Shown here: one piece after another, positions 1 to 64,000 of the stretch | Numbering within the stretch: position 1 is the stretch's first letter | Layout: every line of letters begins with the position of its first letter | Assembly (NCBI GenBank): GCA_029945375.1 | Contig: CM057069.1 | Coordinates: 186,001 to 250,000, forward strand | Origin: Agaricus subrufescens | Taxonomy: Eukaryota > Basidiomycota > Agaricomycetes > Agaricales > Agaricaceae | Direction: 5' to 3' | Length of the DNA: 64,000 bases | Notes under the pieces: model-generated | Seen by the model: the letters and a program-made list of their open reading frames with translations, nothing else | The model's database searches: none | Told to the model about the DNA's origin: nothing | Translations under genes and position numbers: made by a program

Positions 1-166
1 AGTGTTAGTGTTATTTTTGGATCTATGATGCAGACTTCTACTTTGATGTCTTCGCTGTCTGCAGCTGTCAATGCTACTTACAAAAAGGCTGAGAACTCGG
101 CGGTCAACATCCCACATCTTCTCTCTCTGACTGTCAGCACTTGATCCCATAAAGCGCATCATAGTT

Positions 167-2486
167 ATGAGTAGTCTTTCTCAATGGCAATCATTGGGCC
201 AGCTTTTTGGTAAGACTAACGCTGCGGGTTCGGACGACCGACCTTTTAATTATGACATGTAGGGGTGGGTTATATTGGGGTAGTAATTGCTGCAGCGTAA
301 GAGATATTTTATCAGTGCTCACTTCGAGAATAATACCGATTTTGCATTGTGAAGCTTATATGGTTTGACAATACTCCAAGTATGTGCGATCCTATGTCGC
401 ATGTTGGATAATTAAACTTTGGTGTGGTCGTAGACATACTTTTACTACACCAACTATCCAGAAGATAGGCCCGGGTTGAAACTACTTGTGAGTTTAACCC
501 CAACTTCGACGTTCTGTTTTGCGGATACCACCGCTGATGATACAATTAAATGGTCAGGTTTGTGTGATATGGTGAGCCTATGAAAGATATCCTGAAATTC
601 GGAGTTGCTCACCGCCTGTTTCAGGTGTCTTGACACTCTACATATAATAACCGGTATGCTTTTTTTGTACTATGTTATAGAAATTCACTGATAACAGTGA
701 AAGCGGCGTGGTGTATGTATCATTATTTGGTGAATTTCTATTTTCCAGGGTCCCAGTAGAGAGGAAGACCTCATGAGCGAGAATATAGGTCACAAATTAT
801 TCCAATCCTCTCGGCCTCCTGGTTGGCCACTGGTATGTTCACTTCTATATCCCTTCCCTCCGGTGGCTCATAAGCATTACATAGGACATTGTTCGTGAGT
901 ATACCCCTTCTCATTCATGCCATAGACTAAATATGATAGATAACCCTCATGCTGACCGTAAGTTTCCTTCTTACCCTTTGGAATCGTATAAACAAACCAG
1001 AGGTACTAGAACGTTATTGCTCTTATTGTACGCTGGTAAGTGTCTAGAAATCTATATGAGCATCGAAACTTCTGAATTCCGTCAGTTGCTTCATACAACA
1101 GATCTACGCCTGTACGAAATTCTTGAATCATATTCATCGTTTCTGCTGATGTGACACTCTTAGTTTCTCCCAAAAAGTTCAGGATATTTATTGCTGCTTT
1201 CATTGTACGTTTTTGCAGCACCTAGACTACCAATACAATACTTAGCATTCGACACTGAAATGTAGGGGTTTGCCGTTGTTGCACATTTTGCCTTCGGGGT
1301 TGGTAAGTAACGCTCCACATACTATTCTTGATATCCACCAATACTGATGTCGCTCTTCCAGAAATCGTTGTACAACTGTAAATCGCTACTCATTTCGCCC
1401 ATGATATTTAGTTGAAACATATTTTCCAGAGCCATCAAGAATTTACTTACACGACTACCAGACATAAAGGTATGCAAGTTGTTATTGTAAATCTGTCGGG
1501 AAGATATTCACTTCAGAAGTTTATTGCTGTCTTGCCGTTTACGGCACTGGCCATGCTTTCAGACATTATGATTGTTACGTCTTTGTGTGTCCTGTTATGG
1601 GGCAAAAAAACAGACTTTGAGGGGTACGTGGCGCCTTTTTCGAGCATCGTTGCATAAATTCTCATTATCCATTTATCAGCACTACTATCAATATTGTTAT
1701 CTTTCGGCTTGTTGTCTATGCCATCCACCGCTGCTTGTTAACACTGTAAGCCATACTCTGATTCAAGTGATTTGACCTTCCAGTGATGACTTTCGCTTTG
1801 ACAATACTAGGCTCGTCAGTATTGGAGGACTTATAGCCGTAAGCTCCAAATTTTGTTGATCTTTCTCTCATTGACTACTAACAAAATGACCTTTTGTCAA
1901 GTTTCTTATTGTGCCAGAGAGCTTGTGGTCACTCACTTTGAGCTGGGTCATAGCCAAACGTCAGTCTCCCGCTTTCGTTCCTTGTTTTCCTCATGCTTAC
2001 TTCGAGTTGCATTACAGTCTATGCCAATAGCTTACTCGCAACACTGAACAGTCGACAAAGAATTAGAGATATAAGCTATAACACCCCAGAAACTGGACAT
2101 ATATCTCATCTTGAATTTCAGCGAAGCACAATCAGCCATGCAGTACGTTCCTGCCAACTCCAAGATTCTTTTTCCTCGAAAATTAATCTCCGGTCCTCCT
2201 GGTTTAGCTTTCGCATGTGAGTTTGCTTTCCAAAACTGTATGATTGACTTTTACTAAAAGTAAAACCTTCAGACGCAGCGAGTTCAAGCCGAAGATGAGG
2301 AAGAACAAGTGATGTCTAGACCCAAAATGGTACGAATGTTTATATACATGTATGATATGCGAGCTCATTTCTTGAACGGTGAATAGAATGTATAAGTGTA
2401 CTCCGGTAATCCTTGTCTAGTGGGGATGAATCAAATTTTACTTATTTTCTGTCCTTTCCAGGGGCACAAAGAATGATGAATATTGA
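167..2486 (+). CDS. DUF6534-type seven-TM membrane protein, type A copy 1
   Basis: A multi-exon gene. Exon 1 starts at ATG 167 (MSSLSQWQSLGQLFG) and is followed by GTAAGA. Later exons give a TM segment ending VGYIGVVIAAA, a TYFYYTNYPEDRPGLKLL loop, CLDTLHIIITGMLFLYYVI, a helix near 1515-1620 (FIAVLPFTALAMLSDIMI) and the family's closing motif NSLLATLNSRQRIR near 2022-2066. A polar cytoplasmic tail ends around 2486. DUF6534 proteins are expanded in Agaricomycetes; they look like seven-helix membrane proteins and have no known function. Exon borders are read by eye against copy 2. The acceptor GCAG used at about 6597 in copy 2 reads GCGG here (about 527), so an exon may be skipped or the gene impaired. 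The family call is firm, the exact model is not. Confidence 0.6.
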
Positions 2487-2618
2487 ACGAACATTAGTGT
2501 TTTCTTGTGCATGCGGCTATATGTATGGTATAAGATGTATGTATTGTTTGTATGAATGTTTCCTAGGCATTTTCTGTATATAAACCGAGCGTATGTTCTG
2601 ACCGAGTAGTCGTATGGA

Positions 2619-3075
2619 GAAACAACACGTTGTCTATTTCTGTTGGTGCCGACTACGGATGAGCCTAAATCAAACAGGTGAGATTCTTATCACTGTCCGA
2701 AATGTGCGGTCACCAAGAAGCCCTAATAGCGTGGCAGGCTCAATCGAGGATCGCGGAGCCTATGAAAATGATTTCTATGTAATCTCGCGAAACATTAAGA
2801 TACGAGGTGGGTAACCCTAATTAACAAACAATATGTGTAGATGCTTAGTTGGGATGAAAGTAACTTCTGATTCTTCCCACTGTCCCCGAATAAGCCAGAT
2901 GAGGAGTTCATTTCCGATCCCGAGATGCCTACCTGCTTGTCAACTGCAATTAGTCTTAGTCAAAGCCGTTTAAAACCTGGCACTGGCCCCTATTTATACA
3001 ATTATGAAGAGGAGCTGCTGCTCATAAAACTGTGGCATCTTGAGTCCCACAGAGTGGGCATGGGTGTGGTCTAGT
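2619..3075 (+). pseudogene. C-terminal remnant of a DUF6534-type gene (unit 1)
   Basis: Between the type-A and type-B genes lies a short open stretch (SLNQTGEILITVRNVRS...) followed, after a probable GTGGGT donor near 2810, by a second block (FISDPEMPTCLSTA...GPYLYNYEEELL). The same two blocks recur at 8800-9221 and 46240-46515. The polar composition resembles the cytoplasmic tails of DUF6534 proteins, but no membrane exons precede it. I read it as the tail of a lost paralogue; an independent small gene is possible. Confidence 0.35.
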
Positions 3076-3327
3076 GTAGTCAGTGGTCGGCGGTCATCAT
3101 TGAGGCGAAGATAACTTCATTTAAGCTCGCGGATCAATTAGCCACAACCCTCATGGAGATCAGAAAATTTTATAGCTCATTGATCATCTTGACCAAAAAA
3201 GTGAACAATTGCATACTACCCGCACCTTGTTTTAACGAGTAAGCCGACTTTTGACAACATCACAAGCAGATATAAAATGAGACAAGGCTTCTGGTGCTGA
3301 AGAGAACTAAGTAATCTTCCTTTCCAC

Positions 3328-5027
3328 ATGCCAGGACCGGCCGAGATTAAGTATGTTGTGTCTATGTTCTTTGGCGTATAGTGTATTGATACAACCTGAT
3401 AATTAGCCAGGGGCCAATACTTATTGGCACAATGTTTAATATCCTCCTATTTGGAATTATGATCACGCAAGTTTATATTTATTATACAAGCTTCAATGAA
3501 CGGTGAGTGTGAGGGTTACGTTTGTCTAGAGCAAGTATATAATTTACGACCACAATTCCATACAGTGACGGGCTCTCCTTGAAAGTTTTTGTATGTCAAT
3601 CCACAGTAAACACCGCTGTCGTGAAAGAACCTCAAAACCAGCCATATCACTCGATGCAGGTGGTTGCGATCGTCTTGGCTGACGCCATCAATACTGTATT
3701 CGATGCTGTGTACATTTATGAGTGTTTAATTCTTCACTTCGGTAAGTGTCACCAGTGTCCCCATACTACACTCGATTGCATAATGAAGGCGAACCATTCA
3801 CAGAGGATACCAAATACGTAGAAATGACAAACTGGCGTAAGTACACATCTGTGACTTGTTCTCAACCCGCATCAGTTAACATCCCGCCACTCCAGGATTC
3901 GCAATGGGTGAGGATGTCATTTTGAAAGTACGGAATATTACTAGACAAAAATCGTTATATGCAAACACAGATCCGGCATTCACTGTAAGTCCAATGTAGA
4001 ATGAAGGATAACGCACTAACAGGTGCTAACCTCTCCATCATATCAAGGGTATAGTCTCACTCATGGTTCAAATGTTTTTTGTCTGGCGAATCTACAGATT
4101 GACGAGGAACTTGCTCTTAGTGGTAATCTGTACAATTCCCTCTTTAGCATCAGGGGGTAGTATCTTTTGATACATTCAGTATCCCCTCTACATGCTAACA
4201 AGTCTCCCCATAGGATGCGCCCTTGTCACAGCCTGGGAAACCCTCTTTATCTCGGAATTCAGTGAATTTCAAGAATTTGAGGTAAGCCGATCTATGTGCT
4301 CCCAGTGCAAGCATTCCATTCATACAAATGAAGGGTGTTGTAATAACCTGGTTAGCCTGTGCAACCGCGGCCGATATTGCGATTACTACAGTCCTGGTAT
4401 GGCATTTGTGAGTTACCTTGTCAATATTATAAGAGGGTGCCATCTCACCGACCACTTCGCTAGGGTAAGCTGATAGGCTTCTACTTTCCTACAAGTGTGG
4501 CCGCTTGAATATATGTAGTGGAGGTGGAAGACGGATACGACCAGTAAGGACTCACACATGCTAATTGATCGCATCATTCTTGGTGTGCAAGATTTTAAGT
4601 TTCCGATTGCTTTTTGTCTGAAAACATATACAGTGACTGTGCAAACTGGTCTCATTACTTCCGTCGTGGCTACTGTAGATCTATTTATTTATATCATCGA
4701 CGTAAGTAGCATACCCATTCATCCCAATATCTAAGAAGCTCATCAAATTAATTTTTACTTGCAGACGTCATCTGGACTGTAAGTTCCGCCATAGTAAACC
4801 ACAAATGCAAGGTTCCATCATACTAAGATCTCAACATCGGACCTTGCTGCAGGCACATGCTCTTCAACTTTACTCTATGCAAGCTCTATTCTAATTCTCT
4901 CATGAGCAATCTCAATTCTCGAGTGCGCTCCAAAAGCGAAAATGTTGATCCGACTATAGAAATTGCTTTCAGAGGAGAATCTCAGGGACGATCGAATGAC
5001 CGTGACAATACGACTAGTTTCTGTTAA
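3328..5027 (+). CDS. DUF6534-type seven-TM membrane protein, type B copy 1
   Basis: ATG 3328 opens a 23-nt exon (MPGPAEI), spliced at GTATGT to an acceptor TTAG before 3407, giving GPILIGTMFNILLFGIMI, the canonical DUF6534 first helix. Further exons encode TQVYIYYTSFNE, VVAIVLADAINTVFDAVYIY, ADPAFT, GIVSLMVQMFFVWRIYRL, GCALVTAWETLFISEFSEF, VQTGLITSVVATVDLFIY, a 14-nt micro-exon (4765-4778, ACGTCATCTGGACT) and the last exon HMLFNFTLCKLYSNSLMSNL. The stop TAA is at 5025-5027. The membrane topology and the closing NSLMSNLNSR motif are those of the family. The function is unknown. Exon phases at the first intron and the micro-exon were checked and hold; the middle exons are less certain. Confidence 0.7.
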
Positions 5028-6059
5028 GAGCTAGACGTCAGTGGCGCCTCTCACAAGTGTAAGAAGGTGTGTGAAGTCCTCGTTTCACAATTTTGTGACT
5101 ATTTTGACTACGTTTTTATTCGTATCCTCTCTCTCGGCTATCCCTTTGCACCCCTGTTATTCAACTTGTCACTTATAGGTGTCACTGTGAGACCAACTAT
5201 CACACTGAAAAGTTGGCGTTCTCGGCTCAGCTGAAAATCATGCTTAATTAGACAATCTAACTTAGAGGCAATCACAGAATCTAATGTAGTACACGAGATA
5301 GAATAGAGTGATGTGAAGCCACGAGATCCCAGGAGGGATGCTTCTAGTCCATCATGAGCAGTATCAATAGCCATCAATGTCAGCCGTTGCGAAGGGTAGG
5401 CAAGCCTATTGACAGCACAGATGTGTCAATGGCTGTGCGACGATCTGAACAAATAGGAGTTAATGGGAGTCAGTACGAGCTCATGCCGGAGCGGCCCGAC
5501 TGCGAGTGAGGCGTTGTGTTGGAGTGAGTGTGGGTACATCTCTCGGCGGACCTTTATGAGCATCATGATCACCAGCTTCGATCATTTCCCCCTTACCTAG
5601 CTAGTCAGATTACTCCCATCAACGATATCAAGCTCTGGTGGCGATTTTGCACTCCCGCACTTCAGAATGTGCTGTTCACCCATAATTTTCACTTGAAATT
5701 GCCTATGGATATTCACCTACATTATTCCCTTTCCGTTTGCGACTACTCAGGCCAGATACTTGAAAGCTAACAATAAATCTGGTTGTGATGTCACAATTGC
5801 ATTCAGCCCATTCGATACGTGATCATCATTGGTGATGGTAAATCTGTAACAGGGGTTGACACTAGAAGCCTGATAGATCGACTGTATCCACACATTCTCG
5901 GAATATGTATTGATCATCTAAACCCAAAGTCACTACCACTGAGCGACTGTATGTAGAGTATGCTTGTAAAGTATACAAAAACCACCGACTTTGTTCAAAA
6001 GGCAAATGAATTGTGACAGGAAAATACTACGGTAGTTGTCGCCCTCGCATTCAGTGCTC
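5028..6059. other. Intergenic spacer between units 1 and 2
   Basis: About 1 kb with no reading frame that resembles a known protein. The first ~150 bp match the sequence following the other two type-B genes (after 11161 and 48458). The remainder has no counterpart elsewhere in the window. I see no transposon ends or RNA gene here. Confidence 0.5.
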
Positions 6060-6218
6060 ACGCTGACTATTCTATTTATAAATATACAGTCTTCTCCCTC
6101 GAAATCTTCTCTACAGCTGTCAAGGACTCCTTACAAAAAGGCTGCGAACGAGGTAATCAACATCCCACATCCTCTCTCTCATACTCTCATTGTCATTCTT
6201 AGTCCCTCAAAGCGTACC

Positions 6219-8560
6219 ATGGCTACAGGTAGCATTTCTCAGCTACTATCATTGGGCCAGACTTTTGGTAAGATAATTATTCTGCCAAAGTTCAGACGAT
6301 AGACCATTCGACTGTGACATATAGGCGTGGGTTACGTTGGGGTGGTTATTGCTGCTGCGTAAGAGGCGTCCGATCAATACCCACCTCGAGTATAATACTG
6401 ATCTTTGGGCCGCGAAGCTTGTATGGATTGACAGTACTCCAAGTATGCACAATCATATGTCGTATTTTGGGTCCTTAAACATCGGTGTGGTCGTAGACAT
6501 ACTTTTACTACACCAACTACCCAGAAGATAGGCTCGGGTTGAAACTACTTGTAAGTTTAACCCCTACCCCGAGGTTTTACTTTGCAGATAACACCGTTAA
6601 TGATGAAATTGACTGGCCAGGTTTGCGTGATATGGTGAGCCTATGACCGATATCCTGATACTCGGAGTTGCTCATTATCTGTTTTAGGTGTCTTGATACT
6701 CTACACATAATGACTGGTACGCTTTTTTGTGTTATATTGTAGCAAGTCACTGATAATAGTGAAAGCGGCATGGAGTATGTATCATTATCTGGTCAATTTT
6801 GAATTTTCTATTAGAGGGGCAAGACTTCATGAGCGATAATATAGGTCACAAACTACTCTAACCCTCTCGGTCTCCTGGCTGGCCATTGGTATGTTTACTT
6901 CTGCATCTCTCCCCTCCGGTGGCTCATAAGCATTACACAGGACATTGTTCGTGAGTATACCCCTTCTCACTCATGCCATATACTGAATACGATAGACTAC
7001 CCTCATGCTGAGTGTAAGTACGCTTTCCTTCTTGGCCTCTGAAATCATACAAACGGACCGGGGGCACTAGAACGTCATCGCTTTTATTGTACGGTGGTAA
7101 GTTTCTAGCAGTCTATATATATATATGTGCATTTCAACATCTGAATTCTATCAGTTGCTTCATACAACAAATCTACGCCTGTACGAAATACTTGAATCAT
7201 GTTCATTGTTTCCGCTGACGTGACTCTCTTAGTTTCCCCCAAAAAGTTCAGGATATTCATTGCTGCTTTTATTGTACGTTCTTGCAACATCCGACTTACA
7301 AGTCTAATCTAATACTTATCATTGTACCGCTAATGTGTAGGGGCTAGCCGTTGTTGCACATTTTGCCTTCGGAATTGGTAAGTAGAGCACTATGTGTCAT
7401 TCCTGGAATCCACCAAGACAGGTGTCTATCTTTTAGAAACGGTTGTGCAGCTGTAAATTGCCACCTACTTTGCCCATGAAATTGAGTTCAAGCGCATTTT
7501 CTACAGAGCCATCAAAAACGAACTTACACGACTACCGGAAATAAAGGTATGCAAGTTATTAGTATCCCGAATCCGTTGAGTAATACTCATTTGTGCAGTT
7601 TATCGCCGTCCTGCCATTTACGATACTGGCCGTGGTCTCTGACATTTCAATTGCCACGTCTTTGTGCGTCATGCTCTGGGACAAAAAGACGAACTTTGAG
7701 GGGTACGTAGTGCCTTCTTTGAGTATCGTGACATAAATTCTCATTATCCATTTATCAGCACCACTATCAATATCGTTATATTTCGGCTTATTGTCTATGC
7801 CATCAACCGATGTTTGTTGACTCTGTAAGACATTCTCTGGTCCATTTAATCTTCCACTCGTAACTTTCGCTTTGATGATACTAGGCTTGTCAGTATTGGA
7901 GGATTGATATCCGTAAGTTCAGAAATTTACTGATCTTTCTCTCATTGACTAGTAACAAAAACTGTTTTCATCAAGTTTCTTGTTGCACCAAGGAGCTTAT
8001 GGTCACTCACTATGAGCTTAATCATAGCCAAGCGTCGGTTACATACCTTTCTTTACCCGTTTCTCTTATGTTTACTCCGTGCTGCATTACAGTCTACACC
8101 AACAGCTTACTCGCGACACTGAACAGTCGACAAAGGATTAGAAATATAAGCTATAACACTCCAGAGACTGGTCATCTATCCCATCTTGAATTTCAGCGAA
8201 GTACAATCAGTCGTGCAGTATGTTCTCGCTGGCTCCAACCTTCTTCCTTTAAAACTGATCTCCGGCATTCCTGGTCTAGCTTTCGCATGTGAGAACTTGC
8301 TTTCCGAAACCTCGTATGGCGGAGTTTTACTGAAAACAAAACTTTCAGGTACAGCGAGATCAAGTTGAAGCTGAGGAAGACCAGATGACATCGGATCATG
8401 AATCCAAAGCGGTACGAATTCCTTCACATATTATACCCGAACTTGTTTTATTCTCGAGTTAACTTACTGACGAACAGGGCGTATAAGGGTGCTTCAGTGA
8501 TCCTATCCTAGTGAATATGAACGAAGTTTGACTCATTTCCAGGGCTGAACGAGAAATAGT
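6219..8560 (+). CDS. DUF6534-type seven-TM membrane protein, type A copy 2
   Basis: ATG 6219 (MATGSISQLLSLGQTFG) corresponds to copy 1's start at 167. The exons give VGYVGVVIAAA, a YTNYPEDR-type loop, a helix near 7600-7700 (FIAVLPFTILAVVSDIS), NSLLATLNSRQRIR near 8101-8145, and the tail SEVQSVVQYVLAGSNLLP...GLAFA before a GTGAGA donor. The T run at about 6722 is one base shorter than at the equivalent place in copy 1 (about 660). The helix that reads LFLYYVI in copy 1 then runs into TAG here, so this copy may carry a frameshift or use a different splice. The end is placed near 8560 by comparison with copy 1. The family is well supported, the integrity is not. Confidence 0.55.
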
Positions 8561-8799
8561 GAACAAGCAGGAGTATTTTCTCGTGTGTACGATTATATGT
8601 ATGCTACAAGATGTAAAAATGCTTTCTTTTTTTTTTTTGTTCAGCCGGACCCGCCGCGTTTGATGGATCGAGATTTTGTATTGTTTGTATGAATGTTTCT
8701 TAGGCTTTTTTTTGTATACAGTATTGAGCGTTATGTTCTGTGATTTCGGGCTCATGAAGGCACGACGCGAGGACTATTTATGTACATACCAACTGCGGA

Positions 8800-9221
8800 G
8801 TGTGGGCTCAATTGAACCGAAAAGGTGACACTCTCATCGCCATCCGATACGAACGATCAGCAAGAAGCTCCAACGACATGGCAGGCCCATTAAACACTCG
8901 CGGAGCCTGTGAGAGTTAGTTCGACGGCAATCAGTGAAACACTGAGATCAAAGGTGGGTAATCCTGATTGACAGGCAACTTGTTTAGCTGCCCAATTTGG
9001 ATGAAAGCTTCTGCTTTTTCCCATTGTTCCCGAACAGGTTAGCCAATGAAATTTTTGGTTCCTATCTTGAGACGCCCACCCCCTTATCAGCTGCAATCAA
9101 TCATAGTCGAAACCATTCAAAACATAAAACCGGCCCTTGTTTTTATAATTGTGAAGCGGAATTTCTCAAGAGGCACTGCTTAGAAACCTGTGATGCCCTG
9201 CAACCTCCAGAGTGCGTGTGA
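8800..9221 (+). pseudogene. C-terminal remnant of a DUF6534-type gene (unit 2)
   Basis: Equivalent of 2619-3075. The first block (LNRKGDTLIAIRYERS...) ends in an in-frame TAG near 8915. The second block (FFPLFPNRLANEIFGS...CDALQPPECV) ends with TGA at 9219-9221. It lies between the type-A and type-B genes in the same position as in the other units. The early stop supports the reading as a decayed remnant. Confidence 0.35.
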
Positions 9222-9464
9222 TCCCGTGTTGAGTCAATGGTCATCATTATGACGGAGATAACTTCATCGTAGAGATCAAGTATGTTTTTACATCACAACT
9301 ACATTGAACATGGCCCATAATATCATCAGGAAGGTGAACCTTCGTAGTGCCTGTATCTCGTATCTCGCTCTACCCCGCAAGCCGGTCAAAAACATCACAA
9401 GCAGATATAAAATGAGACACGGTCCCGGTGTTGAAGAGAAATAAGCAATCCTCCTCCATACTCC

Positions 9465-11161
9465 ATGCCACAACCAGTCGAAGTTACATCGTATGTTGTG
9501 TCCATGTTCTCTGTCGAACACCCGATTAAATCAACCCGATAACTAGCCAAGGGCCGATACTTATAGGCACAATCATCAATACCTTTTTATTCGGAATTAT
9601 GATCGTGCAAGGCTATGTCTATTATACAAGCTTCAACAGACGGTGAGTGTAGGGGGTTATCTGATTTATCTAGACCAAGCCTTATGATTGATGACCACGA
9701 TTCCATTCAGTGACAATATTCACTTGAAACTCTTTGTACGTTAATCCACAGTATATCGCCGTCGTGAAAGAACCTCAAAACTAGTCACGTTATTTGATGT
9801 ACTAAGGTGGTTGCAATCTTTTTGTTGAACGCCGTCAACACTGTATTCGACGTTGTATACGTATATGAACATCTGGTTCTACATTATGGTAAGTATTACC
9901 AGTGTATCTATGCTACGTTCGATTACTCATCGAAGTTACAGGAGATATCAAGTACCTGGAAGTGCCAAACTGGCGTATGTACCTATCTGTGACCTGTTCT
10001 ATACTCGAATCAGCTAACGTTCTATCACTACAGAGGACGCAATGAGTGAGAATTTTCACTTTGAAAGCGTGGAGCATTACTAGAACAAACTTGTCATGTG
10101 AACACAGATCCGGCATTGACGGTAGGTCCAGGATAAACTACTACCATCTGAGTACTCATTTCTCCATCATATCAAGGGCATAATCGGGCTCATGGTCCAA
10201 CTGTTCTTTATCTGGCGAATCTACAAATTTACAAGGAACTGGCTCCTTGTGGTGATCAGTACAATTCCCACTTTAGTAGGAGGGGGTAAATATCTTTTCT
10301 GTACTTTCAATATCCCTTCCTCATGCTAACAAATCTCCCCATAGGATGCGCTATGTTCACAGCCCGGGACGCCGGGCTCTTTATCTCGCAAATTAGTGAA
10401 TTTGAAAAATTTGAGGTAAGTCAATCCGTACACCCCCAGCTAAAGCCGTCCAATCATACAAGTGAAGATTGTCATAATCGTCTGGCTAAGCTGTGCAGCC
10501 GCAGCTGATATTACGATCACTATGGTCCTGGTATGGCATTTGTGAGTTACCCTATCAATATCGTAAGACGGTCGCCATCTTATTGATCACTTCGCTAGGG
10601 TAAGCTGATAGGCTTCTACTTTCCTACAATTGTGGACGCTTAACCATATGTAGTGGGGGTGGAAGACGAATACGATGGATAAGGCTTCAAAAATGCTGAT
10701 CGATCGCATCATTATCAGTGCGTAAGATAATAAGTCTCCAACTACCTTTTGTCTGAAAACATATACAGTGACCGTGCAAACTGGCCTCATTACCTCTATA
10801 GTGGCTACTATAAACTTGGCCACTTTTCTCGCCGACGTAAGCATTACACCCGTTCGTCTCAGTATCTAAAAAGCTCATCGACATAATTCTCACTCGCAGT
10901 GTTCAACTGATTTGTAAGTCCCGCCATAGTGACCCCGAATGGAAAATTCCAGCGTACTAAGATCTGAACGTCGGACCTTGCTTCAGGCACATGCTCTTCA
11001 ACTTTACTCTTTGCAAGCTCTATTCCATTTCTCTTATGAGCAATCTCAATTCTCGATCGCACTCCGAAGCCGACAACGTTAATCCGACTGTAGAAATCGC
11101 TTTCAGAGGAGAATCTCTGGGACAATCCGATGGCCATAATAATTCGATAAGTTCCTGTTAA
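9465..11161 (+). CDS. DUF6534-type seven-TM membrane protein, type B copy 2
   Basis: ATG 9465 (MPQPVEVT) is spliced from GTATGT to CTAG, giving QGPILIGTIINTFLFGIMI. Later exons include VVAIFLLNAVNTVFDVVYVY, GIIGLMVQLFFIWRIYKF, GCAMFTARDAGLFISQIS, VQTGLITSIVATINLATF, a 14-nt micro-exon at 10900-10913 and HMLFNFTLCKLYSISLMSNL, ending TAA 11159-11161. One codon is inserted relative to copy 1 in the GCAMFTARDAGLF exon. No disabling change is obvious in the exons I could place. The function is unknown; a seven-helix membrane protein is expected from the family. Confidence 0.65.
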
Positions 11162-11290
11162 GAACTAGATTTCAGCGGCACCTCAGTAAGGAATAAATCC
11201 AAGAGGGTACATAGACAGAAAAATCTCGTTCAAAGGAACTTAAAGAAAACAAAAATTCAGCACCAAAACAACTCTTGGTATAGATTCTGT

Positions 11291-11356
11291 CAGGCTCCTA
11301 CCCAGCCGACTCACGTGCGTACGTCCTATAGCGGACTCGACCAAACACGAACAAAG
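11291..11356 (+). repeat. Orphan 66-bp transposon end
   Basis: This stretch is identical, base for base, to the first 66 bp of the TIR transposon at 11395-11460 (begins CAGGCTCC, ends CGAACAAAG). It is separated from it by 38 bp of host sequence. It joins the broken end of unit 2 directly to the truncated start of unit 3. No helicase or internal sequence accompanies it. Confidence 0.9.
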
Positions 11357-11385
11357 AGCCTGTGAAAACTAGTTCTATGGTATTG

Positions 11386-11394
11386 CGTGAAACA
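11386..11394. repeat. Left target-site duplication of the TIR transposon
   Basis: CGTGAAACA immediately precedes CAGGCTCC at 11395. The same nine bases follow the right terminus at 46224-46232. Joined, the flanks match the uninterrupted homologous sites in unit 1 (near 2790) and unit 2 (near 8932), which proves the insertion. Confidence 0.92.
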
Positions 11395-11516
11395 CAGGCT
11401 CCTACCCAGCCGACTCACGTGCGTACGTCCTATAGCGGACTCGACCAAACACGAACAAAGTAAGGGTTTGCTCACGCAGTGAGAGGCTGGCACCATATGA
11501 GTTTCGGCCATCACCG
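11395..11516 (+). repeat. Left terminal inverted repeat and subterminal region
   Basis: After the 22-bp perfect terminus, similarity to the right end is lost for ~50 bp. It then resumes in GCTCACGCAGTGAG-AGGCTGGCACCA (about 11470-11497) and in a CATCACCG block near 11508. The inner block contains an imperfect palindrome that is perfect at the right end. It could be a binding site for the element's transposase. Confidence 0.8.
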
Positions 11517-11606
11517 ATGATTACACTAGCAGCGAGATTGGAATCGGCGACACATTAATTATTCTAATTAATCTAATAATACTTGTCACGCCCATTATCC
11601 GTATAA

Positions 11607-14256
11607 ATGCCCGCCATGCCATCCAACCCTGAATCTCCGCGTTCCGATTGGACAACTCAACGCATGATTGATCTAGTACAAAGAAAATTCAATAAAAGGC
11701 CCTGCTGGTATCAAATAGAAGTCGCAAAGGCCTTCTATGCGGGCCGGGATGTCATCGGCTGTGCACCAACAGGAGCGGGGAAGACCCTCTCGTTTTGGAT
11801 CCCCTTGCTGATGGCACAAGAAGATGGACATAAGAAGATTCTATTCGTCATCAGCCCGTTGAATGTACTGGCAAAACAGAATGTTGAGACGCTTACCGAA
11901 GTTGGCATTTCCGCTGTGGCTGTGGCAGCCGAGAACGCGACTTCTTCGACTTTCAAGGTTAGTCACAGCGGCTCTGTGATGCCATCAAGCTTACCAAGAA
12001 GCACAGGATATAAAGCAGGGACGTTACGAAGTGGTTGTAACCAACCCAGAGATCCTTGTAGCAAACACCGAGCTCAAGGAACTCTGGAGCAAAACAATGT
12101 TTACCAAGCGTTTACTGGGGTTTGTGTTTGATGAGGGACACTGTATAAGTCAGTGGGGAGGGTTCCGAAAACAATATCTGGCAGTAGGTATTATACGGCA
12201 CCTCATTGCTGAGCCAATCCCCTTTTATCTCGCTTCAGCCACCCTTCCACCTCCAACCATCAATGAAAGTCGCCGTTTACTTCACATCAATTCCCAATCC
12301 CTCAGCCAAATTCTCTGCTCGAATGATCGTCCAGAGATTTCTCTATGGGTCCAGGTATTGACGCGCCCATTGTCATCCTATGAAGACCTGGCTTTTTTAG
12401 TTCCATATAACTGGCAGACTGGAATGGACAGACCTTGTAAATTCTTAGTTTTCTTCGATGACATTAAGGAAGCGGAAGCAGCCACAAAATTTTTTCGCCA
12501 ACGGCTGCTACCGGAGTATCATTCCAGAGTCGCATGGTTCCACTCAACCATGAGCCAGCGGTATCGTGAAGAGGCAGTGAAGTCTTTTCACCAAGGAGAT
12601 ATCTGGGGCCTATTTTGTATGGACGCATTCGGTCTAGTAAGTAATTACATAGCAATGCTCTCAGGGAAAATACTCACCATTTTTCAAGGGAATGGATGTC
12701 GGTAATGTTGAGATCATCGTTCAATATAAGGCCACTTGCGATTTATGTACGCTCTGGCAACGTTTTGGGCGTGCCGCACAATCACCGGATACAAAAGGGA
12801 TAGGGATCCTGCTGGTGGAAAAGAAGGACACCATTGATGGAAGAAAAGGACGACCGGGGTACAAGCGAAATGCGCAGGACTCACAGAACGGCCGTTGACA
12901 GCGACAGCGCATGCAGGCATCAACCCATGAGGAGGACAGCAGTGGTAGCTTGATGCATGTTGAACATCAAGCTCCGTCTTCCAATTTGATCCCCAAAGCT
13001 TCCGAGGCCACATGGTCCCATCAACGCCAAGAGCAATACACCAGGCCAGAAATAGCACTGGGAGACCCTACCAATACCAAGAAAGGCCGTGCGCCGGGTG
13101 TGATACCAGGGACAGCCCTCGATGATTACATTAACCTGCCCTCGTACGTTTCTTGTCGCCATCTTGTCCCTCAGTTGTATTTTGCCAACAACAAACGAAG
13201 TGAGTGCTGTTATTATGAGTCATCTCGCACACAGTAAACATTTTCCAGTTACCAGGGCTCATGAGTTGTGCGACCCGGGTTCCCATCAAGGCTGTGAGCG
13301 GTGCCGGCCAAAGACCGGCAGTATTTGCTGCGACAAGTGCACCCCAGACGCTTTTTCCGACTTCAGTGCCCCTGTGCTCAACAAGAAACCATCTGCCCCA
13401 CGCCGTTCAATTATACCAAGCCATTATACACAAAGTCCTCAACATTCAAATATGAAAAACAAAATATACGAATGGCAGAAAGAACAAGCAAAGACGCACC
13501 TTGGACCCGGACTGCTCCGTCGGCTAGGTGTTCAATTACTGATGTCAGAGGAAGTGGTTGAACGGATACTTGCCTGCTGGACTGCTGGGAAGATCACTCA
13601 CGTCTCACATTTGTGCAGGGAGACCACCTGGGCCCAGGAATGGATTGAAACTTGCGGTGACTTGCTCATTACCCTCTTAACCGCTTATTCACCCTTTGAG
13701 AAAGTAGAAGAACCGAGTGCCGAGGAAGCTGTCACCCCCTGTCACCAAAGCCAAGAGATCGTCACTCCATCGAACGCTCTCAGTGCCGGCGACACATCCC
13801 CCTCTGCTGTTCCTTCACCTGCACCTCCTGAGTGTAACAGCCGCGAGATGGCACGTGAATCCCTCGTACCCCTTATTGCCAACATGTCCAACCCCTCTCG
13901 CAATTTACCGACTTCCCAAACTCGAATACGTTCACGAAATTGGTGTAGTCAATGTAAACAGGTTGGGCATAATCGTGAGTGATCCGTCTCTGAAAAAGTT
14001 TCACTGTTCATTGCACAATCACAGAATGGTCATGCAAAATCTCCAAGGAGGTGAAACAAGAGCTTATTGAATCTTTGGGACAAGAAGGGGTGCAAATAGT
14101 TACCCAAGGTACCAATTCAATGCTACCAACTGTGCCGATAGCATCCTCGAGTACCATTCCGGCTCCGTCGAAACTACCTATGGCATATGAGTATCTTTGC
14201 ATGTCAAACTTGCATCAATCCTATTTCAACTGGAATACATGGAATCCATACATGCC
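11607..14256 (+). CDS. RecQ-like DEAD/DEAH helicase with C-terminal CCHC zinc knuckle (transposon gene, exons 1-5)
   Basis: Five exons join in frame: 11607-11957, 12007-12636, 12689-13199, 13249-13974 and 14025-14256, with introns of 49-52 nt. With the tail at 20148-20196 the product would be about 832 residues. Visible motifs: Walker A GCAPTGAGKT (residues 51-60), DEGHCISQWG (motif II, DEGH in place of DEAH), SATLPP (motif III), QRFGRAAQ (motif VI; RecQ usually QRxGRAGR), and a RecQ-type zinc cluster CDPGSHQGCERCRP...CCDKC in exon 4. At the exon 4/5 join there is a CCHC knuckle, CSQCKQVGHNQWSC (C-x2-C-x4-H-x4-C). A TGA at 12896-12898 breaks the frame after the helicase core; the surrounding frame stays open on both sides, so it is most simply a CGA-to-TGA mutation. 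The role is probably DNA unwinding in transposition (inference). A Copia element interrupts the last exon. Confidence 0.8.
14252..14256. repeat. Left 5-bp target duplication of the Copia element
   Basis: ATGCC precedes the LTR at 14257 and is repeated at 20143-20147 after the other LTR. Collapsing the two copies restores the helicase frame (…YMP|NTVQRPPG…). Confidence 0.92.
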
Positions 14257-14528
14257 TGTTGACTGTAGACAACGTAGATACGTCAGCTTTCAGCTGAGAG
14301 AGAACAACTGAATTGATATCACCTGTAGACAACGTAGATACGTCACTACAGGAAAACAATGTCAATAGAGAAAGAAAAGGAGGTAAAGGAACACACATAC
14401 GCTTTCAGCTGAGAGAGAACAACTGAAAGCGAATGTAGGAAGAACGCGACAAGTAATCTACGTAGTCACATGATAATCTACACGCATCACCTGACTAATC
14501 TATATAGCGTCTTTATGCATTTTCAACA
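14257..14528 (-). repeat. Copia 3' LTR
   Basis: 272 bp. It contains two copies of a 22-bp motif starting TGTAGACAACGTAGATACG and two copies of GCTTTCAGCTGAGAGAGAAC. The second set forms inverted repeats (CGCTTTCAG...CTGAAAGCG and CCTGTAG...CTACAGG). Such internal repeats are typical of LTR enhancer regions; their role here is inferred only. Confidence 0.93.
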
Positions 14529-14642
14529 CACCCCCACAGAAAGACAGCGTAATAGAATCAGAATAGAGAAGTGGTTGAATAGAAGAACAACATGAATAAT
14601 TGTGAAGAGAAATGAGAAATAAAAGAATGTTGAAACAGTTTT

Positions 14643-17600
14643 TCATGAAGGAAGAATGACGATACCCAAAGATTCACGATGTTTTTCAAACAGCGGTTGT
14701 GATAATGGCTTGGTCAGGATGTCAGCAGGCATCTCGGCGGTTGGTAGCCAAGAGGTTTTGAGTTCTTTACCCATATACTGGCGGAGAAAGTGGTGCCGTA
14801 CATCGATGTGCTTGGTTCGAGATGAAATGACTTCACGATTAGCAATTGATATAGCTGCGGAATTGTCACAAAGGATAGGATAAGAAAATGGTATAGGAAT
14901 ATCCAGAAGCATCAAGAACGTTCGGAGCCACAGTGCCTCCTTGACTGCATGAGTCAAGGCGTAGTATTCGGCTTCTGCGGATGACAAGGCTACCGACTTT
15001 TGTTTGACCGCCGACCAGGAGATACAGCAACCGAAGAAGAAAAAACAAAAACCTGCTATGCTTCTTCGATTGTTGATGTCCGACGCCCAATCAGAATCTG
15101 AAAAACCGCAATGTTGGATAAAACCTTGAATACTCGGCGGAAACTGATCATTTCTTCGTCCGAATATCATCCCCATTTTTCTAGTGCCTGCAATATAACG
15201 CAAAACGTTCTTGGCTGCTATCATGTGTTTTCGTGTAGGGCTAGAGTTATGTTGACCCAGAGTCATGCATACATATGCTATATCGGGTCGAGTGCACAGG
15301 GAAAGATATAGAAGACTTCCGACTAGACTTTGATATTTGGGTTTCAAATCTTCGTCAGAAATTGCAGGGAGTGCTCCCGGGGGAGGTTCCTTCATTTCTG
15401 AGAGCTGTGTCTTGATCGGTATCCCAAGTGGAGGCACGTCGACCATATTATAATCTTCTAGCAAATCGGAGATAAACGCTTCTTGTGACAAATATACAAT
15501 TCGCTTTGAACGATCTCGTATGATCCGACAGCCAAGATATAATTGCGCAGGGCCTAAGTCAACAATTGTAAGACGTTTGCGGAGTTGCATCAGGAACCAG
15601 TCGTATAGTTCTCGATTTGTGCAAGCAGTTAGGCCATCATCCACATGAATTGGTACAAAGAGTTGGAGTTTTCCTGAACGCGGCATGGGAATGGTAGGGT
15701 CGGGTGGAGTAGTCCATGAACCGTAAAAGAAAGCATGATCGACTTCACTCCGCTTCATGCCAATGCCGCTCATTACTGTTAAAATCAATTGATAAAACTC
15801 GTAGGCTGCTTGTTTAAGACCATAAAGCGCTACGTTGAGTTTCAACACTAATGAAGGATCGGCAAGTGGGAAGCCTGGGATTTGGCGGATATATATGTCT
15901 TGTCGTAAACGCGCATGAAGGAAAGCGGTTTTACAATCCCAGCCATAGAGTTCAAGATCGTTCACTGCCGCAAGTGAAAGGACTACCCTGATGCTCGCCA
16001 TTCTCGTCACCGGAGCATATGTTTCACCATAGTCTTCGGGACGCTGACTGAAACCCTTCGCTACTAACCGGGCTTTTTCTTCTCCTTCCTTTGGCACCCC
16101 CATATCGTCCAGTTTAAATGCAAACACCCATCTCACGTCAATAGCTTTACGTCCTTTCGGTAAAACACACTCATCCCAAGCTTTCATTTTCATCAAACTT
16201 TCGTATTCCCTTTCCATCGCTCTTTTAAACATTTCCCAATCCCTTCGTTTTTGTGCCTCTCGATAACTCTCCGGCGCCTTGTTGTAACCATATGACGTTG
16301 CTACCATCGCTATGGGATTATCCAGTAGAAGTAATCTCGTCAAGATATCTTCACATTCCTCCATCGCGAGTTTAGTAAATTCAGCCACATAGTCTCCATG
16401 AACGATCTCTTGTGTATCTCCATATGCGATGAGAGCCCTGATGGTTTCCGGTGAGTGAATTGGTTTGTTTCCCACATTCCGTTTTGATCGTCTGATGGCA
16501 CGTTCTTTGATCTCATCAAGATACATTTCTCCTTTAGCTGTTCGTACTCGGCGTACATCAACACCCCCATCCAACGAGGTTGGAAGAATAAGAGGGCGCG
16601 GAGTACCCAGGCGACCAGGACGTGACTCATCGAACACGACATCAGCGGAAAACGAATAAGAGCCAGATGTGGAGCGGACACGCCAGCCAATTCTACCCTC
16701 CTCGTAACCAACGAAAATTGCTTCATAGCGGCGAGGACCAGCTTTAGTACGCTTTTCTGGAGGTATGATGGGATAGCACAGGCACCCCCATACACGAAGG
16801 TGAGAGAGGTCTGGCTTATGACCAAAAATACGTTGAAAAGGAGTAATACCAGATGGCAGAGTGGAAGTAGGTAGCCGGTTCCGGAGGTATTGAATCGTCA
16901 GGACAGCATCTCCCCAAAATTGATCAGGCAAGCCTGAAGCAGCGAGAAGTGTCTGGCATCCATCCTCGAGAGTACGTATGAATCGTTCAGCTTTTCCATT
17001 CTGATAATGAGCATAGGGAGCAGTCACTTGAGCAAGAACACCTGTTGAACGCAGGTGGTCCCCGAGCTTACCCGCAACAAGTTCCTTAGCACCATCAAGA
17101 CGAACGGATCGAACAGAAGCAGAACACTGTTTCAACAGGAACGCTTCAGCCAAACAAAACGATTCAAAAACATCCGTTCGGGAGGAAAGCAGATATGTAA
17201 AACCGAAATTGGAATAATCATCCAATATGGAAAAAGCATATCTGGCCTTCGAAGGAGTCCGAACCGGCCAAGGACCACATACGTCAACATGGAGTAGGCC
17301 CCCGACGATATCAGCACGACCACCACGAGAGGGATGACTCTGTTGAGCTCCCTTTCCGATAGTACAGGAAGGACAAATATCGCGGACGAAATCGCCAACA
17401 ACAGTCACACCTTTCACATAATCTTTTGTGAGTGCTGAACGTGTGGCATCGAGACCCAGATGACCGAAGCGTTGATGCCAAAGGTCAGGTGTCAAAGGGA
17501 TCGAGGTAAGGAGAGATATTGCCCCAGAGGAAAGCTGTCGGAGGGTATTGATATATTGACAGCGTAACCATGAAAGTCCGCCGCAAGAAGTGACTGGCAA

Positions 17601-19790
17601 ATCGAGAAGAGTACCGTCGACGCGAGCCAGTGAAAGAGCTGTTACACCGGGAGATGTAAAGGAGCACGATACACCCGAAGAAACAAGTCGACCGACGGAT
17701 AGGAGGTTAACTGGAACTGCTGGAGCGAAGAGACAACCACGCAGTTGAACGCGAAGAAGTCCTGAGGGGGAATTAAAGCAGAGGCATACAGTACCACGGC
17801 CAAGGATAGGAAGTTGAGAGTTATTAGCGGTAGACACAGGTACCGTGAATGAATCATCGAGCGTTGAGAAAAGATCTTTGTTATTGAAGATGTGATGAGT
17901 CGAGCCCGAATCCAGTAGAGCCTCGAAGGAGCCGATAAATCTCTCATCTTCTAGCATGACAAGGTCATCATCACTCGCTTTGCAATTCATCACAACGGGT
18001 GGATAGAGAGAAGAAGAGAAATCGGCATTAATGGAAGACGGCAGTACAACATTCGCACTATACATTTCGTCATCATTGTCCCCACCCCCATCGTCCAAAA
18101 CAATTTCATCAACAGCTTCAACTGGTTCCTCAGCCTGAGCGGTAAGATGAGCCTGAGGTCGTGGTTTGAAATTTGGATCACGACGTGTAGAAGAATTCGC
18201 AGCAGGAGGTTTTGCAGCTGATGTAGAAGGAACTGTATTACGATCGCGATCTCGAGTAAGAGTTTTCAAGGAAGAGGAGCTGTCTTTCAAGCGGAAATTA
18301 TGAAGGATCGATTGATCAAGTAGACGTCGAATGGTGCTGAAGACGAAATCGACTCTCAAGTTAGGATTTGATGCGACTTGATCATAGGCGTCAGTTTTTA
18401 TGGACGCGATTATTCCAAAGGAGGGGAGCGGACGGAAGAAGGTATCGAGAGCATGGACAGCATCGATTCGATATTGAGAATCGCAAACTCGGCTAAAGTC
18501 AGCGAGCCAGCGTTTGCAATATCCCTTGATGTCAGTACCCGGCTTCAAATGGAGAAGGTCCTCCCATACTGATCTCCCGCCAATCCAATCACGATTGGAA
18601 TGATGAAGACGTAACGCTTGGTATATCTCTCTCGCGTTACCACCTCGTTTGACCGTAGCGATTGACCCAGCCACTTCTTTAGTGATTCTTCCCAAAAGGA
18701 CATGTCGTGCGATGCTATCCACAGACTGCCAGTTTCGTGCAGCATGTAGTTCATCATTTGTGGGGGAAGCGGATAAAGTAGGGCAAATCGACATGGAGTA
18801 AATTTGATTTGGGGGATCGTATGCAGGGTCGTAAATGTGGTCCAAATATCCAAGGCCGTCGAGTATCGTTCGGACACCATCATCCCAAGCATCGAAGTTT
18901 GATGATCCCTCCAGATAGTCCAAGTTTGAAAGAGAAGGGATAGTACGAGGAGAAGAATTAATAAGAGAAGGAATAGAAGAATTATTAATTATAGGTGCAG
19001 CAGTCGACGCCGGTACTACATAAGAAGGGGGGGGTTGAAGCGAAGGTGGCTGCTGTCCATATGGCAATCCTTGAGTAGGATGCGAAGAAAAATTAAAAGG
19101 TTGAGAATAAGGTTGAGAAAAAACATGCTGAGGAAAGAAATAAGGCTGTGTTTGGTTTTGAAAATAAGGAGGATAAGGAGGATGATTATAATTTGAAACG
19201 AAATTATTGGTCGGATGAGGAGGATGTTGTGAATAATTATTTTGAAAAGGTGGATGAACTGGTGGAATTGGTGGAACTGGTGGAATTGGTGGAACTGGGT
19301 AATTAGGAACGAATGGTGAAGGTAAGGAAGGAGTGCCCGAAGGTCTATTCCCCAAAATTGGTGAAGGGGTAAGACTTGTATTTTCTGAATGCAAAAAGGG
19401 GGATTGAGGCGACTGCTCATGAATCGTTGGCAATGCCGGATGTGAAGAAAAATGGGGATTAAAGGTGGGAGCTTCGGGCGCTGAAGGGTGAAGGGAATTA
19501 TTGGATATATGCGCAAAGCGCTGAATCGGAGGAAAATGAATGTCTATGCTACCAGACGAAGGATTACTATTTAATGAAGAAGAATGTGAAACAGAAGGAT
19601 TCAAAAAAGGATGATTTGGTTGTGAATTTGAAAGCAAAATACGGTTACCATCTGGAGGGTTCAATGCTTGTGATATTGAGGAAGTGTCATTGCCGAAATT
19701 TGGTGGGGGATTTCGTAGTTGTCGTCCAGGCATAATTTTATGATTGTATGCGGTTGAATAACTTGGTTTGGGTGGATATATGCGTTGCAA
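14643..19790 (-). CDS. Copia Gag-Pol polyprotein
   Basis: An intact 1715-residue frame in the usual Copia order. A long P/S/N-rich N-terminus with repeated PPVPPIPP-like runs (about residues 1-280) is followed by a Gag region (UBN2-like, FDAWDDGVRTIL...), protease LLDSGSTHHIF, GAG-pre-integrase with H..H..C..C (LWHQRFGHLG...CPSCTIGK), and integrase with D (HVDVCGPW), D (VRLDGAKE) and E (GKAERFIRTLED). Reverse transcriptase has AFKLDDMGVPKEGEEKARLVAKGF and the VPIHVDDGL catalytic box. RNase H has SDSDWASD and SSAEAEYYAL. No CCHC zinc knuckle is visible between Gag and protease, where one is usual. Start chosen at the first ATG, 80 bp inside the 5' LTR. Confidence 0.95.
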   Translation of the reverse strand: MQRIYPPKPSYSTAYNHKIMPGRQLRNPPPNFGNDTSSISQALNPPDGNRILLSNSQPNHPFLNPSVSHSSSLNSNPSSGSIDIHFPPIQRFAHISNNSLHPSAPEAPTFNPHFSSHPALPTIHEQSPQSPFLHSENTSLTPSPILGNRPSGTPSLPSPFVPNYPVPPIPPVPPIPPVHPPFQNNYSQHPPHPTNNFVSNYNHPPYPPYFQNQTQPYFFPQHVFSQPYSQPFNFSSHPTQGLPYGQQPPSLQPPPSYVVPASTAAPIINNSSIPSLINSSPRTIPSLSNLDYLEGSSNFDAWDDGVRTILDGLGYLDHIYDPAYDPPNQIYSMSICPTLSASPTNDELHAARNWQSVDSIARHVLLGRITKEVAGSIATVKRGGNAREIYQALRLHHSNRDWIGGRSVWEDLLHLKPGTDIKGYCKRWLADFSRVCDSQYRIDAVHALDTFFRPLPSFGIIASIKTDAYDQVASNPNLRVDFVFSTIRRLLDQSILHNFRLKDSSSSLKTLTRDRDRNTVPSTSAAKPPAANSSTRRDPNFKPRPQAHLTAQAEEPVEAVDEIVLDDGGGDNDDEMYSANVVLPSSINADFSSSLYPPVVMNCKASDDDLVMLEDERFIGSFEALLDSGSTHHIFNNKDLFSTLDDSFTVPVSTANNSQLPILGRGTVCLCFNSPSGLLRVQLRGCLFAPAVPVNLLSVGRLVSSGVSCSFTSPGVTALSLARVDGTLLDLPVTSCGGLSWLRCQYINTLRQLSSGAISLLTSIPLTPDLWHQRFGHLGLDATRSALTKDYVKGVTVVGDFVRDICPSCTIGKGAQQSHPSRGGRADIVGGLLHVDVCGPWPVRTPSKARYAFSILDDYSNFGFTYLLSSRTDVFESFCLAEAFLLKQCSASVRSVRLDGAKELVAGKLGDHLRSTGVLAQVTAPYAHYQNGKAERFIRTLEDGCQTLLAASGLPDQFWGDAVLTIQYLRNRLPTSTLPSGITPFQRIFGHKPDLSHLRVWGCLCYPIIPPEKRTKAGPRRYEAIFVGYEEGRIGWRVRSTSGSYSFSADVVFDESRPGRLGTPRPLILPTSLDGGVDVRRVRTAKGEMYLDEIKERAIRRSKRNVGNKPIHSPETIRALIAYGDTQEIVHGDYVAEFTKLAMEECEDILTRLLLLDNPIAMVATSYGYNKAPESYREAQKRRDWEMFKRAMEREYESLMKMKAWDECVLPKGRKAIDVRWVFAFKLDDMGVPKEGEEKARLVAKGFSQRPEDYGETYAPVTRMASIRVVLSLAAVNDLELYGWDCKTAFLHARLRQDIYIRQIPGFPLADPSLVLKLNVALYGLKQAAYEFYQLILTVMSGIGMKRSEVDHAFFYGSWTTPPDPTIPMPRSGKLQLFVPIHVDDGLTACTNRELYDWFLMQLRKRLTIVDLGPAQLYLGCRIIRDRSKRIVYLSQEAFISDLLEDYNMVDVPPLGIPIKTQLSEMKEPPPGALPAISDEDLKPKYQSLVGSLLYLSLCTRPDIAYVCMTLGQHNSSPTRKHMIAAKNVLRYIAGTRKMGMIFGRRNDQFPPSIQGFIQHCGFSDSDWASDINNRRSIAGFCFFFFGCCISWSAVKQKSVALSSAEAEYYALTHAVKEALWLRTFLMLLDIPIPFSYPILCDNSAAISIANREVISSRTKHIDVRHHFLRQYMGKELKTSWLPTAEMPADILTKPLSQPLFEKHRESLGIVILPS

Positions 19791-19870
19791 TCTATCCTGA
19801 TAATCTATAACTCGTGAGCTGTTTGAAATCTAACGTACCCTACAGTCGGTTTATGGCGGGGCCCATAACC

Positions 19871-20142
19871 TGTTGACTGTAGACAACGTAGATACGTCAG
19901 CTTTCAGCTGAGAGAGAACAACTGAATTGATATCACCTGTAGACAACGTAGATACGTCACTACAGGAAAACAATGTCAATAGAGAAAGAAAAGGAGGTAA
20001 AGGAACACACATACGCTTTCAGCTGAGAGAGAACAACTGAAAGCGAATGTAGGAAGAACGCGACAAGTAATCTACGTAGTCACATGATAATCTACACGCA
20101 TCACCTGACTAATCTATATAGCGTCTTTATGCATTTTCAACA
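19871..20142 (-). repeat. Copia 5' LTR
   Basis: Identical by eye to 14257-14528 over all 272 bp, with the same internal duplications. Transcription of the element would start here and run leftward across the helicase's last exon. Confidence 0.95.
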
Positions 20143-20147
20143 ATGCC

Positions 20148-20196
20148 GAATACTGTTCAACGCCCACCTGGTTCCCAGGATCCATCTCGCTCTTAA
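20148..20196 (+). CDS. Displaced 3' end of the RecQ-like helicase
   Basis: Sixteen codons that continue exon 5 in frame once the Copia element and one ATGCC are removed (NTVQRPPGSQDPSRS, then TAA at 20194-20196). In the present arrangement the helicase would instead read 18 codons into the LTR and stop at 14311. The stop lies 9 bp from the stop of the convergent DUF6589 gene. Confidence 0.8.
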
Positions 20197-20205
20197 AAGT
20201 GGCTA

Positions 20206-22281
20206 CTAGAACATCTCGTCAACAAATAGGCTTCCGTCGTCTTGAACTTCTGTCTGCTCGAGGTCATATTGGCTCTGCTCATCTTCTTCGTCTTCGCTGT
20301 ACTCCCCTGCATCAAGGCCTAACTCCGCTCTGTACTTGCTCTGTGTCTGGGTGCTCTTGGTGCTTGTCCTCAACTCTGCTGCCTCCGTTCTCAGCTGCTT
20401 CTGTGCCTCGGCCTCTCGCATCAACCTGTCCCTGTCTTGATTTACCAACGCAGTCAACTTGACCATACCTATATGTATAGTATCAATAATTTTATGTTCT
20501 TGGTGTCGTCCGCAATAGATTCATGGACTCACTCTTTCTCCATATATTCGCGCAATCTCCTGAATGTGGCTTGCATTTTTGGAGGATGATGCCGACTTGT
20601 TCTGTGTGTCAAGCAAAACATCTGTTCAAACTGATGTCGAACATCTTTATACACTTCAATTAGAGGTGACGCATCAACCATTCGATTGACGGTATGGTTA
20701 GACCCCATGCCACCAAAGATTCGTTTGATATAAAGATTGTTGTGTTCGATAACCCAGTCTACACCGTGAAAACTGTTTTTGCGACCGGTGGGATTGACTA
20801 AAGAGTTCATCCTTATGGCATTTCTAACATCAAAGAGCATCAGAAAAAAGATTTAGTGAAATTGTGCAAGAAATACACTCACGCGAGTGGTTTGGGATAA
20901 TGGACATACATATTCTCCAGGTAGCGAAGGATACCCCGTGCATATTTAGCTTTGCCACATCCCATGAAGTAATACATCCATTCGACGAGGCAAGCATCGA
21001 GTCTCCCCATATCTCCGTGATTCATAGCATAATTCGTCTCCTCATACAGGAGAAAATCTTTGTGGTAAACCCTCGTCTGTTCAAAGACTTTGTCATCATC
21101 CACCCCACTGTCTGATGACGTGTCCGGGGGAGCAACGACTGTCTGTGCAAGATGAGTTGCGATTTCATGAATCTCCGTCCACTCCGGCCTAGTCTTGACC
21201 CACTCTTCCAGCGATGAGAATTCAGGATGACGCCGACATACTTCCACATGCCACGCGTCCAGCCGAAGCACAATACCAGCATGAAGTATCACCTCGTGAA
21301 GCTGGCGGAATGTAGGGTTTGTTTGAATTTTTTGCCTCTCGACAGGCCGTAGTTTAATGATATAACTCATTAGAGATGCAGGATTTTTTCCGGGATCAAC
21401 TGTCTGGATGTGCCATCTCCAAATGGCGTCAGCACACGCCATTCGTGCGTGAAACCATCCATGGCAATAAACCTGGGCTTGAAATCTCAAGCCCGGGCTC
21501 ACATCGTCAATTCGGGAATCCTGGAGGCTATGGACATGTTGTCCTGTCAACAGATCGCCGAAGACAGGAATTGCAGTGATGCCAGAATTAATGGGAGTAC
21601 GATTACTAGTCCTCTTTGACGTCGTGTCTTCCCATAGGTTTGATTGTGAAAAGAATTCTTCCAAGACTGTAGCATTGGTTGCTGGTGTGCTGGGGCCCAT
21701 TTTCGAAGCACGAAGGGGTACTGGCTTTGTCTTCACGAGGGGTATGCAGTCGATTTCCTCTGGTTCTCCCAATTTCTCCTTGAATACCGAAAACTCTGGT
21801 GGACCGTATGTAATGAGGTCAAACAAGAACTTCCAAACGTTGAAGCGATCTTGTATTGATTGCCCTTGTGCATCAAGTTCATTGTACTTCGACGGCAAGC
21901 TAGCCATGAGTTTGGCTGTAGTTGGGGGAAGTGGTGGGTTGGTTAATAGTTCTCGTAAGTGGTCCGAATAATCGAGGTCGTCCTTTGTTGTTATAGGGTG
22001 TAAGGGAAACATTGATGCCATTGTCAAATGGACAAGGGTATCTGTAGTGGAACTCTCTGCAGTCGGAAGAACATGGGGTAAGTTGACGTCTAGATTGTCG
22101 TAGGCATATGATGCTAAAAGTGTTTTTCCTAGGTTTTCAATTTCCTGGTATGCGTCCTTAGAAAGATTCTGTATGGCACGATTGATTGATGTGACCGAAA
22201 TTGAGACACCAAGGTGCGATAAGAAGTTTCGTGTTTGCTCAGAGACGTTGCAGGACTGCAAGAAGACACCAACTAACGCTT
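20206..22281 (-). pseudogene. DUF6589 protein, candidate transposase, 3' portion
   Basis: Three exons on the minus strand. The largest (down to about 20879) contains SYAYDNLDVNLPHVLPTAES, VFGDLLTGQHVHSLQD, GWFHARMACADAIWRWH and NYAMNHGDMGRLDACLVEW. The next (about 20529-20830) contains NSLVNPTGRKNSFHGVDWVIEHNN. The last is an acidic coiled tail (RLMREAEAQKQLRTEAAEL...EDEEDEQSQYDLEQ). These blocks match DUF6589, an uncharacterised family abundant in Agaricomycetes. The acidic residues in YDNLD, FGDLLT and IEHNN are spaced as in an RNase H-fold DDE enzyme, which I offer as inference. A LINE inserted at 22281 separates this part from the N-terminus at 45135-45878. With the nonsense codon there, the gene is broken. 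Confidence 0.75.
22268..22281. repeat. Left target-site duplication of the LINE
   Basis: ACCAACTAACGCTT precedes the poly(T) run and recurs at 45122-45135; the last T is ambiguous with the tail. Joining the two flanks restores the DUF6589 frame (…SMQALVG|VFLQSCN…). Confidence 0.92.
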
Positions 22282-22352
22282 TTTTTTTTTTTTTTAAATC
22301 AACATTTATTAAGCGCTGCCCGATCGCGTAGCGCTCCTGACCGGAGGTCAGG
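22280..22352 (-). promoter_or_regulatory. LINE 3' end: poly(A), AATAAA and paired stem-loops
   Basis: Just upstream of the A16 tail lie AATAAA and two inverted repeats: AGCGCT...AGCGCT (22312-22335) and a 7-bp stem with a 3-nt loop, CCTGACC-GGA-GGTCAGG (22336-22352). Structured 3' ends are used by several LINE reverse transcriptases to recognise their own RNA. Confidence 0.6.
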
Positions 22353-22919
22353 AAGAATGTGGTAAAAACAAATCGCCAAGCAACAAAGTGAGAAGAATAA
22401 ATGAAAACAAAACCCGATAGCACACGAAACTATGTAACACGGACAGCCCCAAGCGACATACGAGAAGCAGAGACAGTGAACTGAGTGGGAGAGAGGCTGA
22501 AACAGAGACTTAGCATATAATTACATGACCGTATCATGAGGAGCGCATGAATAGCCGAAAAGAGAAAGTGAAAGTGGAACCGAGAAAACAAACCAGGAAC
22601 CAGAGCGAGATCTGAGCTTGCTCAGGGGGATCCAGGGAGGTTAGGAACCAATTACCATTACAGAACCTGGATAAGGTTGGCACGATCCGAAGACCACTAA
22701 GCCAATAGGGTCCTTCCTCGACCGCCCTATTCGCAGCTTAGTAAAGCCTAAGCCATGGGGTTGCGCCCCTGGCTTGATGGTTGTGGTAATCCGCCGTGGG
22801 GACTGGTATGATGTCGATGCGGTCGTCTGATCGTACGAAGGTGACGGGGATGAATAGCTGAGCAAAGGTGGGGCCCAGCTTTTCGCGTATGAAGATGGGG
22901 TTAGAGTGGGGGATAGGGT
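22296..22919 (-). other. LINE 3' untranslated region
   Basis: About 620 bp between the ORF2 stop and the poly(A). It contains the stem-loops described separately and no other coding signal that I can support. Confidence 0.7.
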
Positions 22920-23699
22920 CTAGACCGATAGACTACGCCGGTAGTTTTTGAGTCTGTGCATGTGTTCCACATGGACGTTCCACTGTCCTCTTCCTTCCGG
23001 GGCATGGGGGCCTTGGAAGGAAAAGGCCTTGGGGTTGTCGATGAGGAATAATATGACATCCTCGATGCGAGTGTAGTCGTGATCGATGCGTCTGGCGTAC
23101 CATTGGCATTCATTGAGAATGTGATGTCTGGTTTCGATGACGTTAGGGTGACCTGGACATGTAGTGGATGGGGGAGGGTCGGAGTTGGCGAAGAATCTGT
23201 CGCGATGACTGCTGATAGGGGTGTGATTAGTGACAGCACGGCAAAACCTAGCGTACAACTGGGTAGATGAGGTGGCTGTGGTGAAGAAGTAGGTGCCCAT
23301 CCATGGGCCGTTACTGTGAGTGGTTGGGGCGAGGTGATCGTCGGATTCGCCATTCGTCATGGGGAGGAATTTACGTCCCTTGAAGAATCCGGATTTAGGG
23401 TTGTGAAAGTCTGTGATCCATTGAGAGAGGGCTTCATTTTCAATGGAGAGATGTCGTTTTTGTAGAGTTTGGGATGGGGGGAAAACGGTTTTGTGGTCGT
23501 ATTTGGCATGTCTGGCTATTGTGGCGGTGCGCTTAGTAATACACGAGGCGCACTTACGATCAAAGGATTTATGAGGGCATTTAGGCATGCTGGCGGCCCT
23601 AAAGCCGGTGATGGAGATGTGGATGTGTGGTGCTACATCGACTAAGTCGCTAAGAGCTCCGGCAAGAGCGATGTTGATTGAGCGGCCTTTGTGAGACGC
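22920..23699 (-). CDS. LINE ORF2, C-terminal part
   Basis: 260 codons that continue the ORF2 frame from 38795 exactly when the Gypsy element and one ACGC are removed (…GHIFNS|ASHKGRS…). It contains the end of an RNase H-like region and the zinc module CPGHPNVIETRHHILNEC near 23100-23165, which closes many fungal LINE ORF2 proteins. The frame is open to its stop at 22920. Confidence 0.85.
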   Translation of the reverse strand, partial: ASHKGRSINIALAGALSDLVDVAPHIHISITGFRAASMPKCPHKSFDRKCASCITKRTATIARHAKYDHKTVFPPSQTLQKRHLSIENEALSQWITDFHNPKSGFFKGRKFLPMTNGESDDHLAPTTHSNGPWMGTYFFTTATSSTQLYARFCRAVTNHTPISSHRDRFFANSDPPPSTTCPGHPNVIETRHHILNECQWYARRIDHDYTRIEDVILFLIDNPKAFSFQGPHAPEGRGQWNVHVEHMHRLKNYRRSLSV

Positions 23700-25061
23700 T
23701 GTTACGGCCCCAGCCATTTTACGCGTAAAGATACATGTAAGAAGGCGTATATGGGGTGTTTCATGATCCCGAGAGTACCAATTGGCGGGACTCTTACGTG
23801 TCATAGGTCTCAGAGAGGTTTCACCTAACCAGGAAGGGATATTATGATCGAATCAAGGGTTCCATGGTTCTCGAGGGGAAACGTGTACCCGAGAGAGAAA
23901 TATAGCCATGTTCGAGGCAGAGTTAGGCTGTCTCGAGATCATAGTCGTCTTTCTAGGGAAAACTACGCGTGTGTATCGACCAGAGATACGATCGAGGACT
24001 TAGCAGTGGCGGTCTCTCGAGCGAAACTTATGTTGGGAACATAGGCGGCTACTACTTACCAAAAGGGGAGATGCCTAAGAGTGGCCCCTTGGGAAGAAGG
24101 ACTTCTCGCGGAGACACACGCCTCATATGAAAGATAGTATGAACGAGGGTCGACCAACGTACTATGCGTATCTAGGGTTGTTCTAGAAGGTGAATACTAA
24201 GGGGATATTAGGTCCGAGGGTTGTTCGAAATAGTGTCTAGGGCGCAGGGCTAGTAGAGTCAAGACGCCCAATCGCAGACAGGGATTGACCAACGTGGATC
24301 ATTCGGCCGAAGTAGGTGCGAGTCCCCGAGTGGAGATTGGCTGGATAGAGTTCCTCGAAGGCGGCGGCTGACGCAGTAAAGATGAATTGGTAATTTATTC
24401 TACATATGTGTCTCGGACGAGTTGTACGGTATATAGGGCCAGTCTAGGGAAAAAGTTCGACACCGAATTTTCTGCCCAAACGCTGTGCGATTAAATCGAG
24501 AGTGGTTTTTCCGTCTCAGTGTATTAAGCGTTAATCAGGTACCTTACCGAGAGAAGTTCTTGTGTTTGATCGCGAGAAGACCTTCCCTGGTCTAATAGAA
24601 TCGAGATAGTGTCCGCGCTAGCTGGTCCTCTCTTGCAGTCTGTCTCGAAGTGCGAAGGCAGGTCAAGGGTTTATCCAGTTCGTCGAGGCATTGCTAGGAA
24701 GGACTCGCTATCCTTTCTAGACAGTTGTCTGACCCGATTGTATTGAGGACAGTCGTCGCGAGTTTAGCCGCTCGTCGCGAAGGTTTTAAACGAAAGATCT
24801 CAAGTCTAATCAAGGGTCGAGGGCCGACCACGACCAAGTTATCAAGTATCACTACAACAATCACCATATCATCAAAGTTTTCTACATTCCTATTTGCGAA
24901 TCACCTATTTCAGCTTAAATTTGATTTACCTCCCCACGAACCGCATTCGAGACTCGGTGTAAAACACAAGTCTGGTTGTAATTCGATAATTATATTTCGA
25001 GTTATTCCTTTTTATTATTTTATCTATTTTTTTTTATATCTACACCGACTCCGTCTCATCA
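23700..25061 (+). repeat. Gypsy 5' LTR
   Basis: 1362 bp, beginning TGTTACGGCCCCAGCC and ending CCGTCTCATCA. The long length and the many short frames inside are non-coding by appearance. The T run near 25030 is one base longer than in the 3' LTR. Confidence 0.95.
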
Positions 25062-25240
25062 TCTGGAGCCCACCGCGAGGGGAGTTTCAGATTTGAGGTG
25101 AATTACGTGTCAAAGTTTTTTTTTCGTTTCTTGAAGATTCCAGTCCGCTTTCGGATTGGAACGTTGGGAAAATCTAGAAAGAGAGAAGAGTATTAGTCGA
25201 AGAAAAACTGGATCGAAGGAGACTTCAGGGAAGGGGCACC

Positions 25241-27013
25241 ATGAACTCGTTAGCCACAAGCCTAATTCCCATTCCGGACGATCCAGATCGTGCGTTGAAG
25301 CGAGCAAGAGAACAGAAGAGACAGGAGAAAGAAAAGAGGCGAGCAGAGAACCGAGAGTCAGAAGCAGAAGTCGAGGAAGTTATAACACTGGAGTCTAGAC
25401 AGTGGGGACCACCTACCGAAGGGGCAGCAGACGATACCAAACGGAACCCGTTTCTCACGAGTCAGACAGACAACTCCCTAAGCGGAGGTGATCGGTCGCA
25501 TTTGGAAGTTCCAGGAGGATTTACGTTTGGAGCGACAAGTCCGAGTCGAAAGTCAGTGGCGCCGAGAGTGCAAGTACAGATTACAGGGAAGGAAGGAACT
25601 TCGAGGTTGGCGGAAGGTCTACAGGATATTGGGAGATCGCCCAGAGCGCAACAGAGTAGTCAAGGGAGTAGTAGTGGGGGAATTTTGCCGTTGGAATCTA
25701 TTTCCCGAGGAGCTCCAGCGAGCTTCGCGTCTCATTTCCCAGCCTCGAATCGGAGCGCAGATATTCTAGAACCAAACCTACCATCGTATCCATCCCTAGG
25801 GGAACCGTCCGGAGTAAATCCTGGTAACCCTATTCCATCAAGTTCCGCATACCACCACCACCCAGGCCGCAAGTCTACAATCTTACCACACGCAAGCTCG
25901 CGAGCGGCCTCACCAGTTTCAAATAAAGTATCCCCAGCCGTTGCCAGTTCTTCCAGGATGACGAAGCGAGATATGCCATCACCCATGACCACAGGGGCGC
26001 CAAAGTGGGAGGGCGATGTGGACACCTTGCCAGATTTCATTTGGCGTCTCGAGCACACTTTTGATGCGGTCGGGATTACCGATGAGGTCGAGAGGATGAG
26101 GTGGGCGCTAGCCTATGTTCCACATGAGATTCGCACCGAGTGGACAGCAATTCCGGAGTCTCGAGGAGACTGGAAAGATTTCAAAAAGAAATTGAATGAA
26201 GAATACCCTGAATTGGTCGAGAAGGAGACCGGGTCAGTGGGCGCAATGAGGAACTTATGCGCGAGGTTCCGTGGCATATCTATGTCAGAGGACTCGAAGC
26301 TTATGTCCTTTAGACGGAAGTTTCAAGTCTTGGCAGAAAAATGTTTGAAGGCCCCAGCTCTCATGTCCAATCGAGAGTTGGTGGAAGCGTTTGTGACTTG
26401 TCTAGACCCGTTTTTCAGGGACCACTTAAGTACTAGGTTATCGATGAGTGGGTCTACTCGAAACATGGGGACAAATGTGCAAGCAAGGAGTGAGGACCCA
26501 TATGATCTAACGGAGGTCATTGCCAAGGCAGTTGAGCTCGTAAATAGCCGGACTATGGTCAAAGCTCTAGAAGCGACAGCGGAGCGAGTCCCTGCTAGTT
26601 CAACGGGGGGAGCAAAGAGAGAAGCTACTCCGGTGAGAAAGGAGGTCAGTCAGGCGGTTCAAGGGTCGCATGACTACGAATCTTTGTTCCAGGAAATAAA
26701 TTTATTGAAGGATCTGTTCCTTACGAGTCAGAAAGGGACACAGGGGAGTATAGATTCGCTGCGTGCATCAGTAGCCAATCAGCAGGCTAGGGCAGTCGAG
26801 CCATCGCAAGCGAGGACACGACCTCCCTTCCAATCGAACTTTACCCCCGAGAATCGGCCTCAAGGCTGTTTCTATTGTGGCGAGGATCATCGATGGGCTA
26901 CCTGTCCGCACAAAGCGCAAGATGAGAAAGATGGGAAGATCAAAACCGAGGGGAATAAAATTCGTTTCACTAACGGAGCGGCGATCCCTCGAGAGAATGG
27001 ACTTAACATTTGA
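25241..27013 (+). CDS. Gypsy Gag
   Basis: 590 codons from ATG 25241, about 180 bp inside the 5' LTR. The N-terminus has a charged, probably helical segment (ALKRAREQKRQEKEKRRAEN) and then a long low-complexity S/P/G region. The capsid-like core runs from about residue 245 (APKWEGDVDTLPDFIWRLEH). A single CCHC knuckle CFYCGEDHRWATCPH is near residue 545. The frame ends at TGA 27011-27013, but the same frame is open again immediately after it to 27355. Gag packages the RNA and forms the intracellular particle. Confidence 0.9.
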   Translation: MNSLATSLIPIPDDPDRALKRAREQKRQEKEKRRAENRESEAEVEEVITLESRQWGPPTEGAADDTKRNPFLTSQTDNSLSGGDRSHLEVPGGFTFGATSPSRKSVAPRVQVQITGKEGTSRLAEGLQDIGRSPRAQQSSQGSSSGGILPLESISRGAPASFASHFPASNRSADILEPNLPSYPSLGEPSGVNPGNPIPSSSAYHHHPGRKSTILPHASSRAASPVSNKVSPAVASSSRMTKRDMPSPMTTGAPKWEGDVDTLPDFIWRLEHTFDAVGITDEVERMRWALAYVPHEIRTEWTAIPESRGDWKDFKKKLNEEYPELVEKETGSVGAMRNLCARFRGISMSEDSKLMSFRRKFQVLAEKCLKAPALMSNRELVEAFVTCLDPFFRDHLSTRLSMSGSTRNMGTNVQARSEDPYDLTEVIAKAVELVNSRTMVKALEATAERVPASSTGGAKREATPVRKEVSQAVQGSHDYESLFQEINLLKDLFLTSQKGTQGSIDSLRASVANQQARAVEPSQARTRPPFQSNFTPENRPQGCFYCGEDHRWATCPHKAQDEKDGKIKTEGNKIRFTNGAAIPRENGLNI

Positions 27014-27355
27014 GAGTGTGTCCGAAAATTCCTACCGGCGACAGTCGCCTCTTGGATTTACAATGGGGTCGAGGAGGAGCCAGATACAGGATATGTGATG
27101 TCAGCAGCCCAAGCGGGGCCTTCCATCTTGAAACGGGAAGAGGGGCCCAGTTTGAAGGACCTCGAGCTCGAGAACCTGAAGGGTCGACTCGCGGGGATGG
27201 AGGTACTCTTGCAAAGGTTACCAGACGGAGTAAACGGATCAGTTGTAGGTGAGACGGAAGAGGCCAAGGAAGTCGCGGACGACGAGGAAGACCTAGTGCG
27301 GCGACTAGCCAGCCTGTTGTCTCAGTCGAGGAAAGAGGAGAAGTCGGTTTTTTAG
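27014..27355 (+). CDS. Gag extension in the same frame after a TGA
   Basis: The Gag frame continues past the TGA as ECVRKFLPATVASWIYNG... for 113 codons. It ends KSVF-TAG at 27353-27355 on a T6 run. The stretch contains a helical, charged segment (LKDLELENLKGRLAGMEVLL). It could be reached by TGA readthrough or by a recent nonsense mutation; nothing else in the stretch looks decayed. Confidence 0.6.
   Translation, partial: ECVRKFLPATVASWIYNGVEEEPDTGYVMSAAQAGPSILKREEGPSLKDLELENLKGRLAGMEVLLQRLPDGVNGSVVGETEEAKEVADDEEDLVRRLASLLSQSRKEEKSVF
27349..27355 (+). promoter_or_regulatory. Candidate stop-adjacent -1 frameshift site (Gag extension to protease)
   Basis: The sequence is GGTTTTTTAG. In the Gag frame it reads GTT TTT TAG; slipping back one base on the T run gives TTT TTA GGA, which opens the protease frame. 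It is not a canonical heptamer, and a one-base deletion from T7 would look the same. Confidence 0.45.
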
Positions 27356-27357
27356 GA

Positions 27358-28491
27358 GGTCCGGTGAAGAAGCCTGCCTCTGGAAAAAGGGTTAATTTCA
27401 GAGGAGCTAAGGCGTCCGAGGACGGTTCTAAGAGCAGTAACCCAAAGGAGAAGCAAAAGGAGGGGGAGGCGTCAGATGAGAAGACGTCGACTCGAGTGGA
27501 GAAATTCCCATATCGAAAAGTTCCGACATTGAAACCTGTAGTGGAAGTGCCGCCATTGCCAGCAAGCTGGCTACGGAAGGAAAAGGAAAAAGGGCATGCA
27601 CCAGCGTATAAGCACCAGACGAAAGTCGAGGAGGGTGTGGACTTAGCTGAGTTACTCTCGAGGTTCGAGGGGAACCAGATAACCATAACACAGAAAGAGT
27701 TGCTAGCCTTGGCTCCAAAGCTAAGGGAGGCGATGAAAGAGTTGGTCTCAAAGAAAAGGGTACCTACTAAGGAAGTAGCAGTTATCGAGGAAGTTGAGGA
27801 CACGACAGAAGGAAAAGGTGAAGAGGCCCTAGGAGAGGAAGAGGAACCCGAGAATATAGCGACGAGCAGCTGTAAATTCATCAGCGTTAATGTCCTGTTG
27901 GCCGGCAGCACTGGGGGGCCTCCGATGCGGCGAGATGTGATGAGTGGGGAGTCTCGAGGGGGAGACCCCGTCCTACAGTTTTTGAATCGTCATTCCGCCG
28001 AGGAGTCCAGAACGATGATATTTAGTGTTGGAGAAAAGGATAGAGTATCAGCGAAAGATGTGGCAGAATTAGCAGTGGTTCCAGCCTTGATAAATGGACT
28101 TAGAGAGGAGGAGGCACTTCTAGACAGCGGCTCTCAAGTGGTTATGATGTCGAGGGAGGCAGCTAGTGATTGTAAACTCAGTTGGGATTTGAACTTGCAG
28201 ATTAATATGCAGTCGGCTAACGGGCAGGTCTCAAGGACATGTGGGATGGCTAAGGATGTGCCGTTCTCGTTCGGGGACTTAACCGTTCGCTTACAAGTAC
28301 ACGTCATTGATAAGGCCCCTTACCGAGTGCTTTTGGGACGTCCCTTCGATATTGTCACCGCGAGTGAGGTTATCAATCATCAAGATGGTCGGCAGTATCT
28401 GAATCTCAAACATCCGGGAAAGAAAATAGCGATTTGTGTTCCAACTTATGCTCGAGGGCATTTGCCATCGAAGCCAAGTGTAAATTTTTAA
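27358..28491 (+). CDS. Gypsy protease region
   Basis: The frame is open from just after the T6 run and has no ATG near its start, so it needs a frameshift from the Gag extension. The first half is charged and lysine-rich. The aspartic protease core is EEALLDSGSQVVMMSREAA near 28112-28165, followed by the flap and the VLLGRPFDIV motif near 28330. It ends PSVNF-TAA at 28489-28491, overlapping pol by 58 bases. Confidence 0.85.
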   Translation, partial: GPVKKPASGKRVNFRGAKASEDGSKSSNPKEKQKEGEASDEKTSTRVEKFPYRKVPTLKPVVEVPPLPASWLRKEKEKGHAPAYKHQTKVEEGVDLAELLSRFEGNQITITQKELLALAPKLREAMKELVSKKRVPTKEVAVIEEVEDTTEGKGEEALGEEEEPENIATSSCKFISVNVLLAGSTGGPPMRRDVMSGESRGGDPVLQFLNRHSAEESRTMIFSVGEKDRVSAKDVAELAVVPALINGLREEEALLDSGSQVVMMSREAASDCKLSWDLNLQINMQSANGQVSRTCGMAKDVPFSFGDLTVRLQVHVIDKAPYRVLLGRPFDIVTASEVINHQDGRQYLNLKHPGKKIAICVPTYARGHLPSKPSVNF

Positions 28492-31400
28492 GTAACCTCG
28501 AGGAATCCGAAAATTGGGAAGGAGGAGAGGTGGCTTGTATTCTGGAAATGGACGCGAATGGGGAACCTCGAGTGGCGGAGTATCTACCGCTCGAGATGGA
28601 TAACTTATCACAGGATGAACTGACGTTATTGTACCTGAGAAAGAGCCTCAAGGGACAAGAACATACAGCGGAGAGAGAAAAGGTTGATCAATTCATGGTT
28701 AGTTTGTCCCAGCCACAAGATCTACGAAACAAGGTAGTGGCGGTAACGGAACTAGAAGACGCGGGGGACCCGGGGGACATGGTTCAGTGTCTCGCGAAGA
28801 AGTACAAACCCGTAGCCCTGAAAGTTCGGCCGGTGCTGGGAGAGTTGCCGGATAAATATAGAATCGTCCGAGACATCAAAGGAGATCCTCTAGAAATGTT
28901 GCCGGAGATGACTAAAACACCGCCAGAGTTTGTACCTAAAGGACGGTATAGTCAGGAACGCATGGAGAAGATGAACGTTGCTCACGGAGACGGTTTTCTG
29001 TGGCCCGAGGAACTGAAACTCATGCACTGGCTGATGGCGGAACAGAATGAGGCTTTCGCATGGGACGATTCCGAGAGGGGGAGTTTCAAGCCAGAATACT
29101 TTCCCGCGGTCGAGATTCCCACCGTTCCACACACGCCCTGGGTCGAGAGGAATTTAAGGATTCCACCAGCTGTTTTTGACGAGGTATGCAGAATCATTAA
29201 AAGAAAGATAGATGCGGGTGTATATGAGCCCTCGAATGCGTCTTATCGGTCTAAATGGTTTTGCGTGATTAAAAAGGATGGAAAGAGTCTGCGGTTGGTC
29301 CATAGTCTCGAACCGTTAAATGAGGTAACCATCGCCCACTCGGGGCTTCCGCCGGTCACGGAGGAATTGGCAATGCATTTCGCGGGGAGGGCTTGTAATG
29401 GAATATTGGATCTGTATGTGGGATATGACGAGAGACAGTTAGCCGAAGCGTCCCGGGACCTCACTACTTTCCAAACCCCATTTGGCGCTTTACGGTTGGT
29501 TACCTTACCGATGGGCTGGACGAATTCGGTACCGATATTTCATGAAGACGTCACTTTCATTCTTCGTGAAGAGATACCAAAGTACACATTACCATATATA
29601 GATGATGTGCCTATCCGGGGACCCGCGACGAGATATGAAGGAAGTGACGGGACACCCGAAGTTCTAGAAGAGAATCCAGGGATTAGGAGGTTCGTGTTTG
29701 AACACATGGAGACGGTCAATCGTATACTTCAACGAATGAAATATGCTGGGGGGACGTTCTCGGGACCAAAAACGATTATGTGTGCAGATTCTGTAGTAAT
29801 TTTGGGCTTTGAGTGTTCCTATAAGGGAAGGAGGCCAAAGGCAGAGACGATAGAGAAGATAATGAATTGGGGAGATTGTGAAAATCCTACTGATGTACGG
29901 GCCTTTCTAGGGACCGCGGTGATGTGTCGTAACCATATCCGAGACTTTGTTGCCAAGGTGGCGCCCCTCTATAATCTATGCAAAAAGGGCATACCTTTCG
30001 AGTGGGGGGCTGTGCAGAAAGCGGCGCAGGCGGAAATTAAGGAAAGTATTCGAGATTGTTTTCATACCAGGAACCCGCGATTTCCAAGTGATCAGCCGAT
30101 CGTATTGGCGGTTGATTCGTCATGGAGGGCAGTGGGGTATTATCTTTATCAGCGAGATGAGCTCGAGCCTAAGGAGATACATTATATCAAATTCAATTCG
30201 ATCTTAATGGACGAGCGGCAACAACGATATTCACAGCCGAAACGGGAACTGTTAGGACTGAGGATGGCTCTCGAGGAGGAAGCGTATATGCTACGCGGTT
30301 GTCGCAATCTCATGGTCGAGACAGACGCGAAATATCTCTACGGGATGCTTAATAATCCGGGGAAGATGTTAAATGCGACACTGAACCGATGGGTCGACTA
30401 CATACGGACGAACTTCCATTTCCTAATCAAACATCGTAAAGGGAAGGGATTCGGACCGGATGGGTTGTCGAGGCGGCGGTGGTATCCAGGGGATTCAACT
30501 AGAAGGAAGTACGATGATGGTTCCGAAGATGAGGGCGAGGATTTCGAATTGATCAAGGAAAATGAAGAGGATGATGATCCGCTTCCCCTAGATTCATTTA
30601 TAGATGAGATTGACGATAGGGAAGGCTATCTAGTAAAGTATTTGGAAGACGAGTCAATTCTCGAACTGGAGTCGAGTTCAGCGGAAAAACAAATAAGAGC
30701 TGAAATTGCAGAGAAGAGGAGACTCTCCTACGATCGAGATTTGGCGGCCTCAGTCAGGATGTGCCTATCGCAAATGGCCAGTCTGGACGAGCGTGAGATC
30801 GAGGTTGAACCAAACCGACTCGAGTATGATGACGAGAGACGAACTCAAGTGGCTCGCGACCAGGAGATGAAGTTAGAGAAAATTAGGGAGTGGCTGAGTA
30901 CGCGAATGGATAAAGTTGCGGCAGAGCGGCTCTCAGTAGAAGAGGCAAAGTTAGCAAGAGCGGCCAGTCACTTCTGGCTGGACAAGAATGGTCGATTGCA
31001 CCGGCGCAGACCAGGGGATAATGGCGCGCAGTTGGTGGTTGAAATCGAGAGTCGAATGGCAATGCTTCAAGAGTGTCATGATAAGCTTGGACATCGAGGG
31101 GTATATGCTACCTCGAAGCTGGTTGCTCAGCGGTTCTGGTGGCCCGAGATGGAGGCGGATGTGGCTTGGTATGTTCGGTCTTGCCACCTCTGTCAAATCC
31201 GACAGAAAATGGCCATGGAACTGCCGCCAGTAGTTACGCATACGCCCTCGATTTTCCAGGTACTACATGCGGATACTGTGCATATGTCTACACCCTCGAA
31301 TGGCTGTAAATATATCGTACATGGGCGTTGTGCACTCTCATCCTGGATGGAAGCCAAAGCATTACGATCAGAGGACGCCAAATCTATTGGTCAATGGCTG

Positions 31401-32267
31401 TTCGAGGACATCGTGTGTCGCTGGGGAAGTTTGGTCAAGATTGTAACCGACAATGGTGCTCCATTCAAGAAGGCAGTGAAATGGCTAGAAGAAAAGTATG
31501 GCATTAAAGGAGTAACTATATCGCCATATAATTCTCAGGCGAACGGGACTATCGAGAGGGCGCACTGGGACGTGAGGCAGATGTTATACAAGGCCACTAA
31601 CGAGGACCTTCGAAAATGGTATTGGCATCTACACCATGTTACATGGGCAGACAGGATCACAATTAGGAAGCGAACCAGGTGTTCACCGTACTTTATGGTA
31701 ACGGGGGCCCATCCGACTATTCCGCTGGATGTAATCGAGGCAACATGGCTGGTTCAGTACCCGGCTGAGTTTCTCGAGACGTCAGAACTGGTGGGATTAC
31801 GGGCGTTAGTGTTGGCAAAACATGTGAAGCACGTAGAACTTATTCGAGAGAAATCTCATAAGGAAAAAGTGCGACGGGCGTTGAAGATGGAAGATGAACA
31901 AAAGGTGAAAATAAAGGACTTCAATTTCCAACCAGGGGATCTGGTACTGGTTAGGAATTCAGCGGTAGAGATGTCAGCCAATCGGAAGATGAAGGCTCGC
32001 TATCTAGGGCCGATGGTAACGATCAGGAGGTTGGCTGGTGGTGCTTATATTCTCGCAGAGATGGATGGCTCAGTATGGCAAAACAAAGTCGCGGCGGGTC
32101 GGGTGGTACCTTACCTTGCACGAAAGAAAGTAGAGTTCAAGGGGAAGCTACTAGAACTGCTGGATATGGCAGAGGAGGACTTAGAAATGTTAGAGGATCC
32201 AGTGGAGCCTCTAGAGTTTCACAGCGATGACTCAGATGTTAATGGGAGCGGGGTGGAATCGGACTAG
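28434..32267 (+). CDS. Gypsy Pol: reverse transcriptase, RNase H, integrase
   Basis: An open frame of 1277 codons. The listed start is only the left limit of the frame; translation probably enters at the slippery site near 28482. Reverse transcriptase: NGILDLYVGYDERQL and PFGALRLVTLPMGW, catalytic YIDD near 29595. RNase H: IVLAVDSSWRAVGYYLY, QRYSQPKRELLGLRMAL and VETDAKYLYGML. Integrase: zinc region HDKLGHRG...CHLCQ (about 31078-31195), then D (HADTVHM), D (VTDNGAPF) and E (NGTIERAHWD). The C-terminus has GDLVLVRNSAVE and LARYLGPM-like SH3-type sequence; I see no clear chromodomain. No internal stops. Confidence 0.93.
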   Translation: MCSNLCSRAFAIEAKCKFLSNLEESENWEGGEVACILEMDANGEPRVAEYLPLEMDNLSQDELTLLYLRKSLKGQEHTAEREKVDQFMVSLSQPQDLRNKVVAVTELEDAGDPGDMVQCLAKKYKPVALKVRPVLGELPDKYRIVRDIKGDPLEMLPEMTKTPPEFVPKGRYSQERMEKMNVAHGDGFLWPEELKLMHWLMAEQNEAFAWDDSERGSFKPEYFPAVEIPTVPHTPWVERNLRIPPAVFDEVCRIIKRKIDAGVYEPSNASYRSKWFCVIKKDGKSLRLVHSLEPLNEVTIAHSGLPPVTEELAMHFAGRACNGILDLYVGYDERQLAEASRDLTTFQTPFGALRLVTLPMGWTNSVPIFHEDVTFILREEIPKYTLPYIDDVPIRGPATRYEGSDGTPEVLEENPGIRRFVFEHMETVNRILQRMKYAGGTFSGPKTIMCADSVVILGFECSYKGRRPKAETIEKIMNWGDCENPTDVRAFLGTAVMCRNHIRDFVAKVAPLYNLCKKGIPFEWGAVQKAAQAEIKESIRDCFHTRNPRFPSDQPIVLAVDSSWRAVGYYLYQRDELEPKEIHYIKFNSILMDERQQRYSQPKRELLGLRMALEEEAYMLRGCRNLMVETDAKYLYGMLNNPGKMLNATLNRWVDYIRTNFHFLIKHRKGKGFGPDGLSRRRWYPGDSTRRKYDDGSEDEGEDFELIKENEEDDDPLPLDSFIDEIDDREGYLVKYLEDESILELESSSAEKQIRAEIAEKRRLSYDRDLAASVRMCLSQMASLDEREIEVEPNRLEYDDERRTQVARDQEMKLEKIREWLSTRMDKVAAERLSVEEAKLARAASHFWLDKNGRLHRRRPGDNGAQLVVEIESRMAMLQECHDKLGHRGVYATSKLVAQRFWWPEMEADVAWYVRSCHLCQIRQKMAMELPPVVTHTPSIFQVLHADTVHMSTPSNGCKYIVHGRCALSSWMEAKALRSEDAKSIGQWLFEDIVCRWGSLVKIVTDNGAPFKKAVKWLEEKYGIKGVTISPYNSQANGTIERAHWDVRQMLYKATNEDLRKWYWHLHHVTWADRITIRKRTRCSPYFMVTGAHPTIPLDVIEATWLVQYPAEFLETSELVGLRALVLAKHVKHVELIREKSHKEKVRRALKMEDEQKVKIKDFNFQPGDLVLVRNSAVEMSANRKMKARYLGPMVTIRRLAGGAYILAEMDGSVWQNKVAAGRVVPYLARKKVEFKGKLLELLDMAEEDLEMLEDPVEPLEFHSDDSDVNGSGVESD
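28482..28488 (+). promoter_or_regulatory. Canonical -1 slippery heptamer A AAT TTT between protease and pol
   Basis: In the protease frame the codons are GTA AAT TTT TAA. The heptamer A-AAT-TTT fits X-XXY-YYZ, and a -1 slip reads AAA TTT TTA AGT AAC, continuing KFLSNLEES in the pol frame. The stop codon immediately downstream would add a pause. Confidence 0.7.
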
Positions 32268-32334
32268 AACCTTTGTTAAAAGAACCTTAACTAGGAGAAA
32301 ACTAGTCTAGAATAGGGCCTAACGAAGAGGGTAC

Positions 32335-33983
32335 CTATTTATCTGCCTTGTTTTGGAATTTACGGTTGCGTTGTTCGGAAAGTTGCGCCAAGAACTCATA
32401 CTCCTTCGCGAAATAACGATAGCGAGCGGTGGTGAACTCGAGTTGTTGTGCGGAGTCGACGAGGGATGCTGTGACAGCGAGAAGGCGGTGTTGGAGTGCT
32501 TGATAACTTGCATCGGAAATGATCAAGTGAGCCGCTTCATTGGCCTCGCCCGAGAGATTCTGAACGCGGAGGACCATCGCGTCCGCTGACAAGGCATGAG
32601 AGGGAGGTTTTGGAGAAGGTCAACAGGTGGGGGCTTACCTGTCTCGGGGGAGACAATCTCGAGGAGAGCAGGTTTGTCACGAGCCTGTAAACCGAAGGCA
32701 AGGAGATAAGCGGCGCGGTCGTAGTTGCCGAGAATAGGCGCATATGCAAGGCGTACCATCTGAACGTTCTGGGGATACTTGTCCTAGGAATAGATAGGTT
32801 AACATCGAGGCACACAAGGAAAGGAGAGGGACTTGCTGCTGCATTCAGCGAGTTGCTTCGCGGCCTGGTGTAAGAGGACGGAGCCTGGGCTATAAGTTCG
32901 TTGTTGCCTTTGGGTTCGGCCGTGAGGATGGCTGAGGGTTGAAGTCCTGGGCCTGCGTCGGGTGAATCAGCAGGTGGGGGCGGGACACCATCAGTGTCAA
33001 CATCCATCTAGAAAAGCAATGGGATGCAGTCAGGAAATGAGGGAATACGACGTTAAGCATACATCGTTAGAAGGACAAGAGGTAGGCGCAGTCTTAAGGC
33101 GTTTCGAGCGGCGAGGAACAGTTTGTTCATCGTCGGTTAGAAAGCCCTCGAAAGGGTCCGCCGCAGGAATGGGGATGTCCCTGGACCGCTTATTTGAAGG
33201 TAGGGAATGAAGGAGTATAGGATAAGAAGATAACATACCTTCTTGACCGGAGGTTCTGACGACTCGCGATGAGCGGAGGACTTGCTGGCGCGATCTGCGG
33301 CAGGCTTCGAGGGGATGGGCTTCTTGAGATTGCTAATGTTGCGATCGACGGTGCTCATCATAGACGCAAAGGCTGGGTAGACACGCGGCGCTTTGTAGCT
33401 CTTCCCCTTATATTGGGAATAGCTATCAAACATGCTGCGGGCGCGAGAAAGAATGCGCTGGGTCTCAGCGGTATGCTGGCCAGGAATGAACGCGTGAAGG
33501 CTCTCGAGAAGAGCGTCCTAGAAGAGATAGGCCATTCGAGAAGCGATCGAGAAGAGAAAAGACGGAACGGACGATACAAGTACAGGCGGCCTCGAAAGAG
33601 CCTGCCATGCTTTGGGCCATGGCTGGGTTGTTTAAGCGGCGGCTGTAACGGTAAAAGAACGAGCTGACTTCGGTGTCGAGGAGTGTGAGACAGTCCTCGT
33701 AGGTCTGGCGAGCGGGATTGCCGGTATTGGAAGAATTCGCGGATGCCATGGGAGACAAGCGGTGACGATTGTCAAAGGGAGGCAAGGATGTACGGGTAGT
33801 CGGTTGAGGATTTATACCGCGACCGCGATACGAACCGCGATGTGAACCGCGAGTAAACATACCAAAACTAGTACGACCTCGTACCCTACCGCGGCGCCAA
33901 AAGTCTAGATAAGCCCATAGGGGTTCATCTGATTCTGAACCGGATGACACGATGAGATCTGGTTCTGAATAAGTGTCAGACAT
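32335..33983 (-). CDS. Antisense gene 2 in the Gypsy element, unknown function
   Basis: A multi-exon minus-strand gene. The first exon (33983 down to about 33570) begins MSDTYSEPDLIVSSGSESDE and has an RG-rich segment (RGSHRGSYRGRG). Later blocks are DALLESLHAFIPGQHTAETQ...RSMFDSYSQYKGKSYKAPRVYP with donor GTATGT at about 33240, DIPIPAADPFEGFLTDDEQ (about 33060-33190), an acidic/proline block from MDVDTDGVPPPPADSPD, VQMVRLAYAPILGNYDRAAYLL, and a helical C-terminus NEAAHLIISDASYQALQHRL...AKEYEFLAQLSEQRNRK. I do not recognise the family. The first intron boundary is uncertain. The gene is convergent with pol, 67 bp from its stop. Confidence 0.6.
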
Positions 33984-34639
33984 GGATTCGAGAGACGAAA
34001 ACGTGCACTCCGCAACGCTTAAAACCAGAAAAATTTTTTCGAGCCGGTTCGGGTCGTGCGACGAGGGCGTCTCTTTCCATAGAGGGGGGGAGGATGTCTC
34101 GAACGCATCGAGAAACTTGGATCTAGAGAAAAGCAGATGGACTGTAAGCGAACATCACGTCGGGTCACATCATGCAAGTCACGAGACTGTGTGACGCAAG
34201 GATGTGCGATTCGAGAAGGCAAACACTGAATTTACATGTTTAAATATATTCGGGAGACGGTCAAGGCGCAGAAAGCATGCCATATGGAATGCATGGTTGA
34301 ATCTAGGGGTGTTCGGATCGTAAGATCGTCCCCTCGAGAGAAGGCTCACGGGTGGTCAGGATCACACATGACTGAAGTTCAGACGGGTGAGAGACGTTAC
34401 GAAACGCATATCATAGGCAGAACGAGCTACAAACAAGGGAGCCAGATCAATAGCGCAAGCTATGACGTGGCAAACGAAAAAGTGTGTCCGAGAAGCGCGA
34501 GATAACAAAACAACTAGTCTGGCAGACAAGATAAGATAGACTAGGGGTGCTAGCAATGTTCAAGAAGCGAGGAATTTTATATGATGTGATATACGAAGGA
34601 AAACAGTCGCGAAGAAGACGCCGATGACCCAAGATTGCC

Positions 34640-36864
34640 TCAACCCTCGATACCCTCGCCACGAGGAACAGTGGGGGTAGCCGGGACAGTGCCGGAGGAA
34701 GTAATGGGAGAACCTGCGAGGGGAGTGCGGCGAGAACTGGGGGTTACGCCGGCCTCAACGCGATAAGTCTCGACCAACACGACGCGAGGATTTGTGGAGG
34801 GAGGATCGGCAACAAGAGGAGCACGAGTAAAAGGAGGGGATGGAGTGGATGGTTGAGGAGCAGGGGCTTCGGCGGCCATATCATCGTTGAGGGGAACACT
34901 GTTAAGGTGGCGGTAGAGATCAAACCGTTTGTCGAAAAAGACGCTGGGCTTGGACGAGGGTTGCAAACCAGCCTCTTCACAAGCTTCGACGTGACGTTCC
35001 CACCAAGTAGGCTGAACCAGAGGGTCTTCGGAGTCAACAAGAAAGGGTTTTTGGCCAATCCACTCGCCAAATCGCTCGAAGGAATTGTACAGCACCTGGC
35101 CGGCTTCGAGAAGGTTGGTGGATGCGTCGGGGCCTTTGAAATCATCGGGGTCGATGCTGGTTTCGCAGAAATCAGCAATGCGACGTGCGTCAGCCACCAG
35201 CAGCTCGAGTTGATCGGGGGAGTCAATAAGACCACTCGTGGTCCAGAAGTCGGGTTTTTCGTCACCACCATAATATTCATAAGACAAAAGAAATTCAATG
35301 GCAGCCTCGACGACGAGAGTACGATGATGAGAAACAGCCAAGAGCAGTTGACGCTCCAGGCCGAGGATTTGATATCTCGAGACGTCAAGGTTACGATTGA
35401 GAATGCGAAGGCCTACAGTGGATGCGAAAATGTTAGTTCGAGGAGTGAAGAAGTGAAGAAGTAAGAACGGACCGTTTCCGGCAATAAAAGCAGGCACTCG
35501 ACAAAGTTCAGCGGCAAATTGTTGAATGGCGGGGGGTTTGGTACGGCTACAATGTCCAGCATGTTCGCAGTCACAAGGGGCACAGGCGCAGCGAGTGACT
35601 AGGCCGTCGAGCCGCTTCTTGGGTTCCTCGGATGATTCTCCTTTTCGGCGATGGTTGGCGGGTTCGAAGGGGGTGTCATATCGTAAGGACCGGATACAAT
35701 TGAGACAATTGGGAAGACATGGGGGGTACTGCAAGACAAGTTAGGCAAAAGATAAAATAGAACGAAGAAGGAAACACACACGGGGTTGTCTGAGGAAAGA
35801 AAGTGAGGGAGCAGACCTTGAAGATAAGGCGCCCCAGGGTTAAGGCCGATTTGGCGAGTAATGACAGGATTAGTGCGGGCTAGGGCTCTGGAGTTAGAGC
35901 TGGTGAAACGATCATGAAATTAAGACTTACTGCGAGGGTCGTCAGGCGGCGCATTGGTAGCGGCGTCCCGCTTGCTGGCCGATTTGGGGGCTTTCGAGGG
36001 CTTCCCGCAACCACGACTGGCAGGGGTGGCGGTTCGTGAAGCTCGAGGGGGGTTACGACGACCTTGTTTGTGGCTAGAGCCGCGAGGCCGGGGAGACTCC
36101 ATAACGACGTCCTCGTCAAGGCCATCTTCTTCGAAGTCGGATTCAGTACGGTCTTCTTCAGCCTCGTCCTTGTCTGGCACCTCGACGATCTCAGCATTGG
36201 AGGACTCAGAGGAAGAGGATTGAACAACGGCCTGCTTTTTCGAGGCGATTTTAGAAGGGCCGCGCCTGGTAGGGAGTGGTTTTTCGACAGTGATTGAAGG
36301 TTCGCGAGGCGGTGTAGGGGACGCGCCACGAGGACGTTTGCGACGTGGAGGCACAGTCAGAGGCGTAACAACAAGAGGGCTAGCCGCGCCAGCGGAGTTT
36401 TGAGACACGACGGAAGCGCTAGAACCAGTATCAACAGGGACGCGAGGGCGAGGGCGTGCTTTAATACGAGACGAGGCATTAAAGCCGCTCGAGACGGTCG
36501 TGGTCAGTGAAGGAGGAGGAGCTCGCCCCACTGGTAACGAGCGGCACGTGTTAGCGAAGGATTACAACCGCCGAGAGGAAGCTAAAATGGACTTACCGGA
36601 GCTAGAATCATCAGGTTGGGAGGCGAGTGAAGGGGTAGGACGGACAGAAGTGACTGCAGTCGGCTCAGACGACGAGATAGACCGGCGAGAAAGGACTGGA
36701 GCGTCCGAAGACTGTCGCGCGAGAGCTGCGCGATACTTGACAATCGAGCGGAAGTCGTCGGCATATCGAACCATGACCTCAGGCGAGAAGTGGTCGGGCC
36801 ATTCTTCGATATCATAGATGGCCGCGAGTGCGATCTCACGAGGGATTACCGGGATAGAGGACAT
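34640..36864 (-). CDS. Antisense gene 1 in the Gypsy element, Cys-rich 684-residue protein
   Basis: Four exons join in phase: 36864-36597, 36530-35931, 35879-35782 and 35728-34640, with introns of 66, 51 and 53 nt and GT...AG ends. The result is 684 codons without a stop. Exon 1 (MSSIPVIPREIALAAIYDIE...) is followed by a low-complexity basic/acidic exon 2 (PRRKRPRGASPTPP...SDFEEDGLDEDVV). Exon 4 starts with a Cys cluster (CLPNCLNC...RCACAPCDCEHAGHC) that may bind zinc, and continues with a helical region (LERQLLLAVSHHRTLVVEAA). I do not recognise the family. The gene starts 566 bp from the 3' LTR and runs towards pol. A Gag-like or nucleic-acid-binding role is possible but unproven. Confidence 0.75.
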
Positions 36865-37429
36865 GGGAAGGGAGATAGTCTGGCAAAGTAAACGCGTCAG
36901 CCTGGGTGGGTTTAAATAAGGACGAAAGATCGTGGAAAGGCTAGGTAGATCTCTGGGGTTATCGGTAAAAAAGGAAATCAGGTGTCAGCCACGAGCGAGG
37001 AGGAGCTGACGTATCCTGTCAACGGCCAGTCGGATAACGGCCGAGGCCAGACCCTGTTGAGGATCCGAGGTTGTTCTGCCCCAACGAAACTATCATAGAG
37101 GGGGAGAAAGGTTAAAAGAGGATCTGAGGGTGTAGATCGAGAAGGCGGACACCAAAGTGGAAGGTGTTGACTTCGGGGTGAGAAAAGAGAAGCACGGGGA
37201 AGGCGGACCGGCAGTGGTATCCTTTGCTGGCGGTAGTGCTATTTTAAGCACTCTTGGATATTACCAGAAGTAGCAATCCGGATCATGCCGAAAACCCGGA
37301 TCAAATGAACTTAGTGACGGGTTGAGGGATGCAAGGGAACCAACTCGAGGGCTCTGAGATAATGCAGAAGGAGGTGGAAATGAAACTCGCGAAGTGACTG
37401 AGGGCAGTCATTTCATAGTGGGGGGGAGA
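36865..37429. other. Gypsy non-coding stretch before the 3' LTR
   Basis: About 565 bp with no supported frame. It ends in the polypurine tract TGGGGGGGAGA (37419-37429). It must hold the promoter of antisense gene 1 if that gene is expressed. Confidence 0.6.
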
Positions 37430-38790
37430 TGTTACGGCCCCAGCCGTTTTACGCGTAAAGATACATGTAAGAAGGCATATATGGGGTGTTTCATGATCCC
37501 GAGAGTACCAATTGGCGGGACTCTTACGTGTCATAGGTCTCAGAGAGGTTTCACCTAACCAGGAAGGGATATTATGATCGAATCAAGGGTTCCATGGTTC
37601 TCGAGGGGAAACGTGTACCCGAGAGAGAAATATAGCCATGTTCGAGGCAGAGTTAGGCTGTCTCGAGATCATAGTCGTCTTTCTAGGGAAAACTACGCGT
37701 GTGTATCGACCAGAGATACGATCGAGGACTTAGCAGTGGCGGTCTCTCGAGTGAAACTTATGTTGGGAACATAGGCGGCTACTACTTACCAAAAGGGGAG
37801 ATGCCTAAGAGTGGCCCCTTGGGAAGAAGGACTTCTCGCGGAGACACACGCCTCATATGAAAGATAGTATGAACGAGGGTCGACCAACGTACTATGCGTA
37901 TCTAGGGTTGTTCTAGAAGGTGAATACTAAGGGGATATTAGGTCCGAGGGTTGTTCGAAATAGTGTCTAGGGCGCAGGGCTAGTAGAGTCAAGACGCCCA
38001 ATCGCAGACAGGGATTGACCAACGTGGATCATTCGGCCGAAGTAGGTGCGAGTCCCCGAGTGGAGATTGGCTGGATAGAGTTCCTCGAAGGCGGCGGCCG
38101 ACGCAGTAAAGATGAATTGGTAATTTATTCTACATATGTGTCTCGGACGAGTTGTACGGTATATAGGGCCAGTCTAGGGAAAAAGTTCGACACCGAATTT
38201 TCTGCCCAAACGCTGTGCGATTAAATCGAGAGTGGTTTTTCCGTCTCAGTGTATTAAGCGTTAATCAGGTACCTTACCGAGAGAAGTTCTTGTGTTTGAT
38301 CGCGAGAAGACCTTCCCTGGTCTAATAGAATCGAGATAGTGTCCGCGCTAGCTGGTCCTCTCTTGCAGTCTGTCTCGAAGTGCGAAGGCAGGTCAAGGGT
38401 TTATCCAGTTCGTCGAGGCATCGCTAGGAAGGACTCGCTATCCTTTCTAGACAGTTGTCTGACCCGATTGTATTGAGGACAGTCGTTGCGAGTTTAGCCG
38501 CTCGTCGCGAAGGTTTTAAACGAAAGATCTCAAGTCTAATCAAGGGTCGAGGGCCGACCACGACCAAGTTATCAAGTATCACTACAACAATCCCCATATC
38601 ATCAAAGTTTTCTACATTCCTATTCGCGAATCACCTATTTCAGCTTAAATTTGATTTACCTCCCCACGAACCGCATTCGAGACTCGGTGTAAAACACAAG
38701 TCTGGTTGTAATTCGATAATTATATTTCGAGTTATTCCTTTTTATTATTTTATCTATTTTTTTTATATCTACACCGACTCCGTCTCATCA
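37430..38790 (+). repeat. Gypsy 3' LTR
   Basis: 1361 bp, matching 23700-25061 with about eight substitutions (e.g. CCATTTT/CCGTTTT at the start, GCGAAACTT/GTGAAACTT, TCACCATATC/TCCCCATATC) and one T-run difference. Confidence 0.95.
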
Positions 38791-38794
38791 ACGC

Positions 38795-41700
38795 GCTGTT
38801 GAAAATGTGTCCTCTAAGGACCGGGACGCTTGGGGATAGGAGTTGGACATGTTGAACTTTATGGTTGGGATGTAGGCGTAGATGTTCAGTGATTTTCGTG
38901 ATGGCCATGATGGCCGCCCATGTATGAGCGTTTGCGATGGACGTGCGGCGCCCGGCGGGGAGGGTCTTGGAGTATATAAGGGATCCCTTATGTGTGATGG
39001 AGTAGGCGGCGTGAAAATGTAGAGGGAGGGATGGGTCGCCTGACTCTTCTTTTTGCTTCTTGCCGCTCATGACGGCGCATATGGAATGGTCCTCAGGGGA
39101 TGCGATGATTTTATTCAGTAGGTCGTGATGAGCGTCGATGACCTCTTTGGGAGCAGAAAGGGATGGGGGAGGGAGGGTGAGGGTGAGTTTGTCATGATGG
39201 ACGTCCATGAATCTTGATCCCGGTGTGGCTTTAGGATGGGTGGGATGGAAAGTTTCAGCGATAAGGTTGAGGTTGGTGACGTCTAAAGGGGACTTAGCGT
39301 TCTTCCTTCTCGTTTTGGACATCATCTCAAGGCTATCCGGGTGTAGCTTGGTACCTTGAGCCATATGGCGGTACGTGAGCACGAGGATGGGGTGACCGCG
39401 ATGTAGGGTGGCCATGCGGGCGACGGATTTGTCATGGAGTTTTTTGAGCGTGATGTGCATAGGGACAAGGCCTGCCATAGCCATGGCGCCGCCTGTAGGA
39501 GTAGTGCGGAAAGATCCCGTAATCCACAGGGATGCAGCACGATGCATGCTATTGAAGATTTTAGTGTTAGATACGAAGCCCCTGGTGCCGGGGCGATACC
39601 AGCATCTGAGACCGTATGTGGTGATGGGGATAACGCATGATGTGTAGAGGAGTTTTTTGTGGTGTGGGAGGAGACCCCGAGTGGAGTTACCAAGGATATG
39701 TAGGCATTTGGCAGCCGAAAAGGATCTAGTGGCGTATCTTTTGACATGGTCCTTGAAGGTAAGAGACCGATCGAAGAAGATGCCGAGGTATCTCCAAACG
39801 GTTTTGGCGGGGAGGGGATGATCGCCTGTGAAAGGCTCAACACCGAGGTCGATAGATGGGTTTGGGTCGCCTGGTTTCTTGGCGAAGTTAAAAAGCTCCG
39901 TCTTGGAGTGTTCCATGGCGAGCCCGAATTCTGTAAATAAAGACGTGATATGAGTATACGCGCGGATGAGAGATTCGTGAGTAGAAGAATAATCGGAGTC
40001 CGTAGCTACAAGGAGGCCATCATCGACATAGGATAAAAATGAGGAAATCGGTTTAATGAAGGAGTCGTCGTGTACAATCCATTTGTCCAACAGGTGAAAG
40101 ATGGGAGAAATATAGAGTGCGGACAGGATAGGCGAGAGTGCGCTTCCTTGTCCGACTCCTACGTCGCAAGCATATTTTTGTGATTTTTTGTTGTTAATAT
40201 TATACGAAGTGAAGCGGTTAACGAGATAGTCCTGGAAAAAGGAAACGATCTGTGGTGGATAACCGAAGTGTGTGAGTATTTCGCATAGGATGAGATGATT
40301 GAGAGATGGGAAGAATTGGGCAATATCGAATGCGAGGACCGATACGACCTGTTTACGGCTCCAGGCGTTTCTAACCATATGAGTAATGGCAACGGCCGCA
40401 TCTTCCGTAGATCTCTGAAGAATGCCGCCGGTTTGACAAGGATGGATTATATTGTGGGTGATGCCGTCGAATTGAAGGCGAGTGGCGATGATTTTCTCAA
40501 AGAGTTTACCGGTAGTGTTGAGGAGGACGATGGGTCGGAATGACTTGATCTTGTCATATGAAGGTTTGTTCGGTTTGGGGATGATGACCGAGGTGGATTC
40601 TTTGAAGTGTGATGGCCAGATGCCTTGTTGGACGCACGCGTTGCACAGAGAAACGAGGGTGGCTGTGAATTCTGGGGACGCCCTGATGATGCGTTTCAGG
40701 AGATGCCATGAGACATGGTCAGGACCCGGGGCTGAGTTTTTGGAGCAGCTACGTAATGCGTCAGTGAGTTCGAGTGGAGAAAAAGGGTTCCATTGTCGGG
40801 GATTGAGTGGGGTTAGGTTTTTGGTGACACTATCAAAGGTGACCTTGTGGTCGTTAGCGGAGTTAAAGGTGGAGTGAATGGCGTTAAAGAGGGATGTGTC
40901 GTCGTTACATGGTTTACCATTTTGGTCGAGGATAGCTTCGGTGGCGGGCAGTCTTCGCTCGTGGGTCCAGTCGATGAGGTCCCATGGTCTTTTCTTATCT
41001 ACCGCCGTGTATTTGATGGCTTTGCTATAGTGATTGTTCCGCTTAGCTTTCGCTACCTTTCTGAGATTAGTATATTTAATTGGGTCACATTTCTGACCAT
41101 GAAGGCGATTGAGCCTCATGTCGTTAAACAATGACTTGCATTCCTTGTCCCACCATTTTTTAGAATGGCGGGACGGTTTAGCCATAACGGCATGATGTTC
41201 CCAAGCAGAGGAGAAAATCTTTGCCATACCTGTGGTGAAGTTCTCGATTTGATCTCTGTCGGTGGGCAGGCCCATGTTCGTTCTGAGGGAGTTAGTTTCC
41301 TGGATGACGTCTGTAACGAATGCATCCTCTTCTTTCGAGTATCTATCGATGAACATTTTACCTATCGTATCATCTTGCCCTTTATTAGGGATTTTGATGT
41401 GGATCGGGTTGTGGTCAGAGTTGAATCTACTGACGTCGTCATCCTGAGTCGTAATGCTGAACCGTTGATCCTCGATGAGGTGGGGTGAGGCGAAGCAGAG
41501 GTCAATGATGGATGGTCGAACTCCTTCCTTTTGGTGAGGAACGTGGGTGGGGGCGTCGGGATTGGACGGAGTGGCGCGTAGTGTGCCTAGAGAGCTAGTA
41601 GCATTAATTAGTCTAGAGCTTAGCGAGTTAGGGCCATAGTGTGCTCTGGCCCCTCTATCCCATTCTACATCTTGAATATTGAAATCACCTGCGCATACGT

Positions 41701-42313
41701 CAATGTCAGGGAACTTATGTTGGTCGGTCTCGAGGATTTCGAGGGCTTTATGGGTACGGCTATCGTTGTAAACGTTAAGGATGTTAGTGGTTTGGCGTAA
41801 AGGGCCTGGGTGTTTAAGGGTGACTAGAGAAACGTCTTCGTGTTTGATTATGTCGGATCTGTATTGGGGGGTAAGAGACATGAGTCTTTTATTAACATAC
41901 ATGAGAACACGAGGGTGGAATGAGTCAAGTTTAGTGTTGTCGAACGCGGGGAGGAGAGGGGTCCAGGAGGGATGGATGGGGGGGCCATAGGCGTCATCCC
42001 CTTCGCGGTTAGTGGTGGATGGTTGGGAGCGGACACGCTTCCAGCCTGGTTCCTGGAAAAGAACGATGTCAATGAATGGGGCGCATCGCTCTAGCGTGAG
42101 CGATGTGTTTTCCCAGCTTTTGTTAGCGTTAAATAACCAAATGTTAAATAAAGGAGGGGCGAGTATTCGACACTCGTCGAGGGAGGGTGCGGGTGTATTA
42201 GTCATGTGGAATGATTTCGCGTTTTGGGTCGGAGAGCTCGATGGCATTTCTTCTTGAGGCGATACATCAGTCTCTGTCCTCTTCGGCTCTACGGAAGTGC
42301 CATTGTCGGTCAT
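38795..42313 (-). CDS. LINE ORF2, N-terminal part: endonuclease and reverse transcriptase
   Basis: 1173 codons from ATG 42313, open throughout. Its 5' end overlaps the end of ORF1 by 47 bases. Endonuclease/exonuclease/phosphatase fold: LFNANKSWENTS, IVLFQEPGW, CAGDFNI near residue 208 and FNSDHNPIHI. Reverse transcriptase: YKSFRPIVLLNTTGKLFEKI-like block, AFDIAQFFPSLNH, GVGQGSALSPILSALY and the catalytic SYVDDGLL near residue 761, then KTVWRYLGIFFD. The frame is cut by the Gypsy insertion at 38794 and resumes at 23699. With the insert removed the protein would be about 1433 residues, so it was intact when the Gypsy element landed. Confidence 0.9.
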
Positions 42314-45056
42314 GTTGATGCTGCTTATATTCGCATGCTATGTCGTAGGCCATATGGGGGCCTCCGCAGTTGAGACATTTGGGGTCGTGAGTGCATGCGG
42401 GGACATGGTCATCTGTTCTTTTCGAAGCACAACACTCCGCATAAAAATCGTGATTGTCAGTGCAATGCCCGTCGCCGCAGCGAGCGCATTTGTAATGATT
42501 TATTCTGCAAGCAGACGTGCCATGTCTCCATGACCAACATTTTTGGCACTGGGGAACAAATTCCCTTGGTCTAGCATATTCAATACGAATAAGCTTACCA
42601 TGAATGTGATATGGTTTATTGACGATATGCTTGGTGTTAGCGCCGTTTTGTGAGTCCCATACGTCCATAAACACGACGCATGTGTCGTCGGAGCGTTGTG
42701 ATTTGACGACGCGCAGTGTGCGTACGCATACAAGGCCATTGAGGCGAGAGTTCATGCTGAGGAGGTCAAGGACTTGCTCTCCCGTGAGCTTATCTTCGTC
42801 CTTTCTGCTGAATCTGTTGTTATACAGGTCGAATCCTTTGAGGATGAGGTGGGCTGTGGACTGTGGGGCGTAGGGGATGAGGGAGTCTGATGGAATGTCT
42901 TTTCCATTGTCAGCTTTGAGATCAAGGGCGCAGATGAGCGCGAGTCACAGGTCTTTGAATTCTGCTTCTCTAGGAACAATGTTGAGATAAATGTGGAAAG
43001 TGTTACCTATGATTTTGCCTGTTTCGGTCCTCATGTGGCTGCGGATGTTGGATAAGGTCTTGTTCATGCGTTCGAGAGTGGCCCCTATATTTGTGAGATG
43101 GGTGGCGTGCAAAGTAGCGTCAATGTTAAATATGGCGGCTTTACGGCTAGGCCCTTTAGAGACGGCGGCCGCTTTAGGGGTAGGGTGGGCTTTAGGGTTG
43201 ATGGGTTTGACAGGGGGTTTGATTTTCGGGGCGGGGATACGTTCTAGTCCCGAAATGGCTTGATTTTTGCTGTCTGTATCTAGATCGGATGCTAGGATCT
43301 TAGCTAGGAGTTCTTGAGCTTTGGGGGTGTAAGGCATGGGGGCGGGCTTAGCCGCATCAGCGTACGACGGTTTAGGGGGGGGGGTTGATTTTTAGGAGTG
43401 TTTTTACCGTATTTCTCCGCATGTAGCTTAGCGTGTTCCTGGATGACTTTCTCCTCCGTGAGTTTGTCAATCTTCTGTAGGAGGGCTGTCGTTTTCTTGG
43501 TTCCGAGGTGGGACATATCCTTGATAGATGATTTCAAGTTGCCTGCTGGTTTGGTGAAGGCGGATTTGACGGGAGTGGGTTTTCGAATGGGTTTAGGGGG
43601 CCCTAAGCGGATGGGGGAGCTGGCTCGGGGGAGGGGGGGGGGGTTGGATTTAGTTGGCGGGAATGGGGCAGGATTTGACGTAAAGTGAGGGACGCGGGGG
43701 GCCTTAGAAGTTTTGTTTAAGGCGGGGAATTTAGAGGTGTTGATAGTCGTCGGCCCGGCTCTAATGGGTATGGGCGTCGCATACGATAAATGCGAGTTAG
43801 CAGGGGAGGGGGCTCGTTGGGGGGGGGGGGGGGTCATCAGTGATGTCCATGGCCGCTGCCGGTGTTGCATGTGTTTCTTGATGTGGCCGGTATGGGGTGT
43901 GTGGTGCGGGTTGAGAGTATAATTCCCTCGCAGTTTCGTTTCCGACTTTGACATCAGCCCATCTGCATTTGGGGAATCCTTTGATGAATCTAAACGCTGG
44001 AGTGGCAAGAGCGTGCGGGTTAGTGATAAACTCGGGGATGAAGCAGTCATAGTAAGTGATTAGTTCCGCCCACAAGGCGTTAATGTGTTCCATCTCGTTG
44101 AAGGAAATGGTCTGTTTAAGTGGTTTGGGAGTAGGGGTGGTGGGTCTCTCCTTGCCGTGTATTTTGACATGGCTGGTGTTTACCTTACTAATCATTAGCG
44201 AGTTGTCAAAGTCTTCGACCTGTTGTTCTTGGGTGACTTCCATGGGGTTGGTGTCGTTTTCCATTTGTTTAAGGGCGGCGATAGTTTGGGCGGTGACGTG
44301 GAGTACGGCGGGGGATCGGGGGGTTTTTTCCAGATCCAGGTTGATGTGCTTATTAATCGGAGGGGTGACGGGGGTGGTCTGAATGGTCTGAATGGCATGT
44401 GGGGGGGTAGTCGGGATGCGGTTGGGGGACGGGGATGGGGCCCTGGATCTCACGATCCGTTTGATGGCTTCTTCGTTTTGCTGTTCCGTTCGGTTTTGGA
44501 ACTTCTCGGCTTCTATTTGGTCTCTGAATATTTTCCGGATCTGTTCATCTGTCATTCCTTCGTACAGTTTGCCGTTTTCCCTGCGGGCTTCAGCGATTTC
44601 GGAGTCAGTAAGAGATTCGTCGGAGATGTCCGATACTGATGCTGTGTCAAGGGGAGGGTTAATGATAACGGAGGTAGGTCTAGATCGGCCTCGTGGAGAA
44701 GTCGCTGCTTCAGCGTTGCTATTGATGGTGTGAGCGAGGAGGTTATCCTCAGTCAGTTGGTAACTTTCCCCGCTGGGTACCGGGGTGCGTCTCGCCGGAA
44801 TAGCAGAAGAAGAGCGAATACTGCTTGCCTTAGACCTGCTCTTTCTTCCGAGCATGTCGTTCTTTGGGTTGAAGCCTCTATCCGTGAGGTCAGAGGCTTG
44901 TGCGCGGATGGCACGTCTTGCTTCCTTGGCAGCTAGGCATTCGGATCGTCGTTTGGAAACTGTGTCGATATCTGGGGGAGGGGGAGGGGGTGGAGTCGGA
45001 TGAGAGTCTGGGATGTATAGGTCACTCATAGCAAGGCTTGTGGGCCTATGAAACAC
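42267..45056 (-). pseudogene. LINE ORF1 (Gag-like, zinc knuckles), frameshifted
   Basis: It starts MFHRPTSLAMSDLYIPDSH at 45056. Three frames are needed to follow it. Breaks fall at a 15-base G run near 43816-43830 and an 11-12 base G run near 43375-43386, and there is an in-frame TGA at 42945-42947. The N-terminal two thirds are proline- and charge-rich. The C-terminus has a cluster of Cys/His knuckles (CQKCWSWRHGTSAC, CARCGDGHC, CLNCGGPHMAYDIAC), as in ORF1 of fungal and insect LINEs. The homopolymer breaks could be sequencing errors; the TGA is less easily explained that way. Confidence 0.8.
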
Positions 45057-45121
45057 GGTATATTCCTAATGTGCGCTGCTTTTTTCACCGGGATGATGAA
45101 AGTAAGAGGCAAGAAGGAATG

Positions 45122-45135
45122 ACCAACTAACGCTT
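45122..45135. repeat. Right target-site duplication of the LINE
   Basis: ACCAACTAACGCTT, identical to 22268-22281, at the 5' end of the LINE. Confidence 0.92.
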
Positions 45136-45878
45136 GCATTGAATTGCAGCGTTGATTTGTTGCCTGCATCATGATACTGATGCAGGTAACACGTTTCTAA
45201 TTTCATTGTCGTAACGAGATTCAATTAATATTGAAAATAAGCAACACATACGATGTGCAATAAGGTTAGTCGTCGGTTTTCTATTTGCTCCTCTATATTA
45301 TCCGGTTCATCTTCGTTGTTTCCCACAATCCTAAATTCATGCCCCTCATCATCATCATCGTCAGGTACATTGCTTGTATTTTGATTATTTTGAGAGTTGG
45401 CATTTGCTTCTTTTAATGCTTGACGTCACTCTCGTTCCTTCTCTCGATGACGGGCAAGAGCTGGATCGGCCTCTAAGAGATTCCCCACCAAATCCCAGAC
45501 ATCTGGTGCGTAAGTTTGTATTCCTCGAGTTATTTTCTCAATAGTAATCTCCTTCAACTGTTCGGCTGTTATTGATGTAGCGTTAAAATGAAACCCTTTG
45601 TTTGATTTTGTCAAATTTCGTATCTGCGAAGTCAGGGTGCCGGTATATTCCTTCTTTATCCATTTCTTCATAATCTCTCTGGTTCTCTGCTGGTGCACCA
45701 ACCAACCCAATAGACGAGGTAGGTCTTCAAGGAAACTGATGATATACTGTGAGTTAGTTACTCCTGGTTCTAATAGTGAGCGACGAATCAGGTTCTCGAG
45801 TGGAATATTGCTGGTCTCGAGGGCATTGATTACACTATAAAATGTGTTTGGAGGGTCGTTCGGGGGAGGAAAGGACAT
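45135..45878 (-). pseudogene. DUF6589 protein, N-terminal portion
   Basis: ATG 45878 (MSFPPPNDPPNTFYSV) opens 150 codons ending ...LARHREKERE-TGA at 45426-45428. The same frame continues after the TGA (RQALKEANANSQNNQN...) into an acidic stretch (VPDDDDDEGHEF) and RRLTLLHI. An intron at 45197-45251 follows, then KRVTCISIMMQATNQRCNSM, the block that precedes the DUF6589 domain in related fungal proteins. The LINE cuts the gene here. The TGA is most simply a CGA-to-TGA mutation. The minus-strand start lies about 345 bp inside the right TIR. Confidence 0.7.
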
Positions 45879-46084
45879 GATGATGTTAGAAAGATAGTAC
45901 ACGGTATCATATTCCGTTTGTTTCAACAGCTGTCCATCGTGGCTACCCACGAAGAGCAATTGCACATGGCTCTCGACTTCGCGAACTTGAGTCTAACTGA
46001 CGTTGTCCCGAATTGGTATATGTTACGGTCACACACTTTAGATAAGCAGATATGTGAATTATATAATATTTTGTTAGCTCTGAC

Positions 46085-46223
46085 ACGCGCGGGAATCTAA
46101 CGCGGTGATGCCCGAGAAAGGAGTGGTGCCAGCCGCTCACTGAGTGAGCACACCTCTTTACGCGGTGTTTGGCCCTATTTGCCAAACGTGCGAACTCAGT
46201 CGAGTCGGCTGGGTAGGAGCCTG
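46085..46223 (-). repeat. Right terminal inverted repeat and subterminal region
   Basis: It ends ...GAGTCGGCTGGGTAGGAGCCTG, the inverse of the left terminus. A subterminal block TGGTGCCAGCCGCTCACTGAG (about 46123-46148) contains the perfect palindrome GCTCACTGAGTGAGC and corresponds to the left block at 11470-11497. Confidence 0.85.
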
Positions 46224-46239
46224 CGTGAAACATTGAAAT

Positions 46240-46515
46240 ACAAGGTGGAAAAGCCTAATTGACAGACGACCTGTGTGGCTTCCTAATTGGGATGAAAAGA
46301 ACTTCTGATTTTTTCCCATTGTTCCCGAAGAAATTAGCCAATGAAAATCTTAGTTCCGATCCCGAGACGCCCACCCACTTGTCAGCTGCAACCGGTCATA
46401 GTCAAAGTCGTTCAAAACCTAACACTGGTCCTTATTTATACAATTATAAAGAGGAATTTTTCAAGAGGCGCTGCTCAGAAAACTGTGGCACCTTGCGCCC
46501 TCCAGAGTGTGTGTA
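46240..46515 (+). pseudogene. C-terminal remnant of a DUF6534-type gene (unit 3)
   Basis: The second block of the remnant seen in units 1 and 2 (FFPLFPKKLANENLSSDPET...CGTLRPPECV), ending TAG 46514-46516. The reading frame is open from about 46259. Its conservation in all three units suggests it is part of an expressed exon or was lost only recently. Confidence 0.35.
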
Positions 46516-46759
46516 GAGATAACTCCATTTCAGCTTGCGGATTAACTCTAGCCATAACCGCATGGAGATCAAGTATTTTTTTATACCATAACTATACCAC
46601 AGCCCATAATGTCATGAAGAAAGCCTGGGTGAACTTGGGTGCAGTGCCTGTATCTCGCTCTACCGCGCAAGCCGGCTTGGTACAGCCTCACAAGCAGATA
46701 TAAAATGAGACAAGGTACTGGTGCCGAAGAGAAATAAACAATCCCCCTCTCCATATACC

Positions 46760-48458
46760 ATGCCAGGGCCCACCAATATTGAGTTGTATGTTGTGTCCAT
46801 ACTCTTTGTCGTATAGTGTATTGAATCAACCCCGTAATTAGCCAAGGGCCAATACTTATAGGCACAATGATCAATATCGTTTTATTTGGAATTATGATCG
46901 CGCAGGTCTGTGTCTATTATACAAGCTTCAATAGGCGGTGAGTGTAGAGGTTATCTTTATTAAGAAAAAGCGCTATGATTGATGGCCACGATTCCATTCA
47001 GAGACAAGTTGTCCCTGAAACTCTTTGTACGTCAATTCATAGCAAATATCGCTGTCATGAAAGAACCTCAAAGCCAATACCCTGCTTGATATAGGTGATT
47101 GCGGTCTTTTTGATCGACGCTGTCAATACTGTATTTGACGTTGTATACATATTTGAACGCTTGATTCTCCATTTCGGTAAGTATCACCGGTGCGTCTATG
47201 TTACATTTGATTGTACAACAAAGTCACAGGAGATATCAAATACCTGGAAGTGCCAAACTGGCGTATGTACCTATCTGTGACCCTGTTCTCTACCCGAATC
47301 AGCTAACGTTCTATCACTACAGGAAATGCAATGGGTAAGGATTTCATTTTGAAAGCGCGGAATATTACTAGAGAAAACTTGTCAATGTAAACATAGATCC
47401 GGCGTTGACGGTGAGTCCGGTGTAGAATGAAAGATATCGTACTACGATCTGAGTACTTACTTCATCTTCATATCAAGGGTATAATCTCGCTCATGGTTCA
47501 GATGTTCTTTGTCTGGCGAATTTACAAGTTGACAAGGAACTGGCTCCTAGTGGCAATCGGTACCATTCCAACTTTAGCATCGGGGGGTAATATCTTTTTG
47601 GTGCTTCAGTATCCTTCAGTCACACTAATGAGTCTTCCCATAGGATGCGCTGTGGTCACAGCCTGGGAAAGCCTCCTTATCTCGGAATTAAGCGAATTTC
47701 ACAGATTTCACGTAAGCCAATCCATACACTCCCGGCCAAGAAATTCCAGTCATACACATAAAGGGCGTCGTAATTGCCTGGCTATCCTGTGCAGCCGCGG
47801 CTGATATTACGATCACTACAGTCCTGATAAGGCATTTGTGAGTTAGCTTGTCAACATTATAAGGGGGTGCCGTACACTGACCATTTCGCTAGGGTAAGCT
47901 GATAGGTTTCTACTTTTCTACAATTGTGGCCGCTTAACTATATGTAGTGGAGGTGGAAGACGGATACGACTAATAAGGCTTCACACATGCTGATTGATCA
48001 CATCATTCTCGGTGCGTAAGACTTTATGTTTCCGATTGCCTTTTGTCCGAAATCGTATACAGTAACCGTGCAAACTGGACTCATTACCTCTGTAGTGGCT
48101 ACTATAAATTTAGCCATTTTTCTCACCAAGGTAAGTAGCACACCCATCCGTCTCTGCGTCTAAGAAGCTCATCGACATAATTCTCACTCGCAGAATTCAC
48201 CTGGATTGTAAGTTCCGCCACAGTAACCCCAAATGTAAAATTCCAACATACTGAGATCTCAATGCCGGACTTTGTTGCAGGCACATACTCTTCAACTTTG
48301 CTCTCTGCAAGCTCTATTCTAATTCTCTCATGGGCAATCTCAATTCTCGAGTGCGCTCCAAAGACGACGACGTTAATCATTCGACTATAGAAATCGCTTT
48401 CAGAGAGCAATCTCGGGGACAACCCAATGAGCGTGATAATACGATCAGTTCCTGTTAA
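46760..48458 (+). CDS. DUF6534-type seven-TM membrane protein, type B copy 3
   Basis: ATG 46760 (MPGPTNIEF) is spliced GTATGT...TTAG to QGPILIGTMINIVLFGIMIA. Further exons give VIAVFLIDAVNTVFDVVYIF, GIISLMVQMFFVWRIYKLTR, GCAVVTAWESLLISELSEF, VQTGLITSVVATINLAIF, a 14-nt micro-exon 48194-48207, and a last exon beginning with an HILFNFALCKLYSN-like motif and ending TAA 48456-48458. Type-B copies 1-3 share the same exon phases. The promoter region upstream is intact to about 46520, and the transposon lies some 540 bp upstream. Function unknown. Confidence 0.65.
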
Positions 48459-48975
48459 GAACTAGATGTCAGTGGCGCCTGTCACAGATCCAAGGAGGTG
48501 CGTACCGACTTCGTTTCTTTATAGACACTATCTGCTGACAAAATAGTGAATTAGTGACCGGGAATTCTTTGAAAGGTGGTATTCGCCCACGTAGAGGCCA
48601 CCGAAATAAGAGACATAGTTACCCAACAAAGATCTTATGGGACAAAGGCGACGCAGGACGGACGGTCATTGAGATTAATCATTAATCACCCTCGCTAGGC
48701 TGTATGCTGAATGTATATAATGATTACTGATAACCAATTTTGATGGCTTCGTCTGAAGGAACTCAAAGAAAACAAAATTTCAGCACCAAAACAACTCTTG
48801 GTATAGATTCTATATACATCGGCCAATGCAAAAAATGAGCAATCTACAACATTAATCCGGTGCAAACAAGAAATAGAGATCCTGTATACAAATAGATATA
48901 TACACCGCCCGTCCGTACGCTACTTCTTCTAGATATACGGCGGCCCAAGAACTATGTTTGTAAAAGAAAGCGCGA
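48459..48975. other. Intergenic spacer between the DUF6534 array and the carrier gene
   Basis: About 515 bp without a supported gene. Part of it (48745-48812) is shared with the end of unit 2. The genes on either side converge here. Confidence 0.5.
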
Positions 48976-50571
48976 TCAGCCATCCATAAACCAAAGAATA
49001 GAATCAAAAAACGCACCCTGTCTAAAGACACCAAGGGTAAATTCTACAACCAACAAAAGCACACCACCACCAGGAGCAAGTCGGAGGACCTTGGGTACAA
49101 AACCTTTATATAAAGAAGCGAAACCTTCTTCACGCAACATAGTGGCGATGGCTGGGTATGTCCAGTTATATTTAGGTATAACACCTGGTATACGTTCGGC
49201 TCCTTGTATGCGCGATTTTACGACCTGTTATATAAATGAGCAAATTTAATGTTTGAAGCAATGTGAGTGGTCGATAAGAGTACTCACGTCGAAGCTGTTG
49301 AAAGGATTGTGAGTTAGGTGATGGGGGATTAGAGGGAAAGGAACTTACGGCGTATTGAGCACTGTACCACAGAAACCACCGATAGCACCAGAAACAAAAT
49401 TATTGAAAAGATGATCTTTAGAGTTCTGAAGCCGAATAAGAACCAACCATGGGCCCGAGATTTAATAACGTACTTTCGGTGTAGGGAGCATTCCCTTGAC
49501 GGTGAAGATACATCCAAAATAACCGCCGTTCCACCAGAAATGACTGGTTCAGGCATTAATATCTCACTCTTATAGCGTTAAACACTCAAAAGCGCGGAAA
49601 AAACGCACCGCCAGAACGTAGACTCCATGCCGGCATAGAGTCCAAGAACACCTTCCTTTTGAATTACCTGCTTCACGACGTCCATCGGACCTTTATACGT
49701 GCTCGCCTTGTCTTGAAGTCTGTCCCGATGTTAAGCTATGCGAATGTTCAGACACCAAAAATAGCACCCACCTGATTTTGACAAGTTCGAATGGGACGAC
49801 AACCACACTTTCCTAGCCGCCCCACGTGCGTCAGAAGAGACGTGTACGAGTTATTTTTGCGGAGAGAGAAGCGCACCGTGGCACCAGCACTGCAACCTGT
49901 GATAATTGACAGGCTCTGCGTCATGTTGGCCTGACCGGACCATTCGAGGTAATGTTTGCCCCAAAAATCATTAGCCGCGCTTTAGAAGTACATTTATGCG
50001 TAAGGATCGGGCTTCTCTCGGATCTGAATGAACGTACAATTTGACAGCACGCTTAGGGGCCTCTAGTAAGAGGGGAGGAACAAGACCTGAGGAGAAATAT
50101 GAATGTGAATGGGGTGACTTTGGGCCGAGAAATGAGAATTACCCCGATAAAGCCGACCAACGCTGAGCGAAAATTTTCGTCAAGGAAGGGTAGGGGATGC
50201 ATAGTGGAATGCGTACCCTTCTTGCTTGACGATAGAAGACAGAGTTCCGACGAGGCCTTGGGACTTTCCGGTGTCCAGTTGCATACGAGTTTTCACCTAG
50301 TAGAATTATGCTCGTGTGACCACACAGCGCAACGGAAAGCAAGGGCACGGCAACGTACGACATCTATGGGGGCATAATTCCAGTGGGGAAGCGAGGCGAC
50401 AAGTAGGCAACGTACCGAGCGGATAGAAGGTAAGAATTTCCGAGATTCCAGCAATGGCACCAGCGGCAAAGTTGGCGATAAAGGGGAGGGCTGGGGTAGA
50501 AAAGGTGTAAGCAGAGAGAAAAGCGGGGAGGGAGAGGAGAACGTACGCTTGGGCTTGTGCTCCTGGGCCAT
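48976..50571 (-). CDS. ODC1: Mitochondrial 2-oxodicarboxylate carrier (ODC/SLC25A21-like)
   Basis: A highly intron-split minus-strand gene. ATG 50571 (MAQEHKPK) is spliced to PLPFIANFAAGAIAGISEILTFYPL, then DVVKTRMQLDTGKSQG, RGLVPPLLLEAPKRAVKF, LSIITGCSAGATE, VVVVPFELVKIR, YKGPMDVVKQVIQKEG, GFCGTVLNTPFDVVKSRIQ and LYKGFVPKVLRLAPGGGVLL. The stop is TGA 48976-48978. Three mitochondrial-carrier repeats with P-x-D/E-x-x-K/R signatures are visible. The LRLAPGGGVLLLVVE ending is diagnostic of the 2-oxodicarboxylate carriers that exchange 2-oxoadipate/2-oxoglutarate across the inner membrane in lysine metabolism. The third signature is assembled from three exons, the middle one only 7 nt (49288-49294). 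Exons in the middle of the gene were placed by similarity. Confidence 0.88.
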
Positions 50572-50706
50572 TGCGGGAGGGAACTAGAGAAAGAGAACAC
50601 TGCGTAGGATCCCGGTTTTGATCCAACCGGATTTATCGGGTGTCACGGATCAGTGACGCGTGCGTGACGAGTGTTGTCGGTGGAGTTGGCCGGGACGCGG
50701 GCTGCG
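50572..50706. promoter_or_regulatory. Shared 135-bp divergent promoter (carrier and SRP9)
   Basis: The start codons of the minus-strand carrier (50571) and plus-strand SRP9 (50707) are 135 bp apart, so both must be driven from this interval. I see no clear TATA box. The stretch TGTCACGGATCAGTGACGCG (50641-50660) contains the inverted repeat GTCAC...GTGAC. Confidence 0.6.
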
Positions 50707-51183
50707 ATGGTCTACATCCACTCCTGGGCAGACTTCCACGACGCCGCAGAGGCCCTCTACGCCCGATCCCCGCACTCCGTCAGCCCCGTCCTTGCCCCCG
50801 TCGCGTCTGCTCATCTCTTTTCTAGGCCCGATATGTCGTCAAGTGGAAATCGGCAGAGGGAAAGCTCGTGCTGAAGATCACCGACGATGCCAGCGTCCGT
50901 CTCCTTACTCTGCTTCCTTCGTGCAACCGCTCATGGCTCATCGCCGCAGTGTATAAAATTCAAGACACACTCTTCTATCTTTCTCAACAGATTCGAGGCC
51001 CTGAACCTCTCCCTCATCGACAAGATGCAAAATCGGCGCCGGGAGCCTCCCAAACCCATCCAAGAACAGCCTCCTTCCGCCGTCGAAAATGCGCCCGAGG
51101 CAGCAGCGGCCCCGTCTGCTCCCATCCAGTCTGCTTCCACCACCAGTGGTATCAAAAAGAAAAAGCCTAAAAAGAAGAAATAG
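50707..51183 (+). CDS. SRP9: Signal recognition particle subunit SRP9
   Basis: Three exons, all phase 0: 50707-50778, 50826-50894 and 50950-51183, giving 124 residues. The sequence runs MVYIHSWADFHDAAEALYAR, then RYVVKWKSAEGKLVLKITDD, then CIKFKTHSSIFLNRFEALNL, the standard SRP9 fold. The tail ends in a lysine-rich run (KKKKPKKKK). SRP9 pairs with SRP14 to bind the Alu domain of SRP RNA and delay elongation during co-translational targeting to the ER. Intron 1 is 47 nt and intron 2 is 55 nt. The C-terminal extension of about 45 residues (P/A/S-rich) is longer than in animal SRP9, as usual in basidiomycetes. Confidence 0.93.
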
Positions 51184-51584
51184 AACTGGATAAGCCCTAG
51201 GACGCTTCCTCGCCTTAAGTTTTTGGTTTGCCTTCTCCAAGAACAGTGTTGTATCAGTGATGGTGAGTCATCTGATCGGTCCCGATATACAACCTGCTTA
51301 TTCTTGTCCATCCAGTATCTAATAGTAGTAGTACAATTCATTTCTTTCCTCTTGTAAAATGCGAACGCGCCGTGCATGCAACGTTTTGCGCGTAATATGC
51401 CGATTTATGTGATGCAAATCGAATGCTTCTCTTTAGGATAAACCCAATGTTACGCGTGAGTCCAACTTGGATTCCGATGATCCGAGAAAGACATCAATCA
51501 AACGATTAAATTTTTCGGACGCCCACTGCGATGCTCCTCCTTTGTATTCCCTCTACATGCAGTAATTAAAGAGCCGCTCCTAAT
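51184..51584. other. Spacer after SRP9
   Basis: No gene seen. From about 51217 the sequence is repeated at about 53290-53680, marking the left edge of the tandem duplication that made the two oxygenase genes. Confidence 0.6.
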
Positions 51585-53084
51585 TCAATCCTCCATCATA
51601 TCCCCATCCCCCGCGTTGATCCTACCGGACAAATCTACAACAATACAAACATTGAAATAGTATACCTCCTGTTGAGGCTCGTTGCCAAGTTCACTATACT
51701 CCGTTTCCCCCCTCAAATTACTAGTCGGTGCAGTAACCCAACTAATGTTAATAGAACGGGGGTGGCATATATCGATATTTTCCAGATAAGAATGGCTCCA
51801 CGTTGATCTGTCCTCATCCGTCTTCAACGTCTTGAGTGATTTACCATTTTTCCAAACAATGCGCGTACAACTCTCCTCCATAAGGTACATCAACGAGTTG
51901 TCTTGTCGCTCAACTTCCCGTTCTTCTTGGCCACGCGTGACATCATAGAATAATACCCAAAAATGCGGCGAACCACCGAAAATGTTACTTGCTTCGTACA
52001 AGTACTTCAGGTCAGGGTTTAAACCCAATTCTTTGAGTGAACGAAACAAAAGTGCATCCGGCCCTTTGAGATACCCCACTGGGTCGTTGGAAAATGTACA
52101 GTCAGCGCCTTGATGTCCCTCAATTTCCTTGGGATACCGGTGCTCAAGCCCGAAACCGAGGTACTTGTTCTCTTTGAGGAAGCTAGGATCATCAACAATT
52201 TTACTGAGAGCCGACATGAATGGGTTCATGGGAACGTTGAGTGGCTTCGCAGGAGGGATTGATGGCGCTCGATGATTATCAAAATAGAGGTTGAATGTGA
52301 TCGTAATCCGATGGCCGGAGGTCACTTCCAACACTTCATGATCAACGTCACTATAAAACGCCACATATACAACAGAGGTTGAAGAAGCTGATTGAAGTAG
52401 TGCCGCCGCATCGAAAGAAAGCTCACGACCCCGATGACGGAGGCTCAAATTTCCGCCTTGATGTTGAGTTGGAAGAGTGCAAACCAACGATCCAAACATA
52501 TTTTCGGCACGGGGTGTATCTTTATGAGTCTTAAAAAACCCGCCTTGACCTATACGCCACAACTCGTTAGATCAACTACCGAAGAGACTTCATAATCGAA
52601 TCTCACCATAGATGTTAAGCTTATAAGGCTCAACACGAATACCTCTCTCAAAAGAATCCCAAGGACAAAGTCCTTGCGCAAGCTTCGAAACAAATTCCCC
52701 AGAATCCGGATTAAATCGCCAAGAAAACTCATCTTGATCAAGTTTCAAAGCCTTTCTATAACTCTCATCCAAAACATCTTCAGGTCCCCGACCAAAAGTA
52801 GCAGGAGCGCAATTATCCACAAGCAACTTGATATCGCTTTCAGTCATTGCTCCTATATCAAATTGGCTACACAGCACCGTAAAAAAAAAGCAGAGAAAAG
52901 AGTTGATGCGCTATTGTTGTATACTATCCGCAAATAGCACTCACTGCCAAGAAGTGTTCTTTAACTTTATTAATAGAGACAGTTGTGGTCCGGAGAGGTC
53001 GATGACGCCGCTTGTCCAGGGTTCATGATATTTTTCCTGATCATTCCAGAGTTTGCGAAGATGCTTGATGTGAGCTTGAGCCAT
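51585..53084 (-). CDS. 2-oxoglutarate/Fe(II) oxygenase, prolyl-4-hydroxylase-like, copy 1
   Basis: ATG 53084 (MAQAHIKHLRKLWNDQEKYH) opens exon 1. Exon 2 carries MTESDIKLLVDNCAPATFGR. Exon 3, joined in phase at ...IYG|QGGFFKTHKDTPRAENMFG, is 320 codons. The iron-binding HxD is in FKTHKDT, the distal His in DVDHEV, and the 2OG-binding Arg in SGHRITITFNLYF. This is the fungal group with the MFGSLVCTLPTQHQGG motif; substrates are not known. Introns are 60-90 nt. The gene is paired with an almost identical neighbour (53674-55178), both from one ~2.1-kb tandem duplication. Confidence 0.85.
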
Positions 53085-53673
53085 TGCGCAAAATATGTGG
53101 TGGTTTGAAAAAAAAATATAAAACTAGGGGTGGTGTGAGTCACCCGGCATAATATACCCCAGTCGCGATTTTCCGATCAAGTTCTCGTCCCGTGATCCGC
53201 GAACCGATCTCTTCAACTTAACTGAAAGTCCCACCCTGCCCTCTCAACAGCGGTACTAAGAGGATCGACTTATGAGACAGCGACTGAGTTTTCAGTCTGC
53301 CTTCTCCGAGAATAGTGTTATATCAGTGATACTAAGTCATCCGATCGATCGCGACATATGACTGGCTTATTCTTGTCTATCTAGTATCTAATAGTAGTAC
53401 TAAAATCCATATCTTTGCCCTTGTGAAATGTGAACATGCTGCGCATATAACGTTCTGTGCGTAATATGCCGAATTCATCTGACGCAATCGAATGCGTCAA
53501 ACTCAGAGAGGAATTTTTTTATGATAAACCCCACGTTAGGCGGCGAGTCAAACTTGGATTTAAATGATCCATGAAAGACATCAACTAAGTGCGATCAAAT
53601 TTTTCGGACGCCCACTGCGACACACCTCCCTTATATTCACACTACAGTAAACTAAAGAGCTGTTCCCAACAAT
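53085..53673. other. Spacer between the two oxygenase genes
   Basis: About 590 bp with no supported gene. 53085-53280 is the promoter side of copy 1 and matches 55179-55370. 53290-53673 matches the spacer after SRP9. Confidence 0.6.
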
Positions 53674-55178
53674 TTAATCCTCCGGCATATCTTCGCCTTC
53701 ATCCCCCGCTTGAATCCTATGCGACAAATCGACTACAATACAAACATCGAAGTAGTAAATCTCCTCTTGAGCCTGGTTGCCAAGTTCGATATATTCCGTT
53801 TCCCCCGTCAAATTGCTAGTCGGTGCAGTAATCCAGCTAACATTGATAGAACGGGGCTGGCACATCTTGATATTTTTCAGATAAGAATGACTCCACCCGG
53901 ACAAGTGCTTGTCCATCTTCAATGTCTTGAGCGATTTACCCTTCTTCCATACAATGCGCGTACTGCTCTCCTCCATGAGGTACATTAACGAGTTGTCTTC
54001 TCGCCAAACGTCATCTTCATCTTGACCGTCAATGATATGGGAGAGTAATACCCAAAAATGGGGCGAATCTTCAGAAATGTTACTTCCTTCGTACAAATAG
54101 CTCAGGCTAGGATTCAGACCCATGTCTTCGAGGGAGTAAAACAAAAATGCATCTGGGCCTTTGAGATACTCTACTGGTTGGCAGCGGAATGTACGGTCAG
54201 CGCCTTGGTGTCCCTCAATCTTCTTGGGATAGCGATGTTCAAGCCCAAAACCGAGGTACTTGTGCTCTTTGAGGAAGCTATGATCATCAATGACTTCACT
54301 GAGAGCCGACATGAAAGGATTCATGGGAATATCAAGCGGCTCCGCAGGAAGAATTGATGGCGCTCGATGATTATCAAAATAGAGGTTGAATGTGATCGTA
54401 ATCCGATGGCCAGAGGTCACTTCTAGAACTTCATGATCAACGTCACTATAAAATGCTACATATGCAACCGAGGTCGGAGGAGCCGATTGAAGTAGAGCTG
54501 CTGCGTCGAAGGAAAGCTCACGACCCCGATGACGAAGACTCAAATTTCCACCTTGATGTTGAGTTGGAAGAGTGCAAACCAACGATCCAAACATATTTTC
54601 GGCACGAGGAGTATCCTTATGAGTTTTGAAAAACCCGCCTTGACCTATACACCATAGCTCGTTAGATCAACTACTGAAGAGATTTCATGGTATAATCTCA
54701 CCATAGACATTTAGCTTATAAGGTTCAACACGAATACCTCTCTCAAGAGAACCCCAGGGACAAAATTCTTGCGTAAGTCTCGAAACAAATTCCCCAGAAT
54801 CCGGATTGAACCGCCAACAAAACCCATCGTGGTCAAGTTTCAGAGCCTTCCTATAACTTTCATCCAAAACATCTTCAGGTCCTCGACCAAAAGTAGCAGG
54901 AGCGCATTTATCCACAAGCAACTTGATATCACTTTCCGTCATTGAGCCTATTTCAAAGTGGCTACGCAGCACCGGAAAAAAAAATAGAGAAAAGAGTTGA
55001 TGACTATTGTTGTATGATATACCGCAAATAGCACTCACTGCCAAGAAGTGTTCGTCAACTTTATTAATAGAGAAAGTTGTGGTCCGGAGAGGTCGATGAC
55101 ACCGCTGGTCCAGGGCTCATGATATTTCTCTTGATCATTCCAGAGTTTTCGAAGATGCTTGATGTGAGCTTGAGCCAT
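53674..55178 (-). CDS. 2-oxoglutarate/Fe(II) oxygenase, prolyl-4-hydroxylase-like, copy 2
   Basis: Same three-exon structure as copy 1. ATG 55178 (MAQAHIKHLRKLWNDQ), exon 2 with MTESDIKLLVDKCAPATF, exon 3 with THKDTPRAENMFGSLVCTLP, DVDHEVLEVTSGHRITITF and the same catalytic H, D, H and R. Differences from copy 1 concentrate in the middle (SLEDMGLNPSLSYLYEGSN against SLKELGLNPDLKYLYEASN). Both copies appear functional. The flanking sequences are duplicated too, so regulation may be shared. Confidence 0.85.
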
Positions 55179-55578
55179 TGCGCAAAAAATGTGGTGGTTG
55201 AAAAAAAATATAAAACTAGGGATGGTGTGAGTCACCCGGCATAATATACCCCAGTCGCGATTTTCCGATCAAGTTCTCATCCCGTGATCCGCGAACCGAG
55301 CTCTTCACTCCCACCCTGTTCTCACTTTTTCTCAACGGTGGTATCCAAAGGATCGACTGATAGGGCAGGGCCTAGTCACCGACAGGTGTGACACCGATCT
55401 ACGACCATTGCTCTACATGCATCAAACTGATGCAATATAATTCCAGTGCTCCAGTGTCAGAAACCAAGCGACGGGTGTCCAAGGTCCAAGAGATGATCGA
55501 TGAAGGCGGACCTGCAATAATAATACCAATGTAATCGAGGACACATAAGATTTTACCGAAATGGCCCTATACCTCCCA
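55179..55578. other. Spacer upstream of oxygenase copy 2
   Basis: The first ~190 bp match the promoter side of copy 1. The rest shows no gene that I can support. Confidence 0.5.
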
Positions 55579-55866
55579 CTATTTCCCCTCTGCAGACTCA
55601 AAGTTAGGCCTCTGAACAAATCTACCCTTCCACCAATCCCCACTCTTTGTACCGATCCTACCAGACAAGTCCACAATCATACAAACACTGAAATAATATA
55701 TCTCTTGTAGAGGTTCGTCGTCAACTTCGTCATATTCGGTTTCTCCGCACAGGTTGTCAGTTGGTTGGGTCACCCAACTGACATTTATAGATCGAGTCCT
55801 GTATTCGTTATGGTCTAGACAAAATTTATCCCAAGATGATCCGGGAAGTTTGTTGGAAAGTAACAA
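55579..55866 (-). pseudogene. C-terminal fragment of a third oxygenase copy
   Basis: The stretch RTRSINVSWVTQPTDNLCGE...EIYYFSVCMIVDLSGRIG aligns with the last ~60 residues of copies 1 and 2 (RSINISWVTAPTSNLRGE...VYYFNVCIVVDLSGRIN). The catalytic region is missing, and upstream sequence is unrelated. It is more diverged than copies 1 and 2 are from each other, so it is an older duplicate. Confidence 0.75.
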
Positions 55867-56195
55867 CTTCTACTTTGACACCACTCCGCCACCGAGCTAC
55901 TGGAGGGACGAGTGATCAGCTATGCCCTACTTGCCCGATCACCATCCCTCCCTTTTCATCGTCCCGAACACCTGCTCTTGTTTGCTCCCACGTAGCACTC
56001 TGGCTGAGTGGCCTACACTCGAAACGACTCATAACATTCAAGACGGCCGCTGTCTCAGCTCTCACTCTCTAGTTTTGGGTGTCTGTCTCCGTTTTCTCGT
56101 CAGATCGCTTCCCTCACTTCCCCTTTCGCTCTCACCGCTCTCTCTCTGTGCGAGCTTGTTGCCAGTTGTGAGGCCTCGACATCTTTTCGTCAATC
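55867..56195. other. Unassigned stretch
   Basis: About 330 bp, pyrimidine-rich near 56095-56160 (CCCTCACTTCCCC, CTCTCTCTCTG). No supported gene or repeat. Confidence 0.4.
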
Positions 56196-57516
56196 TTACC
56201 CTGTGGAACAAGTTGTTGCCGCTCGTGGGTTCACATGGAGACGTCCAATGATTTTCAGGTCCATTGGGTTGTACTTTAGGTGTTTATGTTCGGAGAAGGT
56301 TCCCATAAGAGAGGTATCGTTGACGTTGATTAAAATGTTGATTGAAGTTAAACAAGGCCATTGGTAGGGGTGACACACTTGTTCGTGAACGGCTGTGAAT
56401 AAATGATGGAAGCTGTCCTTATACGCGTCAAAACTAGAGTTGAGTCCTCTCCGATCATTGATCCTCAGGGAAATTGACTGGACTGGTGAAGGATGTGGTA
56501 AACTAGAGAGCAGTGATTGCATATATGTCGAGGCGGATCCCATGGTGTCGATTGTGCCAGTCAAAGGCACCGGTGGGAGGCTCTCGAAATGGATAGCCAG
56601 GTGTTGCAGTGATTCCAGACATTCAGCGGCCGATAATGAGAAGCGGGATGGCAGCCCAACTAGAACACGCTTGTCAGTAGTAGGCATTTGAAAGTGATGA
56701 TGCCTTACTCCAGGATCTGACGCGGAGATCAACGACCTTCAGTTGAGGGGCCAAGAAGGTAAGGAATGCTTTAGGATACGGAATCCATGAGGTCCCAAGC
56801 CATGCCGATGGATAAGTATAATCTATCACAAGCTCGTCAACGTGACGAAGGAGCGTGTTTGCCAGGTCTTGGTGTTCCAGATAGAAGTTGGTTACTTCCT
56901 CGATCGAAGTACCCCCAAGCAATACCTGGCGCGTAAGTGCGCATTGGTAGGAAGCAAGATCCACAGATCTTAGTGGCCCAATAATGGGCCCAATACAATG
57001 AACTGTGAGATCAGATGCAACCCTCATGCCATGTAGAAGCATCAAAGATGGAACAGGGTTCGCCACAAAGATTTCCAGGGAGCGGGACGATTTGCGGAGG
57101 AAGACGGTAGAAAATGCATCCACTGTGTTGTGGGACACGTGGTCCCATTGAATACGCGAGTCATAGAGTAGCAACGACGTAACGTGTTGAGCATGGAGGA
57201 GGAAGTCCGTAAAAGGTGCAGTGAGATCACGATTGTAGTTGTCCGGGGTGGAGGAATCTGACCGGTCGACGACACAGAGCTCCTGTATGTAAGGAATCAA
57301 GCGTTTATAGTCCCGGTGGTCCAAGTCAAAGATATTATTGCTGAAGGGATCGAGCTTGACGCTCTTGAAGAGCTTCCGTTGGTAGCGCAGCTTCCAGCGG
57401 AAGCAAACCAGTGTGATGACTTTCATTTTTACTATGCGGAGAGCAATGGCAAGGTCGACGATGTTGTCAAGTAACTCGACAGGAAGGCGCGTCATGGGGG
57501 AGGAAAATAAAGGCAT
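56196..57516 (-). CDS. F-box-like protein
   Basis: Two exons. Exon 1 from ATG 57516 (MPLFSSPMTRLPVELLDNIV) has the F-box-like start LPVELLDNIVDLAIALRIV and continues VITLVCFRWKLRYQRKLFKS. It joins through a 52-nt intron (GTAAGG...TTCTAG, about 56661-56712) to exon 2 (GLPSRFSLSAAECLESLQHL...), which ends at 56196. Total about 430 residues. Agaricomycetes have large families of such F-box/LRR-like proteins, presumed substrate adaptors of SCF ubiquitin ligases. A short ATG further on (MTRLPVELL) could also serve as start. Confidence 0.75.
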
Positions 57517-57698
57517 TGAAATATCGCGCGAAAACGTACTGCTTTTATGTCAGTACAAGTGCATAGTGAGAATATTTTTGATATAGAGCGAATTAAACAT
57601 GTGCTGATTTTTGGTGTTTTACTTAAATTGGATTAACTTGTTATCACGATCACGCTCTTCCCTGAGATATTGCGCAAATCTGCCACTCAAGCCAGGAT

Positions 57699-58341
57699 AT
57701 GGCGGCCACGTTTCTTGATCTTCCGGATGAATTGATTTTGCATATAGCCAAATTCACGGTAAGAAGCATACTTCCCCCGTCATTTGTCAAGCTAAGGGTG
57801 AGTAGAATCGCCAGGACCGATGTCAAATGCGCCTTGTGGCAAAACACATCGATTATTGCATCTCACCGATCCTGTTCGAAAATCTACGCTCCCTTCGGCC
57901 AATTGAATTCAAACTACGACGTTTTGCATTCCTTGCAGCGTGTTTGAGCAGCGGGAAAGAGTTGGTCTTCAGTCGTTGTACGAAGAAGATGTTAATTAGG
58001 GTCTACGGCAACGATGATGCCGGTTGTGTGCACAGCTGGCTGCGGCTAATGAATAAATTGGTCCCTACCCTGACCAACTTGCAATCCTTGATGTGAGTGA
58101 CGTTCAGATTATAATGCCAGCTAGTATGAATTGGATTAGGTGGGTGTATTGGCCACGCGAACAACCAGTGTCGGATCTGGTGATGGAAATGTTCAACTCC
58201 TTTGGATCTCTCCCTTACTTGAAAGAGTTAGCAATCCGGGTTGACTATACTGATCCATTTCCTGGGTTCAATCTCAAGTCATTTTCCAATCTGACTTCTC
58301 TTTCAATAGAGTGGCACACTGTGAGACCGGGGGGTAGGTAA
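57699..58341 (+). pseudogene. F-box protein gene, probably truncated
   Basis: ATG 57699 gives MAATFLDLPDELILHIAKFT followed by GTAAGA. After an intron the sequence MRLVAKHIDYCISPILFENLRSLRP (from about 57827) completes an F-box. It continues to NKLVPTLTNLQSLM, then VYWPREQPVSDLVMEMFNSF and LTSLSIEWHTVRPGG, ending at TAG 58339-58341. F-box proteins of this kind are usually 400-600 residues; this one ends after about 200, in the middle of what should be leucine-rich repeats. It is head-to-head with 56196-57516, 182 bp apart. Truncation or unread downstream exons are both possible. Confidence 0.55.
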
Positions 58342-58704
58342 AATACTATGGCTAAAAACACCTGTGAAGAGAGTTAACAACCATCTAAATGTCAGTTAGA
58401 ATACACCTCATCAAGTAGTATTTGACATACGAAAACAGTAGACATATACTACTTTATTGACAGTATAATACCTGTCTGCATCATAGTCGTATACTCAGTT
58501 CAAAAGCAACATCACACGGATTTTTGTCGTCAAAAAACTTGTAAAAACTCAGTCAATTACATAGTGAGGGGTACTCAAATACAGTGCTAGTATGAGTACT
58601 ATATGTTAATGGTAGTGGAAGAAAAAGAGTAAATAACGCAACAAAGGATACTGAAATACTGAGCGGGTATGAGTAATGTAATATGCTAATCATAGTGTAA
58701 TTAA
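58342..58704. other. AT-rich spacer with an imperfect repeat
   Basis: About 360 bp. Two similar segments, near 58579-58618 (ATACAGTGCTAGTATGAGTA...) and 58652-58701 (ATACTGAGCGGGTATGAGTA...), suggest an old ~75-bp tandem duplication. No gene seen. Confidence 0.4.
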
Positions 58705-59993
58705 CTACAACCTCTTTCCCTTCACCTTCGATGGGACATTAGTACGGTTACTATTGCCCTGTCGTGTTCGCTTTGTTGGCACAGTATCCTGAGGAGTATT
58801 ATCCATATTGCTACGCAATCGTTTTGAGCCCACTCTCAGCATTTGCTGCACTGATTCATCACCTCTCTCTTCAGCACACACTTCGGCATTGCTCCTATTC
58901 CTCCCCTTTTGTACCACCTTCTTTGCAACCAGTTTCTGAGCCCGTGCTGTCGTTTTGCCTTTCTTGGTGGTTTTGTTCTTCTGTTGCTTTGGCTCCGATT
59001 CTTCTTGCTCAATGTCATCCATCAATTCATCTTCATCGCCACTGGCCCCTTTCAATTCGGTGCCCTGAACTTTAAAATAGTCAGGGTCATTGCCTTTGAA
59101 GTCACTATTAATATCCTCACCATCAATATCATCATTGTCACCATCGAGTTCGTCCCCTGTAAGATTATTACCCTCAATCTCCTTATCACTGGCCACCACA
59201 TCCTCCATTTCACTATTACCCCCATCTGTGGAACTATCATCCCCAGAATTCTTGTCCTCAAGCTCATCGTTATCTTCAGTCTCGGAGTTCGGAGTCGTTG
59301 TTTCAGGAGTAGGGTCAGTTTGGTTTCGTCTGCGTTGATTATTACGATAATATGCTAGTATTCCCTTCATGATCTCGTAGCTAGCCCAGTCAGTGTCATA
59401 TTTTCGAAGAGGCTCATAATCGTGTCTTGCCTTATATATGAATGAATGAATATGGCTGATTATAGTGAATTCAGGGAGATACATACAAGTTTCGCTGCCG
59501 TGGCAAGTTGCGTGGGGTTGATATTCTTATAGAGTATATTGAACTTGATCCCGGCATGTTTCATTGCGTCGCTAACCGTGCGCTACAATTAATCAATATA
59601 TAAGTAGACAATGAAAGTAAAAAATCGGCTGGACTTACGCGGCATTGATTGTAAACCGACCTATTGTCCTTCAGTCCCATGTCAGTTTGTAAGTGGTTGA
59701 TCTGCTCAGGAGGCAGAATGAGACTTTGAGAGCCTTTGGTCTTGGGACCCGAAGCAACAGCTTTCTTGAGTTTATCGAGTTCCGCTGGAAACACGATGAG
59801 TTTTGAATACGGCGAAAAAAGAAAACTTACCATCGCGATGCGCAACTTGCTTTTCTAAGTGCTCGATGCGTCGTGAAGCACCGTCGCTGGCATCCCCATG
59901 GGGGGTGGTAGTGCTGGCTCGTTGACCCGCCGGAACTTGTCGATTCTTCTTCAACAAAGAAGAGGCCTTGGTCGAGGGTTTTCTGGCAGGCAT
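58705..59993 (-). CDS. Uncharacterised fungal protein with coiled coil and acidic tail
   Basis: Four exons. ATG 59993 gives MPARKPSTKASSLLKKNRQV and ASRRIEHLEKQVAHRD, a coiled coil that continues in exon 2 (ELDKLKKAVASGPKTKGSQS, INHLQTDMGLKDNRSVYNQC). Exon 3 follows (RTVSDAMKHAGIKFNILYKN), then exon 4 (ARHDYEPLRKYDTDWASYEI) with a long D/E/N-rich stretch and a basic C-terminus (KKGKTTARAQKLVAKKVV, ending GKRL). Exons 1 and 2 join in phase. The middle (QTDMGLKDNRSVYN...DYEPLRKYDTDWASYEIMKG) recurs in many Agaricomycete hypothetical proteins. The charge pattern suggests a nuclear protein; no function is known. Confidence 0.7.
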
Positions 59994-60500
59994 AGTTGAG
60001 AGTATGTGGTCGTGCTGAAGAACGAGAGAGGCGTGAAATGGAAATCGGACTTGGAGTTTATTTATATGCGTCGCGACCTACGGACAGTTCGTATCTCGGT
60101 TCGTCACCGCCTAATACAATAGCCGGACGGAGATGAGCTGACACAGGCACGCCGAGCAGTGTAAGTAATTAGACTGTTTCGCTGAGGTCAATAACAAGAA
60201 AATTCAGAGAAAAATACTCCACTTTACGTCTTTCACACTTTACGTTTTCGTGCAGGTAATATTCGGGTATTGTTTTACGCCGACATCCGGGTGCGCAAGT
60301 TGTAGATCCCGCCTTTGTTGCTTGGCAGGAGGCAGCGACAGCAAGAAGGGATCGTTGTTAGAGGCGGAATGGTGGCAAAAATGGGAAAGAAAAAGACTTA
60401 CGTCTTCCTCCTACATAAAACCGGGCATAATTGATTCCGATGTCCGGCTATGCGCATAACAAATGTGCTTTAGTGGTCTGATAAATCTATTTATCTATAA
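59994..60500. promoter_or_regulatory. Divergent intergenic region
   Basis: About 500 bp between the starts of the minus-strand gene at 59993 and the plus-strand gene at 60501. Candidate TATA-like sequence TATTTATATG lies near 60059-60068 for the minus-strand gene, and CTATTTATCTATAAATGG lies just before ATG 60501. Confidence 0.45.
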
Positions 60501-61251
60501 ATGGAAAACATCACTTTGGATATAAGTCACTTCCGGGGTGGTTTTGAGACTTCAAAATTCTCCCTGATGCCTATTTTGCGACAACCCTCCGAGGCAGAGT
60601 CAGATTCGGTGGTTGAGGTAGTCCCAGAGACTCCTTGCACACCGAAAGACCGTAAAAATCAGCTCGGGATAAAGAAGTATCGTGATGCGTATGCAGATCG
60701 TTATCGCTCGGACAAAGCACCAGAGCCATCTGTTAGCGAACCCAGCTGGGAGACTGGTAAGTCACTCACAAGAATCCGTTACTTGATACTGAATATCGCT
60801 CAGTGATTAGAGAAAGGGCAAAAAGGTCGACTAGGCAACAAACCAAAGGGGCAGACGCACAACACGAAGTGGTTGATTCCGTTACTGAAGGTAGGGGTGA
60901 TGGTCAGCAGAAAATCACGGTCAATCTCGTTGCCGAATCCGTTAGTGCTCGTCGGGGTACCACCGTTGATTTGACAGCCACTGGAGGCACTGTTGGCACT
61001 GAAGGGATGCAGGACGGAGGTTGTCGGAAACGCCAGAGAAATTTTGAGTTATTGATTGAACAAAAACTAGATGAGCAACAGCAGAAGGCAAGTAACCATT
61101 TTTCGAAGTAGAAGCAAACTAATTTCTCTTACCTTAGAAGCGCAAGACCATTCGCATATGTATTCCAGGCAATGATGAGGGCGGCCTCGAGATACAGATG
61201 GACTCGTCTGAGTACGAGGAGAAGTTGGATGTTACAGTGGGCGCAATCTGA
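60501..61251 (+). CDS. Uncharacterised small fungal protein
   Basis: ATG 60501 (MENITLDISHFRGGFETSKF) encodes an acidic N-terminus (SEAESDSVVEVVPETPCTPK) followed by a basic segment (QLGIKKYRDAYADRYRSDKA). A GTAAGT donor near 60761 leads to an exon beginning at about 60804 (IRERAKRSTRQQTKGADAQH). A second donor, GCAAGT or nearby (about 61088), leads to KRKTIRICIPGNDEGGLEIQ and ends EEKLDVTVGAI-TGA at 61249-61251. I do not recognise a domain. Exon 1 and the final exon are well defined; the GC donor is uncertain. The gene is divergent from 58705-59993 and could be co-regulated with it. Confidence 0.5.
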
Positions 61252-61728
61252 GTAGTGTCATTAGGATAGAATGGAATGATATATTTTAACACATTACCTG
61301 CTATTGTTAAAGGATTTGGCATAAGGAAGAGAGTCAGCTGCGTAATTGAAGCTCTAGCCTTGACCAGGCTGCCTCTATGAAGGACCATCCTATATTGCAT
61401 TCTACATACCAATAGCAGTTGAAATACGTGTCAAGAATATATCGCTCTATCATGCCATTATAATGAAAATATAATCTATAGAGATCATTTTTTCAGTGGT
61501 GGTTGGTTATATATAAAAATGCAAACTTACCAAATGTAGCATCGCATGACGTTCCCGCAAAAACTGCAGGCTCTAAAAACTGTCTACCGAAGGCTACAAT
61601 GATAAGATACAAGATCTAATGCAACAAATAACTGTACAGGTAGGATCCACGATATAGAGAAAACGAAATCTAACTCGAAATACTGTACCAAGCGTCATTG
61701 ATAATCCATAACCTACATATTAAAGCAT
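61252..61728. other. AT-rich spacer
   Basis: About 475 bp between convergent genes. No supported gene, repeat or RNA gene. Confidence 0.5.
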
Positions 61729-64000
61729 TTATGTACTACAAAAAGTGTCAAGAAATTGAGTCGACCATTTTTCTACAGAGGCATTGGCTCTCCTGGCATC
61801 TCCGAAACCTCGAGTCTTGTCGCGCCATTGGGTAGCCGTGCGAAGGAACTGCCGATTAATCGTGACCTTCTCATCAAGGATGGAACGGTGGCGGTTCACA
61901 TAAAGCTCTTCCAAGCGAGGGGGCCAACGGCCTTGGTCATCGCCACTGCCTTCGAACGTGGAGACGAGAGGGTGCCAAGACTGCTTCCTGATGCTGGTGC
62001 CCACACCTAATACAACCATTGAGCACTAAAAAAATGATATTTTGTTGCGGAACATACCTGTAAAACTTTGATATATCCCACACAAGAGATCCAGCTCGTT
62101 CGTCGTCAAGTCATCATCTACATATTCCACACCATCTTTATCCCGCGCATGAAAGTTGAGAGTATCGTCGTAATATAGACCCGACGGCCCTTGCAATGCT
62201 TCACTGATACTAATCCCGCCCTCCAAGGCCAAGCGCCGAACATAGCCGCCGCGCAAGATAGCTGCACGGCCGCGCTGAGACATCAACACGGACTGACACC
62301 TTTGCCTCCAATATTCATAATCAGATGGAGTGAATACATGATCTGAAAAGATCATTGGCGTTAGAGCGCATGGTAGCTCAGGACGTGCAAGCTTGAGGCC
62401 GGCTCGTTTCTGCAAAGTTCGGAATGGGACACCGGATTGTGCTAGTTCGACCGTGATATCTTCATCATTGAGCTCGGGATGTAGACGACAGACCATGGCG
62501 GCAGCAGAGGCACTATAGACGGCAATGTTCCAAGAGGCAGCGGCCAAGTCACCAAAATCAAACATATATAGGAGTCGGGTGCCGGCCCACACTCGTTTGA
62601 TATAGCGTAACCGAGGGGAGAACTTGAGAGGGTGCGTACATCTTGAGGACAGGTCCCACACAGCTGCCGATGGTTCACCACCTTCCTTGTTAGCTAGACG
62701 CAGCCCGAAGTCGACGCAGGCGTGACCCATTGGCGTTGTCCAGAACGTACTGTTGAGTTTGACGGGACAAGTGCCAGTGATAACGAGCAGGAGCTTGATG
62801 TCAGCCAGTCGTGCTGCATGTCCAAATCTTGTGGCTAGTCGGGGGGGCAGAAAACCGTAGTGCTTCTTCAAAATGTCAACCACCTCCAGCTGGGTCTGCT
62901 CCCATTCGGGGAGGGGTGTTGAAGCGGCTCCTGACGAAGTATGATCTGCGGAGGGATTGACGGAGGAGGTGGCGGATGCGGGAGCCGTTGGGAGTGCTGT
63001 CGCCGCCGACGTTGTAAGGGTAGAGGATGCAATATTGATAGCATGGGCCGGAGAGGCACCAGCGAGTGAGCTTATACCTCCCTCATCCTGGTACAACTCC
63101 TGTGCTGGAACTTCATCTATTTCTTCATCTGATTCCTCGTACGATTCATCGACCCACTCGCTACAAAGGGTCCACTCATTACAAAACGAATCGTAGCGCG
63201 CTTCCCCAGGGCGTGCTTCCTCTAGGGTCTCGCCACGATCTCGCTTTGGAACCAGAGTACGAGTAAATTTTGGTGGAGTGTCTAGGCTCCACTCCCACAC
63301 ATACACAGCTGCGCTCACGGTTGGCGGTTTATTTGCACGGTTTAGTCTAGTTTGTCGAGCAACTGGCGTTTCATGAAGTAACATTCGTTGGTGTCTTTCT
63401 TCGTGCTTCCTCTCAAACGCTTCCCAAACATCTCGGCCCGACCTTTCGACTTGACACAGCCGCCCTTTCTTCCAAACGAGTTTGCTGATTTGCGAGGGCG
63501 AGGAAGGGGGTCGTTGGTCGTCCTCAGTGACATTTATTGGTTGCGGGCTTGCTGGTTCAAAATGAGGCTCTGTGAACGAGCATGAGTCATTACTCAGTAC
63601 CAATGGATCGTACACTACGCACCGTAGACTTGGGTATCTTCCCACGCATCCTCTGTGTTGGCAGAATAGGAAGGCACAGAGGGCGATACGACAGTGGTTG
63701 CAGCTTGGAGAATTTCAGATGGGGGTACCATTAGGTAAAAACCATCTCGTTTACTTTGCGCGATTTCTCGAGGCCCCCAACGGTACCATACTGGGATTCC
63801 GAGGTGATCGAACCACCAAGCTGAGGGTTGGGTTGGCTGATCGTAGGGATTGTGTAGAAAAACCCCCGCGCGATTGGCATCCCAGAAACGTTGGAGCAGG
63901 GGAGCACAACGCAGAGACTCCCACATGCTTATACGGCTCTTGTCCCACGTTACCAACAGCTTGTACCACTCCGTAGGGGAGATACCCTCCAGATACTTCG
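61729..64000 (-). CDS. Uncharacterised Agaricomycete protein, 5' end beyond the window
   Basis: Minus-strand gene with at least three exons. The first visible exon (64000 down to about 63634; RISMWESLRCAPLLQRFWDA...NPYDQPTQPSAWWFDHLGIPVWYRWG) ends at a GTGCGT donor. A 53-nt intron (ending TTCACAG) joins it in phase to EPHFEPASPQPINVTEDDQR, and the frame runs to LCGIYQSFT near 62060. A further intron leads to a last exon (GVGTSIRKQSWHPLVSTFEG...WPPRLEELYVNRHR...), ending TAG 61729-61731. Central low-complexity S/A/T runs separate the two conserved parts. The pieces WWFDHLGIPVWYRWG and SWHPLVSTFEGSGDDQGRWPP recur in Agaricomycete hypothetical proteins, often in high copy. No known domain or catalytic motif; function unknown. 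The start codon is outside the window. Confidence 0.7.

What the first reader, a model, noticed from the sequence alone, without database searches (positions are those of the whole stretch)
11395..46223. A two-gene TIR transposon: RecQ-like helicase facing a DUF6589 protein
Seen: 22-bp perfect inverted termini, 9-bp target duplication, empty sites in two paralogous units, and, once three later elements are removed, about 6.1 kb holding only two convergent genes with stop codons 9 bp apart. The helicase joins in frame over five exons. DUF6589 is the only candidate for the mobilising enzyme. I know of no named transposon superfamily with this gene pair, so it may be an undescribed type of fungal DNA transposon. 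The transposase role of DUF6589 is inference.
Basis: partly seen in the sequence, partly recalled or inferred. Interest (0 to 1): 0.88.

Follow-up and report, generated by a model that had tools for sequence, protein, structure and literature searches.

The report
Fungal jumping gene with own helicase
This is a roughly 6-kilobase jumping DNA element of a fungus (likely a mushroom) that carries two genes facing each other, a RecQ-like helicase and a protein family of so far unknown function (DUF6589) that is predicted to be the enzyme that moves it; it is most likely a member of the already described AcademH transposons, not a new type.

Summary
At 11395-46223 lies a TIR element with a 22-bp perfect terminal repeat and a 9-bp target duplication, split by a Copia element, a LINE and a Gypsy element inside the LINE. 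Without them it is 6,083 bp with two convergent genes, stop codons 9 bp apart; both genes of this copy carry internal stops.

The same genome has 24 DUF6589 loci. All 23 others carry matches to the convergent helicase; 16 of 24 have both termini and an exact 9-bp (one 10-bp) duplication. Four 6,079-bp copies, at three unrelated sites, differ by 0-2 bases. Both genes show dN/dS near 0.1. Short deleted copies keep the ends.

DUF6589 is predicted as an RNase H-fold transposase (pLDDT 89; nearest solved folds Hermes, P element, ISCth4) with invariant D, D, E. In other fungi 11 of 61 DUF6589 proteins share a contig with the helicase.

The claim of an undescribed type is not supported: AcademH (Kojima 2020) is on record as helicase-encoding, in fungi, with 9-10 bp duplications. 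I could not compare DUF6589 with an Academ transposase sequence. New here: the assignment of DUF6589, and recent exchange of helicase halves between copies.

The parts
11395..46223 (.). whole element, 6,083 bp without three later insertions
11386..11394 (+). 9-bp target duplication, left copy (CGTGAAACA)
46224..46232 (+). 9-bp target duplication, right copy (CGTGAAACA)
11395..11416 (+). 22-bp terminal inverted repeat, helicase side
46202..46223 (-). 22-bp terminal inverted repeat, DUF6589 side
11485..11491 (+). subterminal GGCTGGC motif, helicase side (element position 91)
   Evidence: such a motif is present at both ends in 13 of 14 full-length elements
46128..46134 (-). subterminal GGCTGGC motif, DUF6589 side (position 90 from that end)
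11607..20196 (+). RecQ-like helicase gene; interrupted by the Copia element; internal stops in this copy
   Evidence: open five-exon model of the homologous gene in L016 (847 aa)
20206..45878 (-). DUF6589 gene (predicted transposase); interrupted by the LINE; in-frame stop in exon 1 of this copy
   Evidence: open three-exon model of the homologous gene in L016 (905 aa)
14257..20142 (-). Copia retrotransposon, later insertion (duplication ATGCC at 14252-14256 and 20143-20147)
22282..45121 (-). LINE, later insertion (duplication ACCAACTAACGCTT), itself split by the Gypsy element
23700..38790 (+). Gypsy retrotransposon inside the LINE (LTR pair; integrase and RNase H domains)

Best explanation
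A two-gene DNA transposon of a fungus (likely an agaric), bounded by CAGGCTCC terminal repeats and 9-bp target duplications, in which the DUF6589 protein is predicted to be the DDE transposase and the convergent RecQ-like helicase likely assists it; it is most likely a member of the AcademH lineage. Shown: termini, duplications, empty sites, the gene pair in one element after another, near-identical copies at unrelated sites, selection on both genes, deleted derivatives that keep the ends. Predicted: RNase H fold with D, D, E. Inferred: the transposase binds about 100 bp at each end (TIR plus subterminal GGCTGGC), cuts the element out and joins its 3' ends to target strands 9 bp apart, and host repair fills the gaps into the duplication; the helicase opens or clears the DNA ends during cutting or repair.
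Confidence: 0.85

Rival explanations
1. A transposon superfamily of its own: DUF6589 is a DDE transposase unrelated to Academ that independently acquired a RecQ-like helicase.
For: DUF6589 is a separate Pfam family of unknown function and is named in none of the held papers (one search gave one unrelated optics paper); a profile search of it reached 12 proteins, 11 of them labelled DUF6589.
Against: Duplication length, helicase and host range match what is said of AcademH; putative Academ insertions were also reported in the agaric Marasmius oreades (PMC8290104, passages).
Confidence: 0.12
2. A KolobokH-type element: a Kolobok transposase with a RecQ helicase, so far found only in fungi.
For: [quoted passage not shown]
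Against: Kolobok makes TTAA 4-bp duplications (PMC9587614); here they are 9 bp with varied sequence.
Confidence: 0.02
3. The helicase is only a passenger captured by the element.
For: Short derivatives without it were mobile, though they may be moved in trans; L026 keeps DUF6589 after losing the helicase core.
Against: Helicase dN/dS about 0.125; helicase matches at all 23 other loci; DUF6589 and helicase distances correlate over 12 pairs from other species, r 0.83, 0 of 10,000 permutations, although a shared species tree also gives this.
Confidence: 0.15
4. Not a transposon: a host gene pair in segmental duplications.
For: Two locus pairs, L019/L020 and L026/L027, do share flanks.
Against: Sharp termini, different duplications at other sites, empty sites, deletion derivatives.
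Confidence: 0.01

Closest known systems
AcademH (Academ superfamily; Kojima 2020, Mob DNA 11:15)
   Same: Helicase encoded by a DNA transposon, 9 or 10 bp target duplications, low-copy in Basidiomycota (as cited in PMC10045372 and PMC10799480, passages read); Academ is listed as a DDD/E superfamily (PMC9587614, passage)
   Different: No feature seen to differ; gene orientation, termini and transposase sequence of published AcademH families could not be compared (paper not held)
KolobokH
   Same: RecQ helicase with a DDE transposase, fungi (PMC9587614)
   Different: TTAA 4-bp duplication against 9 bp here
hAT (Hermes)
   Different: hAT usually makes 8-bp duplications (PMC12730594, passage) and carries no helicase (recalled); no hAT Pfam domain reported in two DUF6589 proteins
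MULE / IS256-like (ISCth4)
   Different: No MULE transposase Pfam match reported; no helicase (recalled)

Membership tests
AcademH | target duplication of 9 or 10 bp | tested here: met
   16 of 24 loci exact (15 at 9 bp, one at 10 bp)
AcademH | helicase encoded in the element | tested here: met
   DEAD and Helicase_C domains; matches at all 23 other DUF6589 loci
AcademH | DDE/D transposase | tested here: met
   by prediction only: fold and invariant D, D, E
AcademH | transposase sequence groups with Academ | not testable with these tools
   no Academ reference protein or profile held; defining paper not held
KolobokH | RecQ helicase | tested here: met
KolobokH | TTAA 4-bp duplication | tested here: not met
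   9-bp duplications of varied sequence
hAT | 8-bp duplication | tested here: not met
   9 bp
hAT | hAT Pfam domains in the transposase | tested here: not met
   only DUF6589 reported at E up to 0.01 in P0001 and P0010
MULE | MULE transposase Pfam domain | tested here: not met
   only DUF6589 reported at E up to 0.01 in P0001 and P0010

The most novel reading that the evidence does not exclude
DUF6589 founds a transposase superfamily of its own whose transposition truly depends on its RecQ-like helicase, and whose helicase half (gene plus end) is passed between elements as a module by helicase-driven copying.
Probability: 0.1. Interest if true: 0.8.

Novelty: new member of a known kind. Interest (0 to 1): 0.45.

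Why it matters
DUF6589 stands in public fungal gene sets as a family of unknown function (61 hits, all with PF20231, 49 with an organism name by my count). Reading it as the predicted transposase of helicase-carrying transposons would re-label those genes as mobile DNA, and the RecQ-like genes beside them too. A genome with four nearly identical copies, both genes open in the one modelled (L016), gives a concrete starting point to ask what a helicase does for a DDE transposase, which I believe is open (recalled).

Tried and rejected
Looked for DUF6589 and PF20231 in print: no paper and one unrelated optics paper. The AcademH paper by DOI and PMC id, and the Muszewska 2017 paper by DOI, are not held. 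A profile search to reach animal or ascomycete relatives gave 12 proteins, 11 labelled DUF6589 and one without a domain label; no fusion with an XPG nuclease, which would have linked it to AcademX, was among them. No Academ or Kolobok protein is in the structure lists; that is no evidence against kinship. A search for the pair in basidiomycete papers gave one paper, on Helitrons (listing only). Relaxed pairing of ends in eight loci added no element. Several shared contigs are longer than 0.5 Mb, where sharing says little about distance. dN/dS left out five copies (duplicates or partial) and counted only pairs with dS between 0.1 and 2; a first run of that script stopped with an error. One search paired only the 100 listed of 129 terminus matches; of its 15 pairs I checked the ten under 2 kb, four are elements already in hand, and one of 10.9 kb was not examined. 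For L016 the helicase is quoted at 847 aa with the last splice choice that completes the CCHC knuckle; the longest choice gave 856 aa.

Full report
Observation. The element at 11395-46223 is real. Its two ends match perfectly over 22 bp and then diverge; it is flanked by CGTGAAACA on both sides. A Copia element (duplication ATGCC), a LINE (14-bp duplication) and a Gypsy element inside the LINE account for about 28.7 kb; without them 6,083 bp remain. The flanks joined without the element match two paralogous units at 8904 and 2757 uninterrupted, so the site was once empty. The two genes converge with stop codons 9 bp apart.

Host. The assembly is unnamed. The nearest DUF6589 and helicase proteins are from Leucocoprinus birnbaumii and Agaricus bisporus (Leucocoprinus is in Agaricaceae), so an agaric host is likely, by inference.

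A family in one genome. The assembly (44.65 Mb, 44 contigs) has 42 DUF6589 matches, which I group into 24 loci. I fetched the other 23. All 23 contain matches to the helicase, in every case convergent; in L014 and L026 only its last part was found in the stretch. Both termini with an exact 9-bp duplication were found in 14 of 23, with an exact 10-bp one in L021; with the window this is 16 of 24. L017 has both ends but no duplication, and seven loci lack a clean end pair in the fetched stretch. L019/L020 and L026/L027 share their flanks and are copies of a larger region, so the 16 stand for 14 independent insertions. The 22-bp terminus has 129 matches genome-wide, 0 for the control. The helicase search finds nearly every DUF6589 locus again; at least seven further places match the helicase without a DUF6589 match, two of them inside internally deleted copies.

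Mobility. Four copies (L016, L017, L019, L020) of 6,079 bp differ by 0-2 bases and lie at three unrelated sites. L016 has both genes open: 905 aa and 847 aa. Joined flanks of L018, L031 and L009 match elsewhere across the junction, best places 98-99%, 91-92% and 91-99%. Ten end pairs under 2 kb were checked: eight have an exact 9-bp duplication and two differ by one base. These are derivatives that keep the ends.

The ends. In 13 of 14 full-length elements (L016 and L019 nearly identical) a GGCTGGC-like motif sits 74-91 bp from both ends; 11 of 729 internal windows have it; L031 lacks it at both ends. The window and L009, L018 and L025 are 97-99% identical in the first 100 bp of the helicase side but 49% in the next 130; on the DUF6589 side the figures are 87-96% and 57-60%. 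Against the other eight elements compared, the helicase-side end is only 41-64% identical, so ends fall into types.

Helicase. Its core matches RecQ-family chains (Q1, WRN, RecQ, BLM, Q5) best. Pfam reports DEAD and Helicase_C but neither RQC nor HRDC. A CX2CX4HX4C knuckle lies near the C-terminus with one of the splice choices (zf-CCHC match below cut-off). Median dN/dS is 0.09 for DUF6589 (7 pairs, largest 0.18) and 0.125 for the helicase (5 pairs, largest 0.15), so both genes were kept by selection.

Exchange of halves. L009/L025 and L022/L023 are about 100% identical over the helicase half (roughly the first 1.5-1.8 kb) but have pS 0.36 and 0.41 in DUF6589. Recent gene conversion or template switching between elements is the simplest reading (inference).

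Other species. Eleven of 61 DUF6589 proteins share organism and contig length with a helicase hit; 50 do not in the rows compared. In Leucocoprinus birnbaumii, Tricholoma furcatifolium and Pleurotus djamor the locus tags are consecutive, and in Rhodofomes roseus two apart. In Paramarasmius palmivorus one predicted protein holds both, in the same direction. Distances of the two proteins correlate over 12 pairs, r 0.83, 0 of 10,000 permutations; a shared species tree would also give this.

What is known. PMC10045372 (passage) says that AcademH generates 9 or 10 bp duplications and AcademX 3 or 4, and relates this to the helicase and nuclease they encode. PMC10799480 (passages) calls AcademH low-copy in Basidiomycota, Ascomycota and Mucoromycota. 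PMC8290104 (passages) reports widespread insertions of putative non-autonomous Academ elements in Marasmius oreades. Kojima 2020 itself is not held. KolobokH is excluded by its TTAA duplication. I therefore file this as most likely a new AcademH family. DUF6589 is named in none of the held papers, but the original paper may show the same protein without that name.

Noticed in passing
window 11291-11356: A perfect 66-bp copy of the helicase-side terminus ends 38 bp upstream of the element, without a second end or a duplication, at the junction of two tandem paralogous units.
   Followed up: partly
window about 2757, 8904 and 11357/46224 onward: Three paralogous units (75-92% alike over the stretches compared; the one at 2757 only over its first 300 bp); the element sits near the start of the third.
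   Followed up: partly
L009/L025 and L022/L023: Mosaic elements: helicase half about 100% identical, DUF6589 half diverged (pS 0.36 and 0.41).
   Followed up: partly
L022:2610-2622 and L025:2434-2533: Elements apparently inserted into the ends of related elements: L022 within a terminus (duplication GCTCCTTCC), L025 with duplication GGCTGGCAC, the subterminal motif.
   Followed up: no
L017: A copy with one difference from L016 and both ends intact but no target duplication.
   Followed up: no
L018 flanks: The target is a short inverted-repeat element of about 140 bp with many copies in the genome.
   Followed up: no
window 62026-63714 (-): An open frame of 562 aa without a Pfam match.
   Followed up: no
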